Source of the DNA: Pelagomonas calceolata | Taxonomy: Eukaryota; Sar; Pelagophyceae; Pelagomonadales; Pelagomonadaceae | Direction: 5' to 3' | DNA: 64,000 nucleotides | Assembly: GCA_918797485.1 (NCBI GenBank) | Contig: CAKKNE010000004.1 | Span: 4,960,001 to 5,024,000, forward strand | Shown here: positions 1 to 64,000 of the stretch, one piece after another | Position numbering within the stretch: the stretch's first letter is position 1 | Layout of the letters: the number at the start of each line of letters is the position of its first letter | Translations under genes and position numbers: made by a program | The notes under the pieces: generated by a model | What the model saw: only the letters and a program-made list of their open reading frames with translations | The model's database searches: none | Told to the model about the DNA's origin: nothing

Positions 1-590
1 ACGCTCGTAAAGCGGCGCGCGCGCGGCGAAGCCACTCAAAACGTGCGCGACGACGCGCGCGCCGCGAAGAGCTCTGAGTACGCGTGGCGAAACAGGCGAA
101 GGCCTCGAGACGCCGCGGCGGACTACTGGTGCGCGCTCGAAAGGCAGGCCTCGATGCGGCCTCGAGCTTGGACAGACAGAACGGCGCGCGAGGCGCGCTT
201 CGCGGGCCGCCGCTTTCTCCGAAGCCCTGCGCGGTCACAATGGTGTGGCGCGGCGAGTCTCAGGGGGTAGCAGCTTCTCTCTCGAGCTGCGAGAGCGCTC
301 TCAATGTTTAAATGCGTAAACGGCCTTTTTGAGCGCGTTTCCGCGCGCGCGGACGCGCGCCATCGCTGCGCGCGACTTTGAGGGACGCTGGGACCGCACG
401 GCGGCCTCGCGGGGTGAATCGGTGGCCCCGCAGAGCAGCGCGGCGCTGCGCGCGCAAACGCGGCCAGGAGGACGACTAGTAGCTTACTGTAGCTAGCCAT
501 TTTTGCCATACAACTCTTCCTAGCAGCGTTTTTGGGATGCGGGGGTGTTAGTATGGCAAAAGCAGCTTCTATGGCTGCGGCAAGGCGCAG

Positions 591-611
591 CTAGCACCTA
601 TTTGACACTAG
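591..611 (+). promoter_or_regulatory. CTAG-N13-CTAG motif, copy 1
   Basis: CTAG ... TTTGACA ... CTAG, a diverged copy of the motif repeated upstream of many genes here. No gene is recognised downstream of it. Confidence 0.35.
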
Positions 612-2219
612 GTGATTATAGAACGACGAGGCTCGGCCAAAAATCGGGCAAATTTTGCGAGTTCAGCAAATTCGCTGGCGCTGTTGCCGGCGTTTACGGG
701 GGCCTTGAATAGGCCTACGAACGCCCAGTCAACGATTTTAGCCGCCGTGCGCGCTAGCGCGAGCATTCGGCGGTTTCACCTACGATGCTCTCCGAGCAAT
801 GAAACCGCGCGCGCCGGCGCTCAATTGCGTTAGCGCAATGCTCGCTTGTACGGCGGCAACGTGGCCTGCACCAGCGCTATCCAGCTCTCTCTCAACCGTC
901 GCGTGGTCGCCGCGGCGGCGGGAGACGCGCATGGCGCACGGCGGCGCGTTTACACGGCGGGCACGCCCACGGTCGTCGAGCCGGCCGCTTGACGGGCGTG
1001 ATCGGTCCTATGGCCGCGGGTCTATTTTCGAACTCAGCGAGCTCTGAAGCGCCCCAGCACCTTCAGCTGCGCGAATTCAGAGCCACCGGTCGCCGCCGAC
1101 GGAATGGAGCGGAGGTGCTGAGGATCCTTGGTCGCGGCGCCGGCCGATGAAGGAGATCACGGCGACGCCCTCTACACGCCGTCGACGCCCAGCAGCTGTC
1201 TGCCATGTCTGCAGATTGCGACGCCTGCGACCGAGCGTGGCGAAGTGCGTTCCGAGGGAGGCCGACCGCGTCGATGGCGTCGGTGCCAAACAGCGCCCTT
1301 TAGGCTTCTGGGGCAACGACCGCGGGCGTCGCGCGAGTCCAGGGCCTCTGAGCGGGCAGCGAAAGCCGCTGCCGCGACTCTTCTCCATGGGTTGGTACGG
1401 CGTCGTCGTGCACGAAGCTGCCGGGGCGCGTGCTGGCCCCGATCGAACCGCTGGGCCGGGCCCGCGACGGCCGTCGGCAGCGTCTGATGGACCGCGCCGT
1501 CGCGTTCGGGCCGTGCGGCACTCCTTCTGATCTCGTCGACGGACGCGGCGAGCTCTACGAGCGATGCGGCCGGCGGACGCGGCACGCGGCATCATCCAAG
1601 CGCTGTGGCTCTGCCCGATGGCGAGCGCGCACGCGTCGAGTTCGTGCGTAGCCGCGGACGTCGCGCGCGCGCTACTGCTGCTCTCGTCGGCGTGGCGAGC
1701 CGTTGAGATACTACGGCCGCGCCTCCGACAACATGCCGGCCGATTTGTTAAGTGACTCATTATTGTATATAGTATCTTACATGCAACGGCTCTTGGTGGA
1801 ACAACCGGCGCTCGAGCTCGTGTCCTGCGCCGACTGCGATCAGTGCCCGGGGCCCCCGCGCGCCGTCTCGAGACTCGAGCCCCGGCGGCCGGCAGCTGTC
1901 TGGCGTGGGCGCCCGCGCCGCCGGTCGCGCTCTCGACGGCGTATCTGCGTCGCCGACGAGGTCTGCGTGCGCACGGACAGCAGCTGCACGCGTACGTCGC
2001 TTCGTCGAGGCATTGGCCCTCGACCAGAAGATCGTCCAGCCGTTCCGCGAGGCGTCCACGCTGTCCGCACCGTCGGAAGCACGAAGCTCGTTGTCGGCTT
2101 TGTACGGGGAGAACGGCGCGGCCGCGGCGACAGCCGTCGAAGCAGTAGACGATGCCGTCCTATCGGGGAGAGCTCCGACTACCAAACAAGCACGCCATAG
2201 CCGCGTCGCATCAGGCCGC

Positions 2220-2575
2220 GGATTCTAACGCAGCGCTTCCTCGGCGCGGGCGCGGTGCTGTTCGCGGCGAGGCGTGGCGCGGCGACGACGTCGCGTCCGC
2301 CCTTGCTCGTGGCCACGGCCTGCTTGGTTCCGGCTGCGGCGGCATCGACGGCGGCGTTGACGCGGACTTGGTGAGGAAACGCTGCTCCGTGGGCCGTGTG
2401 TCGCGCGCGTCGCGCCCGGCAGCCGGGTCCGGCTTCGTGCGGCGGCCGCGTCGACGACGTCGTGCTTGGCTCGGCTCTCAGCTCAGAGGCAGGAGGAGCA
2501 GTCCTCAAATCGATGCTCTCCAACGCGCACTGGTCGCGTACGTGTCTTGTGGCGTGTCACAAGCTTTTGGGCAGC
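2220..2575 (+). repeat. left arm of long inverted repeat
   Basis: About 350 bp that reappear, diverged, in opposite orientation at about 4400-4735. Shared landmarks are TTGCTCGTGGCCACGG, GGCGGCATCG, GACGCGGACTTG and GGCCGCGTCGACGACGTCG. The arms enclose about 1.8 kb containing the tandem repeat. It could be a transposon with long terminal repeats or two copies of a dispersed repeat; no transposase frame was recognised between the arms. Confidence 0.6.
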
Positions 2576-3599
2576 CCTTTCGGGCGGCTTGATCGCGCAG
2601 ACGGCGTCGCGAACCGGCCAAACAAAAAGCGGCCGCAGCTTCCGGTTGGCATACTAGCCCTCGGTTCTTGAAAACTCACTAGCTTTTAGAACATTTCGGT
2701 GTTAATCCATGAAAATGGGCGGCATTTCATTTGCTTTCGACCTCTCCGTGGGGCTGCGTCGTCAGGGACTCGTTCCTGACCCTTGCGAGACCCGAGGACC
2801 GCCGCCCAGGGAGGCATAGCTCACTTCACCAATCAAACACCGACGCTAGTAGCAATTAAGTTTGTAGCAAACATTAGGTACTAGCCTGTGGAGTTCAGGT
2901 GGCTTTAAAAGTGCTTCAAGGATCTTCCGCCTCCTGGAGGCGACAACGCGGGGGCGAGTCGGTACTTCCGGGGCCGGTTTTCAATTAAGACAGAACGTGG
3001 CTAGGCGTCTTACTGGAGCCTAGCCTACAGAGCCGGGCGCTCAGGTCGACTTGCCTAAAAAGTGCCCTTTGCACTCGCAGGTGCCCCTGGGGCTGCCCAG
3101 TGAGCTGCAGCCCACAGCCAGGCTCCCAAGGCAGCTGCCAAGCAACAGCAGCGGCAGCTGGAGGCAACGTGCCACTTCGACACTCCACTTCCGATTTGGT
3201 GCATGAAGTTGCCCCTGGCCCCTTGCCCGTCACATGAACGCGAAATGCAGGTGCGGGCGGGCTCCGGTGCTCATTGGAACTCGCATGGCAAATTTGATTT
3301 TAGGCTAGGCAAGGTGCAGCTCGCGTGTGCGCCTCATGCGCGCGGGCAGGCGGCTCTCGCTACCATCGACGCGCAGCCGACGGCCGCCTTGGTGCCTTTA
3401 GCTTGGTGGCGCTTCAGTTGACGCTCCGCCCGGCGGGCTGCGTGGACGCCGAGGGGGCGTGGCTGCGAACTGCACGTGCGCTCAGCTTCCAAGTCCCCGC
3501 ATTTCACTCCCTGGGTGCCAGACAAACCGCTACTAGAGGCACTAAGTTGTTTCGGTGGAATTGGAGTCCCCTCGCTACCGCCGCCGTACAGCCGAATCG

Positions 3600-4065
3600 G
3601 CGCTGCCTCGATCAGGCCGACGTGACTTTGTATGTGCTTCTAGAACCGCAAGAATAGTTTGGCGGCAGTTCTTCACCCTTTTCCGTAGCTTGAGTATGGG
3701 CGAACATAGTCTTCAGGACAATTAGACTGCCCGCCACCGAGCGCCGCCTCGACGGGCCGCCGAACTGCCGAGGTGACGTCGCATGTGCCTCTAGACCTGC
3801 AGAAATAGGTTAGCGGCGGGTCTTCGCCCTTTTCCGTCGCTTGAGTATGGGCGAACATAGTCTTCAGGACAGTTAGATAGCCAGCCACCGAGCTCCGCCT
3901 CGAACGGGCCGCCGAACTGCCGGGGTAACCTCGCATGTGCCTCTAGACCTGCATAAATAAGTTAGCGGTGGGTCTTCGCCCATTTCCGCTGCCTGCGTAC
4001 CGGCGAAGTTATTCTTCAGGACAATTAGACTGCCCGCCACCGAGCACCGCCTCGAACGGACCACG
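3600..4065. repeat. 151-bp tandem repeat, about three units
   Basis: Units begin near 3671, 3822 and 3974, each with the CTTC(A/G)CCC(T/A)TTTCCG phrase followed by TCTTCAGGACAATTAGACTGCC-like sequence, with a partial unit before the first. Spacing is 151-152 bp. The last unit breaks off around 4065. Units differ by scattered substitutions. It lacks the short repeat plus unique spacer layout of a CRISPR array and looks like a minisatellite. Confidence 0.8.
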
Positions 4066-4399
4066 TTGAGTTGAAATTCGCGTCGACGCCGGTCCATACC
4101 CTGTATCTCGGGTCGTCGGGGGCCGAAGACCAGCAACACAAGGTTACGCTGCCAACGAATACTAGATGACCACACGGGGCGGCCGTCTCGACTCCACCGA
4201 TGCCGCTGGCGGGTGTCGCTCTGGCCAAGAACGCGTCCCTGACGACGCAGTCTCAAGCAGAGGTCGAAAGCGGATCGAAAGCGTCCCTTGTCATAGATCA
4301 ACACCAAGACGGCGCTCCCACTAGGACAGCGCAGACAGCTCTAGGCTGCAGAGCTAATTTGGTCGGTGTGGCACGGAAGAGGGAGCTCGCTAGCAATCG

Positions 4400-4735
4400 T
4401 GTGGCAGGCCGCGCCAAAGCTGTGACACGCCATAACAACGCGCACGCGACCGGTGCGCGTCGGAGAGCACCATTTGAAAGACTGGCTCTCTCCTGCTGAG
4501 AGCCGAGCACGACGTCGTCGACGCGGCCGCCGCGGCACAACATCGGACCCAGCCGTAGGGTACGACGCGCGCAGCACGAGCGCGCGGAGGAGCGCTTCCG
4601 CATCAAGTCCGCGCAGACGCCGTCGCCGATGCCGCCGCCGCCAGAGCCGTGGCCACGAGCAAGCAAGCGGGCGACGCCGTCGCCGCTGCCTGCCGCACGC
4701 AGCACCACGCCAGCGCGTGACGTCAGAATTTGAGT
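4400..4735 (-). repeat. right arm of long inverted repeat
   Basis: Reverse-complement partner of 2220-2575, similar across its length but with many substitutions and small indels, so the pair is old. Outer ends share ATTCT(A/G)ACG. Confidence 0.6.
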
Positions 4736-5247
4736 CCGCTCTACGACAAAACGTGTCCAATTCGTCGCCCGACGCCCGCGCGGGTGAGCGCGCCAGTCCG
4801 TGGGCGCTGCGGCGGCGTGGCGGGCATGTTGTGTGTTATCTCGGACGGCGCCGGGTGCCATCCGTGGCGCGGAAAGTGTCGTAGGTGACGCCGCGGTCGC
4901 GCCCGTGCTACCGAGCGGCGCCGCGGCGACACGGACTTGCCGAAGGCTTGAGATTCGGAGGCCGCGCTCCGCCCGTCATGGACCGGCCTGGCACAGGCGC
5001 CGGTCTGCGGAAGTCGTCGGGCCAGCGGCGCGCCGACGAGGCGACGAGAGGCGAGGCGGAGTAAGGGAGTTGTTTGTTTCTTACTGCTCCAACGGCCAGC
5101 AGTGGAACAGCCCTTATTCTTGTTCCGCACGGATCGCGCGCCACGGCAAACCCGCGCCGCGCCGCGCGACTCATGTGCAGATCGACGCGAAGGCACCGCC
5201 AAAGCGCTTGCTACAAGCAGCAAATACGTGATTGAGCGTTCGCATCA

Positions 5248-6570
5248 ATGACCAGTTGGTCCGATGTCGTCGCGCGGCGACCAAGGTCGGGTCGGGCGCG
5301 GCCAGATACCACGCCGCTGGCACCAGCTCGCAATCGCGCCCCGGCGCCCGCGCGGCCTAGTCCGCCAAGCGCGGCTGGCGAACGCGTCGCACCACGCACG
5401 TGGCCGCCGCCGCCACCGCCGCCACACCCATCTTTCGACCGGCCACGCCCTCTCGCGTCGCCGCCGCGGTTGCCAGAGACGCGACGAACAGCAGCGGAGA
5501 CCGTTCGGCACCCCTTGAGCGAAGCAGAACAGCTGTCGCTCGCGTTCCGGCTAAGCCTGGACGATGCAGGTGGTGCACGGTTAAATTGCGCGATGGACGC
5601 CCTCGCCGCCGCCTTTGCACGGTGCGCGACCTTCACCGTTAGAAGCGACGATGGCGAAGCTGGCCCGGTTCCGCGGTCCTTGCAGTGCTTCGCTAGGGCG
5701 GTGATCGCGCGGCGCCGCGGCGACGATGTCGGTGCCGCCGCCGCCGTGGACGACCTCCGCGTGGCATTGGGCGACGTCGACGCGCTCCGCGGGCCGTTGG
5801 GTGACGACGCCATTCGCGCTATCGTGTGCGACCTGGCGGACCCTCAGAAGATCGTCGATATCCAGGAAGTTCTTGATCTTATTTGTGACATCGGCCTCGC
5901 GACGCCGGGGCCTTACGGCAAACCCTGGCGGGAAATCTGCGTCGTGTGGTCGGCGTCCTGCCGGAAATGCGCCTTATCCAAGAGAAGGAACCCGCCGGTC
6001 CGGCGTCTACCGGGTCATGTGCGGGTGTCCGAGCTCTTAGCACTTTTCGCGGCGAGGAACTGCGACGCGACGTGCTCGGCGTTCCGGAACGCCGGATCCT
6101 TCATGGCGGCGCCGGAGCTCAAATGCGACCGTTGCCGGCTGCCGCCGCCTTCGCTCTGGTACGATTTGGATTTTAAGCTCAAGGCGTGCCCGCTCCTCTC
6201 GGTGTTGAGGCTGACGTACGACGCAAATAGAAGTGGGATCATCCGCGACGCCAAGGAAATTAGGAGAGTCATGGGCATGGTCTGGCGCGGCGGCGCGCCG
6301 ATTAATGCGAAGTCGCTCTACAGCAGCCGGCCGCGGTCGGGGGGCGAGAGTCTCGGCAAAGGCAAGAAGCACCTCGTCGCCGTCGTGGTGTACGAGAAGG
6401 GCTTGCACTTCGCGGCGTTCGTGCGCGCGCGGGACGGCTCGGACTCGTGGACGCAGCACGACGGCCGCGTGGCCACCGACTTCGGTTCGTTCGCCGCCGT
6501 CACCGAAAGGTGCGTCGAGAGAGAGTGGCTGCCCTATGTCCTCTTCTACGACAAGCTCTTGTTTAGTTGA
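5248..6570 (+). CDS. divergent USP-type deubiquitinase-like protein
   Basis: Single-exon frame of 440 aa from the ATG at 5248. Residues 1-90 are Pro/Arg-rich and probably disordered. The rest resembles a ubiquitin-specific protease fold: a candidate nucleophile Cys114 in RLNCAMDA, two CxxC pairs (238/241 and 293/296) like a zinc-binding fingers insert, a candidate His387 in KGLHFAAFVR, Asp405 in WTQHDG, and a final VLFYDKLL like the closing strand of USP domains. If active it would cut ubiquitin conjugates. The usual GNTCYMNS box is not conserved, so it may be inactive or belong to a related papain-like family. The family call is inference; the gene itself is well supported by length and conserved-looking core. 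Confidence 0.6.
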   Translation: MTSWSDVVARRPRSGRARPDTTPLAPARNRAPAPARPSPPSAAGERVAPRTWPPPPPPPHPSFDRPRPLASPPRLPETRRTAAETVRHPLSEAEQLSLAFRLSLDDAGGARLNCAMDALAAAFARCATFTVRSDDGEAGPVPRSLQCFARAVIARRRGDDVGAAAAVDDLRVALGDVDALRGPLGDDAIRAIVCDLADPQKIVDIQEVLDLICDIGLATPGPYGKPWREICVVWSASCRKCALSKRRNPPVRRLPGHVRVSELLALFAARNCDATCSAFRNAGSFMAAPELKCDRCRLPPPSLWYDLDFKLKACPLLSVLRLTYDANRSGIIRDAKEIRRVMGMVWRGGAPINAKSLYSSRPRSGGESLGKGKKHLVAVVVYEKGLHFAAFVRARDGSDSWTQHDGRVATDFGSFAAVTERCVEREWLPYVLFYDKLLFS

Positions 6571-7051
6571 ATACTGTAAGCATTGTTCTTGTTTTTCTGC
6601 GGACCTCGAGGCCTCATGCGCCGTGCGGCGTAGGCGATTGCACGTGTATAGTGCCGACCCTAGGCGACCCCAGGGGGACCTCTTTGGCAGGGATTGACAG
6701 GATTCCACAGGCGCGGCCGCCGTGGACCACGGCGGCATCGTCGCCGCGAATTACAAAATTATTGTTTTCGGCCCCCAGGAAGTGTCCCACTGATCACTTT
6801 GGACCAGTATCGAACGGAGCGATCGTCAAACAGCTGCATGTCGTTCCGTGCTAGTATCTTACAGACGCTACGTACCTTCACGCCGAGCATTCTGGCTGCT
6901 CGGTTCGCGGCGCCAGTGGACTGAACCGAGCCAGCGGGGACCAACGTTACAACAGAGCTACGGGCTGCGACACGCGATATAGCTGTACAGCAACACACAC
7001 GGCGCACTGCGCAAAACAGCTGTACGGCAACACGGGGTCGGCGGAGCAGCC
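6571..7051. other. intergenic region upstream of RAD54
   Basis: No gene seen. Holds the 3' end of the protease gene, an AT-richer stretch near 6745-6790 and a CTAG-type motif at 6851-6872, then the likely RAD54 promoter and leader. CAGCTGTACxGCAACAC occurs twice near 6980 and 7018. Confidence 0.6.
6851..6872 (-). promoter_or_regulatory. CTAG-type motif upstream of RAD54
   Basis: On the minus strand it reads TAGCGTCTGTAAGATACTAG, close to the family consensus. It lies about 180 bp before the RAD54 ATG and in the opposite orientation to that gene. Confidence 0.55.
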
Positions 7052-10000
7052 ATGAAGCAATTCCAGCCGCTGGCTCCTTCCAGCACGAGACGCCCGCCGC
7101 TGCGGCCGCGGCAGTCGTCGGACACCGGCACCAAGAAGTTCCGGCCGCTCGTCGCGCGGAGCTCGACGCCGCCGCGGCCACCGGGCGCGCGCGTCGGCGC
7201 CGTCGCGGCGGTCCGCGAACTCGCCCGGACCGGAGCCGTGCCCCAGCCGCTGCGCCCGCGCCCGGGCTTCGCGGTCCCGCCGGCGCCGATCGCGGAGAGC
7301 GCCGAGCTGCCGCCGCCGCCCGCGGCGGAGGACGACGTGCCCTCGCCCGTACCCCCGCCGCGGAAGAAGCGCCGCGGCGCGTTCAAGCTCGCAATGGCGC
7401 GGCGGCCGGGCGCGCCGGCGCCGAGCGAGGACGCCGCACGCGGCAGCGCGGTGCACGCGACGCTGACGCAAGACGGCGACGACGGGGCGGAGGACGACGT
7501 GCCCTCGCCCGTACCCCCGCCGCGGAAGAAGCGCCGCGGCGCGCTCAAGCTCGCAATGGCGCGGCGGCCGGGCGCGCCGGCGCCGAGCGAGGGCCCCCGC
7601 TACCTGCCGCACGAGCCCCTCGTGCTCTGGGCGCCGGGCGCGGAGAGCCCGAAAAACGCCGCCCCGACGCGGCGGGCGCTGTTCCCCGGGGCGGCGCCGC
7701 CGGCGCCGGCGGGGCCCGTGCGCGTGCCGCCGCTCGTCGCCCAGTTCCTGCGCCCGCACCAGCGCGAGGGCGTGCGGTTCCTCTACGACTGCGTCGCGGG
7801 CCTGCGCGAGTACCACCCGGGCTTTCAAGGATACGGCGCCGTCCTCGCGGACGACATGGGCCTCGGGAAGACGCTCCAGACCGTGGCGCTCGTCTACGCG
7901 CTCCTCCGGCACGGCGCGGTCCCGCCCGCGACCGAGCCGTTCCGGCGCGTCGTCGTGGCGTGCCCCTGCTCCCTCGTGGCGAACTGGAAGGCCGAGTTCG
8001 ACAAGTGGATCAACGGCCGCGCGGCGACGCTCCGCGAGCGCGTGACCGTCAAGGCCGTCGACGCGGACCCCTCCAAAGCGATCGCGGCCTTCGGCGCGGG
8101 CTCGCGGCCCTTCCAGGTGCTCGTCATCTCCTACGAGTCGCTCGCGGCGCACGCGTCGGGCCTCGGCCCGGCGGCGTGCGACCTCCTCGTCTGCGACGAG
8201 GCCCAGCGCCTCAAGGGCCGGAAGACGAAGACCGCCCGGGCCCTCGGCGCCCTCCGGACCAAACGACGCGTCCTCCTCACGGGCACGCCCCTCCAGAACG
8301 ACCTCGAGGAGTTCTACGCGCTCGCCGACTTCGCGAACCCGGGGGTCCTGGGCCCGCCCGAGGCCTTCCGGCGGGGCTTCGCGCGGCCCATCGCCGCGGG
8401 GCTGGCCCGGGGCGCGGATCCCGACGAAGTCGCGCTCCGCGAGCGAAAACAGGCGGTCCTCGCCGAGGTCGCGACGCGGTTCCTCCTCCGCCGCGAGAAC
8501 CGCCTGAACGCGGCGCACCTGCCGCGCAAGCTCGTGCAGGTCGTCGTCTGCCGCGCGACGGCGGCGCAGCGCGCGGCCTACGGTGCCGTGCTCGCGGACA
8601 AGCGGCTGCGGCACGCGCTCCGGGGCAAGCAGGCGGACGTGCTCGCGTCGATCGGCAAGCTGCAGAAGATCTGCAACCACCCCTGCGCGCGCCCGCGTTG
8701 TATTTGTGTCCGCGTTTGATTTTTTTCCGACGCAGGCCTGCTCGACTCGGACGGCGACGCCGAGGGCGTCATGGCGGCCGTGGCGTCGGCGGGCCGCTTC
8801 ACGGCGGAGCGCCAGTCCGCCAAGCTCCACGTCCTGTTCCGGCTGTTGCGGGGACCCGCGCGTAAATTATGCCGCGATGATCGCGCGGAACGCTGCCCCG
8901 CGCAGGCGGGAGCTCCGGACGACCACGGACGAGCGGTGCGTCGTCGTCGCGTCGCAGACGCAGTCCCTGGCCCTGGTGGCGCGGCTGTGCGTCCGCGAGG
9001 GCTGGCCCTGGTGCCTGCTGGACGGCCGCACGCCGTCCAAGGAGCGCCAGAAGCTCGCGGACGGCTTCAACGACCCGGCGCGCCGGGACCCGGGTGGACA
9101 TCAATGTCGGAGCGACGTCGTCCCCGCGACCGCGTCGGCTCGATGGCGTAAAGGGTGATGTCCACGCAGGCCGGGACCACTTCTGCTTCCTGCTGTCGTC
9201 GACGGCGGGCGGCTGCGGCCTGAACCTGATCGGCGGGAGCCGCCTCGTCCTCTTCGACTCGTCGCGCGGCGGCGTCGGCGGTCGCCGCCGTCGTGCCGAC
9301 GCCCGCGCGCGCGCAGGTCCTGGAACCCGGCCGTGGACAAGCAGGCGGCCGCGCGGTGCTGGCGCGACGGCAACGCGCGGCCCTGCTACACCTACCGCCT
9401 CCTCACGGCGGGGACGATCGAGGAGAAGATCTACCAGCGCCAGCTCGCGAAGGAGGGCCTCGCGGCCGTCGTCGAGGACCGGGCCCAGAGCAACGCCTTC
9501 GACGCGTCGGAGCTCCGGGACCTCTTCGGCGACGTCGCCGCGCTCGACGCGGCGTCGGACACGCACCGCTCCCTGGGCTGCGCCTGCGCGGCGGCGTCCG
9601 CGGCGCCCGCGCGCTCGGCCGCGGCGGAGCGCCGGGCCCGCGCGCTGCGCGAGGGCGCCGTCGGCGCGGCCGCGGCGCGCGCCTGCCGGGCGTTCCTCGC
9701 GGGCCAGGTGGCCGAGGCGCAGGTGCCGCCGCCGGCCGCCGACGACGCGGCGGCGGCCGCGCACGCGGCCGACGCGGCGGCCCTCGCGGCGGCGCTGCGC
9801 CGCGTCGCCGCCGCGGTCGGCGCCGACGGGGGGCCCGCCACGCTCGCCCAGGTCCGCCGCGCGGCCGAGCAGCCCTTCGCGGACCTGCGCAAGGCGGGCC
9901 GCGCCGGCGCGGTCCTCGCGCCGGCCCTGGGCCGCCTCGACCGGGCGTGGCGCGCGCTCGTGCCGGCGCTCCAGGACCTCGTCGCCGAGGACCTGCCCCC

Positions 10001-10247
10001 GGTCGAGGAGGACGCGGCACCGGCCGCCGCCAGCGCGCCGGCCGCGCCGCCGCCGACGGGCCCCGCGTGCAAGGCGCAGGTGGACCTGCCGAACGACGAC
10101 GACCTCGCGAACTGGTCCCACCACGCGTCCGTGGCCACGACCGGCGACGAGGTCCTCAAGAGCGCCATGGCGGGCTCGGCCCTCGTCTCCTTCGTCTTCG
10201 GCATGGAGGTGACGGCCGACCTCGTGCGCGCGCACGCCGCGTCGTGA
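7052..10247 (+). CDS. RAD54: RAD54-like SNF2 DNA translocase, five exons
   Basis: Exons 7052-8684, 8736-8847, 8906-9081, 9170-9260 and 9317-10247 give 980 aa in one frame. RAD54 remodels DNA and stimulates Rad51 in homologous recombination. Visible SNF2 motifs are LRPHQREGVRFLYDCVAG, ADDMGLGKTLQ (Walker A), the DEAQ box, LTGTPLQNDLEEF, STAGGCGLNLIG, WNPAVDKQAAARCWRDGN and YRLLTAGTIEEKIYQRQ, in RAD54 order. The N-terminus (to about residue 190) is Pro/Arg-rich with a duplicated segment. Exon joins were chosen because they restore the helicase reading and match known RAD54 spacing. Three of four introns look like decayed introners with GC donors; for the first, a GT donor at 8697 would add four residues. 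The C-terminal ~250 residues are Ala-rich and lineage specific. Confidence 0.9.
7324..7592 (+). repeat. 107-bp direct duplication inside RAD54
   Basis: 7324-7430 and 7486-7592 are almost identical (one visible T/C difference), 162 bp apart. Each copy encodes a basic PPPRKKRRGA segment followed by KLAMARRPGAPAPSE. The near identity points to a recent in-frame duplication, perhaps doubling a nuclear localisation signal. Confidence 0.9.
8685..8735 (+). mobile_element. decayed introner, RAD54 intron 1
   Basis: Element 8693-8735. The 5' end CCGCGTTGTATTTGTG and 3' end TTGATTTTTTTCCGACGCAG recall the family repeats. Flanks GCGCGCGC / GCCTGCTC match at 5 of 8. With a GC donor at 8685 the join reads NHPC-LLDSDG; a GT at 8697 is also in frame. 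Confidence 0.6.
8848..8905 (+). mobile_element. decayed introner, RAD54 intron 2 (GC-AG)
   Basis: Element 8856-8905, 50 bp, starting CCGCGCGTAAATTATG and ending CCGCGCAG. Target copies GCGGGGAC / GCGGGAGC differ at two places. Only the GC donor at 8848 keeps frame (HVLFRLL-RELRTTTDERC); the nearby GT at 8862 would shift it. Confidence 0.7.
9082..9169 (+). mobile_element. introner, RAD54 intron 3 (GC-AG)
   Basis: Element 9090-9169, 80 bp, with ends CCGGGTGGACATCAA and GTGATGTCCACGCAG. Perfect 8-bp duplication GCCGGGAC at 9082-9089 and 9170-9177. Precise removal reads NDPARRD-HFCFLLSSTAGG. Confidence 0.9.
9261..9316 (+). other. RAD54 intron 4, origin unclear
   Basis: GT-AG intron of 56 nt whose removal gives LFDSSWNPAVDKQ, as RAD54 requires. 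No introner ends are legible; it may be an older intron or a fully decayed copy. Confidence 0.75.
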
Positions 10248-10402
10248 GATGCGCGCACCAAGACCAAGACCCAAGACTTTCCTTTCCGTTCCTTTCCTTC
10301 CCCCGAGATTAAGCTCGACACGACGTTCTCTCTCTACTACCGCGCCTGACTTGTGGCACGGACTTGTGCCTCCTCGGCGCCTTGCCCACATTTACTCTTT
10401 CT

Positions 10403-10423
10403 GTTACGGCGCTAGGACTTGTG
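10403..10423 (+). repeat. fragment of dispersed GTTACGG repeat
   Basis: GTTACGGCGCTAGGACTTGTG matches the start of the repeat at 49152. Only this end is preserved. Confidence 0.5.
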
Positions 10424-10527
10424 AGCGTCGTTGTGCTCTGACCAGTACATATATGCAAAAAAAAATGCGGAAACACTCTAGAGCTCGTGCTGAGAGTTGC
10501 GCTGCTCTCATTGCCATTTTGCGCATC

Positions 10528-11670
10528 ATGCGTTCAAAGATTGTCCTCTCACTGCTGCTGCTGCCTTGTTGTGCAGGAGCCCTGCTGCTGGGTGCCGTCC
10601 GCTGCAGCACGGTGCCGACGGTCCTCGACCTCGTGTTACAAGAGCGCCAGCGCTACGAGCAATTGTTTGGGCTGGAGCTGGCCGTATGCGCTGGCGCGAC
10701 GCCGCACGACGGGTTGCTCTGGCGCGGCGGCGCGGGCGCGGAGACGGCTCTCGACCGCTGCAGCTCGGTCCGGCGCGGCTTTGCGCAGATCTGCGAGGCG
10801 TCGACGGCAGCGGGCCTCGTCGAGGCGGTTCGACAAGCGGGCGTCGCGTGCGAGACTCCCTGGACCGTCGAGCACGTGCCGCTCTGGTCGACCCTCCGAG
10901 CCGGCGCGCGGCGCGACGATCACTGGCGTTTTTCCGGCCTGGCGCTCGCCCTCGCCCAGACCGTCGCCGGCCCGCCCGCTCTCCTGGGCGCCTCGGCGGC
11001 TCCTGATAGCTGCGTTCGCTTCGGCGTGCTGGAAAGCGAAACGCTGCGTTTCGGAGTGCTCCGGAAAGGCGTGCGGGGCGCCGGCGCGGCGGATCGCGAC
11101 GCGCACTGGGCCGCGCGACCCTTCAAGTTTTCGGGCGCATTGGACGCGGAAGTGTCGCGAGCCATCGTGAACATCGTGGTCGACTCGCGCAGCGACGCGA
11201 CGCCGCCGCCGCGCCTTTTCGACCCCTGCTGCGGCAGCGGGACCAACCTCTGGGCGGCGGCCTGTCGCGGAGGGTCCGTGGCGGGCAGCGACCGCGACGC
11301 GGCGAAGGCCGACGGCTGCCGCCGAAACCTCGAACACGCGGGCGTGGCGTTCGATGACATCGGCGTCCGAGACGCGTCGCGCGACGCGCTACCGGCGGCT
11401 TCGGACGCCGACTGCGCGGTGCTCAATCTTCCGTGGGGCGAGAAGGTGCGGCAGACGCACGGCGAGAACGATCGCATCCTGGCTAACGTCGCGGCGCATC
11501 TGCGGTCGGGCACGCCCGTGGCCTGTCTGGCCACGGATGGCGGCGGCCGCGACTGGGGACGCCTCGGCTACGAGGTGGAACGAGCGGCGGACGTGACCCC
11601 AGGCACGACCAAGCGCGGGAAGGCGTCGTTCGACGGCGCCGCGACCTGTTATTTGTTAAGAGTGAGGTAG
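10528..11670 (+). CDS. SAM-dependent RNA methyltransferase-like protein (THUMP/UPF0020 type)
   Basis: 380 aa from the ATG at 10528, chosen because it opens a hydrophobic leader (MRSKIVLSLLLLPCCAGA) that looks like a secretory or plastid bipartite signal; the frame itself is open further upstream. Residues 197-215 (RPFKFSGALDAEVSRAIVNI) and the SAM-binding motif FDPCCGSGTN at 231-240 match methylases of the TRMT11/THUMPD/RlmL class, and NLPWGEK at 300-306 is the catalytic-loop motif. Likely methylates guanosine or adenosine in tRNA or rRNA, possibly in the plastid. No THUMP domain is obvious at the N-terminus, so substrate is unknown. It converges on the GNAT gene with 31 bp between stop codons. 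Confidence 0.75.
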   Translation: MRSKIVLSLLLLPCCAGALLLGAVRCSTVPTVLDLVLQERQRYEQLFGLELAVCAGATPHDGLLWRGGAGAETALDRCSSVRRGFAQICEASTAAGLVEAVRQAGVACETPWTVEHVPLWSTLRAGARRDDHWRFSGLALALAQTVAGPPALLGASAAPDSCVRFGVLESETLRFGVLRKGVRGAGAADRDAHWAARPFKFSGALDAEVSRAIVNIVVDSRSDATPPPRLFDPCCGSGTNLWAAACRGGSVAGSDRDAAKADGCRRNLEHAGVAFDDIGVRDASRDALPAASDADCAVLNLPWGEKVRQTHGENDRILANVAAHLRSGTPVACLATDGGGRDWGRLGYEVERAADVTPGTTKRGKASFDGAATCYLLRVR

Positions 11671-11711
11671 TTGTCTACGATGACCAGAGTGGGGTAGTTG
11701 TCTACGATGGC
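11669..11711. repeat. short direct repeat between convergent genes
   Basis: GGTAGTTGTCTACGATG occurs twice, 31 bp apart, across the 31-bp gap between two convergent stop codons; the second copy overlaps the end of the GNAT gene. Confidence 0.7.
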
Positions 11712-12379
11712 CTTACGCGCTTCGCCACGTACACGAGCTCGAAGCCCTGGTGCTTCAGCGGGACGCCGTCCCCCGCGAAGCCGAGCTTCCTATAGAATCG
11801 CACGAGCTTCTGGTCCGTGCGGTCGTGGTGCAGTCCTAACACGCCGTCGCCCCAGCTCGCCGCCTCCTGCTCGCACGCCACGACGAGCGCGCCGCCGACG
11901 CCGCGGCGCCGCGCGTCGGGCCGTACCAATAAGTTCGCCAGGTACGGCGTAAGCGGCCCCATCAAGCCCTTGGCCCATTTTGGGAGGGGAAACGGGCCGG
12001 ACACCTCGCCGGCCGGCTGCGGCGAGACCTCGACGTAGCCTATCAAATCGTTCGACGCGTCCTTGCAGGTGAGGATGGAATGGTCGTCTCGGCAGAGCCG
12101 TATCCAGAAGCCCACGGTCAGCAGCGTGAGGAGGCCGAACTTTGACACGGGGTCGGTGTAGTCCTTGCCGAACTCCGCCTGGGCGAGCGTCACGATCGAC
12201 GACAGGTCCGCCATCGTGCCGCGGCCGTACTCCAACTCATCGGCAGTCGCGGCTGGTCCTCGCAGCGGTGTCACAATGTTACAAGACACGCTCCTTGGTG
12301 CAGTGAGCAGCGGTGGCGCGACCAAAGCCAGTGCAGTCTGTGCAGCAAGGCATACGTACGCGACGCGTCGACGGCGCAT
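11702..12379 (-). CDS. GNAT-family N-acetyltransferase, probably plastid targeted
   Basis: 225 aa, single exon, ATG at 12379. Residues 1-35 form a hydrophobic leader suited to a secretory/plastid signal. The acetyl-CoA binding motif A is at about 150-166 (LLVRPDARRRGVGGAL, the RxxGxG pyrophosphate loop), followed by the RFYRKLGF motif B near 194-201. It should transfer acetyl from acetyl-CoA to an amine; the acceptor is not evident. It shares a 260-bp divergent promoter with the SPX-VTC gene. Confidence 0.8.
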   Translation of the reverse strand: MRRRRVAYVCLAAQTALALVAPPLLTAPRSVSCNIVTPLRGPAATADELEYGRGTMADLSSIVTLAQAEFGKDYTDPVSKFGLLTLLTVGFWIRLCRDDHSILTCKDASNDLIGYVEVSPQPAGEVSGPFPLPKWAKGLMGPLTPYLANLLVRPDARRRGVGGALVVACEQEAASWGDGVLGLHHDRTDQKLVRFYRKLGFAGDGVPLKHQGFELVYVAKRVRPS

Positions 12380-12493
12380 CCACGGTCAGTTTTTGCACCG
12401 CTTCAGCTGTGGCCTGCAAGGCAGCTCTTTTAAGACCGGCGAGTAGATATCACTGACGCAGATCGAGCAATGCGCTTGCGCTCTGACTTTTTG

Positions 12494-12514
12494 CTAGCGG
12501 CTGAAAGACACTAG
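12494..12514 (+). promoter_or_regulatory. CTAG-N13-CTAG motif in divergent promoter
   Basis: CTAGCGGCTG then AAAGACACTAG, centred between the GNAT start (about 115 bp away) and the SPX-VTC start (about 125 bp away). Confidence 0.65.
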
Positions 12515-12638
12515 AGATCTGGGCGTGCTCCACCAGCCATTAGGCATCTAATTGAAAGTATACAGGAAAAGAGTCGTAACCGATACAGTCCGACTCGTTG
12601 GTTGGCTCGCGCCTCCTTCTCAGGATTCCAACTTGGCA

Positions 12639-14855
12639 ATGTCCGAGGCCCAGCCGACGAGTAACATCACCTACGAGGCGACGCTGAACGCGGCGGCGAG
12701 CGCGTCGCGGTTCCCGGCCGGCGCTTTCCTCGACTACGCGGGGCTCAAGAAGATCCTGGAAGCGCTCGCGGAGATGTACGCGACGGGCGACCGGGCGGCC
12801 GAGGGCCTCGCGTACGCGTCGCTCGCCACGACGGGCCGCGACGCCGCCGCGGCCGTCAAACGGGCCCCGAGCTCCTTCCAGGTGTCCTCCCACGAAGCCT
12901 TCCTAGAAAAGCTCGACGGCGAGCTGGCCAAGTGCGACGACTTCGCCCACCGCGAAGTCGTGAAGGTCAAGCGCGAACTCGCGGAGCTCGAGTCCGGGGG
13001 CTCGCGACCGCGGTCCGGCTCCCTGGACGGCGACCCCGAGGAGGTGGAGGGGTGGAGGGTCGACGCCGTCGGCCAGCACTTCCTCGAGGTGGAGAAGTAC
13101 GTCAACGTCAACGTGACCGCGGTCCGCAAGATGCTCCGGAAGCACGACGCCGTGCTCCCGCAGCGGCCGATCGCCGCCTTCTACACCGCGCGCATGCACG
13201 ACATGCGCTGGGTGCAGACGGATTATTCGTCCGTGCTCGTGCGCCTCTCGCGCCTCTACGAAAGCAAGACGCAGGCGGCACCGCCCGCGACGGACTGGGG
13301 CGGCGTGACGGCCTTCGTCCGCGCCACTACCAAGTACTGGGTTCGGAGCGAGGACCTGTCGGCCGCTGTGTGGAAATCAACCAATGAGTTACTATCAGAG
13401 TTAGGTTCCGACGGGGACAACATCGCGTCGATGGCGTGGGCGCCCGAAATTTGATTTCCACGCAGGTCGGCCGTCAAGCTCGAGATCGGCAAGCACCTCC
13501 CCGTGCTCCTCTGCGGCGGCAAGGGCGAGGGCATCATGCCGGACTCGCAGCTCGTGAACTCCGTCTACCTCGACTCGCCGGCGCTCGAGCTGTACCACGG
13601 GCGGCTCAACAAGACGCCGGGCGCCGTGGCGTTACGGCTCCGGTGGTACGGCACGGGCGAGCCGACGCTGGTGTTCGTCGAGCGCAAGACGCACCGCGAC
13701 TCTTGGACTGGCGACGGCTCCGTCAAGGAGCGCTTCGTCGTGACGCCCGACGAGGTCCTGCCCCTGCTCCGGGGCGAGTTCGACCCGCGGGCGCCGCGCA
13801 AGAAGCCCTACGCGCCGCACGAGCTGGCCCTCTGCGACGAAGTCCAGGGCCTGATCGCGCGCAAGCACCTCGTCCCCACGATCCGGAGCCAGTGCCACCG
13901 CGTCGCCTACCAGCTCGCGCACTCCAACAGCGTGCGCTGTTCCATCGACACGAACCTGACGCTGGTGAACGAGATCCAGAAGGCCGAGTTCGACCCCCTC
14001 GACGACCACACGCGCAAGGAGCCGACGCTCCTGCGCTGGTACAGGGACGCCACGAAAGGCATCCCCGCGCACGAGATCACCCGCTTCCCCTTCGCGGTGC
14101 TCGAGCTCAAGCTCGCGCTCGCGGAGGGCGAGGACCAGCCGGAGTGGACCAAGCCGCTCGTCGACTCCCTGGAACTGGCACCGGTCAACAAGTTTTCGAA
14201 GTTCATACACGCGTGCGCCACGCTCCTGCCGGACGAGGTCCAGGCCATGCCCTACTGGATCGACGACCCGGCCCTGCGCGACTCGATCAAGGCGACGAAC
14301 TCGACGCTGCTCAAGGCCGAGGACCAGGTCGGCTACACACAGACAGAGGCAGGACGCATCGAGGCGTGGACGAACCCGTCGCAGCAGTGGGCGCGGCCCG
14401 ACCTCCTCGGCCCGACGCGCCAGGTGCCACAGAGAGAAACGTGCTTCGGCCGCGACACGGACGTGCGGGGCGGCATGCAGAAGCCCCTCGTGCGCCAGAA
14501 GCTGGAACCGAAGCTCATCTTCGCGACGGAGAGGACGTTCGTCCACTGGCTTCACGCTTCGGTCGTGTTCCTCACCTTCGGCGCCGGCGCCATGGCCGTC
14601 GCCGACGGCGCGGCAGGCACGGCGGCCGAGCGCTCGCGGGCTTGGGTTGTCGCAGTCGCATTATCCGTGGGCTCCATCGCGATCAACATATTCGCGCTCT
14701 ACAACTACAAGTGGCGCCTCGGCCGCATCCGGTCGCGGGAGCCCGTCGAATGGGGCGACCCGCGCGGGCCGGCCGTGCTCGGCTCCATACTCATCGCACT
14801 CCTGTCGCTGAGCCTTGTCCTCAACACTAGGCGCCTCATGGCGGGGGAGATCTAG
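12639..14855 (+). CDS. VTC4: SPX-VTC polyphosphate polymerase (VTC4-like)
   Basis: Exons 12639-13357 and 13466-14855, 702 aa. The N-terminal ~250 residues are an SPX inositol-pyrophosphate sensor. The middle is a VTC triphosphate-tunnel domain with RLRWYG, VERKTHRDSW, SVKERF, PTIRSQCHR and VLELKLAL, the basic and acidic residues that line the yeast Vtc4 tunnel. The last ~130 residues carry three membrane segments (DUF202-like). It is expected to make polyphosphate from ATP and move it into a vacuole or acidocalcisome, gated by phosphate status. The intron is a 100-bp introner; removal gives SEDL-SAVKLEIGKHLPVLLC. Start chosen at the first ATG preceding the SPX domain. Confidence 0.93.
13358..13465 (+). 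mobile_element. introner in SPX-VTC gene (GT-AG)
   Basis: Element 13366-13465, 100 bp, perfect duplication GTCGGCCG at 13358-13365 and 13466-13473. Ends CTGTGTGGAAATCAA and TTGATTTCCACGCAG. Belongs to a second subfamily with CCCGAAAT before the 3' end. Phase 2. Confidence 0.95.
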
Positions 14856-14995
14856 CCCCCTCCGGCGAAGTATGACTTGTATAATAGATGGGGCCTCACA
14901 TTCAATAATCTTACGCCTCCGCGATGACGCGGCGGCCCGCGCTCCGACGTCGAGAGCGTGCGCAGGTGCGTGGGGGACGTCGGGGTATTGCTCGA

Positions 14996-17900
14996 TCAGC
15001 GCCGGATGTGCCCCCAGACCTCCGTCTTCGTCCCCGGCCCGCCGTCGGGGTCCGGCCGGTCGTAGGCCTCCACGGGCGCTTCGAAGGACGCCTCCTCGAG
15101 GCGCCGCCGCGCCCAGGACGTCTCGGCGACCTGCGTCCAGGGCAGCGGCGCGTCGGGGTGGTAGTTCGTCGTCGACGTCGCCCACCAGATGGCCGGGTCG
15201 ACGGCCTGCTTGTCGACGTCGGGGTCGATCAACTGGTCGTTGAAGTTCACGGGGCAGGTCAGGTCGTAGATGCAGGACAGCGAGTAGCGCGCGCGGTCGT
15301 TCGGCTGGAAGCTGTACTGGTGGAAGCGGCCGAGCGCCTCCCTTCGCGGCTTCAGGTTGAAGTCGTCGGGCGGCAGCAAGGGAGGCTGGAAGGTCGTCGC
15401 GATGCGCGCCTCCGCGTTGCCGTCGATGGACCAGTCGAACTGGCCGTAGGACTGGATCAGCGAATCGAGGGCCGCGTCCTCGAGCTCGCCCTCGAACGAG
15501 TCGAGCTGCGACGTCGTATCCAGCAGATCCGGCGTCAGGGCCGACACCGCCACGAACTTGGCCCGGCGCCTTTCTACGACGTAGAGCTCCTTGACGAGCT
15601 CGTCGGGCATGGTGGGGTGCAGGGGGTTGTCCTCGATGTTCGAACAGTTCCCGCGGTCCTGCAGCTCCCGCGTCGGGATCTCGGGGTCGTTCAGCCCGTA
15701 GTCCTCGTCCTTCTGGCGCAGGCCGCAGGCGCCGTCGCGGTACGAGTTCTTCCAGGGCTGCGCGCGGACGTCCGGCACGCTGTTCGGCCGCCACTCGGAC
15801 TTCGACGGGTCGTCGGGGTCCATGAACCGCGACTTGACGCCGTCCGTCGTGAAGTACGTGTCGTCGTAGCCCTGGCCCTCGACGACCTTGTAGAACTCGG
15901 GGTCGGGGCACAACGCGTAGTTCTCGCCCGTCGAGTGGCCGCGGGGCACCAGGTACCTGTTCCCCGGGTTCGCCCGTTCCACGCACCAGACCTTCCAGGG
16001 CTTGTCTTCCAGGCGCCACCGCTGCAGATAAATGTCATGATAGTCGTCGTAGTCCTTCTGGTAGATGCCCCGGTGGTACGACAGCCCGAAGTCGTTCACC
16101 CACTTACCGGTCGAGTCCTTCTTCTTCGCCATCTCCCAGATGGGCTGCATCTGCGCGCCCGGCAATAGATGTTCGATCTCCGCGAAGTACGTCCTCCCCA
16201 GCAGCGCCGTCGACCGCGGCTCGACGGTCTTCGGGTGCGGCGCCTCGCCGCCCACGGCCCAGACGGCCATGTCGCGCGTCTCGTTGCCGTCGGGATAGAG
16301 CGTGCGCCGGAAATGGAACGGCCCGCCCGCGTGCGCCGACGACGCGACGCCCGCCAAGCCCCGCCCCTTGCTCCCGTTGTGCACGACCATCCACATCACG
16401 TACCCGTGGCCCTGCACGACGCGCGGCGCGTCGGGTCTCGTGGACGCGTAGGGGTCGTTGGAGTCGGGCTTCTGCTCGACGTCGGCCGTCAGGACGCGCG
16501 GCCGAGACGCGACGAGCCCTTTACTCCCGACGCAGCCGTAGCCCCCCTTCGTGCCGTGGATCGTCCCGTAGCCGTCGCAGCCCAGCTGCCAGGCGTCCCT
16601 GCGGTCCGTCATATCTGTTAGATTTGCGTAGTGCAGCGCGATGCCCTCGCGCTTCCACTCGATCAAGTCGTCGGTCGAGCACGCCCCCACGCCGCCCTTC
16701 AACCAGTCCGGCGCCGCGTCGCCGTCGTTCAGCGGCCCGTGGGGCGCGTCGTGCTCGCCGTACCAGAGGTGCGTGGGCGTCGGCCGCCCCCCATCCTTAC
16801 CGTACCACGCCGTGTAGTACTTGGCGTCGTTGTCGAACTGCGTCTGGCGCTGGGGCGCGTCCGCATCCTCCGTCGTCGCGGGGAAGGCGCCGTAGTTGCC
16901 CTCGTACTGGAGATCGTGCTCCGCATCGGCATGGTCCGTCGCCGTCCACCGTTCATTCTCGGCATACCCGCGCGTCGCGCGGTCGGCGAGGTCGCGGCTC
17001 GGGCCGCCGCCGCCGGCCACGCCGCCCGCCAGCGTCAGCAGCGCGCCGGCGTGCACGGGGTTCGCGCCGCCCCGCAAATCCCCGCTCCCAAACCGCTGCT
17101 CGACGTCGCTCCGGAAATCTACCAAACCGGCGCCGTCGTAGGCCACCAGCCCGCCGTTGTCCAGTCGATCGACGCGGTTCGTGGAGCCCCGCGCGTCCGT
17201 GAATTTGTAGAGGTCGCGCTTCGACACGTGCGTGTCGTGGCGGACCATGGGCGCGCGCGTCGTCCGGCCCCCCAGGTCCTCGGCGTCCCATCCTTTTGCG
17301 TCCGGCCGCGGCGTCTCGAACTCGGGGCCCCTTCTTGTGGTTTTTGGGCAGCGGAAGGCCATCGTGTGGTCCGGCCCGACGTAGATTTCGTCCACTCTCA
17401 GAGTGCCTCCATCGCTTATAGCGTACACGCCCAAGCGGTTGACGCCCGTCGCCTCGCGGGTCCAGGGCGCGTCGCCCCCGATCGGGGCGTCGTCCGCCCG
17501 CAACACGTCGTCGACCCAGACGTCGTAGACCATCCGCGTCCAGTCGAGCGAGACGTCGACCTTGTACCAGCGCCGCAGTCTCGCTTTGTGGAGGAGCGTC
17601 GACCGCGGCGCGCCGCGGCCGGCGCCTCCTAGCACGCCCGCCGGGCCCTGCTCCTCGCGCTCGCCCGGCGCCGCGCGGAAGCCGCCGCCGTGCACGAGCC
17701 TATCGGAAATGGCGACGCCGACGGCAACCGTGGAATTGGCGTGGACCGGCGTGGCCCGCTTTGGTAACGGCGAGGCGAAGGACGGGTTGCCGACGGCCCA
17801 CGGGTCCGTGTTCGGGGGAATCTCGTCGGGCGCGTCGTAGAGCGCGACCATGCCGCCCCAGGTCCCCGCCCGCCGCGGAATCTGCGTGTCGTTGCGCGGG

Positions 17901-20900
17901 TCCAGCCGCACGAAGAAGGACAGCCGCGCCGGCCGCGCGCGGCGCGCGAGCTGGAACTCGGGGCCGTCGAAGCTAATCCGCGGCTCGATCACCCTGTCGC
18001 CCGCGGCCGCGTTCCGCTCGCTCGCCGCGCCCGTGTCCCGCAGGCGGCCGTCCACGCGCAGCGACCCGTAGGTGCCGTAGGCGCCTCCCACCGTATTGTC
18101 CTCGTGGATCTCGACGTCGTAGCCCAGATCAAAAAGCGTGTCGACGCGGACGGTGCCCCGCGACCCGTCGCGGTGATGCTGCCGCGCCGCCTTGCCGTCG
18201 GCGCACCCGTCCACGACGCGCTGGGCCGCGGCGTCCCACTCCCGACACGCGCCGCCCGCGACGTCGATCCGGGCCGAGACGTCGTCGGGCCGCCAGAGCG
18301 CGTTGGCGTAGAGCGCGACGCGGCCGCCGCCGCCGCCGCCGCCGCCCCGGGGCGCGGCGCCGCCGGCGCCGCCCCGCGCGGAGATCGTGCCGCGGAGCCG
18401 GATCACGCCGCCGGCCGCGAGCAGCACGGACCCGCCCGACCCGCCCCCGCCCCCCGCGTTGTTCGACTCGTGGCCGGGCGCCGCGTCCACGCGAATGTGG
18501 CAGAACTCGCCGATCTCCAGGTCGTTCACCGCCACGAGCTCGATCGCGCCGCCGCCCGCGCCGCCGCGGCCGCCCAGCGAGAAGCGCCTCTTTCCAACAC
18601 GCGGGTCCTGCTTCGTCGTCGCGTAGACGGGCGTGAAGCGCGACGCGATGTCCGACCCGTTGAGCTTCCACCTGTACTGGGGGTCGTCGACCGTGCTCCC
18701 GTTTTTGATGTCGGGCAGCACCTCGGGGTCCAGGGCCTCGAAGAGGTAGGGGTGCATGAGGCCCAGCGCGCCGCCCGAACCGCCGAGCAGCGAGCCCCGC
18801 GCCCCGCCGAAGTCGCTGCCGTGCGCGTACGTCCGGCCGACGCCGCCGAAGCTGCCGCCGCGGGGCGACCACGCGACGGCGGTCCCGTTCGTCACGTTGG
18901 CCCGCCCGAGGGCGTCCAGCAGGTCCGACGTGTCACCTCTGTACTCCCGCAGCGCCTCCGGCGCGAGCCGCGCGTCGACGGCGACGGCCGGGTTCGCGTA
19001 CGAGCTCAGTATGGAATTCTTTCCGCCCCGGAAGAAGGCGGCGCCGTCGCGCGCCGCGGCCCCGAGGGCGTAGGACCACGACGCGTCGCGGTCGCCGGGC
19101 GCCGGCGCGCCGCCGCGGCCGCCGTGCGCCGCGCCGCCGCCGCCGAACGCGAGCGTGAACGACGCCTCGCACCCGAAGGCCGTGCGGTTCGTGGCCGCGA
19201 GGATCGGCCGGTGCGAGAGGAAGTGGCCCCGCCGCGCGACGACGGAGGCCCCCGCCCCCGTGAGCGCGCCCGCCGCGGTGAGGTTCGGGCACGGGCCCTC
19301 GGGCTCGAGCCACTCGCCCGTCGGCTTGAGGGACGGCACGGACGTGTCGTACGACGGCGCGAGGGTGTCGTAGGTCGGCGCCGCCGTCGGCGTCTCGTCG
19401 TAGACGTCCCCGTCGAGGGGGCCGCGCGGCGCGCCCTTCCAGTCGTAGCCGACGGGCGCGCGCGGCGTGATGACGTCGTCGAGCGTGACGAGCGTCAGCG
19501 TCCACTCCAGGCCGCCGCCGGGCCGCGGGCCGTCCTCGCAGAGCCCGTCGTCGCACTCGCCGCCGACGCGGTCGCCGTCGCTCCGCGTCGCCGACGCCGC
19601 GACGACGTGCGGCAGGTCCTCGACGAGGGCGCGCGCCACGGCCAGCGACGTGGCGTCGTGCGCGAGCGGGCGCGTCGCCGTCCCGCGGAACTTGAGCGCG
19701 AAGGTGCCGCCCAGGCTGTTACCGCCCTGCAGCCGCTCGATCCTGATGTTCGCGCCCATGCCCGTCAGGTGGTCCTCGACGCCCAGGAGCTCCATGGCGC
19801 CGATCTGCGACGTGAAGGTCAGCGTCCACTGCGCCGCGTCGTCCCCCATCACACCGCGGCGCTTCGCGACGGCGCACCGCCCGACGCCCGGCGCGTGGTC
19901 CTCCACCCGATTGTCCAGGCCCGTCGACCGGTGCACGGCGTGCGCCCGGTTCAAGTCCTCCTCGCAGGCCCGCCGCACGAGGTCCGCCGACGCGTCCGGC
20001 GGGAGCGACCGCGACCGGAAGTCGCGGTACGTGAGCCGCCAGAATCCCCCCAGGTTCTCGCCCGCGTCGCCCGCGAGCGTGACGCGTTGGATTTCGTCGA
20101 CGTCGCTCGCCTCCGTCCGCACGCTCCGGAGGTGGACGCGGACGGACGGCGCGCCGGGCCCGTTCGCGTTCGTCGAGGCGATGGTGCCGTCGAGGATCTG
20201 CGGGTCGCCGAGCGGCACGTCCCGCGGGTCGTCCCGCAGCACGTCCGCGGGGTCGCTGCCCACCGAATAGCCGCCGGGGAAGCCGCCGAGCGTGCCCGGC
20301 GCGACGACGAAAGGCGTCTGGAAGCGCGCCGTGCTGCGCGACGCGAGGATCAGCGGCCGCTGGCCCACGACGGTCACGTTCACCTCGGGCCCGAGGTCGA
20401 TCTGGTCGAAGCTAAAGACCGCGATCTCCTCGCCGCCCGGCTGGATCAGGAGCTCCCCGTCTATTTCGTAGACGCCCCGGATCGTTATCGACGACGTGTT
20501 GATGAAGAGCTGGCACCTTCGTAGTAAAGTGCACTGCGTCCCGTTCAGGTCCTTGAGGACCTTCTCCTCGGCCTTGATCTTCGCCCGGATGTCGTCGGCT
20601 CTCTTCCGCATGAGCTGGATCACGTCGAAGCGCGTCCGCGCGCCGTCCGCGTCCAGGACCGCCGTCTCGCGCCAGCTCTCGACCCAGGCGAGGTCGTCCC
20701 GGATGTTCTTGATGAGCTTCTCCTGGAGCGCGACGTCCCGCGCGAGCCGCGCGCGGTTGAGCACGAGCCCGCCGTTGAACTTGACGGCGGAGCAGGCCTG
20801 GCGCTCGTGGCACCAGCCCCAGGGGTCGACCGTCCGCACGGGCGGCGCCCCGAGCCGCTTCAACCGCATGGGCGCGACGTGCGCGCCGCGCACGGCGCCG

Positions 20901-22327
20901 GTCGCGTTCGCGGTGCCGTCCCAGCGGGCGAAGCCGCGCGGGCCCCAGCCGCCCGTGCCGACGCGCCAGTCCTCGAAGGGCGCGAAGAGGTCCGCGTGGC
21001 GGTGGGCGCCGCCCGCGAAGACCTGGGTCGTGTGGTAGCGCGTCGCGTTCTCGACGTAGTAGTGCTCGTAGCCGCGCGCGCACCGCTGCGTCGCCTTGCA
21101 CCGCTCGTAGGCCTCGTTGATCGAGTGGGCGGCGTAGCCGTGGTACGGCAGCGAGCTGTTGCCGCGCACGGCGTACGGGAGGTGGTCCGACGTCCGCTTC
21201 CGCGGCGTGCCGCCGACGCCGGACACGCCCCACGACGGGTCGACGCGCACCGTGACGTTGCCGTCGTAGAGCCGGGACGTCGGGTCCCGCACCTGCTCCA
21301 GCAGGTCGGAGACGCAGTCGGCGACGGGCGTCCCCCCGGACCAGGTGGGGAAGATGCGGAAGTGCGCCAGCACCTGGTCCGGCGCAGCGGGCCGCACGGC
21401 CAGGACCTCGACGCGGTGGCGCTCGATGTCCAGCGCGCGCGACACGTCCTCTTCAAAATAGTTCTCCCACTCGCAGTACGCGCTCGCGGTGTGCGACGCC
21501 TCGGTGCGGCCCGACGCGCCGGCCGCCGCCTCGCAGAAGCGCTCCAGACCCCTATTGAGGGTCATGTGGCCGAAGGCCCGGTGCTTCGACGCCTCGAAGT
21601 GCTCCGCGGCCTCGCCGAGGCCGGCGTCCTGCTGCAGGTGCTCCGCGGGGTTGCTCACGACGTCCATGGAGAACTGGAGGCGCAGCGACATGTCCCAGTC
21701 GAGGGCGACGAGGCCCCAGTGCCGGTCCGTCGCGGCCGTGACCTTCTTCGCGCGGTCGCCGGCGAAGAGCGGCGAGTCCAGGAACTGCGTCTGGTTCGTG
21801 AGGTCCCGCACGACGGAGGGCACGTCGGGCGAGTTCTCGCAGGGGTGCGCGCACGTGCGCCGCGCGTCGAGCGGCGTCGCCGAGCACGGCGGCTCCTTCG
21901 TCTCGATGGTCTCGATGCGGCGCGACGCCGCCTCGCCCATCTCGACGTAGATCTCCAGGCCCGGCGGGCAGGCCGCGAGGATGCGGAAGCGGATGACCGT
22001 CGTCGTCCAGCGCCAGGCGAAGTGCACGTCGCCCTCGGTCACGTTGAGGACCACGATGCGGTCCGTGTGCACGCCCGTCGCCAGCGACATGTCCAGGATG
22101 AACTGCGACTCGAAGACCTCGCGCGCACTTGTGACGCCCATGGCGATGCCGTTCAGGAGCCGCTGGCCGGGCCCCTTGAGCGAACTGAAGTCGACGCGTA
22201 TTGCAAGATCCGCGTCGGGGCTGTCCTGGGCGCCGGAGGGGCGCGGGTACTCCATGACCCAGTCGTCCTGGAAGTGGGCGGCCCTCGTCAGGGTGGCCGC
22301 ACCCAGCCATAATCGCAAGAGGCGCAT
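14996..22327 (-). CDS. giant secreted protein with GH43-like beta-propeller
   Basis: One uninterrupted exon of 2443 aa, ATG at 22327, with a signal peptide (MRLLRLWLGAATLTRA). Many NxS/T sites and paired cysteines fit an extracellular glycoprotein. Residues roughly 750-1000 hold repeats of the form G-G-T-F-x-L-x-F-x-G ... WTLTF(T) seen in large algal and ciliary surface proteins. Residues ~1050-1500 are Gly-rich (GGRGGAGGGA, a run of G in a GGR context). Residues ~1800-2060 resemble a GH43-type propeller: YYTAWYG, HLWYGEHD, GVGACSTDDLIEWKREG, YVMWMVVHNGS, GVASSAHAGGPF, RDMAVW, as in exo-beta-1,3-galactanase relatives. It may bind or trim arabinogalactan-like glycans; catalysis is unproven. 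It lies 3' to 3' with the VTC gene and has no introner. Confidence 0.8.
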   Translation of the reverse strand: MRLLRLWLGAATLTRAAHFQDDWVMEYPRPSGAQDSPDADLAIRVDFSSLKGPGQRLLNGIAMGVTSAREVFESQFILDMSLATGVHTDRIVVLNVTEGDVHFAWRWTTTVIRFRILAACPPGLEIYVEMGEAASRRIETIETKEPPCSATPLDARRTCAHPCENSPDVPSVVRDLTNQTQFLDSPLFAGDRAKKVTAATDRHWGLVALDWDMSLRLQFSMDVVSNPAEHLQQDAGLGEAAEHFEASKHRAFGHMTLNRGLERFCEAAAGASGRTEASHTASAYCEWENYFEEDVSRALDIERHRVEVLAVRPAAPDQVLAHFRIFPTWSGGTPVADCVSDLLEQVRDPTSRLYDGNVTVRVDPSWGVSGVGGTPRKRTSDHLPYAVRGNSSLPYHGYAAHSINEAYERCKATQRCARGYEHYYVENATRYHTTQVFAGGAHRHADLFAPFEDWRVGTGGWGPRGFARWDGTANATGAVRGAHVAPMRLKRLGAPPVRTVDPWGWCHERQACSAVKFNGGLVLNRARLARDVALQEKLIKNIRDDLAWVESWRETAVLDADGARTRFDVIQLMRKRADDIRAKIKAEEKVLKDLNGTQCTLLRRCQLFINTSSITIRGVYEIDGELLIQPGGEEIAVFSFDQIDLGPEVNVTVVGQRPLILASRSTARFQTPFVVAPGTLGGFPGGYSVGSDPADVLRDDPRDVPLGDPQILDGTIASTNANGPGAPSVRVHLRSVRTEASDVDEIQRVTLAGDAGENLGGFWRLTYRDFRSRSLPPDASADLVRRACEEDLNRAHAVHRSTGLDNRVEDHAPGVGRCAVAKRRGVMGDDAAQWTLTFTSQIGAMELLGVEDHLTGMGANIRIERLQGGNSLGGTFALKFRGTATRPLAHDATSLAVARALVEDLPHVVAASATRSDGDRVGGECDDGLCEDGPRPGGGLEWTLTLVTLDDVITPRAPVGYDWKGAPRGPLDGDVYDETPTAAPTYDTLAPSYDTSVPSLKPTGEWLEPEGPCPNLTAAGALTGAGASVVARRGHFLSHRPILAATNRTAFGCEASFTLAFGGGGAAHGGRGGAPAPGDRDASWSYALGAAARDGAAFFRGGKNSILSSYANPAVAVDARLAPEALREYRGDTSDLLDALGRANVTNGTAVAWSPRGGSFGGVGRTYAHGSDFGGARGSLLGGSGGALGLMHPYLFEALDPEVLPDIKNGSTVDDPQYRWKLNGSDIASRFTPVYATTKQDPRVGKRRFSLGGRGGAGGGAIELVAVNDLEIGEFCHIRVDAAPGHESNNAGGGGGSGGSVLLAAGGVIRLRGTISARGGAGGAAPRGGGGGGGGRVALYANALWRPDDVSARIDVAGGACREWDAAAQRVVDGCADGKAARQHHRDGSRGTVRVDTLFDLGYDVEIHEDNTVGGAYGTYGSLRVDGRLRDTGAASERNAAAGDRVIEPRISFDGPEFQLARRARPARLSFFVRLDPRNDTQIPRRAGTWGGMVALYDAPDEIPPNTDPWAVGNPSFASPLPKRATPVHANSTVAVGVAISDRLVHGGGFRAAPGEREEQGPAGVLGGAGRGAPRSTLLHKARLRRWYKVDVSLDWTRMVYDVWVDDVLRADDAPIGGDAPWTREATGVNRLGVYAISDGGTLRVDEIYVGPDHTMAFRCPKTTRRGPEFETPRPDAKGWDAEDLGGRTTRAPMVRHDTHVSKRDLYKFTDARGSTNRVDRLDNGGLVAYDGAGLVDFRSDVEQRFGSGDLRGGANPVHAGALLTLAGGVAGGGGPSRDLADRATRGYAENERWTATDHADAEHDLQYEGNYGAFPATTEDADAPQRQTQFDNDAKYYTAWYGKDGGRPTPTHLWYGEHDAPHGPLNDGDAAPDWLKGGVGACSTDDLIEWKREGIALHYANLTDMTDRRDAWQLGCDGYGTIHGTKGGYGCVGSKGLVASRPRVLTADVEQKPDSNDPYASTRPDAPRVVQGHGYVMWMVVHNGSKGRGLAGVASSAHAGGPFHFRRTLYPDGNETRDMAVWAVGGEAPHPKTVEPRSTALLGRTYFAEIEHLLPGAQMQPIWEMAKKKDSTGKWVNDFGLSYHRGIYQKDYDDYHDIYLQRWRLEDKPWKVWCVERANPGNRYLVPRGHSTGENYALCPDPEFYKVVEGQGYDDTYFTTDGVKSRFMDPDDPSKSEWRPNSVPDVRAQPWKNSYRDGACGLRQKDEDYGLNDPEIPTRELQDRGNCSNIEDNPLHPTMPDELVKELYVVERRRAKFVAVSALTPDLLDTTSQLDSFEGELEDAALDSLIQSYGQFDWSIDGNAEARIATTFQPPLLPPDDFNLKPRREALGRFHQYSFQPNDRARYSLSCIYDLTCPVNFNDQLIDPDVDKQAVDPAIWWATSTTNYHPDAPLPWTQVAETSWARRRLEEASFEAPVEAYDRPDPDGGPGTKTEVWGHIRR

Positions 22328-22610
22328 CGTGGGTCGTGCCTAGGCCGTGGCCATCGTGGCGGTCGCGACTCCGGGCAGCCCACAGGCGCTCCGGCGGCGC
22401 TTAGACCTGCCTGCGGTCCGCTAGTCCCGGAGTCCAAACCCGGCACAGCCAAGCCCGGACGACGACGACACGACACGACGACCGCCAGACTCGGTGTTCC
22501 TGCGGCAGACCTCCTCTTTGCCAATCGAGGACCTGGCGTAAAATCGTCGAGAGCCTCAGAGAGTGGGGCCGCTCTCCGGCGGCATCCCGGCACAAAGAGT
22601 CCGGACAGCG

Positions 22611-25060
22611 ATGCGCATTTTAGCATTGCACGGCTCGGCCCAGACGTCCACACTCTTCGAGCAGCGGCTAGGACCGCTCATCAAGCGCCTTGGTGCCAGG
22701 CAGCACCAGATTACGTGCATCGACGCGCCGCATGCGCTGCCGCTGCGCGACGGCCAGGAAACGTCGCTGGGCTGGTGGCGCGAGGACGGCACGGGCCTCG
22801 AGGAGTCGCTTGACGTCGTCGACGCGGCCTGGCGCGCCGGACGCTACGACGCGCTGATCGGCTTTTCCTCAGGAGGCGCCTGCGCGTTCGCGGTGGCCAA
22901 TCGCCTGCCAGGCCTCAAGGCGCTGATCATTGCCGGCGCGCCGCGGCGGACCGAGGCCGCGCCGCCGCCCTGCTCGACGCTCCTGGTCGCGGGCCGCAAC
23001 GACAAGCTGGTCCCGCGCGACGAGACGCTCGCGCTCGCGCCCGGCGCGCAAACACACGTCCACGAACTGGGCCACAGCCTGCCGTGCCGCGCGCGAGACG
23101 TCGACGTGTACGTGTCGTTCCTGGAACGCGCGGTCCGCGGAGACGAACACGCGGAGACGGCCGCGGCCCGCGATGAGGAGCTCGAGGCCCTGGAGGCGAT
23201 ATTTTCGGACGACTTCCAGCGGGACCGCACGCGTGTCAGGCTCGACCGAGGCCCCTTCCCCGGCGACATCTACCTGGCGTTCGAGATGCGCGGCAGTTAC
23301 CCGGCGGCGGGCGGCGCGCTGCGGCTGACGGTCGTGTCCGATGCGCTGTCGCTCGCCGAGCTGCCGCAGCGCGCGTCACGGTCGATCGCGCGCGCGGCGG
23401 CGGCGGCCGTGAAGGACGACCTGGAGGCGGGCGAGCCCTGCGTCATGTCCGCGGTTCAGGCTGCAAACGATTACATCGCCGACTACGACCCGGAGGCGGA
23501 CGACGAGCCTGCCGCGGGGGACGACGAAGACGCCGCGACGGCGTCGGACAATGACGAGGAGAATGGCGAGGAGGGCGTCGACGCTGCCATTTCGTCGGCC
23601 GAGATATCGGCCTATCGCGCGGCCGCGAAGGAGGTACTGCGGCGGCGGGAGGAGGCGGCAACGACCGTGGCGCCGCCGTCCAAGCACCGCGGCGAATTCG
23701 AGGTGGTCGTCGGCGTCGTCGGCAAGCCCTCGGCGGGCAAGAGCACCTTCTTCAACGCCGTCACGCGCGCGACGGGCGCCCTCGCCGCCAAGGTCGCCGC
23801 CTATCCCTTCACGACCATCGACCCGAACGTGCGCGAGGGCTTGTACGGAGTCCTCGACCCGGATCCGGCCCTTGCGCTCGGACGGCCCCTCTCGGCCTGC
23901 CCGCCGCACGGCCGCGACGCGCAGGGCCGGAGGCTGCTGCCAGTGCTCCTCAAGGACGTGGCCGGGCTCGTGCCGGGCGCCTACGCGGGCAAGGGCAAGG
24001 GCAATAGATTCCTCAACGACTTGTGCGACGCCGACGCGCTGGTCTACGTCTGTGTGGAAATCAAGCAGTGCACCGATGGCGTGGAGGTCGACGCGACGAT
24101 TCAGTAGGCGCCGTGAAATGTTGATTTTCTTCACAGGTCCATGTGGTAGACGCCTCGGCGGAGACCGACGCGGGTGGCGCGGCCATCAATTCCGAAGACG
24201 CGGCCTCGGATGCGCTGGCCTTCGAGATCTCGTGGGTGCGCGAGGAGCTCCACCGGTGGATCGCCGGCAACGTCGCGAGCAAGTGGCGCTCGGTCGTGCG
24301 GCTGGCGCGCCTCGACCGCGACGGGATGCTCGCGCTCGATCGTCTTCTCGACCTCTTCAACGGCTATCGCGCCTCGAACGCGACCGCGCGCCGCGCGCTC
24401 GAAGTCGCGGGCCTTGAGAAGGAGCGAAACATCAGCGGCTGGGGCAAGGATCAGCTGCACCGCCTCGTCGCCGCTTTCCTGGAGGTGCGGTTCCCGACGG
24501 TCGTCGCACTTAATAAATGCGATAGGCCGTCGGCAAAGCAGCGGGTGACCGAGCTGCTCGCCGACGGCGCTGCCGGAGATGATTTGGTGCCGTGCTGCGC
24601 CCGCGTCGAGGCGGCGCTCGTCGTGGCGCGCGCGAACGGTTCTCTCGCCTACGAGGACGGCGCGGGCGCGTTCAATGGCGACGGTCCGGCGGGTGCGGCC
24701 GACTACCTGACGGAATGGGGCACCACTGGAGTCCTCGACGCCATCTCGCGCGCCGTCGCCGGCGCCAGGCCCGTCCACGCCTACCCGGTCGCCGACCTCG
24801 GGTCGCTCCGGGGCGCTCTCTCGCCAGGGCCGCTCGCGACTTGCCTCGCGTTCCGGCGCGGGGCGACCGTCGAGGACGTCTTCATCGCGCTCAAGCGCCG
24901 CGGCGGCGGCGGCGACTTCGTCCGAGCCGACGCCCTGAGCGCGGACGGGTCGAAGCGGCGCCAGGCAAAGCCCAAGGACCCGCTCGGCGCCGACACCGCG
25001 GTGCTCAAGGTGTCGTCGAACCGGAAGGCCGCGTGGCAGCAGCAGAGTGGTCCTGCTTGA
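22611..25060 (+). CDS. FSH1 hydrolase - RWD - YchF/OBG GTPase triple fusion
   Basis: Exons 22611-24041 and 24137-25060, 784 aa. Residues 1-185 match FSH1-type serine hydrolases: HGSAQ, nucleophile motif GFSSGGA, Asp in NDKLVP, His in GHSLP. Residues ~190-300 form an RWD domain (EELEALEAIFSDDF, FPGDIYLAFEM). An acidic linker follows. From ~375 there is an OBG/YchF-type GTPase: G1 GKPSAGKST, switch PFTTIDPN, G3 DVAGLVPGAYAGKGKGN, G4 NKCD, ending in a TGS-like region (TVEDVFIALKRR). Start is the first ATG; the upstream GTG is less likely. I know of RWD domains on translation factors such as GCN2 and of YchF on ribosomes, but not this three-way combination. The exon join reads DADAL-VHVVDAS, typical of YchF. 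Confidence 0.85.
24042..24136 (+). mobile_element. introner in FSH1-RWD-YchF gene (GT-AG)
   Basis: Element 24050-24136, 87 bp, ends CTGTGTGGAAATCAA and TTGATTTTCTTCACAG. Target copies GTCTACGT / GTCCATGT differ at two places, so it is older. Phase 0. Confidence 0.9.
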
Positions 25061-25133
25061 TGTTTCGTGTTTACTAGTAACAGTATGTTTGTTGTTTTTA
25101 TTTTCGTCGAGGCTGAGGCTGAGGCTAGTTACG

Positions 25134-25164
<31 letters not shown>

Positions 25165-25380
25165 GTCGTTTCTAGAGACTCTGTCTCTAGCAAGGAGGAG
25201 AGAGGGAGAGAGGAGAGAGAGGAGAGAAGAGAGAGGCCACGCCTATGCGAAGGACTAGACCCCGCAGTGCTTGTTGAGCTCGCGCGGACGCCCTGCAGTA
25301 GATCACGTTACAAGGTCCGGATTCGTGCGCACAGCTGCTAGACTGCCACTATTACATCGATGCAGTAAAACAAGGTAGGA
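25061..25380. repeat. intergenic microsatellites
   Basis: No gene. GAGGCT repeats and CAGGCT repeats lie at about 25110-25165 (roughly inverted senses of one hexamer), followed by a purine-rich GAGAGG tract at 25190-25235. The amidase start follows at 25381. Confidence 0.8.
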
Positions 25381-26655
25381 ATGGTGCGCGGCACCGCGTC
25401 GCTGGCAGCAGCCCTCACGCTGCGGTCCGCAGCCGTGCGCGGCCTCGCCTACGAAGCACAGTTGCACCGCATCGCCGCGCGCGAGTCCGAGGTGAAGGCG
25501 TTCACGGAACCGGCCGGCGACATCGTCGCGCGGGTCGAGCGGTCGAGCGACGCGGGCCTCCTCGTTGCCGTCAAGGATAACATCGCGTGCGACGGCCTGC
25601 CGCCGGCGCGCTGCGGGTCGGAGCTGCCGCCCGAGGCGCACGCCATCAACGCCGGCCCGGAAGCCACCGTCGTCACGCGCCTGCGGGAGGCCGGGTGTGT
25701 CATCGCCGGCACGACGCGCCTCGCGGAGTTCGCGGTGCTGGCGCCGCCGGCGACCGCGAACCCCCACAACGCCGCCTACTCGCCGGGCGGCTCATCGTCG
25801 GGCTCGGCGGCGGCAGTAGCGGCGGGCTTCGTCGACGCGGCGCTCGGGACGCAGACCATCGGCTCTATCGGTCGGCCCGCGGCTTTTAGTGGCGTCGCGG
25901 CCCTCGCGCCGACGCGGGGGCGCGTGCCGCGCGACGGCGTCGAGTTGTACTCGCCCTCCGTCGACGTCGTCGGCGCCTTCGCGAAGGACTGTAACACGCT
26001 GAGGGACGTGTCGCGCCTCATCTACGACGACTGGGAGGAGCCGGACCCCGACGGCGGGGTCCTGCCGCGCAAGCTCGCGGTCCTCGCGACGTTCAGCGAC
26101 GCAGTGTGCACGACCGAGGCCAAAAGTAACTTCGCCCAGGCGCTCGCGTACCTGCGGGACGCCGGCTTCGAGGGCACGGTGTGCGCGATGCCCACGCCGC
26201 TGCTGGACGACTTCGCGAGCCTCGCGCGACGGCACCGTTGCTTGGTAAATTCCGAGCTGCAGCAAGGCCACGCGAAACGCTTCGCGGACCACGGCCCGCT
26301 CTACCGGCCGGAGACGGCCGCGCTGCTGCGAGCGTCCTACGACGCCGTCGACCCGGGCAGCATGGAGGCGCTCCGCGAGGAGCTCGAGGCCGCGTTGGGC
26401 GCCGCGTTCGCCTTCGTCGCGCCCGCCGCCGCGACGGCCCCCCCCCTCCTGGCGGACGGGACGACGGGCGACCCCAGCGCGAGCCTGCCGTTCGCGCACG
26501 CGGGCCTGCCGTCGGTGACGTTGCCCGTGGGCCGCGATCACGCGACCAACCTCCCCGTTTGTTTACAGTTCGTCGGCCGCGCGGGCGCCGACGAGGCCTT
26601 GCTGCAGTTCGCGGCGCGGCTCGAGGAGAAGGCTTTCCCGGCGCTCTCTAGCTAG
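25381..26655 (+). CDS. amidase-signature hydrolase
   Basis: 424 aa, single exon, ATG at 25381. The catalytic triad of the amidase signature family is visible: Lys65 in VAVKDNI, the cis-Ser in PGGSSSGSAAA (about 139-140) and nucleophile Ser162 in GTQTIGSIGRPAAF. Residues 400-424 have the usual family ending (LPVCLQFVGRAGADEALLQFAARLEE). Length is typical. It should hydrolyse an amide; the substrate could be indoleacetamide-, fatty-amide- or Glu-tRNA-like and cannot be settled. The first 25 residues could be a mitochondrial or plastid leader. Confidence 0.88.
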   Translation: MVRGTASLAAALTLRSAAVRGLAYEAQLHRIAARESEVKAFTEPAGDIVARVERSSDAGLLVAVKDNIACDGLPPARCGSELPPEAHAINAGPEATVVTRLREAGCVIAGTTRLAEFAVLAPPATANPHNAAYSPGGSSSGSAAAVAAGFVDAALGTQTIGSIGRPAAFSGVAALAPTRGRVPRDGVELYSPSVDVVGAFAKDCNTLRDVSRLIYDDWEEPDPDGGVLPRKLAVLATFSDAVCTTEAKSNFAQALAYLRDAGFEGTVCAMPTPLLDDFASLARRHRCLVNSELQQGHAKRFADHGPLYRPETAALLRASYDAVDPGSMEALREELEAALGAAFAFVAPAAATAPPLLADGTTGDPSASLPFAHAGLPSVTLPVGRDHATNLPVCLQFVGRAGADEALLQFAARLEEKAFPALSS

Positions 26656-26665
26656 CGGGTAATGA

Positions 26666-27787
<1,122 letters not shown>

Positions 27788-27817
27788 TAAGGACTACTAG
27801 AAACTGATACAACTTCG

Positions 27818-29166
27818 TCACGATAGCGGCGACGGCGGGGCGCAGTCCTCGGGCCGGAACGGCGCGAAGGGCGCGCCCGGGGACACGTCCCGCGGCGGGA
27901 TCGCGCCCCGTAACACCGTGGCGGTCGCGGGGATGCGCGTGTACTCCGGCGACGATAGCGCGGCGCGGACGGCGTGCGCGGTCGGGTAGTCGTTGCCGCG
28001 GGCGACGCGGTGGACGGCGACCGGTTTGTGCTTCGGCCGCTGCAGGCGCATGCGCCGGAACTCCCGCGCGCCCGGGAGGCCCCGCAGGTACCGTCTGTGT
28101 GGAAATCCTCGCAGTCGTCGCCTCCGAGCCAACACTCGGGGCGACGGCGTACGTGGGCGGGTGCGGGGCGGGCGTTCGGTCACGCAGCCCCGCGGCGGCC
28201 GGGTGGCTAGGCGGCCTAGCTCTAAGCAAAGCAAATCAAATTTCAGGCACCCTGCACTGGTCGACTCCCTGGTTGATTTCCACACGGGGCGCCGCGAATC
28301 CCGCAGGTAGGCGTCGGGCTCCGGCAGCCCGAGCGACTCGACGCCGAGCGACCACAGCAGGACGCCCAGGCCGCCCTCGTGGGACACGTCGAAGAGCCTG
28401 CACTCGCTCTGCGTGCCGCCGGCGCGGAACGCCGCCGCCGCGCGGGCCAGGGCGCCCCGCGACAGCAGCGCCGGTTGCGCCCAGTAGCTCGCGCGCATCG
28501 CGGTCCGGCACCTCGCGGGCGCGTGGAACGGCGGGCGCCGCCGCGAGCCCTGCGGCACGACGGCGACCGGCGCGTCGACGTCGCCGGCGCTGTAGAGCGC
28601 GTGCCGCGTGCCGACCTGTGTGGAAATCAAAATTTTACGGAGCGTTCACGCCATGGAGGCGACGCCTGCTCGATAGCGTGGCGGTGCCGGTTCCTCACCG
28701 TGCACCCGACGCACTGGTTGATTTCCACACAGGTGCCGACGGGGTCGAAGAAGACGTCGTCGTCCGCGAAGCCGACCCAGTCCCACGGCCGCGCGGCGCC
28801 GGCCGCGTGGGCGAACGCCGCGTCGCACTTGCAGCACGGCCCCGCCCCGCGGTACTCGTCCGTGCAGTCGGCCGCGAGGAGGTGCGCGTCGGCCAGGCGC
28901 GGGCACACGAGCGTGCCGTCGCGCGCCGGGCGGCAGCCGCGGCCGGCCGCCGAGCCCTCGAAGCCCTTCTCCACGACGAAGACGACGCGGTCGAAGCCCT
29001 TCGCCCACGTGTCGAGCGCGGGCAGGGCGCGCTGGGTGAGCCAATGCAGCGGCTCGGTGTGCGTGCCGTTGAGCCGCTTCGACTTGCCGGTCGAGAGCAC
29101 GTAGATGGCTATCCGCTGCTGCTGCGCGTACGTCGCGGTGAGCAGCAGGAGCGAGGCTGCCCTCAT
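27818..29166 (-). CDS. Fringe-like (GT31-type) glycosyltransferase, three exons
   Basis: Exons (minus) 29166-28741, 28615-28296 and 28094-27818, 340 aa. A signal peptide or anchor (MRAASLLLLTATYAQ) precedes a Fringe/galactosyltransferase-like core: RIAIYVLSTGKSKRLNG, a Cys-rich segment CCKCDAAFAH, the metal-binding DxD motif in DWVGFADDDVFFDP, then QPALLSRGALARA and a DVSHEGGLGVLLWSLGV block. Expected to add a sugar in the Golgi. Both introns are introners. The first join is exact; the second requires a GC donor (RDS-RYLRGLPG) and is less certain. Start is the ATG at 29166 that opens the signal peptide. Confidence 0.78.
28095..28295 (-). mobile_element. introner with internal insertion, glycosyltransferase intron 2 (GC-AG)
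   Basis: Element 28095-28287, 193 bp; on the minus strand it starts CCGTGTGGAAATCAACC and ends GATTTCCACACAG. AAATTTGATTT near 28245, a normal 3' end, is followed by ~130 extra bases before the real end, so another sequence was inserted. Flanks GCGGCGCC / ACGGTACC match at 5 of 8. Frame is kept only with the GC donor. Confidence 0.65.
28616..28740 (-). mobile_element. introner, glycosyltransferase intron 1 (GT-AG)
   Basis: Element 28616-28732, 117 bp, perfect ends and perfect duplication GTGCCGAC (GTCGGCAC in gene sense). Join reads FFDP-VGTRHAL. Phase 0. Confidence 0.95.
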
Positions 29167-29492
29167 GATGTGCTGCAGAGAGGAGGCTGCCCGGCTGTGT
29201 GGCTCTCCGGCGCCCACCACAAGATCTGGCAGATAGCTCCGGGATAAGTCGGGCGTACTCCAAATCGCTCAACCACGGCGTGTAGGAATAAATGATTCAA
29301 AGCTAGTACCTCTATCTCCTATCTTACCAAAGCAGGAGAGAGTGGCAGCTAGACAGATCGCGAGCGACGTTCTAGCAGCACGGGAGGTGGTTTGTTATCA
29401 AAGCGCGCCAGCGCCAGCGCCAGCAAGGTCTCTAGTCTGGACCGCGAGCAAGTTGGCACGCGCCGCAGGGGTGGCAGCAAGGCCAGCAATAA
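29167..29492. other. divergent intergenic region
   Basis: No gene seen. Shared 5' region of the glycosyltransferase (minus) and the TPR-Aha1 gene (plus). AT-richer around 29260-29335 with CTAGTACCTCTATCTCCTATC, at best a weak relative of the CTAG motif. Confidence 0.6.
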
Positions 29493-31325
29493 ATGGAACC
29501 CTACGCGCACCTCAAGACGGCGCAGGAGCTGCGGGAGGAGGGCAACCGCGAGTTCAAGGGCGGCTACTACGACGCGGCGGCGGCCAAGTACCGCGCGGCG
29601 CTCCGGAAGGACAACAACTGGGCCCTGCTCCACTGCAACCTCGCGCTCTGCTTCGCGAAGCAGGAGAAGTGGGAGGAGTGCGTCCAGGCCGCGACGGCGT
29701 GCCTCGCGGCCCCGAGCTGCGACGCGGCGACGTCGCGCAAGGCGCTCCTGCACCGGAGCCGGGCCTACCGCGCGTCGCCGCACCGGCGGGCCGAGGCCGA
29801 CCTCGACCACGCCCGGGCGGACCTCGAGCGGGCCCTGGAGACCGACCCGGCGAACAAGGTCTTGCGGCGGGAGCTCGCCGGGCTGCTGAACGGCGAGGCC
29901 GTCACGGACGCCGCGCTCCCGGACGCGCCCGCGCTCCAGTTGAGCCTGACCGAGGCCGAGCTGTACGGCCGGGACGAGGCCGCGCGGCGCCGCGACGCGC
30001 CGCCCGCGCCGCCCCCGGAGCCGCCCGCGGAGTGGGTCCAGCAGCGGCTGGCCGACGCGCTGGCGCGGCGCCGGGCCGAGCACGACGCCGCGCCGCTGCG
30101 GAAGGGCTACGACGGCCACGCGCCGGCGTTCTCGCGGCCGCCCGCGACGGCGGCGGACGCGGCGGCCGCCGCGCGGCTCGCGCGCGCCGCGCCCGCGCGG
30201 ATCGGGGGCGCGCCGGCCGCCGCCGCCCGGGACGTCGAGTTCAACCGGGGCTACAAGGAGGTCGACGTGTCGCCCTGGGCCGTGCGGCGCCTGGCGGCGC
30301 GCCTGCACGCGGTCGAGGCCCGGCTCGTGGACGACGACGCGCGGGACGCGTACGGCGGCGTCGTGCGCGTCACGCCCGCGAGCGCGGGCGGCGACGCGCT
30401 GGCCGTGCGCGTCGCCGGGCGGTGGACGCGCGCCTACGACCTGAACTGCCGCTTCGACTTCGAGGCGCGCCTGGGCGCGCCGCGCACGAAGGAAGTGACC
30501 GTGCAGGGGAAGCGCCAGCGGGTCTTCCTGGGCGTGCCGACCGTGCGGGGCGCCTTCGTCGTGCGGGAGCTCACGCACGACGACGGGCCGGACGGGTGCG
30601 TCTGCGACCTCGAGTGGGGCCGCGGCTGCTCCGCCCAGCACCTCGAGAGCGACGAGGTCGGCCTCTCGAAGGCGCACGCGGCGGCGCTGCGGAACCTGCT
30701 CTACCCGCACGACGGCGGCGCGGTGTGCGAGGCCGTGCGCGCCATGCTCGCGCGCTTCGTCGAGGACCTGGAGCGCGAGGTGCCCGGCGAGCCGCGGCCG
30801 CGGCTGCGCGACGCGTCCGAGGCGGACCACCGCGCCGCGGTCGGCTACGACGCGGCGCCCCTGCCCGAGGACGCGCCGCCGGCGCCCTGGCGCTTCGTCG
30901 CGCCGACGGCGGCGGCCTCGGAGCCCGTCGAGGGCGACGCGCCGGCCCGGAAGCCGGGCCGCGAGGGCGACGCGCGCGGCGGCTTCGGCCACGGCATGAT
31001 GGAGCAGTTCGAGGCGCTCCACAAGGACGGCTACACCGTCCTGCTCGGCGGGGCCGCGCCGGCGCCGGCGCCGGCGCCGGCGCCGGCCCTGGACTACTCG
31101 CGCTTCGAGCAGCTGCACGTGTCCGACGACGACGAGGCCGACGAGGCCCCGGTCGCGGGCGAGGTCCCGGACCTGACCGGCGCGTCGGACGAGACGCGCG
31201 ACCTGTGGAACGTGATCCTCAAGATCGCGGACGGCGACGCGGCGGAGGCGCGGCGGCTCATGGCGAACCCCGAGGAGATCGAGGAGCACCCGCTGATCCG
31301 GTGCCTCTACGCGACGTCGACCTAA
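29493..31325 (+). CDS. TPR - Aha1-like HSP90 co-chaperone
   Basis: 610 aa, single exon, ATG at 29493. Residues 5-130 contain TPR-like helices (ELREEGNREFKGGYYDAAAAKYRAAL, NWALLHCNLALCFAKQEKWEECVQAA), the type that binds the EEVD tail of HSP90/HSP70. Residues ~250-430 resemble the Aha1 N-terminal domain: FNRGYKEVDVSPWAVRRL, WTRAYDLNCRFDFEARLG, LGVPTVRGAFVVREL and an AVCEAVRAMLARFVEDLERE helix. Aha1 stimulates HSP90 ATPase. The C-terminal third is acidic with a PAPAPA repeat at about 31060-31090. The combination suggests an HSP90 activator that docks by two surfaces; the Aha1 assignment is by pattern only. Confidence 0.75.
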   Translation: MEPYAHLKTAQELREEGNREFKGGYYDAAAAKYRAALRKDNNWALLHCNLALCFAKQEKWEECVQAATACLAAPSCDAATSRKALLHRSRAYRASPHRRAEADLDHARADLERALETDPANKVLRRELAGLLNGEAVTDAALPDAPALQLSLTEAELYGRDEAARRRDAPPAPPPEPPAEWVQQRLADALARRRAEHDAAPLRKGYDGHAPAFSRPPATAADAAAAARLARAAPARIGGAPAAAARDVEFNRGYKEVDVSPWAVRRLAARLHAVEARLVDDDARDAYGGVVRVTPASAGGDALAVRVAGRWTRAYDLNCRFDFEARLGAPRTKEVTVQGKRQRVFLGVPTVRGAFVVRELTHDDGPDGCVCDLEWGRGCSAQHLESDEVGLSKAHAAALRNLLYPHDGGAVCEAVRAMLARFVEDLEREVPGEPRPRLRDASEADHRAAVGYDAAPLPEDAPPAPWRFVAPTAAASEPVEGDAPARKPGREGDARGGFGHGMMEQFEALHKDGYTVLLGGAAPAPAPAPAPALDYSRFEQLHVSDDDEADEAPVAGEVPDLTGASDETRDLWNVILKIADGDAAEARRLMANPEEIEEHPLIRCLYATST

Positions 31326-31378
31326 AGACTAGTTGTGCATCATGATCCGAGTCGTGATCCTACGCGGGGGCGGGCGCG

Positions 31379-33208
31379 CTACTTGGAGGCCTTGACCGCC
31401 TTGAGCGCGGCGACGACGGCCTTCTTGCCCTTCGTGGCGGCCTCCGCGCGCGCCGCCTCGCCGGCCGCGAACGCGTCCGCGACGGCGCGGCGCCGGTCGG
31501 GCCACGACGCCTTCAGCGCCGCGAGCTCGGCGTCGAGCGTCGCGTTCACGTCGTCGTAGCGCGCCTCGAGCCGGCCGACCAGCTCCGCCGCGGCGGCGAC
31601 GTCGGTGTCGCCCGAGACGTAGGACCCGAGTCGCGACCCGATGCCGTCCTTGACGGTCACCGCCGCCGAGCCCACGTAGCTGCCGCCCGTCCGGACGGCC
31701 GAGACGCCCCGCCCGGCGACGTTCTTGGCCTTGCCCAGCAGGTTGAGCCCGAGGCCGCCCAGCTTCTTCGCGTGCTCGACGAAGGGCGACCGCAGCGGCT
31801 GGCCAGGCGGCGGCGGCGGCGCGGCGTCGGCCGCGGGCGCGGGCGCGGCGTCGGCCGCGGGCGCCGGCGCGGCGGCCTCCTGCTCCAGGCCGGCGTCGGC
31901 GGGCGCCGGCGCCGGCGCGGCCGCGGCCGCCGCGGCCGCGGCCTTCTCGGCCTCCGCTTTTTTCTCGGCCTCCGCTTTTTTCTCGGCCTCCGCTTTTTTC
32001 TCGGCCTCCGCGGCCGCCTCCGCCTCCGCGGCCGCGGCCGACTCCGCCTTTTGCGCGTCGGCCTCGAGCTTCTCGGCGGCCTCGCGCGCGGCCTGGGCCT
32101 CCGCCACGGCCCTGGCGGCCTCGTCGCACTTCCGGGCGGCCTCGCGCGCGGCCTGCACGTCGGCGTACTCCTTGGCCTTGGCCGCGGCCGCCTCGATCTT
32201 GACCAGGCGCGCCTTGGCCGCGGCGAGCGTGCGCCGCGCGACGTCCCGGCCGTAGATGGCGTCGTGAGCCGCGCCGAGGTAGCCGACCATGTCGTTGAGC
32301 TCCGGCAGGGCCCGCGCGGGCCCGAAGCGGGGCGGCGCCGCGTCGGCCGCGCTCCCGGCGCTGCCCGCGAGCGCCGCGACCGACGCGAGCGCCAGCTTCT
32401 GCTCGGCGCACGCCGCGGCGTCGGCGGCCACGGCGGCGGCGGAGGCCTTCGCCGCGGCGCTGACGGCCGCGGCCTCCTCGTCGAGCCACTTGGCGAACGC
32501 GCGGATCTCGGCCGACGACAGGTGCCCGCCCGCCTTGCGCCGCTTCTCGTCCTTCTCCTCCTGCGCGTCCTCCTCGATGACCTGCTTCCGCTCGCGCGAC
32601 AGCGTCTCGCGGCCCTTGATGTAGAGCGCGCCGAGGTGCACGGCGAGCGGCGTCGGGTCCTTGAACGGGACGTGGTCGCGCTGGGCCGCCGCGAACTCCG
32701 ACGGGCTGCCGAGGCAGAAGACCTTGAGGGCGTCGTTCGACTTGAGCTGGGGGTGCTCGAGCAGCAGCATGAGCCACCGCGCCGGCGCGTCGGCGTCGCC
32801 CGCCTGGGCCTCGACGCCGAGCGGCGGCACGACGACGCCCGGGTGCTCGGCGACGAGCGCGAGGCGGCACCACTGGAAGTCCTCGACCGTCCGCCGGAGC
32901 CCGCCGCCCTCGACGCGCATCGCCTCGCCGACGCCCTTGTAGCGCGTCGTCGCCGCGAGCTCGTAGGACCAGGTCTTCACGAGGGCCGCCTCCGTCGTCC
33001 GGCGCAGCCGCCCGACGCGCGAGCCCTCGTCGACGCCCTCCTTCTCGGCCAGGCCGCCGTAGCGGACCTTCTGCGGGTCCGAGACCGCGACCGCGACGAG
33101 CTCCACGTCGGCCAGGTGGTCCTCGCGCACGGTGACCGGGTCCTTCTCGGCCAGGCAGTCGACCTTGGCCAGGGGCCCGTCCGACGGGCTCGGCGGGCGG
33201 AAGGGCAT
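31379..33208 (-). CDS. PX-domain sorting-nexin-like protein
   Basis: 609 aa, single exon, ATG at 33208 (MPFRPPSPSD); the frame extends upstream without need. Residues ~25-170 form a PX phosphoinositide-binding domain: VKTWSYELAATTRYKGV, the RR...DFQWCRLALVAEHPGVVVPPL core. Residues ~215-420 are long Ala/Lys/Glu helices, possibly BAR-like. At ~410-435 there are four AEKKAE-type repeats from a 15-bp repeat (31955-32005), then a Pro/Ala linker and a C-terminal helical block. Likely acts on endosomal membranes. It converges with the TPR-Aha1 gene (53 bp apart). Confidence 0.8.
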   Translation of the reverse strand: MPFRPPSPSDGPLAKVDCLAEKDPVTVREDHLADVELVAVAVSDPQKVRYGGLAEKEGVDEGSRVGRLRRTTEAALVKTWSYELAATTRYKGVGEAMRVEGGGLRRTVEDFQWCRLALVAEHPGVVVPPLGVEAQAGDADAPARWLMLLLEHPQLKSNDALKVFCLGSPSEFAAAQRDHVPFKDPTPLAVHLGALYIKGRETLSRERKQVIEEDAQEEKDEKRRKAGGHLSSAEIRAFAKWLDEEAAAVSAAAKASAAAVAADAAACAEQKLALASVAALAGSAGSAADAAPPRFGPARALPELNDMVGYLGAAHDAIYGRDVARRTLAAAKARLVKIEAAAAKAKEYADVQAAREAARKCDEAARAVAEAQAAREAAEKLEADAQKAESAAAAEAEAAAEAEKKAEAEKKAEAEKKAEAEKAAAAAAAAAPAPAPADAGLEQEAAAPAPAADAAPAPAADAAPPPPPGQPLRSPFVEHAKKLGGLGLNLLGKAKNVAGRGVSAVRTGGSYVGSAAVTVKDGIGSRLGSYVSGDTDVAAAAELVGRLEARYDDVNATLDAELAALKASWPDRRRAVADAFAAGEAARAEAATKGKKAVVAALKAVKASK

Positions 33209-33637
33209 CCTGTCCTCCTTTGATAAGACCTGATCTCGCGCCCCTTGTTCTGCCCGGAGTCGTCGAGGGTCGCGGGGCAGCGCCGCACTGCTTGCTGCGG
33301 GCGCGTGCGGGGGGAGCCGGGTCCTGGAAAGTTGACCGGGGACCGGGCTGCCTTCGCACAACAGTCTCAGAGGCCGACGCCAGGCGCTAGGGCGCTAGCC
33401 CCCGGCAGCGCTTCGAGGGCGTCGGACGGCTGGTCGGAGTCCTCAGGAGGCCGAGCCGGCACTGTCTATGGAAAAAAAAAAAAACGGGTCCGCGGCGCGG
33501 AGGCAAATCACATCAAGTGGTCGTTACTACGACGTTAGGTTGAGGTTAAGCTAATAATAAATAAGGTTAAGGGTGCGCCTCGTCAGGGCGCCGCGTCGAC
33601 TGGCGTGTCGTCCGCGACAAGGTGAATAAAGGGCGCC
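33209..33637. other. intergenic region 33.2-33.6 kb
   Basis: No gene seen. An A-run of about 14 lies near 33471-33484 and a GGTTAAG-rich AT pocket at 33535-33570. Contains the promoter of the PX gene and the 3' side of the Nudix gene. Confidence 0.6.
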
Positions 33638-35066
33638 TCAGGGCGCCTCGTCGACCGGCATGTCGTCGGGGGCGGCCTCCTCCGCGCGGAGGACGAAGAA
33701 GCGGACGCTCTGGCCGTCACGCGCGGCCTCGGCCCGGAAGGCCGCGCCGCCGCAGTCGAGCGCGCCGTCCGCGCCGCCGAGGCGGTCGCCGCCGACCGCG
33801 ACGCGGAGGCCGGCCACGTTCGCCGCCTCGCGCGCGGCCGCCTCCCAGGCCGTCTCGGCGAGGCGCCGCTTGCCGCCCGGCAGGTCCAGGGACAGGACGC
33901 CGTACGTGTCGACGGTGCAGAGCACCAGCAGGTGGTCGTCGGCCGCCGGGAACGAGATGACGTCGAAGACCTCGACCACGTGGTGCTTCGCGTCCACGAG
34001 GGGGTAGCAGCCCGGCGGCGGCGGGGGCATGGCGTAGTCCGGCGGCAGGGGCACCGCCGTGCCCAGCGCCTGTGTGGAAATCAACCAGTGCGTCGGGTGC
34101 ACCCGAAAATTCTTCACTAAGTCATTTCTCGGCGATGACGCGGCTGTCCTGGCTCGGTCGAGCGGCGAGGAACCGGCATCGCCACGCCATCGAGCAGGCG
34201 TCGCGTCGATGGCGTGGAGGCCGACGCGACGAGTCAGCACGAACGCGCCGTAAAATTTTGATTTCCACACAGCCCAGCGCGCGCGACTGCAGCAGGCCCC
34301 GCACCGAGATGGGCACGCAGACCGGCGCGCCGCGGCCGTGCCACATGCCCGCGGGGGGGAACCTCCCGGCGCCGAAGTCGCCGAAGAGCGCCCGGTTCGC
34401 CGCCGCGCACGCCGCGCCGACGCGCTCCGGCGGCCCGGCGACGGCGATGGCGCCGTTGCGCCACGCGCCGTCCAGCATGCACGCCGCGCACGAGACGCGC
34501 GCCGGGCCGTTCGCCTCGCGCTTGACGGCGTCGGCGATGGCGTCCGACAGCAGCGCCTCGCGCCGCCGCCGGAGCGCCGCGTCCTCGCCGCGGTCCGCGG
34601 CCGGCCGCTGCGCCGTGCGCTCGCCGGGGCCCGCCGGGGCGCCCTCGGACTTCTCCGGCCGCTTGCCGAAGTCGCGCTCGTCGGAGCCGAAGTGCAGGTC
34701 CGGCGCCTTCGCGTCGCGCGACGCGACGACGTAGCCGCTCGCGCGGCCCTCCGCCGCGTGGCGGCCGCGCGTCCGCGCGAGGCGCGCGCAGGAGCACCCC
34801 GGCGCGTGCACCTTCAGTTGCTGCGCCTGCTTGCTCTCGCGCGGCGCGTGCTCTCTCTGCGGTTGCGGCGTGCGGCGACCTTCGTTGCCGTTGCCACCGC
34901 TGCCGCGCCGGGAGCTGCGGCCGCCGCGCCGCGTGCGGCTCGGCTTCTGCGGCGTCGACTCTCCTCGACTGCTTGCGGGTGCTGCCGGCGGCGTGGGCGG
35001 CTTCCACTCCGAAGCTTGGACGTTGAGCTTGGAGAGGGATGCGGGGGAGGAACTACGAGACGACAT
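33638..35066 (-). CDS. Nudix-like protein with degenerate Nudix box
   Basis: Exons (minus) 35066-34281 and 34069-33638, 405 aa. N-terminal ~90 residues are Ser/Arg/Pro-rich; residues ~100-260 contain a Cys-containing domain I do not recognise. The C-terminal ~130 residues have a Nudix-like fold with LPGGKRRLAETAWEAAAREAANVAGL: the Gly and first Glu and the RE are kept but the metal-binding EE pair is replaced by NV, so pyrophosphatase activity is doubtful. The introner join is exact (LLQSR-ALGTAVPLPP) and needs a GC donor. Possibly a nucleotide or RNA-cap sensor rather than an enzyme; that is inference. Confidence 0.65.
34070..34280 (-). mobile_element. full-length 203-bp introner, Nudix-like gene (GC-AG)
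   Basis: Element 34070-34272, perfect 15-bp ends, perfect duplication CCCAGCGC (GCGCTGGG in gene sense). Interior palindrome CCACGCCATCGA / TCGATGGCGTGG at 34182-34217. Inserted in the orientation opposite to the copy in the FkbM gene relative to transcription. Confidence 0.97.
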
Positions 35067-35540
35067 CTGTCTGCAGTTCTATATGTGATCGATCCTGCGT
35101 CGTGTGTCACTTCTAGGTGGCGATCAAAAAGGATAGACACACTAGACCGTCCGGAGCTCTCGTAGTCGGTCGAGGAGAGGATCTTGCACGAGGGTGCTAC
35201 CCCCCACGCGGTCGCAACGCTACCCCCGGGGGTAGATGGCGAAGGTACCGGATGTTCGACGACGCCTGACGTCGTACGCAGGTCCAGGTCTGGTGTGCCC
35301 GAACGAACGACGCATTAGCTAAGTGCCTCTACCTATCGGACGCGAGGTAAACCGCCCCGAATTCCTTAATATAAAGATATATTGGGGGTGGCCGACAGGT
35401 ATTACATAAGTATACATACTTGCAATACAGCCGCCTATGATTAATTAAGCTAAGTTTTTGTTGATACCATCTGCACGCTTCGTTGGTAAGAAACTATGGT
35501 ACAAAACATAGAGTTAAACAACCGAAAAAAAAAAAAACAG
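35067..35540. other. AT-rich intergenic region
   Basis: No gene seen. Lower GC than anywhere nearby (35340-35540), with a CTAG-bounded GATAGACACACTAG at 35131-35145 near the Nudix promoter and an A-run followed by CAG at 35525-35540 that could be a 3' splice site for the CUB fragment. Confidence 0.55.
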
Positions 35541-36085
35541 GTTTACTCGGGCGCTCGATGCGACCGGGAGTCCTGCAACGGCATCGTCGACGTCACGATC
35601 GGCGGCGCGTCGTCTGGCACTATACGCTCGCACCCCGCCGGCGCGTCGTCTTACGCGCCCTACTCGCGGTGTGGCTGGCGCGTTGACCTAGGCGGCGTCG
35701 ACGACAACGTCGACGACCGCGACGACCAAAATCGCGTCGTGGTGCTGACGTTCGTAAGGGCGGGACCGAGCTGCCGCTCCTGGCGGGGTACTGTGTGGAA
35801 ATCAAAAATTTACGGAGCGTTCTGCCGCATGCTCGTCGAGAATGGACTTAGTGAAGATTGCACCCGACGCACTGTTTGATTTCCACACAGGCGGGGTACG
35901 CGCCGGGCACGAACGCGACGCACCACCTCGCGATCCAGAAGAAGGCCAATTCGAACCTCGCCGTCGCCTTCGGCCGCACGTCTTCCGCGTTGCTCGACTC
36001 GGCGAGGAGGCCGCGGCCGGACCCCGAGGACGGGTCGAACGGCTCGAGCCGCACGACGCCGACGCCCCGACAACTAGATCCCTGA
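35541..36085 (+). CDS. CUB-like fragment, gene model uncertain
   Basis: From 35541 the frame reads VYSGARCDRES...GTIRSHPAGASSYAPYSRCGWRV, which fits the first half of a CUB domain (two Cys, GTI, CxW). After the introner a different frame reads GTELPLLAGYAPGTNATHHL...NLAVAFGRTSSALLDS, which fits the second half, and stops at 36085. The two halves are out of frame between about 35690 and 35783, so there is either a missed intron, a frameshift, or gene decay. No start codon is certain. Probably an extracellular adhesion or receptor fragment. Confidence 0.35.
35783..35890 (+). mobile_element. introner in CUB-like fragment (GC-AG)
   Basis: Element 35791-35890, 100 bp, perfect ends, perfect duplication GCGGGGTA. 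Excision restores ELPLL-AGYAPGTN. In minus sense the target would start TA, so the GC reading on the plus strand is the workable one. Confidence 0.9.
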
Positions 36086-36182
36086 TGTTCCCTTCCCCCC
36101 GTCATCCCTGATAGTCCTCCCCCGTCAACAACACCACGCACTCACGCGCCTGGCGCATTCTAATGAGCTCTTGTTTTGGTAC

Positions 36183-36203
36183 CTAGCGCCTCTAAGACAC
36201 TAG
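36183..36203 (+). promoter_or_regulatory. CTAG-N13-CTAG motif upstream of exostosin-like gene
   Basis: CTAGCGCCTC then TAAGACACTAG, about 160 bp before the ATG at 36363. A TATATA-like stretch follows at 36264-36272. Confidence 0.65.
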
Positions 36204-36282
36204 CAAGCACCGGCTCTCCGACGACGTCTGAACCCACAACCTGTGCAAGGGCTGCCCAACACCCTTATATATTGCGACGGTG

Positions 36283-36346
36283 CCTCGTTGCAACACAACG
36301 CCTCGTTGCAACACAACGCCTCGTTGCAACACGAACGCCTCGTTGC
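36283..36346 (+). repeat. 18-bp tandem repeat in 5' leader
   Basis: CCTCGTTGCAACACAACG occurs twice exactly, once with one extra base, then partially, ending 17 bp before the ATG at 36363. Each unit contains CGTTGCAACACAACG, which can fold on itself. Confidence 0.85.
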
Positions 36347-36362
36347 TGATGAAAAACCTTCC

Positions 36363-37760
36363 ATGAAGCAGCCGCGGCGCCTCCTTCTCCTCGTGGCGGC
36401 GGCGGCCCGCGCCGTCACGGGGGCCGCCGCCGCCACGGACCCCCTCCTGGAGACGGCCATCGCCGGGGGGCAGGAATACGTAAACCTGGACATTCGATTC
36501 GGCCCGGACGTGTACCGCATCCCCGTCGGCGTCAACGCGACGTGCGAGGAGAAGCGCCGCCACCTGCAGGGCGTGATGCCCGAGGGGATGCTCGGCCAGG
36601 GCTGCACCAACCGGGCCTGCGCGGCCCTCGTCACGCTCGCGGAGCTGCTCCCGAGCTGCGCGGCCTACTGCGAGGCCGCCATGGGCGACGCGAAGCTCGA
36701 GCGGACGAGCACGGTCGAGCCCGGCGCCCTGTGGCGCGGGTCGCCGGGCGGCGCCGTGACGTCGCTCAAGGGCCAGCGCTTCGAGGCCGTGGCCCGGGCG
36801 TTCCTGGGGGCGCACGGCTACGCGAGCGCGGGCGGCGCCGCGGAGCCCCTCGCGAAGCTGTTCGAGGAGCAGAACCGCTTCGACCCGAAGTACGCCGACC
36901 TGGGGGAGGTCGTGCTCTACGAGCTCGCGCACGCCGAGGCGCGCGTCCGGCCGCCGACCGCCTGGTTCGACGACCTGCGCGCCGTGGGCTGGCACCGCAT
37001 GCCGGGCGCGGACCGGCTCTCGCTCTTCCCGGAGAGCCGCGTGGCGCAGGCCCGGCGGGCGCTCGAGGCCGTGACCGGGCACGTGCGCTTCAACTTCCTC
37101 GGCGGCCGCGGCACGGACGCGTCGACGCGGCTCGCGCGCGGCTGGGTCGAGCGCTTCGCGCTGGCGCACTTCCGGGCGGACGACGTGCTGGTGTTCACGG
37201 ACTCGTGGCAGGCGCACGCGCCGCTGGGGCCCTTCGACCGCACGCTCGACGCCGCCCAGCCCAAGTGGAACCCGAAGCTCGCGAACAACGTCAGCTTCAT
37301 CCGCGACGCCATGACGTCGCCGGCCCGCGACGAGTGGGTCGCGCACCTCATGTTCCTGGGCCGCGGCCGGCCGCCGCCGCCGAGCGCGTTCCGCGACGTC
37401 GCGGCGGACCAGCTCATGCGCGTGGACGCGAGCTACGTGGCCACGCTCTGCTCCTCGGGCGCGACGCTCGCGCCGGCGGGCGACAACGCGTGGTCGCGGC
37501 GCTTCTACGAGGCCATCCTCTGCTGCTCCGTCCCCGTCGTCCAGCGCTCCGAGCACGCCGGCCGGACGGACGCGGACCTGGAGCTGGGCTACCGGTACCA
37601 CGTCTACGACCCGGCGAAGCCGGCGTCGGCCTACGGCTACGAGCGCGACTGGGCGACGCGGAACTGGCACCTCTTCGCGAACCACTCGACCCTCCTCTCG
37701 CCCGCGAGCGTGGAGGGGTTCGAATGCCCCGAACGCACCTTCTCGAGCGTTCCTGTCTAA
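36363..37760 (+). CDS. exostosin-like (GT47-type) glycosyltransferase
   Basis: 465 aa, single exon. Start is the ATG at 36363, which opens a signal peptide (MKQPRRLLLLVAAAARAVTGAA); the frame is open further upstream through the 18-bp repeat. The C-terminal region SSGATLAPAGDNAWSRRFYEAILCCSVPVV is the exostosin nucleotide-sugar-binding signature, followed by the usual acidic block. A Cys-containing N-terminal domain precedes it. Likely adds a sugar to cell-surface or cell-wall glycans in the Golgi. Convergent with RABGGTB, 39 bp apart. Confidence 0.78.
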   Translation: MKQPRRLLLLVAAAARAVTGAAAATDPLLETAIAGGQEYVNLDIRFGPDVYRIPVGVNATCEEKRRHLQGVMPEGMLGQGCTNRACAALVTLAELLPSCAAYCEAAMGDAKLERTSTVEPGALWRGSPGGAVTSLKGQRFEAVARAFLGAHGYASAGGAAEPLAKLFEEQNRFDPKYADLGEVVLYELAHAEARVRPPTAWFDDLRAVGWHRMPGADRLSLFPESRVAQARRALEAVTGHVRFNFLGGRGTDASTRLARGWVERFALAHFRADDVLVFTDSWQAHAPLGPFDRTLDAAQPKWNPKLANNVSFIRDAMTSPARDEWVAHLMFLGRGRPPPPSAFRDVAADQLMRVDASYVATLCSSGATLAPAGDNAWSRRFYEAILCCSVPVVQRSEHAGRTDADLELGYRYHVYDPAKPASAYGYERDWATRNWHLFANHSTLLSPASVEGFECPERTFSSVPV

Positions 37761-37799
37761 GCGTCGTCGTGTTGTCCAGTAAAAGCACAACGTTTACTA

Positions 37800-38900
37800 C
37801 TACTTCACAATGGCCGCGCCGCCGCCGCGCCGCTCCGCCGCCCACGCGTCCAGCAGCGACGCGTCGTTCCTCGGCACGGTCTGCGCCTCGAGGCCCAGCG
37901 ACTCCACGACGTCCTCGGGCAGCGCGAAGACGGCGTCGATGCCCGGCCGGTCCCCGGGCAGCGCGCCCAGCAGCGAGAGCCCGCCGACGCCGAAGAACGT
38001 GTGGAAGACGTCGGGGCAGTTGCCCGGCCGGTCCGCGATGCCGCCGTCCGGCAGGTCCTGGCACTTGAGGATGAAGCTCCGGAGCCGCGCGCCGTCGATC
38101 CAGTGGTCCGCGCCGAGCATGCGCAGCACCGAGAGGATCCACCACGAGTAGCAGACGTCGGCCTGCTTCTCCGGCCGCCCGTTGAGCCCCCCGCTGTCGC
38201 ACTGGCGCTCCGCGAGCCACCAGCAGAGCAGCGGGCGGTCCACCAGGTCCAGGCGCCGCGCGATCGCCAGCGCGCCCACGCAGCAGAAGACCTGGCCCGC
38301 GTGCGACTCGGCGCCGGGCGCGCAGCCGTAGCCGCCGTCGAAGTTCCGGCACGCGTCGACGAACGCCGCCGCCCGCCCGACGTCGGCGTCGCCGAGCCGC
38401 CCGAGGAGCGCCAGCGCCGCCAGCGCGCAGTACGAGAAGCGCGTGTCGACCTCGCCCCAGCGGTCGCCGCAGAAGGAGCCGTCCGGCTGCTGGAGCGCGG
38501 CGACGTACGCCGCGGCCGCGGCGCGGTCGCACCGGTCCAGCGCGCCGAGCAGCGCCAGGACCTGCAGCGCCGACAGCGTGTAGAGCACGTGCGAGTCGTG
38601 CCCCCGCGCGCCGCCGAAGCCGCCGTCGGCGTTCTGGCAGCCCCGCGCCAGCTCGACCAGCGCCGGCCCGCCCAGCTCCGCCGCCGCGTCCCTCCCGAGG
38701 AGCCGCATCGCCGTCAGGCCCCAGTACACGCCGCTCACGCGCATGTACTCCGTCAGGGCGTACTCCAGGGCGCCCGCGTCCGCGGCCACCCGCTTGAGGT
38801 AGGCGGCGTGGCGTTCGGGCGCGAAGGGCGGCGGCGGCTGCGTCGGGTCGTTGAGCGTCGCGTAGGCGAGCGCCGCGGCGGCCTCGTCGACGGCGCTCAT
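37800..38900 (-). CDS. RABGGTB: Rab geranylgeranyltransferase beta subunit
   Basis: 366 aa, single exon, ATG at 38900 (MSAVDEAAAALAYA); a GTG lies six codons upstream. Alpha-alpha barrel built of prenyltransferase repeats (QNADGGFGG, QQPDGSFCGD, FDGGYGC, CDSGGLNGR, DLPDGGIADRPG). VSGVYWGLTAMRLLG and CYSWWILSVLRMLGADHWID are diagnostic of the Rab type rather than farnesyl- or GGTase-I. Zinc ligands appear as Asp and Cys in ADVCYSWW and His in DVFHTFFG. Works with an alpha subunit and REP to add two geranylgeranyl groups to Rab C-termini. Confidence 0.95.
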   Translation of the reverse strand: MSAVDEAAAALAYATLNDPTQPPPPFAPERHAAYLKRVAADAGALEYALTEYMRVSGVYWGLTAMRLLGRDAAAELGGPALVELARGCQNADGGFGGARGHDSHVLYTLSALQVLALLGALDRCDRAAAAAYVAALQQPDGSFCGDRWGEVDTRFSYCALAALALLGRLGDADVGRAAAFVDACRNFDGGYGCAPGAESHAGQVFCCVGALAIARRLDLVDRPLLCWWLAERQCDSGGLNGRPEKQADVCYSWWILSVLRMLGADHWIDGARLRSFILKCQDLPDGGIADRPGNCPDVFHTFFGVGGLSLLGALPGDRPGIDAVFALPEDVVESLGLEAQTVPRNDASLLDAWAAERRGGGAAIVK

Positions 38901-39044
38901 CGCTCCTGGCCCTGGCACGGTGGCGAGCCCAATCAGTGGCCGTGTACGCGACCTTGTCCGCAGACGCCTACGAGGCCCACGTCAGGCGACGCTCCAGTAC
39001 TGAGACGTCCACGAATCACGCGCACAACCTCCGTGTTTTAGCTG

Positions 39045-39065
39045 CTAGCGGCTGAGACACACTAG
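39045..39065 (+). promoter_or_regulatory. CTAG-N13-CTAG motif
   Basis: CTAGCGGCTG then AGACACACTAG, about 145 bp upstream of RABGGTB. Confidence 0.6.
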
Positions 39066-39156
39066 CAAGCGAAGTCAGTTGCAATGAGCCAGTTTGAGGA
39101 GATCATGTCCCCGGGTTGCAGCTTCCAGGGCTCCCGCGTTTGGGAAATGTTGCGCG

Positions 39157-39178
39157 CTAGCGCCTGTAAGGACACTAG
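39157..39178 (+). promoter_or_regulatory. CTAG-N14-CTAG motif
   Basis: CTAGCGCCTG then TAAGGACACTAG, about 190 bp upstream of the 4-TM gene. Confidence 0.65.
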
Positions 39179-39365
39179 GCATCCCTAGCAAGCAAGCAGG
39201 AAACGAGGCTTTCCAGGTGCCCGGCTCCCCCAGTCATCTAGCACTGCTCGTGGAGGTTGACCACCGCATTTATATTTACGACCTGAATACCCGAGGTACT
39301 GTCGGTCAACAGGCAGGGCTGCCCAAATACATATTGCCCGACGTCGCGGCCTCGGCGCCAGGACC

Positions 39366-40262
39366 ATGGCCATCACCTGCTGCGGCCGCAAGGTCAAGTG
39401 CTACAGCCGGCGGATCTGCGGCGACTGGGAGCCGGAGTACCAGAACCTGCGGGACACGTCCGTCCTGCTCTTCGCGTCGGGCGTCCTCGGCCTGCTGTGC
39501 GCGACGTGCGCGATCGCGCTGTTCCCCTTCCAGCCGTCCGTCAACGCCGGGAGCCTGTGCATGTTCGGGAGCGCGCTGTCCTGCGTGACGGCGCTCGTCA
39601 CGCTGTGCTGCTGCCGCGGCACGCAGAGCGGCGCCTACCACGCGGCGCTCTTCTGCATGGTGATCCAGCTCCTCTGCACGGCGTCCCTCGTCTACGCCGG
39701 CGCCGGCACGTCGTTCGACTTCTGCGCGGAGACGGTGGACTGCTACGGGCTCCGCTTCGAGGGCTCCGACCGCGAAAGCTGCTGGACGTGCCTGCGCGAG
39801 CCGTGGGACGGGTGCGCCCTGCAGTTCTCCTGCGACGAGGACGAGGTCGTCCGGAAGTGCCGCGAGGGCGCCGGCGACCTCGGCGCCGTGGCGCTGCCCT
39901 ACCGCGAGAACTGCTGGGAGACGAAGGCGTTCCAGTGCTACGACCGGGCGGCCGGCACGCGGAACTACACGTCGCCCGAGGGGCGCCTGACGTACCAGCT
40001 GCTCGGCAAGCGCAACTGCGAGCCGCGCTACTCGCCGAACGGCAAGTGCGGCGACGGCGGCGAGGCGACGCCCCAGCCCTTCTGGGGCTTCGAGGACCGC
40101 GAGACCTGCTGGAAGTACTACAAGGGCAACGGCCCGAAGGGCCACCGGCGGAAGGCCATCTCGCCCAAGTCGTCGACGGGCTTCGTCGTCGTGGGCTCGC
40201 TGACGCAGATCCTGGCGTCGTTCTTCTTCATGTTCGTGGCGGGGGCAAGGCTAGAGATGTAA
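39366..40262 (+). CDS. four-TM protein with tetraspanin-like topology
   Basis: 298 aa, single exon, ATG at 39366. Hydrophobic segments at about 32-53, 61-82, 92-113 and 271-293 bracket one large loop (114-270) rich in cysteine. This is tetraspanin-like layout, but the diagnostic CCG motif of the loop is absent (the loop has CW pairs: ESCWTC, ENCWET, ETCWKY). The N-terminus CCGRKVKC could be palmitoylated. A membrane organiser role is inference from topology. Confidence 0.65.
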   Translation: MAITCCGRKVKCYSRRICGDWEPEYQNLRDTSVLLFASGVLGLLCATCAIALFPFQPSVNAGSLCMFGSALSCVTALVTLCCCRGTQSGAYHAALFCMVIQLLCTASLVYAGAGTSFDFCAETVDCYGLRFEGSDRESCWTCLREPWDGCALQFSCDEDEVVRKCREGAGDLGAVALPYRENCWETKAFQCYDRAAGTRNYTSPEGRLTYQLLGKRNCEPRYSPNGKCGDGGEATPQPFWGFEDRETCWKYYKGNGPKGHRRKAISPKSSTGFVVVGSLTQILASFFFMFVAGARLEM

Positions 40263-40378
40263 CATCACTAAGACTGCCGTGGTTGACCACTCGTGTCGCG
40301 GCTACTTATACACGGGGTGCCCAGGCAAAAATCAAGGGGAAGGGGTCGATCGGTCGGCCGCGGCATATGGTTCATGGT

Positions 40379-40837
40379 TCACGGCGAAAGGGACCGGCCC
40401 GTCGGCCGCAGCCGGCGCCTCGTCGTCGAGAGTTCCAGCGGCAGCGACAGGCGCCGCCGGCCCGGCCGCGACGCGTCGGCGGCGCTCTTGCGCTGCTGCT
40501 GCCGCGGCGAGCCGCGGCGGCGGGACGACGCCCACATGAGCATCGCGTGGACGCCCGACAGCGGCGACGACCGGGGCCTGCGGCCCCGCGACCGCGCCCG
40601 CGACCGCTGCTCGTCGGCGACGTCGCGCTGGAGGCGCCGGAACCGCGCGGCGGCGGCGGCTTCGCTCGCGGCGGCCTCGCGGTTCGCCGCCTCGAGGCGC
40701 TCCTGCAGGCCGCGCGCCGCCATCGCGACGGCGAGCTGCCTCGCTTCGGCTCGGGACAACGCTTCCTCGAGGTGGAACGGGGCCGGCGGCGTCAGCAAGA
40801 CGCTGACGGGGCTCGAGCGCTGCTCCCACTGCATCAT
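40379..40837 (-). CDS. small coiled-coil protein, unknown
   Basis: 152 aa from tandem ATGs at 40837. Residues 22-75 form a strong Ala/Glu/Arg helix (HLEEALSRAEARQLAVAMAA, RLEAANREAAASEAAAAARF), followed by a Ser/Arg-rich tail. No known family recognised. Another frame is open across the same DNA, so this choice rests on the regular helix composition. Low-complexity shadow coding remains possible. Confidence 0.4.
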   Translation of the reverse strand: MMQWEQRSSPVSVLLTPPAPFHLEEALSRAEARQLAVAMAARGLQERLEAANREAAASEAAAAARFRRLQRDVADEQRSRARSRGRRPRSSPLSGVHAMLMWASSRRRGSPRQQQRKSAADASRPGRRRLSLPLELSTTRRRLRPTGRSLSP

Positions 40838-41354
40838 CCTGCGTTAATGATGCGACTGCGTTAATGATGCGAAGAACCAATTCAACTCAGTGGTGGCTGT
40901 TTTTTGGCAGCGCAAGGACGCAGCAACTCTTAGCTGTGCCCTGAAGAACCAATTCAACAGTGGCTTTGACAACAAGAGCAACTCTTTAGCTGGCGGTCCC
41001 CAAGAAAAGAGCACCACTCTCTACGCCCTCAGGCCCTAAAACGGCCTCAACCCGGTGCTTGTGCTGGGATTACCTCCTCCTAACAGAGCACAACAGCATC
41101 ATGCATCGAGAGCACACCTGCACCTGTGCAAAGGGCAAATGGTGGGAGCCCCGACAGATGGACAGGCACAGCTGCACGACCTCTGTTACTCGATCACCTG
41201 ATCAACGGACTGCTCGGAGGCATCGCCCCTCGGGCTAGTGTCTCTATCGTGTTAGCTCTCCTCTGGTCAAAAACACACGCGCCGCAGGTGCGAAAGGGGC
41301 ACCGTAACAAAGCGCGCGAGCCGGTTAGCAGTGCTGCTCTCAAAAAAAAAGAGG
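40838..41354. repeat. intergenic region with short direct repeats
   Basis: No gene seen. TGCGTTAATGATGCGA is repeated at about 40841 and 40858; GAAGAACCAATTCAAC occurs near 40869 and 40943, each close to an AGCAACTCTTAGCTG-type phrase, so a ~75-bp block is imperfectly duplicated. The remainder is the likely promoter of the 2OG-like gene. Confidence 0.6.
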
Positions 41355-43137
41355 ATGGGCAAGAGTCAGCGCGCCAAGCCGCCGCGCGACGGCGACGACG
41401 CGGCGCGCGCGACGTCGACGCGGGCGGAGGACGCGTTCGAGCTCCTGGCCGACACGGTCGCCGCGGCCGTCGACGCCGTCGAGCTCGCGGCCCACGCGGG
41501 CGGCCTCTTTTTCGGCCTTGGCCTCGTCGCCGCGCACGCCGCGGCCCGCCGGGGCCTCTGGGCGGCGGCCTGCGCCTGGTGCGTCTGCAACTGGACCTTT
41601 TCTGGGCGGCGGCCCGCGCGGGCCGCGGCGGCGGCGGCGCTCGCCGCGGCCCTGAGCGTCGCCGAGAGCGACACAATAGTACTAGCGTCGCCCGCGGAGA
41701 CGGAGGTCGTCTGGCTCCTCCGGCACGCGCTGGCGCCGGCGGTCGTGGGCTGCGTCGGCGCGCACAGCGTCGTCGCGCTCGGGCGCGCGGCGGGCGTGGC
41801 CCTGGCGACCGGAGGCGCGCCGCCGCGCCCCGGCCGCGGCGGCCGCCGGCCGCCGCGGGCGCGCGCGGGCGCGCACCACGCGGTCGTGGCGGCGGCCTTC
41901 GCCTACGCGGCGGCCGTCTACGCGTGCCGCGCGACGCGCGCGCCCCAGGCCAAGGCCCTGCTCGGCCGCGGCTCGACCGCCGTCGCCGCGGCGTGCGCGT
42001 CGCTGGCCGCGGCCGTCGCGGGGCCGCCGCCCCTCGCGCTCGCGGCGGCGGGCGCGGCCGCGGCCGCCGGCGCGGCGCGGGGGGACTGCGCGTTCTGCCT
42101 CGCGTCGGACGCGGGGCCCTCGGTCGTCGCGGACCGTGTGGAAATCAAAGTTTTACGGCGCGTTCGTGCTGACTCGTCGCGTCGTCCTCCACGCCGTCGA
42201 CGCGGCGCCCGCTCGACGGCGCGGCGCCGCCGGTTCCTCGCCGCTCGACCGAGCCAGGGCGGCCGCGCCATCGCCGAGACATGACCTAGTGAAGAATTGT
42301 CGGGTGCACCCGACGCACCGGTTGACTTCCACACAGGTCGCGGAGCTCGACCCGGATCAGCTGGGCGGCGACGTCACGGAGGTCTTCCTGGCGTCGCTCA
42401 AGCTGCTGGGCGACAACGCGCAGCTCGACGGCGACCTGGGGTCGGCCTTCGACGCGGTCGCGCGCCGGCCGCCCGGCGGCGGCGGCGCGCGGACGGAGGA
42501 CGCCTGGCACCGGCGGAACGCGGCGGCGGACTGGGCCGGCGAGCGCGTGCCCCTCCAGCAGGATTTGATTCTCGAGCTGCGCCACACGAAGCTCGAGCTG
42601 CGGCACCACGCGACGCGCCTGGTCTGGGGCGCGGGCGCCGCGCCGCCGCGGCAGCCGGAGCGGGCCTGCGTGGACCTGGGGGGCGGGCGGAGGGCCTGCC
42701 CGGCGGGCGTCGGCACGGCCTGGAGGCTCCGGGGCCACTTCTCCTACGAGGCGCAGGCGCGCAAGGTCGCGCAGCGGCGCCTGAACGTGACCGACGGGCG
42801 GCGGAACGCGCTGCTGTACCCGCCGGGCGCGCACGCCGCCTGGCACGCCAACACGTTCGACAGCACCCCGGGGAACAACTGGCGCCTCTACCTCGCCATC
42901 ACCACGGGCAACGCCACGTTCCTCTTCAGCGACGAGAACGGCACGACCGTGCGGCTCCGCGAATCCGCACGGCCGGGCACGCCGTCCTTCGCCGCGCGCC
43001 TCTTCCGCGTGGGCCGCTGCGACCGGCGCTGGCACTCGATCGTCGTCGACTCGGGGCTGCGCTTCTCGTTCGGCTACATGCTGTCTGATAAGACGGCCGC
43101 GGGGCTCATCGCGCGCGCGGTCCGGACCTATAAGTGA
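41355..43137 (+). CDS. membrane protein with 2OG-oxygenase-like C-terminal domain
   Basis: Exons 41355-42125 and 42337-43137, 523 aa. Residues ~30-240 have several Ala-rich hydrophobic segments, probably membrane spans. The C-terminal ~150 residues carry LLYPPGAHAAWHANTFDSTPGNNWRLYLAIT ... FSDENGT ... RWHSIVVDSGLRFSFGYML. A PPGxxxxWHxN...GWRLYxxY pattern with a distal His and Arg is known in small double-stranded beta-helix (2OG-Fe(II)-like) proteins of marine microbes and phages. Whether iron or oxoglutarate is bound is not clear. The introner join is exact (GPSV-VAELDPDQ) in phase 0. Confidence 0.65.
42126..42336 (+). mobile_element. full-length 203-bp introner, 2OG-like gene (GT-AG)
   Basis: Element 42134-42336, ends CCGTGTGGAAATCAA and TTGACTTCCACACAG, perfect duplication GTCGCGGA. 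Interior runs in the opposite sense to the FkbM copy relative to transcription. Confidence 0.97.
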
Positions 43138-43485
43138 ATTCCTGTGTCTTCGTCTTTTCTCTTGGCCTTCCTTATAAATATTTTGAAAAAGAAACTGTAG
43201 AAGGCGATACAGTCCCGGGGTGCGGCTTCCCGTGGGCTAGCGGCCTGCAAGACTGCAGGACGGTGGCGGCGACGCCTTCCAGGGGGCTAGTGCTGCGGCG
43301 GCGCTAGAGGCTTTCGCGCTAGTCTTAGCGCTGCCTTTCCGGTACACCGCCGCCGTTCCCGATTTCGAGCACCGGGCAGCGCTGGGAAGGTCGGCACAGG
43401 CTTATAGCAGCCCTTTGCCCAGCTCGAGCACGAAGACCACCGTCGGGCACCTCTCGTCCTGGAAACCGGCGTGATTTATTCTATA
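43138..43485. other. intergenic region 43.1-43.5 kb
   Basis: No gene. AT-rich just after the stop (43140-43205), then several CTAGC/GCTAG words, including 43237-43258 (CTAGCGGCCTGCAAGACTGCAG), a decayed CTAG motif not next to an obvious start codon. Confidence 0.55.
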
Positions 43486-44172
43486 TTATGCGGGGCGCTC
43501 GACGACGAGGATCGCCGGCCGCCCCTGCGGGTCCAGCCGATTGGAACCGACGGCTCCGAGGACCTCTTCGAAGTCCCGCGCGGGCTTGGCGTCGAGGTCC
43601 GCACCGAAGATGAAGCGGAACGTCTTCGGCCGCCCGATCCCGCCGCCGAGGAGTTGCCACGTCGGCATCTCCATCTGCTGGCGCACCGCGCTGGTGGCGC
43701 GCAGGATGTCGCCCGGGCGCAGACCCGCCGCCTCCGCGTTCGATCCCTCGCCGACGGCGCCGACGACGACGATCGGCCGACCGCCCGCGTCGTCGGACTC
43801 CTGCAGTATCACGCCGCACGGCACCTCGACTTCGAACTTTATTAGTTGGGCGGAGCCGTCCGAGCGCGGCTCGAAGAAGCACTCCGTGTCCTCGACGCTC
43901 CAGTCGGGTCGCGCGATGGGGAGCACGACCGAGAGCCCCGGTCGGGCCGCCGGCGCCTCGGTTGTTGCCTCGGTCGCCGGCGCGAAGTCTCGCTCCGCCT
44001 CGGCGGCCTCCCGTCGGAGCCGCGCAGCCTCTGCAAACAGCGACGCGGCGTCATCGCCGCCGGGTGCGGCGCGTACACTCGTTTTGTGTGCTGCATTAAT
44101 CCGTGGCTGGCGCAGCGCGCTCGTCGAGTGCGCTGCTCCGAGCAGCGCGAGCAGCCAAACGAGATCGTGCAT
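43486..44172 (-). CDS. PDZ-domain protein, probably plastid targeted
   Basis: 228 aa, single exon, ATG at 44172. Residues 1-20 are a signal peptide (MHDLVWLLALLGAAHSTSAL) followed by an Ala/Arg transit-like stretch. A helix lies at ~40-62. Residues ~105-190 form a PDZ-like domain (VPCGVILQESDDAGGRPIVVVGAVGEGSNAEAAGLRPGDILRATSAV). Similar short lumenal or stromal PDZ proteins occur in algal plastids. Partner unknown. A motif copy lies about 105 bp upstream. Confidence 0.75.
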   Translation of the reverse strand: MHDLVWLLALLGAAHSTSALRQPRINAAHKTSVRAAPGGDDAASLFAEAARLRREAAEAERDFAPATEATTEAPAARPGLSVVLPIARPDWSVEDTECFFEPRSDGSAQLIKFEVEVPCGVILQESDDAGGRPIVVVGAVGEGSNAEAAGLRPGDILRATSAVRQQMEMPTWQLLGGGIGRPKTFRFIFGADLDAKPARDFEEVLGAVGSNRLDPQGRPAILVVERPA

Positions 44173-44277
44173 GGAGTGCCCTGCACGATTGTAGGTATTA
44201 TTATAAATTAGTGATAAATCGTCTTACGACGTATATACCAGGCAGCGGCGCAGCGCATGCGCAAAGGCTTGCAATGC

Positions 44278-44298
44278 CTAGTGTCTTACGAACGCTAG
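44278..44298 (-). promoter_or_regulatory. CTAG-N13-CTAG motif upstream of PDZ gene
   Basis: Plus strand CTAGTGTCTT then ACGAACGCTAG; in the sense of the PDZ gene it ends GTAAGACACTAG. Confidence 0.65.
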
Positions 44299-44500
44299 CA
44301 AGGCCTCATCGACTGATTCGGTCGAGGACGCGGCGGCCATGATTCAGGCCCAGATCTACCGGGAGTGGGGCGTGGCGATTGTCAAGGGTCGGGCCGACTG
44401 TCTACTGGCTTTGTTGGAGTGTACGGTGCCGAACGCGTCGCCGCGGTCCAAGGTCGCCTGCGGGAAGTCGCGGGACAAGTTGATTGAACGGGCGAACGTT

Positions 44501-44649
44501 GCACATTGTTCGGGGGGGGTTGCCGAGGCGGTTCTGCTTAGAAGGAGGTACGCTGTTATGAAAGAAGCCCCGCGCCCGCCGCCGATGAATCGGCGATGCG
44601 CGGTGTCTCCCCCCCCAGGGGCTCCGCCCACTAGTTCTAGCACCGTAAC
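44501..44649 (-). repeat. dispersed GTTACGG repeat, inverted copy
   Basis: Reverse complement of 49152-49284, including GTTACGGTGCTAG, GTGGGCGGAGCCCC, GACACCGCGC, CTCCTTCTAAGCAGAACC and GAACAATGTGC, plus about 27 bp that the 49152 copy lacks. No coding capacity. Confidence 0.8.
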
Positions 44650-44746
44650 ATCGACTACCGTAGCACCGCATGGCGATGAAAGGTCATACTACTACGCCCT
44701 CTCATCGCGCGGAGAGAGGACGGCGTGCGAGCGGGCGACGGGGGAT

Positions 44747-45004
44747 CTACTGGTGCCGGAGGGCGCCCTCCTGGAATTCCGGGACATCGCATTCGTCGGT
44801 GGCGAGGCAGTCGAGCGCCGTCGCCCGGTTCATGTGGCTATCTTCCATGCAGAACGCGCCGTCGGCGTCGAAGACGATGGTGCATTCGTCGACCGCGGAC
44901 CGAGGGACGAACCGGCTCACGGGGTCGTGGCTCGCGCGGTAGCCGGCGGGCCCGAAGGCGGCGGCCGTGTGTGTGGCGGCGAGCAGCGCGAGGACGAGCT
45001 TCAT
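44747..45004 (-). CDS. small secreted cysteine-containing protein
   Basis: 85 aa, ATG at 45004. A clear signal peptide (MKLVLALLAATHTAAAF) is followed by a mature region with four cysteines (DECTIVF, AFCMED, LDCLAT, DECDVP), enough for two disulphides. Homologous segments of the PxSRFVPRSAVDECTIVFD type feel like a small conserved family but I cannot name it. The 48-bp tandem repeat lies directly upstream. Confidence 0.6.
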   Translation of the reverse strand: MKLVLALLAATHTAAAFGPAGYRASHDPVSRFVPRSAVDECTIVFDADGAFCMEDSHMNRATALDCLATDECDVPEFQEGALRHQ

Positions 45005-45027
45005 GGGAAACGGGCCTGCGCGGGAGA

Positions 45028-45123
45028 CAAGGGATCGGCCCCGAACGCCCGATGCCGTCCGTCGCGTGCAGCCAACAAGGGATCGGCCCCGAACGCCCGA
45101 TGCCGTCCGTCGCGTGCAGCCAA
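45028..45123. repeat. 48-bp tandem duplication
   Basis: Two identical units starting CAAGGGATCGGCCCCGAACG at 45028 and 45076. It sits 25-120 bp upstream of the start codon of the small secreted protein. Confidence 0.9.
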
Positions 45124-45537
45124 TGTCAACAGCACGTTGGGCTCCTGCCCTCGGCGTCCGACGACGGCCGGGGCTGCGCGCGGGGCGACGGCTGCGACGA
45201 TTTTTTTGTCTCTCGGTTTCCTGCGCGCATGCGCGGTCTCTGAACGCACCTGATCGGAAACGCCGGGTAATTCTGGCTCGGTGTCAAGCTTCGCGCGAGC
45301 GGGGGGGGGGGGACCAGCGCAAGCCGATGAGAGTTCTGGGGTTGCTGGCGACGGCTGGAGACAAAAACACAGAGTCGTTAGAATCTGGCGTCGGCATAAG
45401 AGGTACTAAGGTACTATACTTTGCGCCTGCACAAGAGGTACTATACTTTGCGCCTGCCGCCTCCTGGGGTCGGCATAATAAAAATAGCCGTTCGCTGCTG
45501 TTATGGGTCATTGACGCGCGTTTGGTGCCGCTGAACC
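45124..45537. other. intergenic region with G-run and direct repeat
   Basis: No gene seen. A run of about 13 G lies near 45299-45313. AGGTACTATACTTTGCGCCTGC occurs near 45408 and 45434 and GTCGGCATAA flanks the block, upstream of the transporter gene. Confidence 0.65.
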
Positions 45538-46908
45538 ATGCACCCCTTAAGTGTAAAGCACGCGAGCAGCCGCGACTGGCTGTATCCCGCTCTAATATTG
45601 ATCAACACGCTGAACGGTCCCGGCTTCGTCGTGCTCGCGGAGGCCGGCCGGCAGGCCGGGGCGCTCGGCGCGGTGCTCCTCGTCGCGGCGTTCGCGCTGC
45701 TCGCGACCTTCTCCGCTCGCCGCGCCTGCGCCGTCGCCCGCGAGGCCGAGGCGCACAAGATCGAGGGCGGCGGCGCCGACCTGGCGGGGCCGTGCCGCAC
45801 GCTCTGGGGCGGGCGCGGGGCCCGGGTCGCGGCGGCCGCCTGCGCCACGGCCCTCCTGGCCTGCGCCGTGGCGCAGATCGTCCTGTGCGTCCAGCTCGCC
45901 GACGCGCTGGAGGAGGCGCTGGTCGGGCGGCGCTGCGGCGTCGTGGTGCGGCTGCCGTCCCTCGAGCTGACCGGCAAGGCGGCGCTCTTCTACGCGGGCT
46001 GCCGGCCGGCGGCCGAGCCGCTCCCGGCGCCGGCCCTGGAGGCGTCCGTCGGCGTGCTGCTGACGCTCGCCCTCGCGCGGCTGGCCCGCCGGGCCGAGGG
46101 GCCGCGGACGCAGGGCGTGGGCTTCGCGTGCTTCTGCCTCGGCGCCTGGCGCTGGGGCGCGTACCTCCGGCGCGAGACGGTCGCGGACCGGGCCGTGGCC
46201 TGGCTGGGCCCGAGCCCGCTCGCGGCGGCCCCGGCCGTGTGCTTCAACTTCGCGTGCGTGCTCGCGGTGCCGCCGCTGGCCCTGCGGGGCCGGGCCGAGG
46301 CCGCCGCGCGGGGCGCGGGCGCCGCGTGCCTGTTCATGGCCCTGGCCTACGCGGCCGTGGCCGTCCTCGGCGCGGGCGGCGCGCCGACGGCGCCGTCGGC
46401 CGACGCGCTGCTGGCGACCGGGCGCGCGTCCGACCTGGCCGCCGTGTTCTTCCTCTTCGTGTCGCAGCTGGCGGCGATCCCCACCTACCTCGCGGGCGCC
46501 GACGGCCTGATCAAGGCGCACCTCGTCGCGGCGGACGCGCGCCGCGCCGACGCGCTGGCGGCGGCGGCGGCGTGGGGCCTCGCCATCGCCGCGCACGAGT
46601 CCGAGCTGTTCGTCTCGATCGTCGACTGGACGTCCCTCCTCCTGCTGGGCTTCACGAACTTCTCGCTGCCGCTCGTGCTGGACGTGGCCTGGGGCCACCC
46701 CGGGCTGGCGGGCGAGGCGTGCCCCGTCGCGCTGCGGCGGCTGTCGCGCGCGCTGGCGTCGCTCACGGTCGCGGGCTTCGCGGCCCTCGTGTGCCGCGAG
46801 GCCGGCGCGCCGTGGTTCGTCGTCGCGGCCGTCGCCGGCGCGGCCGCGGGGAGCCCCCTGCCGGCGGGGCGGATGCCGCGGTCGGACTCCAGGGACTCCG
46901 TCGTGTAG
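45538..46908 (+). CDS. AAAP-type amino acid transporter
   Basis: 456 aa, single exon, ATG at 45538. About 10-11 hydrophobic spans. The opening PALILINTLNGPGFVVLAEAGRQAG matches the first transmembrane helix of amino acid/auxin permeases (SLC36/38 type). Later helices include FFLFVSQLAAIPTYLAGADGLIKA and WTSLLLLGFTNFSLPLVLDV. Expected to move amino acids with H+ or Na+ across the plasma or vacuolar membrane. Convergent with CEP41, 65 bp apart. Confidence 0.75.
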   Translation: MHPLSVKHASSRDWLYPALILINTLNGPGFVVLAEAGRQAGALGAVLLVAAFALLATFSARRACAVAREAEAHKIEGGGADLAGPCRTLWGGRGARVAAAACATALLACAVAQIVLCVQLADALEEALVGRRCGVVVRLPSLELTGKAALFYAGCRPAAEPLPAPALEASVGVLLTLALARLARRAEGPRTQGVGFACFCLGAWRWGAYLRRETVADRAVAWLGPSPLAAAPAVCFNFACVLAVPPLALRGRAEAAARGAGAACLFMALAYAAVAVLGAGGAPTAPSADALLATGRASDLAAVFFLFVSQLAAIPTYLAGADGLIKAHLVAADARRADALAAAAAWGLAIAAHESELFVSIVDWTSLLLLGFTNFSLPLVLDVAWGHPGLAGEACPVALRRLSRALASLTVAGFAALVCREAGAPWFVVAAVAGAAAGSPLPAGRMPRSDSRDSVV

Positions 46909-46973
46909 TTTAATTCTTGTGTATGTATGTATTTTTATTCCGCCCGCGCGCGCGGCCTCTACCACCCGCGGCC

Positions 46974-47822
46974 TCAGTAGCGGCTCTTGCGCGTCGTCGC
47001 CCGCGAGATGACCGAGTCGGCGACGGAAAGCTCGGACATGCGCGAGAGCTTGTCCGGCGACCCCGCGTCCGCCCGTTGGTTGTAGCCGTACGAGGCGCCG
47101 CTCCGCCGGACGACGCGGCCCCGGCCGCCGGACCGCCCGTAGCCCGAGGACTTCTTCTTCGCCGGCGACGCCGGCGGGCGGGGCAGCGCGCCGGGGTCGC
47201 CCTCGACGTAGTGGGGGTAGGCGTTGTGGAAGCCGACGATGCCCCGCGTCAGCACGTAGACGTTGTCGAAGCCGCGGTGCACGAGCTGGTGCGCCGCGGC
47301 CGCCGCCATGCGCTCGTCGTCGTCGTACAGGACGATGAGCCGGCCCTCCCGGTTGCGGAACCGGTACAGGTCGGGCTGCGCGCGGTCCTGCATCAGCAGC
47401 CGCTGCGGCATGCTGCGCGCCTGCAGCACGTGGCACCGCGCGAAGGCCGCGGGGTCCCGCACGTCGAGCACGAGGTAGGGCCGCTCGTACTCTTCGTTAT
47501 CGTCCGCGGCGTAGGACGCGATGACCGGCCCGCAGCCGCCGTCCAGCCCCAGGCCCAGCGTGTCGAGCCGCTCGTCGTCGACCTTCTCGTACTCCTCGAA
47601 GAGCTCCGCGAGGTCGTCGCGCGAGATGCGCCGGAACGTCTCGTCGCGCCGCCGCAGGACCTGACTGTTCGTCAGGTAGCGCACGGACCGCGCCGTCGCG
47701 CCCGTGTCCAGCTTCGAGCCGACGTGCTGGAAGCGCCGGCGCTCCGGCACGCGCACCTCGAAGCCCTTCTTGATGGGGTCGCTGCGGACGGACGAGGTCG
47801 AGGTGCGCATCATCTTCGACAT
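46974..47822 (-). CDS. CEP41: CEP41-like rhodanese protein of cilia/centrosome
   Basis: 282 aa, ATG at 47822 (MSKMMRTSTSS); the frame extends upstream. RRRFQHVGSKLDTGATARSV and LRRRDETFRRI match the CEP41 N-terminal block, and the rhodanese domain has YLVLDVRD, FARCHVLQARSMP, LIVLYDDDERMA and RGFDNVYVLTRGI as in human CEP41. The active-loop Cys of sulphurtransferases is replaced by the YDDDER loop, as in CEP41. CEP41 supports tubulin glutamylation in cilia, so the organism probably makes a flagellum at some stage. The C-terminal ~80 residues are basic and Ser-rich. Confidence 0.9.
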   Translation of the reverse strand: MSKMMRTSTSSVRSDPIKKGFEVRVPERRRFQHVGSKLDTGATARSVRYLTNSQVLRRRDETFRRISRDDLAELFEEYEKVDDERLDTLGLGLDGGCGPVIASYAADDNEEYERPYLVLDVRDPAAFARCHVLQARSMPQRLLMQDRAQPDLYRFRNREGRLIVLYDDDERMAAAAAHQLVHRGFDNVYVLTRGIVGFHNAYPHYVEGDPGALPRPPASPAKKKSSGYGRSGGRGRVVRRSGASYGYNQRADAGSPDKLSRMSELSVADSVISRATTRKSRY

Positions 47823-48677
47823 CGGCCTGGGCTGGCGCTCCTTGGCACGATGCGAGAGGGCACGTATGATTATCGAATACGTGCGAACGAGGCTGCCCAA
47901 TTTAAGCCCCGGCCCCGGCCGGTGCCGGGCCGACCCGATATGACTTTTGAGGACCTGTCGCCGTATGCCGTCCAATAACCTTCTCTAAGGAGAGACAAAG
48001 GTCGGTTTTTTGCTTTGGTCCCGACCAGTGTGCATCCAGGGTCCGCCAGATGTCATAGTCCAGATGTCCGCCCTCCCAAAATAATCGCAGCGGCAAACGA
48101 GCGGCCCGCAGCAGCCATCCCTCCAGAGACATCTTGAATGATGGATGGGGCTGGCGGACGCGTGCAGTAGAGTTTTGTCCGGTTTACCCAGCTCTCGTCG
48201 AGCGTGAGCGAGCTGTAAAGCGAGGTCAGCTAAGAGGCGCGACGCGGCGTCTGGACTCAAAGGAATTGGTGGCGTAACGTTTGAACTGTCGGCTGCACGA
48301 CTGAGAGCCCTTCACTGCAAACGCGGCCGTCAGCGAGCGGGCACCTAAAAGTGAGCAGCGTTTTGCAATAGCCCTTGCTGGCTGACCGCTGCGCCGCCGC
48401 GGCGTGCCACCGCTTACTACGCCACCGCCGCGGCCGCTGGTCGCTCCCGTTCGGTCTGCTGGCGCTCCTCCGCCCCGGTCGCTCTCGGGAGCGCCGGACC
48501 GCGAGACGGAGCGCGCGCAGTCGGCGACGTGCGCCGCCGAGGCGTGCCACCGCTGTGTGACGTGGACGGGGAGAGAAAATTAGGAATCACTTCGGCAAGA
48601 CGCGACCGGCCATCACCCCGTCCCCGACGCAGGCGAGCGACGCGCCCGCACCCCCCCCTCCCCCGCGCGCCGCCACC
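47823..48677. other. intergenic region between CEP41 and RPL23
   Basis: No gene recognised in 855 bp. Low-GC pockets at 47850-48130. A C-rich, T-poor stretch at 48640-48665 forms the RPL23 leader. Divergent promoters expected here. No CTAG motif seen. Confidence 0.6.
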
Positions 48678-49100
48678 ATGGGCGGGAACAACAAGCCGCC
48701 CGGGCTGGGCAACAAGCTGCGCATGACGCTCGGCCTGCCCATGTCGGCGGTGATGAACTGCGCGGACAACAGCGGCGCGAAGAACCTGTACGTGATCGCG
48801 GTGATCAACATCAAGGGGCGGCTGAACAAGCTGCCGTCGGCGGCGCCGGGCGACCTCGTCATGTGCTCGTGCAAGAAGGGCAAGCCCGAGCTGCGGAAGA
48901 AGGTCATGCCCGCCGTCGTCATCCGCCAGCGCAAGCCCTGGCGCAGAAAGGAGGGCGTCATCATCTACTTCGAGGACAACGCCGGCGTCGTCGTCAACAA
49001 CAAGGGCGAGATGAAGGGCTCGGCCATCAACGGCCCCGTCGCGAAGGAGTGCGCGGACCTGTGGCCGCGCATCGCCTCGAACGCGGGGTCGATCCTCTGA
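48678..49100 (+). CDS. RPL23: cytosolic ribosomal protein uL14 (RPL23)
   Basis: 140 aa, the exact family length, single exon, ATG at 48678 in a CCACCATGG context. [58 protein letters not shown] and [25 protein letters not shown] are near-universal in eukaryotic uL14. Part of the 60S subunit face. No introner despite certain high expression. Confidence 0.98.
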
Positions 49101-49151
49101 GTAAGATAGTTCTAGTTTCGCGTGGCGCGGCGGCGGCGAGACAAGCGTATA

Positions 49152-49284
49152 GTTACGGTGCTAGGACTAGTGGGCGGAGCCCCGGGCGGGGGGGGGGAGA
49201 CACCGCGCGTCGCCGACTCATCGGCATAACAGCGCACCTCCTTCTAAGCAGAACCGCCTCGGCAACACCCCCCCGAACAATGTG
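49152..49284 (+). repeat. dispersed GTTACGG repeat, reference copy
   Basis: Starts GTTACGGTGCTAGGACTAGT, contains GGGCGGAGCCCC, a G-run, GACACCGCGCGTCGCCGA, CTCCTTCTAAGCAGAACCGC and ends GAACAATGTGC. Copies at 44501 (inverted), 26690 (rearranged) and 10403 (fragment). No terminal inverted repeats or target duplications identified, so the class is unknown. Confidence 0.8.
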
Positions 49285-49299
49285 CGGCGAGACCTGCCG

Positions 49300-49320
49300 C
49301 TAGCAGCTGTAAGACACTAG
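49300..49320 (+). promoter_or_regulatory. CTAG-N13-CTAG motif upstream of FkbM gene
   Basis: CTAGCAGCTG then TAAGACACTAG, about 160 bp before the ATG at 49482; one of the cleanest copies. Confidence 0.7.
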
Positions 49321-49481
49321 TAGTGGTCTGCTAGTAAGTCAGAGCCGGCGTCGAGCTCGTGCGGCTAGCGTCGAGTAAGCTTGCGCCATAGATGAGTGCA
49401 CGGGCATAACATATAGCTATAGTTGGCTGCCCCCTGCATTATCAACATTTGCTGCCAATAGACTGTGCAGTAGTAACAACC

Positions 49482-51081
49482 ATGCTGCTGGCACTCCTGC
49501 TCCTTCTCGCCGCGACAACAGCAGCCCTAGAGCAAGACGGCAAGGACTACGACCTCTACACGACCGCCTCCGCCCTGCGCAACCTCGCCGGCGGCTTCGC
49601 GAGCGAGGTGGAGGTGACCGCGGACGGGCGCGTCAAGAAATTGATCTTTGACGGCACGGCGGACCTGTTGGCTGAGGCGCGGGCGCTGGTCAACGCGCTG
49701 GGCGTCACCCAGGGCGAGGGGTGCGAGGACCGAGATTGTGCCGCAAAAGAGCTGGTGAACATGATGCGCGGGACCGTCGACGCGAGGCGGCGGACGGCCG
49801 GCGAGGCGCTCGACCTCGCGCAGCTGCGCATCGCGACCACGACGCGCGGACATTTCCACGTGGTGCACACGCGGGACTCGTTCGTGGGCGCGTCGCTGGA
49901 GGCCGCGGGCACCTTCGAGGAACCCGCGCTGCGCCTGATGCTCGCGGTCGTCCGGCCCGGCGACGTCGTCGTGGACGCGGGGGCGAATCTGGGCGCGCAC
50001 CTGGTGCCGCTCGCGGTGGCGGTCGCAGACGGTCGACACGCGCCGGTCAGCGACGCGGGCCGGCTGGTCGCCTTCGAGCCGCAGGCGATTCCGCACGCGC
50101 AGCTCCACGCGAGTCTACTCATGCTGGGCTCGGCGCGCATCCCGAGCGCCGTCGTCGCGTACCGCGCCGCCGCCGGCGCGAAAGACGGGGGAGTCGCGTC
50201 AATCCCGACGCTGGACGATCGCGGCGCGCCGCAGAACTTTGCCCAACTCTCGCTGGTCGAGGGGGCGTTCCACGGGCGGCCCGACGCGGACGAGTACGAG
50301 AACTATACCGTCGCCCGTCGGCGCGGAGACCAAAAGCTGTCGTGGCGGCACCCGACGCAGCGGTCGATGTCCACGCAGGTTCCCGTCCGGTCGATAGATT
50401 CCGTGCTGAAGGAAATGTCCCTCGCTTGCCCATCGTTGATAAAGGTGGACGTCGAGGGCCAAGAGGACGACGCGCTGCGGGGCGCCGCGAAGACCATCAA
50501 AAAATGCCGGCCTGTCTTGTACGTCGAGAACTGTGTGGAAATCAACCAGTGCGTCGGGTGCACCCGACAATTCTTCACTAAGTCATTTCTCGGCGATGAC
50601 GTGGCCGCGCTGGCTCCGTCGAGCGGCGAGGAACCGGCATCGCCACGCCATCGAGCAGGCGTCGCGTCGATGGCGTGGAGGACGACGCGGCGAAGGAGGA
50701 CGAACGCGCCGTAAAATTTTGATTTCCACACAGGTCGAGAACAACCACTACCCCGCGGCCGGCATCGCGACGAGGCATTGCCGGGGTGCTGGCTACGTCG
50801 CCTTCCACCACGCGTTCTCCTACGCCGCGCTCTTCCCCAGACCTCGCTCAAGAGAGGAGGCGGCGTACCACGCGGACGTCGCGGACCGGTCGGACTCGCG
50901 GAACCTGCTGTGCGTCGCGTCGGCCGAGCGCCTCGCCGGGCTGCCGGAGACCATTTTCCTTGAGGTCGTGCCCGGCTGGGAATCCGCCGCGGCAGCGCTC
51001 CCGCCGGACCTGCTCGCGAGGCTGACGCGGCCCGTCGACGAGGCGGTGTTGTACCCGAACCGGGGGGCGCCGTGGGAGTAG
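49482..51081 (+). CDS. secretory FkbM-type methyltransferase
   Basis: Exons 49482-50309, 50379-50522 and 50734-51081, giving 439 aa if the middle relic is spliced (462 aa if retained). Signal peptide MLLALLLLLAATTAALEQ. SAM-binding motif VVVDAGANLGAHLVPLA, then VAFEPQAIPHAQLHASL, SLVEGAFHG, VPVRSIDSVL and LIKVDVEGQEDDALRGA are the FkbM order. FkbM enzymes usually O-methylate sugars or small hydroxyl compounds; the leader suggests a Golgi glycan target. The start is the first ATG, which opens the leader; the frame upstream begins at TTG. The last exon (VENNHYPAAGIATRHCRGAGYVAFHH) completes the fold. Confidence 0.85.
50310..50378 (+). mobile_element. 60-bp introner relic in FkbM gene
   Basis: Element 50319-50378 with ends CGGCGCGGAGACCAAA and CGGTCGATGTCCACGCAG: the family repeats with substitutions almost all toward G or C. 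A GT at 50310 and AG at 50378 give a 69-nt, in-frame, stop-free intron. It can therefore be spliced (ENYT-VPVRSID) or kept as 23 residues. Confidence 0.75.
50523..50733 (+). mobile_element. full-length 203-bp introner, FkbM gene (GT-AG)
   Basis: Element 50531-50733, perfect 15-bp ends, perfect duplication GTCGAGAA at 50523-50530 and 50734-50741. Very similar throughout to the Nudix-gene copy, so recent. Join reads VLY-VENNHYPAAG. Confidence 0.98.
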
Positions 51082-51604
51082 TTGTCGTATAAAGTGTGTT
51101 TGTCCTTTGATTTAGTCTCCGACCTTTAATATAGAATCGTTACTAGTAGGGGAGTCCGAAATGCCCACAACCATGGTGCGACGCGTTCGACGATAAAAAG
51201 GTATAAACTCCTTCAGGGTCACCTGCCCTGAGGGCAGCTAACCCAGGAGGAGTTCATGCCTTTTCCCCTGCCGGGGGCTGCTCCGCAAGGGTGCCAAATC
51301 CGGCGTGGGGGGTGATGGTTCGGGTTTAAGACTTTTTTATTTGGTTGGGGCTCGGAGGGAGTGTCTGCGCGTGCCGCGCAACCAAAGAGGCGCGGCGTGT
51401 ATCGAGACCCGGAGACTGAGTGGCGCAGACGTATTTATCGAGACGGCGAGACAGCTAAAAAACGGGTGTCACAAGCAATATTGTCGGACCATAAAATACA
51501 GCGCTGCGGACACGCACACGCGCGCGCTAGTGGTAATCCGTTGGAGAGGAGTAGAAAAAGTACTTAAGCGGTCGAACGCTATCTAGAGTGCGGACTGCAG
51601 TCAT
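51082..51604. other. intergenic region with hairpin
   Basis: No gene recognised; short open frames here lack any familiar feature. Contains the long hairpin at 51196-51264. GC is lower than average. Confidence 0.55.
51196..51264. other. long imperfect hairpin
   Basis: Arms AAAAGGTATAAACTCCT (51196-51212) and AGGAGTTCATGCCTTTT (51248-51264) pair over 17 bp with one G-T pair and one mismatch. Inside, TCAGGG / CCCTGA makes a second stem. It could be a structured RNA, a 3'-end element of the FkbM transcript, or a small palindromic repeat. Confidence 0.6.
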
Positions 51605-53086
51605 ATGGCCCAGGAAGGGATGGCCCAGGGCACGCGAAAAAAAGTGACGCATAGCACGATCCTCGCCTTGCCGAATACGGCGTGGGGGGTCGTCGTTGGT
51701 CTCGGCGGCAACGCCATTTTGTGGAAAGGTATCGCGACGCACGGTTTCACGCGCCACGTTCTCGGGCGAGGCGTTCAATGGCTATTTTTTAGCGTGGGCG
51801 GCGTTCTGTGCTATGCATAAATCAAATTCTTGCGGCGCGTTTCCTGCTGAATCATGGCCTCCACGCCAGGCGTGGCGGTGTGGGTCCTACACCACTCGAT
51901 TCAGTCATCAAGGTCGCGTTGTCGCCGAGAAAGGACTTCGTGAAGAATTTTTCCGGCACCCGACTCACTGTTTGATTGCGCACAGGTTCTGTGGATTACC
52001 CTCGCACTCCTCACCCTGGCGAAATTCGTTACCAACTTTGTGTTCGTCGTCCGCGAGTGGCGGGATCCAGTCCGCGTTTATTTCTTCAATATGATGAACG
52101 TGTCGCTGTTCATGTACGCAATAGCCGTGCCGGCGGCGCTCGAAGACGACTGGCGCGCCGCGCGGACAGCCGCCTTTTGTATAGCTAGCGTCATGCAGAT
52201 CGGCTTCAACCTCGAGGTGTATCGCCGGTGGCTGTTCTGCAAGGGCGCGTCGTTGGCCAGCGCCGAGCCGCAGTACATGTTGTCGACGGTTGGTTGGGCC
52301 CTCGGTTGTTTGCTAGCGCAGGACTTGGACCTCGACCGGAGATGGCGCATCGGCGTAGCCGAGCTCATGATTGGGTGCGCCGTTTGTTTTGTGTGGAAAT
52401 CAACCAGTGAGCCTCCACGCCACCGAGCCGACGCGGTCACGGGGACAAAGTCGCGTCGATGGCGTGGCCTCCACGCCATCGAGCAGACGCAGCTACGGAG
52501 ACAGCGTCGCGTCGATGGCGTGGGGCGCCCGAAATTTGAGATCCCACAGGTCGTGTTTTATTCGTTTGCTGCCATATCGGTGATCCAGGGCCTGGCCGAA
52601 AAACCCCATCTCAAAGGCGAGCCGGTGTTATTCCTACTCATCGCGCCGCCGTCCGTAGCGGCCACGTGCTTCGCCAATTTTCATGGCGGGCGGTTCAGAG
52701 GGGTCCCCGTGAGCGTGCTCGGATACGCGCTGGTGATGCTCTCGGTGTTGCTCCTCAGCGGTCCGAAGCTCGCTGGCGAGCCAAAACTCCTGGGAAGCTA
52801 CTGGGCTTATGTGTTCCCCGTCGCCGCGCTCGGATCTGCTTGTATTAACTACGCCGCCTACGAGAACTCGCCCGAGGCGAAGGCCGTGGCGTGGGTCGTG
52901 TTCATTATAGCCGAGACCTTGCTTATTCTCGTCTTCGTACGCACTATGTACCACTGGGCGCAGGTCGCGCGGGGCCGGGCGCTTTGGCGCGACCCGCTCG
53001 CGCCGGCATCCGCCTGGGTCGACGAAAAAACGGGGGGGCGCGTCGGCCATTGCGAAGGGGACGACGCAGCAATTACTCCAGCATAG
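51605..53086 (+). CDS. SLAC1/TehA-family anion channel
   Basis: Exons 51605-51802, 51986-52381 and 52550-53086, 376 aa. Ten hydrophobic helices are expected; visible ones include GVVVGLGGNAILWKGI, VLWITLALLTLAKFVTNFVFVV, MNVSLFMYAIAVPAAL and FAAISVIQGL. The segment EWRDPVRVYFFNMMNVSL matches the conserved part of bacterial TehA and plant SLAC1 (DPVRVNFF). It should conduct anions or export organic acids such as malate. Both introners sit between helices. Start is the ATG at 51605; six codons on there is a second ATG. Composition is less GC-rich than neighbours. Confidence 0.85.
51803..51985 (+). mobile_element. introner, anion channel intron 1 (GT-AG)
   Basis: Element 51811-51985, 175 bp, 5' end altered (CTATGCATAAATCAAA), 3' end TTGATTGCGCACAG; perfect duplication GTTCTGTG at 51803-51810 and 51986-51993. 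Join VGG-VLWITL, phase 0. Confidence 0.93.
52382..52549 (+). mobile_element. introner, anion channel intron 2 (GT-AG)
   Basis: Element 52389-52549, 161 bp, starts TTGTGTGGAAATCAACC and ends TTGAGATCCCACAG. Flanks GTTTGTT / GTCGTGTT are related. Carries two CCACGCCA..TCGA...TCGATGGCGTGG palindromes, i.e. an internal duplication. The 168-nt intron has no in-frame stop, so retention would add 56 residues. Confidence 0.85.
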
Positions 53087-53117
53087 TGGCAGTAATGACT
53101 CCAGCATAGGGCCGGGA

Positions 53118-53564
53118 CTACCCCTTACCATCGTCGCCGCCGAAGGGCAGCCAGAGCCGCGCCGAGCCGCTCACGCAGAGCGCGCCCGTCGCCGCGAGCC
53201 GCAGCGTCGTCGCGCACGTCGCGAAGGCCCCCGCGCGCGCCTCGCGCACGGCGCCGATTGCGATCTCGGACAGGACCTCCGCGCCGACGGGCACGGCCTT
53301 GTCGAATCGGAGGGACTGCGTCCGGTAGACCGCGCCCGGGTGGTGGCGCGCGAAGACGGCCGGGAACGTCGCCGCGAGCAGCAGCCCGGGCACGATGGGC
53401 GCCTCGAAGGGCGGGACCGGCCGCGCGTGGATCGCGTTGGCGTCGCCGGTCAGCCGCGCCCAGGCGTCGAGGTCTTCTCGCGTGAAGACGCGCGTGGCCT
53501 TCATGACGTCGCCCGGCGAGCAGGCCTTCGTCGCCAGCAGGCGCCGTGGGACGCACCGGAGCAT
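53118..53564 (-). CDS. MaoC-like hotdog dehydratase, mitochondrial-type leader
   Basis: 148 aa, ATG at 53564. MLRCVPRRLLATKA is a basic, amphipathic mitochondrial-type leader. The rest is a single hotdog domain: FTREDLDAWARLTGDANAIH carries the Asp and His of the MaoC hydratase-2 motif (D-x4-H), then VPGLLLAATFPAVFARHHPGAVYRTQSLRFDKAVPVG. Resembles HTD2-type 3-hydroxyacyl-ACP dehydratases of mitochondrial fatty acid synthesis. Its ATG overlaps the stop of the RPC9 gene by one base (TGATG). Confidence 0.85.
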   Translation of the reverse strand: MLRCVPRRLLATKACSPGDVMKATRVFTREDLDAWARLTGDANAIHARPVPPFEAPIVPGLLLAATFPAVFARHHPGAVYRTQSLRFDKAVPVGAEVLSEIAIGAVREARAGAFATCATTLRLAATGALCVSGSARLWLPFGGDDGKG

Positions 53565-53938
53565 CACGCGCGCAGCTCCTTGGCGACGGCGCACACCTTG
53601 GCCACCTGCGCGTCGTCGAGGCGCGGCTCGCGCGTGTCGTTGTCGACGACGCCCCCGACGACGGCGGCGTTCGTCGGCGCCACGTTCAGCACCGCGAGGC
53701 GCTCGTTCCGCGTGAGGCCGAGGTCGGCGCCCGCCAGCGCGGCCGCGGCCGTCGCCGCGGCGTCGTAGCGGCTGCCCGGCAGCGCCTCGAGCGCTTTGAG
53801 CGCCCGGTCGGCGGTGGCGTCGGCCTCCTGGAGCTTCCGCGGCCGCGCGCCCTCCCCCTGCAACCGAGCGGCCCGGTCCTGGAGGATCTGGGTGGCGTCG
53901 ACGTTGGTCGCGGCTTGGTTCGTCGCTACGATCTTCAT
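53564..53938 (-). CDS. RPC9: RNA polymerase III subunit RPC9 (CRCP-like)
   Basis: 124 aa, ATG at 53938. MKIVATNQAATNVDATQILQDRAARLQ and GLTRNERLAVLNVAPTNAAVV...LDDAQVAKVCAVAKELRA match the Rpb4/RPC9 fold (HRDC-like), including the LT-x-ER-x-x-LN-x-x-PT signature. Pairs with RPC8 in the Pol III stalk. Length is typical. The stop codon overlaps the start codon of the downstream MaoC gene. Confidence 0.85.
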   Translation of the reverse strand: MKIVATNQAATNVDATQILQDRAARLQGEGARPRKLQEADATADRALKALEALPGSRYDAAATAAAALAGADLGLTRNERLAVLNVAPTNAAVVGGVVDNDTREPRLDDAQVAKVCAVAKELRA

Positions 53939-54397
53939 GCAACAAACGCTGGGCACCCGAGCGCAGCGCGGCACCTGCTTGCCAATTTGCGACAAGCAGC
54001 GCTAATGCAAGCGCCGGTAGAAGCAGCGCACACACCGATCGGTAGCTGCGGTCGTTCATGCGCTCGCGCCAGGCTCGGGATCCCTAGTGTCTTACAGGCC
54101 GCTAGCCGGCGGCACTGAACAGGCGTGTCGAACGAGAGCGACGGGGTGCGCGAAGCTTAAGGACCAGTCGACGAAACCCGCGCAGAGTAGCCATGATTGC
54201 GCATTGCAGCACTCTGCCGCCGCGCGTCCCGCTTGGTCCGGACGTAAACGCACTTGAAGACGCGTGACGAGAGATCGCGAGCTGCATTGTTACGTTGTTG
54301 GCGGAAACCAAAGACCAGGAGGCACGGGTGGGAGACAGCCTGCCTCCCTCGCCGACACCTGGCGTCTGTTCAAGGGCGCGGCGAGGCACGCGGAAGC
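53939..54397. other. divergent promoter region RPC9 / ANTH gene
   Basis: No gene seen. CTAG motif at 54084-54105, then a region rich in short open frames without features. A hydrophobic frame overlapping RPC9 on the minus strand (starting 54059) was judged a shadow. Confidence 0.55.
54084..54105 (-). promoter_or_regulatory. CTAG-N14-CTAG motif in divergent promoter
   Basis: Plus strand CTAGTGTCTT then ACAGGCCGCTAG; about 145 bp upstream of RPC9 in gene sense, 290 bp from the ANTH gene. Confidence 0.65.
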
Positions 54398-56050
54398 ATG
54401 GCCCGGCGCTCGAGCCTCGCGGCGGCCTTAGTGCTCGCCGTCGTAGCACTCCTCGCGCCCGCGGAGGCCAAGGGCAGCAAGGGCGTCCGCCGCAACTCGG
54501 CGCTGCACGGCAAGCCGCGCAAGAAGGGACGACGGCCGCCCCCGCGGAAGAAGAAGCGCCGCGAGTACGACTACGACGATGACGACGACGACGACGACGA
54601 CTTCGGCGGCGGCTCGCGGCAGATGACGTACTACAAGCCGCGGCGCAAGCCGACGGGCCCGTCGGTGCTCCAGCGCGCGCAGGCCATGGCCAAGGAGGCA
54701 AGCGCGCGGGGCCTGGAGATGTCCAAGGTCGCCGCCTCGCGCGCCAAGGACCTCGCGGCCGAGGCCGCCGTCAAGGGCCAGGAGGCCTCGCGGCTCGCCA
54801 AGGCCTACTACAGCTCCGAGTACGAGAAGTTCCTCCTGACGGCGACGTGGCCGTCGGACCAGCGCGTCTCGCCGCAGCTCGCGAAGCGGCTCGTCGAGAG
54901 CGTCGCGCGCTTCCCCGCGCGGCCGCACGCGCTGCCCGACGACGACCCGTACCGCGTGACGCTGCGCAAGCTCTGGAAGAAGATGATCGAGCGCGACTGG
55001 CGGACCACGCAAAAAGCTTTGTACTTGCTCCACGCCCTGTCGCGGTCGACGCCCACCAAGAACGCGCGCGCGCTCTCGCGCACGCTCAAGTCCATGGTCG
55101 GCGACGCCGACCCGAAGACGGGCCGCAAGTACTTCTCGCGGCGGGAGCTCGTGGCGCTGCGGGGCGACGACGGCGCCGAGCGCGGCGCCGTCGTCGACGC
55201 GTACGCCGGGTTCGTGCTGCGGCGCGCGCTGCTCTTCGCGGGCAAGTTCGAGGACGTCGCCGCGCCGAAGAAGAAGAAGAAGCCGGCCGCCGTCGAGGAG
55301 TGCCCCGCCGACGTCATTAACGAGGCGACGCTGAAGCGGGCGCAGAACGCGCTGCTCGTGACGGAGCACGCGCTGACGTTCCTGCGCGCGGCGCTCGACG
55401 ACCCGGACCCGCGGCGCGCGCACCTCGTCGTGGTGTCGTGCGTCGAGCTGGTGGTGGCCGACCTCGTGGACGGCTGGGCCGCGGCGCGCGACGCCTGCGG
55501 CGCGCTCGCGGCGGCGCTCGCGGCGGGCGCGGCCGGCGACGACGCCGCCGCCGCCGCCGCCGCGCTCGCCAAGTACGCGGCCCTCAAGCCGCGCGCCAAG
55601 AAGGCGGCCAAGGCGTCGCTGAAGACGCTGCGCTTCTTCGACCTGCGCGTGGCCGCGACCATCGGGGACACGGACGTCGACGCGGCCATCGACGCCGCGC
55701 TCGCGGCGCGCGGCGGCGCCGCGGCCGCCGCGGCCGACGCGGCGGCCGCGGCGTCGGCTGACGACGGCGAGGCCGAGGCCGAGGACGACGAGGACGACGA
55801 GGCGGACGACGAGGACGACGACGACGACGAGGAGGAGGACGACGACGACGAGGCGCGGACGCGGCGTCGAGTCGCCTTCTAACCACGCCATCGATGCGTG
55901 GCCTAGACGCGGACAGAACCACGACACGCGACCCCTGCGCAGGACGATGAGGATGACGAGGACGACGACGAGGACGACGACGAGGACGACGAGGACGACG
56001 AGGACGACGAGGACGAGGACGACGAGGACGACGAGGACGACGAGGACTAG
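54398..56050 (+). CDS. ENTH/ANTH-domain protein with signal peptide and acidic tail
   Basis: ATG at 54398. Unspliced it ends at 55882 (494 aa); removing a 72-nt GT-AG intron (55871-55942) extends it to 56050 with a pure Asp/Glu tail. MARRSSLAAALVLAVVALLAPAEA is a strong signal peptide, followed by a basic patch and a run of nine Asp. Residues ~130-310 resemble ENTH/ANTH: YYSSEYEKFLLTATWPSD, DPYRVTLRKLWKKMIERDWRTTQKALYLLHAL. ENTH/ANTH domains normally bind phosphoinositides and clathrin adaptors in the cytosol, so a signal peptide is unexpected; delivery to a plastid-surrounding compartment is one possibility. No catalytic function expected. Confidence 0.7.
55871..55942 (+). mobile_element. 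possible introner relic at 3' end of ANTH gene
   Basis: The 72-nt GT-AG segment contains CCACGCCATCGATGCGTGG, like the interior palindrome of intact introners, and ends CTGCGCAG. No convincing target duplication. It contains the in-frame TAA of the short product, so splicing would swap the C-terminus. Confidence 0.4.
55943..56050 (+). repeat. GAC/GAG acidic microsatellite
   Basis: About 105 bp of GAC, GAG and GAT codons that would encode only Asp and Glu if joined to the ANTH gene. Confidence 0.85.
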
Positions 56051-56246
56051 CCTCTCCGTCGTCACACGCGCATTCCCCGTCGCGTCGAGTGCTGTAAGTA
56101 TCCACACACTCGCTTACGTTTTTCCATGGCTGCCGCCGCCGGCCCGTCGGAAATCTCTCTTGCGTCAGCCGACGATGAGGTCGCCGTCGCCTACCGACGC
56201 CTACGACGCCTGGGTCTTGCGAGCAGGTTTCAAGAAACAATCCGCA

Positions 56247-58262
56247 TTAGTCGTCCCCCTCAGGCGCGGCGGAAAACAGGAGGGCGAGCGCGATCACGAG
56301 GTACAGCACGTAGAGCCCCACGCTGAAGAAGCCGAACTGCTTCGGGACGCGGCCCGCCAGCAGGAGCCCCGCGCCGACGACGCAGACGCAGTTCGCGATG
56401 ATCATGCCGAGGCCGACGCTGATGCCGTCGTTCGACGCGACGCGCATGCGCCGCTCCTGGAAGTTGTCCAGGCGGATGAGGAAACCCACGCCCAGCGTCA
56501 CCAGGAGGTTGAACACGGGCCCGGCGAAGCACGCCGTGAGGGCCTGCGCGTAAATCAACCCGTGAGTGCCGGCGTCGCCGTCGACGGGACGCGTCGCGAC
56601 GGTTTGACGCATGCACCGGTGGGGGCCATGTTCGCGAGGCCCTTGCGCGCCATGGCGACGTTCGTGAAGTAGTCGCCGACGGAGTTGCCCCAGGCCAGCA
56701 GGGTCAGGCCCAGGATCTCGGGCTTGATCCCCGACAGCGCGGCGAAGAACTCCAGCGCCGCCGCGAGCTCGCCGGCGAAGACGTCGATCCACGTCGCCGC
56801 GACGAAGAAGCCCATCAGGGCGAAGATCGTGGCCGCCGCGAAGGGCAGGTCGTCGCTGCCGCGCGTGCTGTGCCACGCCGCCGCCGCGCACGCGGCGCCG
56901 ACGACCGCCGCGACGTAGAAGAGGGGGACGACGCCGCCGACGAAGACGTTCCGGGCGCCGCGCGCGTGGGCGTAGCAGCAGAGCCACACGGGCGCGCCGA
57001 GCAGGGACAGCGCGAAGGGCGCCCGCGCGTAGCGGTCCCCGGCCGTCAGCGGCACGGTGGCCGCCCGCGCGGCGGTGAACGGCAGCTCGAGGACGTTCAG
57101 GACCTTCTGCGGGAGCGGGTCCTCCAGCGCCGCGAGCACGTTCGCCCGGGCCCGCGCCACGACGTCGAGGGCGAAGAGGCCCTCCAGGGCCTCCTCCGAG
57201 GCGGGCGCCGCGGGCGCCTCCAGCAGCGCCGACCGCAGCGGCGCGACGTCGTCGCCCTCGATGACGACCGAGCGCGCGGGCGTCGCGTCGGGCCCGTCGT
57301 CGTCGTCCGCCTGCGGGGACGACCGGTCGCGCGCGCGCCCCGCCGCCGCGTCGGCCCGGCGGGACGCGGGCCCGCGCCCAGAAGGGGTTGCGCGCGCCCG
57401 TCGGCGTCGAGGTCTTTTCCTCGTCCGCCGACGAGCCGACCTGGGGCCGCCGCCGCCGCTGGCGGACGTCGTGGATCAGCGTGAGCATCATCTCCACGGC
57501 GTCGTCGGGCTCGGTCGCGCCGCTCCGCCGGGCGAGGTCGTAGGGGCCGCCCGGCCGGCGGTGGTAGAGGTCCGCCGCGAGCACGACCAGCACGAAGAGG
57601 ACGTAGAGCGCGAGCAGCGTCGCCGCGCCCGCGCGGGTGACGCGGCCGCCCGCCAGCACGCCCCAGACGACCGCCGACGCGGCGCCGTAGGCCGTCACGT
57701 CCCGGAGCAGCGCGCCCTTCGCCTTGGCGCCGTCGGCGATGACCATCACCATGCCGGCGACGCACGTCGTGACGAACATGCCGGCCCCCGTGAGCGCGCC
57801 CAGGGCGGTGTCCAGGCCGGCCCGCTCGCCGACGGCGTCGCTCGCCACGAGGTGCACGTTCGACGACACGTCCGGCGCGCCGTTGCCCAGCGCCAGGAGC
57901 GTGACGCCGGCGAAGCGCGGCGGCAGGCCCGCGTCCTCGGACAGCTGCTCGAGCGCCGGGCTGAAGTAGTCGTCCGCCGTGCTCCCGAGCAGCACGAACA
58001 GCATCGCGAGCCACGCGAGGCACAGCGCCGCGAAGCAGAACCGCGAGGCCGGCGAGGTCGCGCAAAAGTACGTCTTGGCGTAGTGGTTGCCGCAGGCGTC
58101 GCTCTTCGCTATCTGGCACTGCTCGTACTTGTCGATGGCGCGGCCGCCCCGTTCCCCCGGGCCGACCAGCCGCGCGTCGCGGCAGGGGCCCGAGAGCGCG
58201 CCTTCGTCGGCCGCGGCCGCTGCGGCCAGGACGACGACGAGGGCCAAAATCTTTTTTAGCAT
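56247..58262 (-). CDS. Na+/Ca2+ exchanger of the NCKX6/NCLX (CaCA) type
   Basis: Exons (minus) 58262-57366, 57310-56627 and 56543-56247, 625 aa. Signal peptide MLKKILALVVVLAAAAAA. The first alpha repeat TLLALGNGAPDVSSNVHLVASD and the second LTLLAWGNSVGDYFTNVAMARKG are the ion-binding signatures; each is flanked by about five helices and separated by a large acidic/basic loop (~290-390). This is the SLC8B1/NCLX and plant CCX class, exchanging Ca2+ for Na+ (or K+) at endomembranes or mitochondria. Both joins keep frame and fit the family (FWARAR-ADDDDGPD and LANM-ALTACFAGP). Confidence 0.9.
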   Translation of the reverse strand: MLKKILALVVVLAAAAAADEGALSGPCRDARLVGPGERGGRAIDKYEQCQIAKSDACGNHYAKTYFCATSPASRFCFAALCLAWLAMLFVLLGSTADDYFSPALEQLSEDAGLPPRFAGVTLLALGNGAPDVSSNVHLVASDAVGERAGLDTALGALTGAGMFVTTCVAGMVMVIADGAKAKGALLRDVTAYGAASAVVWGVLAGGRVTRAGAATLLALYVLFVLVVLAADLYHRRPGGPYDLARRSGATEPDDAVEMMLTLIHDVRQRRRRPQVGSSADEEKTSTPTGARNPFWARARVPPGRRGGGARARPVVPAGGRRRRARRDARALGRHRGRRRRAAAVGAAGGARGARLGGGPGGPLRPRRRGAGPGERARGAGGPAPAEGPERPRAAVHRRAGGHRAADGRGPLRAGALRAVPARRARVALLLRPRARRPERLRRRRRPPLLRRGGRRRRVRGGGVAQHARQRRPALRGGHDLRPDGLLRRGDVDRRLRRRARGGAGVLRRAVGDQARDPGPDPAGLGQLRRRLLHERRHGAQGPREHGPHRCMRQTVATRPVDGDAGTHGLIYAQALTACFAGPVFNLLVTLGVGFLIRLDNFQERRMRVASNDGISVGLGMIIANCVCVVGAGLLLAGRVPKQFGFFSVGLYVLYLVIALALLFSAAPEGDD
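56544..56626 (-). mobile_element. introner, exchanger intron 2 (GC-AG)
   Basis: Element 56544-56618, 75 bp; on the plus strand starts CTGCGCGTAAATCAACC. Target copies GCCCCCAC / GCCCTCAC (gene sense) differ once. Only a GC donor restores ANM-ALTACF. Confidence 0.85.
57311..57365 (-). other. exchanger intron 1, 55 nt
   Basis: GTCCCGCC ... GTCCCCGCAG in gene sense, phase 0, needed to join the two frames. No introner ends or target duplication visible. Confidence 0.75.
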
Positions 58263-58339
58263 CCTTCTTTTGGTCTCTGGCGTGTGGATCTCTGGCGCGG
58301 GCCCGGCGGTACCCCTAAAAACTCCAAGCGCCGCCACAG

Positions 58340-58360
58340 CTAGCAATTGTAAGACACTAG
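58340..58360 (+). promoter_or_regulatory. CTAG-N13-CTAG motif in divergent promoter
   Basis: CTAGCAATTG then TAAGACACTAG, about 80 bp from the exchanger ATG and 120 bp from the lipoyl protein ATG. Confidence 0.7.
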
Positions 58361-58476
58361 GAAAGCACACAGGCTGCTCCCTTGCTGAGGCCCAGCAGAA
58401 CTTCTGGGCTTGGAATCTCGTAAAAAACAAAAAACCGTGGTCCACCTCCCGCCAGTCTCCTGCACTATATAGAACG

Positions 58477-59085
58477 ATGCTCGGGACTCGAGTGCTGCGT
58501 CACGCCGCGCGCCGCCTCACCGCGGCGCGCTGGTTTTCGCTGCCGTCGCACGACGTCGTAGGGCTCCCGGCGCTCTCGCCGACGATGGAGCAAGGGACCA
58601 TTGCAAAATGGAACGTGGAGGAGGGCGCCCCGTTCGGCGCGGGCGACGTCATCTGCGAGATCGAGACGGACAAGGCGACCGTAGATTTCGAAGCGCAGGA
58701 CGACGGCGTCCTCGCCAAGTACCTGCAGCCCGCGGGCGCGGAGGTCGCGGTCGGCGCGCCGATCATGGTCGTCGTCGAAGAGGCGGCGGATGCTGGAGCT
58801 TTCAGCGACTTCGAGGCGCCGGCCGCGGCGGCCGCGCCCCCGCCGGCGCCCGCCGCCCCGGCCGAAGAGAAGGCGCCCGCCGCGCCGGCGCCCGCCGCCC
58901 CCGCCCCGCCGCCGGCCGCGGCTCCCGCCGTCGCGACGGGCGCCGCGCCGCCGCCCGTCGCGGGGGCGTCGCACATCTTCGTCCGGGCCGACGCCGACCT
59001 CCCGCTAGTCCGCGGCCCGCTCGCCGCCACGCTCGAGGCGCAGAAGGAGTCGTACCACGAGCAGTACGGGGCGACCGGCTTCTAG
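58477..59085 (+). CDS. mitochondrial lipoyl-domain-only protein (E2-like)
   Basis: 202 aa, ATG at 58477 opening a mitochondrial leader (MLGTRVLRHAARRLTAARWF). Residues ~25-105 are a lipoyl domain: ALSPTMEQGTIAKWNVEEGAPFGAGDVICEIETDKATVDFEAQDDG, with the lipoylated Lys in ETDKA. A Pro/Ala linker follows, then SHIFVRADADLPLVRGPLAATLEAQ and a stop. The E3-binding and acetyltransferase domains of pyruvate dehydrogenase E2 are absent. It could be a substrate carrier that joins the complex, or a truncated duplicate. The TATATA 6 bp before the ATG is unusual if this is the true start. Confidence 0.8.
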   Translation: MLGTRVLRHAARRLTAARWFSLPSHDVVGLPALSPTMEQGTIAKWNVEEGAPFGAGDVICEIETDKATVDFEAQDDGVLAKYLQPAGAEVAVGAPIMVVVEEAADAGAFSDFEAPAAAAAPPPAPAAPAEEKAPAAPAPAAPAPPPAAAPAVATGAAPPPVAGASHIFVRADADLPLVRGPLAATLEAQKESYHEQYGATGF

Positions 59086-59114
59086 AAGAGGGCGTGGTGT
59101 GCTAAGTGTCGATA

Positions 59115-59133
59115 CTAGTATCTATCGTTAGCG
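59115..59133 (-). promoter_or_regulatory. diverged CTAG motif between convergent genes
   Basis: CTAGTATCTATCGTTAGCG resembles the RAD54-upstream copy but lies between two convergent 3' ends, so it is not a promoter here. Confidence 0.3.
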
Positions 59134-59175
59134 CCCACGCGTGAGCCGCGCGATACTGTACACACCCGTTTTAAT

Positions 59176-60838
59176 TCACTCGTCGCGACTACTCGGCGCG
59201 GCGACCGCGGTCCCCGCCCGAAACAGCGCCTCGACCTCGTCCAGCCGCAGGCCCTTCGTCTCCGGCACCGCGGCCGCCACGAACGCTGCGCCGACCGCGC
59301 ACACGAGCGCGAAGCCGAAGAACGCGCCGGCCGCGCCGATGCGGGCCACGAGTCCCGCGAAGGTCTCCGTCACCAGGAACGAACAGGACCAGTTCAGGAC
59401 CGTCGCCAGCGCGGCCGCGGCGCCGCGCGCGCGCGTCGGCAGGAGCTCGGGCATCAGGAGCCACGGCACGGGCCCGAGGCCCAGCGAGAACGCCGCGATG
59501 TAGAGGAAGAGCGCGACCAGCGCGACGAACGGCGGGGGCTCGAGGAGGAAGTGGAGCGCCAGGAGCGCCGCGGCCGCGGCCATGCCGCAGAGCGACCCCG
59601 CGAGCAGGGGCCGCCGGCCGAGGCGGTCCATCAGCACGAGGGCCAGGCCCGTCGCCAGGACCTGGACCGTCATCACGAGGACGCCGCCCAGGTCCCCGTT
59701 CGCCATGCCCGCCGACGCCAGGAGGGGCCCGCTGTAGAAGATGACCGCGTTGATGCCGCTGAACTGCTGGAAGAGCATGACGCACAGCACGATCGCCAGC
59801 GGCCGGCGGACGCCGGCGTCGCCGCCGCCGCACAGCGCCGCGAGGACGACGCGCACGCCGAGCCCGTCGTCGGCGCCGCCCGTCGAGCGCACGAGCGCGT
59901 CGAGGTCCCGCGCGGCGCGCGCGTCGTCGCCGCCGCGCAGCGTCGTGAGCGCGCGCGCGGCGGCCGCGCGGCGCCGCTTGGCCACGAGCCACGCTGGGCT
60001 TTCAGGAAGAAAGGCCGCCGCGCCCACGACGCCGCCGCCGAGGACGGCCCCGACGAGCGCGAGGGAGCGCCACGCGCCGCGCGCCGCGCCGCGCCGCGCG
60101 GGGCCGCACGCGTACTCCAGCGATTCGTGCGGCGCGAGCGCCCCGGCGACGTAGGCCAGGAGGATCCCGACGGTCACCGCGAGCTGCGTGACGGACCCGA
60201 GCGCGCCGCGGAGCGCCGCCGGCGCCGTCTCGGCGACGTAGACGGGCACCGCGACGGACGACGCGCCGACGCCGGCGCCCAGCAGCACGCGCGCGCCGAC
60301 GAGGGTCCGCGGGCCGTGGGCCCTGGCCGTCGCCGTCCACGCCTGCGTGGAACTCAAACCTCGGGCGCCCCACGCATCCTCGTAAGAGCCTCCTGCTCGA
60401 CGGCGTGGAGAAAAACCGAACTCACGGCTTGCTTTCCGCACGGGTCCACGCGACGACGTAGAGGGGCCCGGCCACGTACAGCAGCGCGCCCTTGCGGCCC
60501 ACGTTGTCCACGAGGCGCCCGCCCGCGAGCGCGCCGACCGCCGCCCCGATGTTGATGACCGCGCTCCACAGCGACGCCGCGGCGGCCGAGGCGCCGTTCG
60601 CGTCGCAGCGGACGTGCTTGAACTGGCGCCCGAGCATGCCCGGCAGCGCCGGCGAGGAGAACCCGAGCGAGTAGCCGAACACGAGCGCGCCGACCGCCGC
60701 CCCGGCGGCGCACAGGATGGCGACGGTGTTGTCCTCTCTTTCTCTCTCTGGCGGCGCCACGTCCTCCAGCAGCGACGCCTCCAGCGACGCGGCGTCGTCG
60801 TCGTCCAGCGCGCACGAAGGGCCCGCGGGGAGCTTCAT
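59176..60838 (-). CDS. MFS sugar transporter (SLC2/GLUT-like)
   Basis: Exons (minus) 60838-60452 and 60342-59176, 517 aa. Twelve helices with sugar-porter signatures in order: GRLVDNVGRKGALLY, VPVYVAETAPAALRG (PESPAWL follows), QQFSGINAVIFYSG, and the closing VPETKGLRLDEVEALF. Substrates are probably hexoses or polyols across plasma or vacuolar membrane with H+. N-terminal ~35 residues are acidic with a dileucine-like patch. The introner join YVV-AWTATARAHGPRTLVGARVLL is exact with a GC donor. Nothing suggests loss of function. Confidence 0.93.
60343..60451 (-). mobile_element. introner in sugar transporter (GC-AG)
   Basis: Element 60343-60443, 101 bp, plus-strand ends CTGCGTGGAACTCAAA and TTGCTTTCCGCACGG; perfect duplication GTCCACGC (GCGTGGAC in gene sense). 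The far-end CAG has become CGG, harmless because only the other end serves as acceptor. Second subfamily. Confidence 0.95.
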
Positions 60839-61113
60839 TGGTAGTTGTCGAAATACTCAGCCAGTCACACTGAGGTGCAGGCCTAAAATTGAATTTGAGT
60901 TTTCACTTCCAGTTCCTGTGGCAGTTGCCAGTGGCAGTCCCCAGTGGGAATTGCCAGTGCCTGCTTTGGCAATGAGTAGTGTGATAGACATACTAGCGCC
61001 GGGGGGCCTGCAATACTCTTTCGAGACGTAGTGCAACATACCTCCCACGCTTGGCAGCACCGCTCTCGCTCGCACAGCCCACCACGTGCGCGCGCGCGCG
61101 GAACGCAGCTTCT

Positions 61114-64000
61114 ATGGAGTCCAAAACGCTCCGCAGCCACCGCGTGATCGGTGAGGTCGCCGACGGCACGCCGCAGACCTGCGCCTTCTACGATTTGGGG
61201 GGCGTCGGCTACTGCGCCGCCCGGGTCGGCGGCGACGCGTTTCAAGTCATGGCGCTCGACGGCCTGACCGTCCAGAGCGCGTCGCCGCGGCTGGGCAGGA
61301 ACATAAGGGCCATCGGCGCCCAGGGCGAGTGGACGTACTGCGCGATCGACGACGAGGTCTGGTGTTTCCTCCGGGCGCGGTTCGTAGGCCTCGCCGCCGG
61401 GGCGCCGGCGGCCGTCGACCGCTTCGAGCTGTGCGCAAATCAACCGGTGCGTCGGGCGCACCCGGCAATTCTTCCCTAAGTCATTTCTCGGCGACGACGC
61501 GGCCGTCCTGGCTTGGTCGATCGGCGAGGAACCGGCATCGCCACGCCGTCGAGCAGGCGTCGCGTCGATGGCGTGGAGGACGACGCGACGATGCAGCGCG
61601 AACGCGCCGTAAAATCTTGATTTCCACACAGGCTTCGAGACGGTCGGCGGCCTCCTGCTCGGCGCCGGCGCGGGCTTCGTCCAGGGCTGGGCCCGGGGCG
61701 ACGAGGGCGCCGCGGCGCGGCGCCGCGTGCCGGACAAGGTCCTGTGCTTCGACGTCGACCTGGCGGGCGTCGTCCTGTGCCACCCGCCGACGTACGTGAA
61801 CAAGGTCCTGCTCGGGGCGCGCGACGGGCGGCTGGAGCTCTGGAACGTGCGCTCGGGGAAGCGCGTGCACGCCTACGCGTCGATCGCGCGCGGCCCCGGC
61901 ATCGCGCACGTCGCGGCGTCGGGCGCGCTGGACGTCGTGGCCGTCGCGCGCGGCACGGGCCGGATCCAGCTCCTCGACGCGCGGAGGGACGCGGTCCTGT
62001 TCGAGCTCGACCACGGCGCCGCCGCCGCGGCGTGCTGCTTCTGCCGCGGCGGCGAGCCGCGGGGCGCGGGCGACGCGCGGCCGCCCGTCCTCGTCGCGGC
62101 CGGCGGCGACCAGCTCCGGGTCTGGGACCTGGAGACGCGCGCGCTCCTCCACGTCGAGAAGCGCGTCGGCGGCGTCGCGGCGCTCCACGCCGGCGGCCTC
62201 GCCGGGGGGCCGACGGGCGCCGACGCCGTCGTCGTCACGTCCGTCGGGGCGGACGCGAAGCAGTGGGCGCTGGACGCGTCGGACGGCGCGCCGCGGCTCT
62301 GCCGGCGGCGCGACGGGCTCGGCGGCGCGCCCGCGGTGGTGCGCTGGTACGGCCCGCCCGAGAGCGGCGGCGCGGTCGCGGGCGCGTCCGGCGACGCGTA
62401 CGGGTCGCTGCAGCTGCTCGTCGCCGCGCCCCGGGACCGGAGCCTGCGGTGCCTGCACGCCGTGCGCGACCGGCTGAACGGCGAGCTCTCCCAGCGGGGC
62501 GCCGCGGACGCGCGCGCGAAGCGGCTCCGGCTCGCGGACCCGAAGGCGCTCCGCCTGCCGCCCGTCACGTGCGTCGCGGCGGGCGACGCGAAGGACGGGA
62601 GCTTCCCCAACGTCGTCACGTGCCACCGCGGCGAGCGCGTCGCGCGCGTGTGGTCGCTGGCGGAGCGGCGCCTCGCGGACCACTGCCTCACGCAGCCGCA
62701 CTGGGGCGGGCGCGGGCGCGACGACCCGGGGCAGGTGGCCCGGCGGGACTCGGCGACGGCGTGCGACCTGAGCGCGTGCGGGAACTTCGCGCTGATCGGC
62801 CACGAGGACGGCTACGTGCGCAAGTACAACGTCCAGTCGGGCGAGGCGCGCGGCACGTACCCCGCGTCGCTCGAGGCCGCGCGGCGCGTCGCGGACCGCG
62901 CCGCGTCGGTCGCGGTGCCCGGCGCGGTGGCCCGGGCGGCGCGCGCCATCGCGCGGGTCACGCGCAAGGGCGAGGAGATCGCGCTCCGGGACGACGGCGC
63001 GGACCCGCGGACGGCCGGGGCCGCCGGCGCGCGCGCCTTCGCGCGGGGCAAGGGGCGGCAGCGGAAGCACCGGGGCGGCGTCGTGGGCGTCCACTGCGAC
63101 GCCGCGAACGCCTGGTGCGTGTCGTGCGGCGGCGACGCGGTCAAGTGGTGGTCCTTCGCGGACCACCGGGCGCGGGGGGCCCTGCGCGTCGACGCGGCGT
63201 GCGCGGTCACGGCCTTCGCGCGCGCGTCCGACCTCCTGGCCGTGGGCCTGGACGGCGGCGCCGTGCTGGTCCTGGACGCGCGGCCGCCCGACGCGGGCGG
63301 CGGCCGCGTCCTCCGGCGGCTCGGCACGCACGCCGGCCGGGCGGCGCGCGACCTGTCGTGGTCCGCGACCCGGCAGTCGCTCTACGCGGTCTGCGGGCGG
63401 GGCGCGCTCCACCGGTGGGACGTCGCGTCCGGCGCGTGCGTCGACCGCGTGGCGTTCGCCGAGGAGGCCGTCGCCGTCTCGGCGTCGCCGTCCGGCGAGT
63501 TCGTCGCGACGGCGCACGTGAGCGGCGCGCACGTCGCGCTCTGGACGGACAAGGCGGCCTACGGCCGCGTCGACGCCGCGCCGCTGGGCGAGGACGCGGC
63601 GCCCGCGCCCCTGCGGCCGCTCGCGCCGCGGGACCTGCTGGACGCGCGCGTGGACGTCGCGGCGGCGGCGGCCGACGACGCGGCGGCGATCACCCTGGAC
63701 GACGCGGCCCCCGCCGGCGCGGCGGCGGCGCCGCTCGCCGACGGCGTGCTCGCGGACGCGGCGCGGCGCGGCAGCATCCGGATGTCCGCGGACCCGGCGT
63801 CCTCGCGGGCGCGCATGGAGACGCTCTACGCCCTGGAAGCCGTCGCGGAGCGCAACCGGCCCGTCGCGCCGCCCAAGAAGCCCGAGGCCGCGCCCTTCTT
63901 CCTGCCGTCGGAGATGGACGCCCAGCGACGGGACGCCGCGCCGCCGCCGGCGCTGCCGCCGCCGCCGCCGGAGGACGACGCCTTCGCCGGCGACGACGGG
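61114..64000 (+). CDS. UTP21: UTP21/WDR36 small-subunit processome protein, 3' end beyond window
   Basis: Exons 61114-61420 and 61632 to the window end, 892 codons present. WD40 repeats begin with HRVIGEVADGTPQTCAF, then CHPPTYVNKVLLGARDGRLELWNVRSGKRVHAY, diagnostic of WDR36/Utp21, and later ATACDLSACGNFALIGHEDGYVRKYNVQSG, HRGGVVGVHCD and LSWSATRQSL-type repeats. Near the end PKKPEAAPFFLPSEMD leads into the C-terminal Utp21 domain, which lies outside. Two tandem propellers bind the U3 snoRNP in 18S rRNA processing. Intron removal (VDR-FETVGGLL) needs a GC donor, phase 1. Start is the first in-frame ATG. Confidence 0.93.
61421..61631 (+). mobile_element. full-length 203-bp introner, UTP21 gene (GC-AG)
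   Basis: Element 61429-61631, ends CTGTGCGCAAATCAACC and TTGATTTCCACACAG, perfect duplication GCTTCGAG. No GT is available at the target boundary. Confidence 0.97.

Follow-up and report, generated by a model that had tools for sequence, protein, structure and literature searches.

Why do short segments with nearly the same ends interrupt unrelated genes of Pelagomonas calceolata, and how could those genes tolerate them? The question is raised by the window, the whole stretch of 64,000 nucleotides that was analysed here, for which an earlier note had listed elements with common 15-bp inverted ends and had read them as introners, transposons that become introns on insertion. The window does contain a family of short, non-autonomous DNA transposons with inverted ends. 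The ends are CTGTGTGGAAATCAA, and the elements are mostly 60-206 bp long, with a full form of 203 bp and many shorter copies. Altogether, 29 sites in the window lie within 4 mismatches of the 15-bp ends, a few of them probably by chance, and at this threshold ends are located at the places where the earlier note had put its elements (Table 1).

Table 1. Predicted introner introns and relics in the window (positions are those of the window)
Interval	Strand	Predicted feature	Element, ends and target copies	Host gene	Reading frame
8685..8735	+	decayed relic, GC...AG intron of 51 bp		SNF2-like helicase, shared with 9082..9169	
8848..8905	+	decayed introner, GC...AG intron of 58 bp	target copies GCGGGGAC / GCGGGAGC, 2 mismatches	helicase of 9082..9169	
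9082..9169	+	introner intron	GCCGGGAC + 80-bp element; perfect duplication	SNF2-like helicase	unspliced reading stops within element
13358..13465	+	introner intron	GTCGGCCG + 100-bp element; perfect duplication	VTC4-like polyphosphate polymerase	
24042..24136	+	introner intron	GTCTACGT + 87-bp element (start 24050); right end decayed; duplication with 2 mismatches		807 codons after removal
27476..27572	+	introner intron	GTCGCGAA + 89-bp element; perfect duplication	ubiquitin fusion (tail)	continuous
28095..28295	-	decayed introner intron	element 28095-28287 + target copy; donor GC; GC...CACAG; end mismatches 2 and 1; duplication mismatches 3		
28616..28740	-	introner intron	117-bp element, ends perfect; donor GT; perfect duplication		continuous on - strand
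34070..34280	-	introner intron, 211 bp	full 203-bp element, ends perfect; donor GC; perfect duplication		empty site spanned by 409-codon frame; stop inside element when unspliced
35783..35890	+	introner	GCGGGGTA + 100-bp element, ends perfect; perfect duplication	weakly defined	flanks disagree on coding strand
42126..42336	+	introner intron	GTCGCGGA + 203-bp element; perfect duplication		continuous
50310..50378	+	decayed introner	right end 3 mismatches; donor position uncertain	FkbM methyltransferase	>400 codons kept with any of four candidate donors
50523..50733	+	introner intron	GTCGAGAA + 203-bp element, ends perfect; perfect duplication	FkbM methyltransferase	
51803..51985	+	introner intron	GTTCTGTG + 175-bp element, ends altered; perfect duplication	SLAC1-like channel	
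52382..52549	+	introner intron	left end 1 mismatch; duplication illegible	SLAC1-like gene of 51803..51985	382 codons after removal of both introns
55853..55942	+	doubtful relic (55871 in the earlier note)	nearest GC...AG segment only; ends illegible		
56544..56626	- (predicted)	decayed introner, weak	left end 3 mismatches; right end lost; duplication 1 mismatch		
60343..60451	-	introner intron	101-bp element; donor GC; perfect duplication	sugar transporter	
61421..61631	+	introner intron	GCTTCGAG + 203-bp element; perfect duplication	Utp21/WDR36-like	

Genome-wide searches covered an assembly of 32,445,274 bases in 8 contigs. A hunt for the 15-bp ends had been proposed as a check on the family, and its outcome is clear: at ≤1 mismatch the two ends occur 1261 + 1255 times, against 2 + 0 for a reversed-pattern control, and at ≤3 mismatches 2080 + 2057 times, against 150 + 143. 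Pairs with both ends exact and 188-218 bp apart number 166, with 0 in the control. Taking half of the net ends at ≤3 mismatches, we estimate that the genome holds about two thousand legible copies. Those of 203-bp length are closely alike, 20 of 21 having 92-99% identity to their own consensus, and the remaining copy is an outlier at 43%. Two patterns made of the end plus its neighbouring bases had 0 matches when searched against viral contigs.

The elements are flanked by duplicated target sequence. In the window, 12 end pairs have an 8-bp duplication with at most 1 mismatch, compared with 0, 0, 0, 0, 0 and 1 in six offset controls. Twelve perfect duplications had been claimed; the perfect pairs are real, but they number 11, the altered copy at 51811 included (element starts 9090, 13366, 27484, 28616, 34070, 35791, 42134, 50531, 51811, 60343 and 61429). 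The twelfth pair has 1 mismatch and links the relic at 8856 with the end of the element at 9090. Beyond the window, we used 100 short stretches of C1 and C2 around exact + strand ends, taken in the order of the search listing, so that this sample is not random. It contains 112 exact left ends, and 104 of these were given a partner end, picked blind to AG and to GT/GC; for the other 8 no partner was recognisable within 330 bp. The coding strand was assigned with a codon model that had long open frames as its training set, and it was clear for 96 of the 104 copies, the remaining 8 being dropped. Across the 96, the duplication is perfect in 48, has one mismatch in 27 and two to six mismatches in 21.

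It is in these duplications that a donor rule becomes visible. Each predicted intron consists of one target copy plus the element, with a GT or GC donor (GY) from the duplicated target and a CAG acceptor from the element end. On the independently assigned coding strand, the predicted intronic target copy starts with GT or GC in all 96 cases (69 GT and 27 GC, thus 28% GC donors), whereas the rate for 8-mers drawn at random from the fetched stretches is 17%, which supports the proposal that the intron equals one target copy plus the element. The exonic copy starts with GT or GC in 94 of the 96, and among duplications with 1-3 mismatches GY is kept in 43 of 43 in either copy; with GY kept nearly equally by both, copy decay does not single out the donor. 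Predicted introns are most often 211 bp long (17/96), and 30/96 fall at 205-215 bp; a 203-bp element plus an 8-bp target copy gives 211 bp and thus matches the peak in the published intron lengths (PMC9481584). By the codon model, 42, 18 and 36 predicted introns are in phases 0, 1 and 2, respectively. In the window, all 18 predicted introns (55871 left out) start with GT or GC and end with AG, but relic borders were picked with this rule in mind, so that a real test is provided only by copies whose ends and duplications are legible. For 8685..8735 we infer family membership, its ends being illegible.

The same pattern might come from plain MITEs that are never spliced, disrupt genes or lie in pseudogenes, and owe their GT or GC starts to a target preference of the transposase. 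The near-equal retention of GY in both target copies would suit such elements. So would the far end of the perfect duplications, where RC occurs in 15 of 48 compared with the 17% background (p = 0.02), a slight excess that hints at some palindromic preference. What a strand-blind preference cannot give is agreement with the gene: in all 41 copies that have a donor on one strand only and a continuous frame, the donor is on the coding strand.

The state of the host genes also bears on the choice between spliced introners and plain MITEs. We scored the best coding frame of each flank separately for 74 copies, drawn from the window, from C1 and, in one case, from C4. In 58 of them the frame carries on through the reconstructed empty site, compared with about 12 (roughly one in six) expected by chance. 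The classifier was right for 92.1% of 300-base pieces, an optimistic figure because these were pieces of its own training frames. The other 16 copies, among them those at 9090 and 35791 in the window, lack a continuous frame, and some of their flanks may represent short exons or the ends of genes. Ten window genes have a long frame at the joined empty site, and in 9 of these the unspliced reading meets a stop within the element; only the insert in the ubiquitin-fusion gene at 27476..27572 can be read without one. In the helicase gene, joint removal of 8685-8735, 8848-8905 and 9082-9169 turns an open frame of 555 codons into one of 987, with the SNF2-like sequence continuous and the stops gone. 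Past the helicase motif this frame is no longer protein-like, so a further intron probably lies there.

Protein domains run through the predicted junctions as well. A Pfam scan covered eight of the ten window proteins, whole or in pieces (all except 27484 and 34070), and in six of the eight the junction lies inside a domain match (9090, 13366, 50531, 51811, 60343 and 61429). Helicase_C passes through the junction of 9082..9169, and the VTC domain crosses that of 13358..13465, where the alignment to PDB 5iiq is ungapped. The FkbM match contains the junction of 50523..50733 and ends 7 residues further on, and the junctions at 51803..51985, 60343..60451 and 61421..61631 are spanned by SLAC1, Sugar_tr and beta-propeller (Utp21 propeller) matches, respectively. 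No Pfam domain was found in the proteins at 28616 and 42134, the other two of the eight scanned. Long frames and intact domains of this kind, together with the stops met in unspliced readings, argue against plain MITEs.

Some sites apparently survive in their original state. When the genome was searched with 16 joined empty sites, two uninterrupted partial matches were found, both on C5. One paralogue spans the junction of the window element at 13366 with 81% identity and runs straight through the predicted site; the other does the same, with 75% identity, at the junction of the first of two elements in the fetched stretch L006. By eye, the second L006 element is missing from this paralogue too, which brings the natural empty sites to three, and all three agree with the predicted pre-insertion sequence. 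The claim that splicing restores the gene as it was before insertion is thus upheld by frames, domain-spanning junctions and natural empty sites, with the splicing itself predicted.

Relative to the gene, 53 copies are inserted in one orientation and 43 in the opposite one (p = 0.36; 96 of 118 copies assigned). Both ends carry CACAG outwards, and thus an acceptor is offered in either orientation. Predicted introns of common sequence in many different genes could also reflect spread at the RNA level, in which spliced introns reverse-splice into other transcripts and go back to DNA, a mechanism suggested for fungal introners (PMC9860276). That route would predict a single orientation and no duplication. 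The 8-bp duplications, inverted ends and 53:43 orientation are instead marks of DNA transposition, and we give RNA-level spread almost no credence compared with DNA-borne introners.

If the elements are spliced in the predicted direction, only one of their two acceptors would be in use. Among C1/C2 ends that had played no part in picking the loci, all 47 sense 3' ends retain the AG, whereas 5 of 49 sense 5' ends have lost it, a borderline difference (p = 0.056). In 13 window copies of known strand, scored by eye, the losses are 0/13 and 6/13. Pooled, they come to 0/60 and 11/62 (p = 0.0006), and without two window copies whose partner had been chosen by its AG, to 0/58 and 10/60 (p = 0.0013). 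Retention of the AG at the sense 3' end is the trace to be expected if splicing in the predicted direction were under selection. Plain MITEs do not account for a sense acceptor that is kept while the AG of the other end decays, and with the coding-strand rule and the intact host genes they become a very improbable source of these segments. It is only the AG that differs: across the last five letters of the end, changes occur in 3/47 sense 3' and 7/49 sense 5' ends (p = 0.32). A branch point within the end (TTGAT) was also considered and is not supported; its A is altered in 4/47 sense 3' and 3/49 sense 5' ends, about equally, and hence shows no extra conservation.

So, are these transposons introners? 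We have little doubt that the elements are non-autonomous, cut-and-paste, MITE-like transposons that act as introners and are spliced out with one target copy, and the interpretation in the earlier note is sustained by donor strand, reading frame, domain junctions and empty sites together. Judged from the DNA, the segments that jumped in are very probably cut from the RNA as introns, and the genes keep working. The features by which introners are recognised are present here: many near-identical predicted introns at unrelated gene positions, inverted ends, a duplication of fixed length, splice sites that are co-opted or carried (donor 96/96, AG 47/47) and a reading frame restored on excision.

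The course of events might be as follows. A transposase would act on the 15-bp inverted ends, move the element and duplicate 8 bp of the target. Whichever way the element lands, the transcribed strand would close the insert with an acceptor AG, and the upstream target copy could serve as the donor provided that the duplicated 8 bp, read on the coding strand, start with GT or GC. The spliceosome would then take out exactly one target copy plus the element and restore the old mRNA. Insertions lacking a GT or GC donor would break the gene and presumably be lost by selection. In this scheme we infer the splicing itself, the transposase, and selection, rather than targeting, as the filter on sites.

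Which transposase might move the elements? Duplications of 8 bp are typical of hAT transposons. The genome gave 1 match in a search with the hAT dimer Pfam model, and at C4:4499549-4503199 lies a hAT transposon of 3651 bp with an open stretch of 721 codons, matching 14-bp ends CAGGGCAGCAGAAG and a perfect 8-bp duplication TTGCTCGC. Mobilisation of the introners by this transposon would fit the duplication length. However, its ends are unlike those of the introners, it is the only copy found in the genome, and within 4 kb of its open frame there is no introner end at ≤3 mismatches. Of the two marks of a hAT-derived MITE, the elements therefore have the 8-bp duplication and do not share ends with the hAT of the genome, which makes this transposon an improbable mover. 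Pfam searches of the genome for MULE gave 0 matches (the same search was positive in 3 control genomes), as did those for IS1595/Merlin (positive in 1 control genome) and for P-element RNase H and KDZ, these last two being weak absences, since neither search was positive in any control genome. Among the hAT, MULE, P, KDZ and IS1595/Merlin searches, none yielded a transposase carrying introner ends. Likewise, no end pair longer than 206 bp with a duplication at ≤1 mismatch was kept from 60 longer C1 stretches, most of which extend ~2 kb past the end, from the window or from the fetched stretch L002.

The full intron at 50523-50733 is predicted to fold as a hairpin (z = -4.5) that is closed by pairing of the 15-bp ends. 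One speculative elaboration, which we think rather unlikely, is that the end doubles as transposase site and acceptor on both strands, so that the intron would be ambidextrous, with a 15-bp terminal helix that draws the 3' splice site near to the co-opted donor, and that the mover belongs to a superfamily other than the usual makers of 8-bp duplications.

An introner mechanism was reportedly described by Huff, Zilberman and Roy in 2016 for Aureococcus anophagefferens, also of the Pelagophyceae, and for Micromonas pusilla. That introners are established in Aureococcus and Micromonas, as the earlier note held, agrees with what PMC9860276 and PMC10228655 say of them; the latter credits Huff et al. 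2016 with finding that, in the two genera, splice sites are co-opted and elements insert in either orientation, and Aureococcus elements are described as always having direct repeats and as having inverted ends of constant length (PMC7789003). As far as these accounts go, the P. calceolata elements resemble Aureococcus and Micromonas introners in being short non-autonomous DNA transposons with inverted ends and a target duplication, in co-opting splice sites, in inserting in both orientations and in leaving the mRNA unchanged after splicing, which here is predicted. Insertion in nucleosome linkers has also been reported for Aureococcus and Micromonas introners. Inverted repeats and fixed-length duplications occur in only some of the known introner families. 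Symbiodinium introners, according to the legend of Fig. 2B in PMC9860276, likewise bring their own 3' splice site and obtain the 5' splice site from the duplicated target, although the Symbiodinium example has 4-bp duplications and the P. calceolata family has 8 bp. In contrast, family 4 of Aureococcus sp. has both splice sites within the element and lengthens the mRNA by 12 bp (PMC9860276), unlike the P. calceolata family. Raised proportions of GC donors are common to the P. calceolata family and the introners of that paper, in which GC donors make up 0 to 50% by family.

The species itself had been flagged. For P. calceolata RCC100, a published assembly of 32.4 Mb comprises six nuclear contigs and one contig each for plastid and mitochondrion; its genes contain 0.45 introns on average, and intron lengths peak at ~210 bp, a peak that was likened to Aureococcus introners (PMC9481584). 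Among the literature searched, this is the only paper in which 'introner' occurs together with Pelagomonas calceolata or Pelagophyceae, and its introner-sized introns are almost certainly the elements described here. Its passage on introns reports the length peak and refers the reader to Supplementary Note 3. We have derived the ends, the duplications and the donor rule here, and these may be additional detail or may already stand in that Supplementary Note. With the mechanism already known and the species already flagged, the P. calceolata family is a well-supported further case of introners, and the result mostly confirms a mechanism published for a close relative. Nevertheless, the origin of new introns is a long-standing question, and this genome offers a clean case, with about two thousand copies, an exact donor rule, 28% GC donors and paralogues that keep the empty site. 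The system would permit direct tests of the interplay among insertion, splicing and selection.

Several observations concern the distribution and setting of the copies. In RCC100, contigs 1 and 5 share a nearly identical end duplication of 393 kb (PMC9481584), and in the corresponding C1/C5 end duplicates the introners asked about were present in both copies in 8 of 8 cases. The eight sites with near-identical counterparts at the start of C5 all lie within 362 kb of the beginning of C1; for one at 484 kb, C5 gave no match. The gene at 27476-27788 and upstream encodes a ubiquitin unit with a fused C-terminal tail of ~135 residues that contains cysteine; the introner interrupts this tail, which, by impression, is unlike the usual ribosomal proteins. 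Ends at ≤1 mismatch number 16 in the window, compared with ~5 per 64 kb from the genome mean, making the window about three times denser. In the fetched stretches L006, L016 and L026, several introners lie 70-400 bp apart, and the exons between them are very short.
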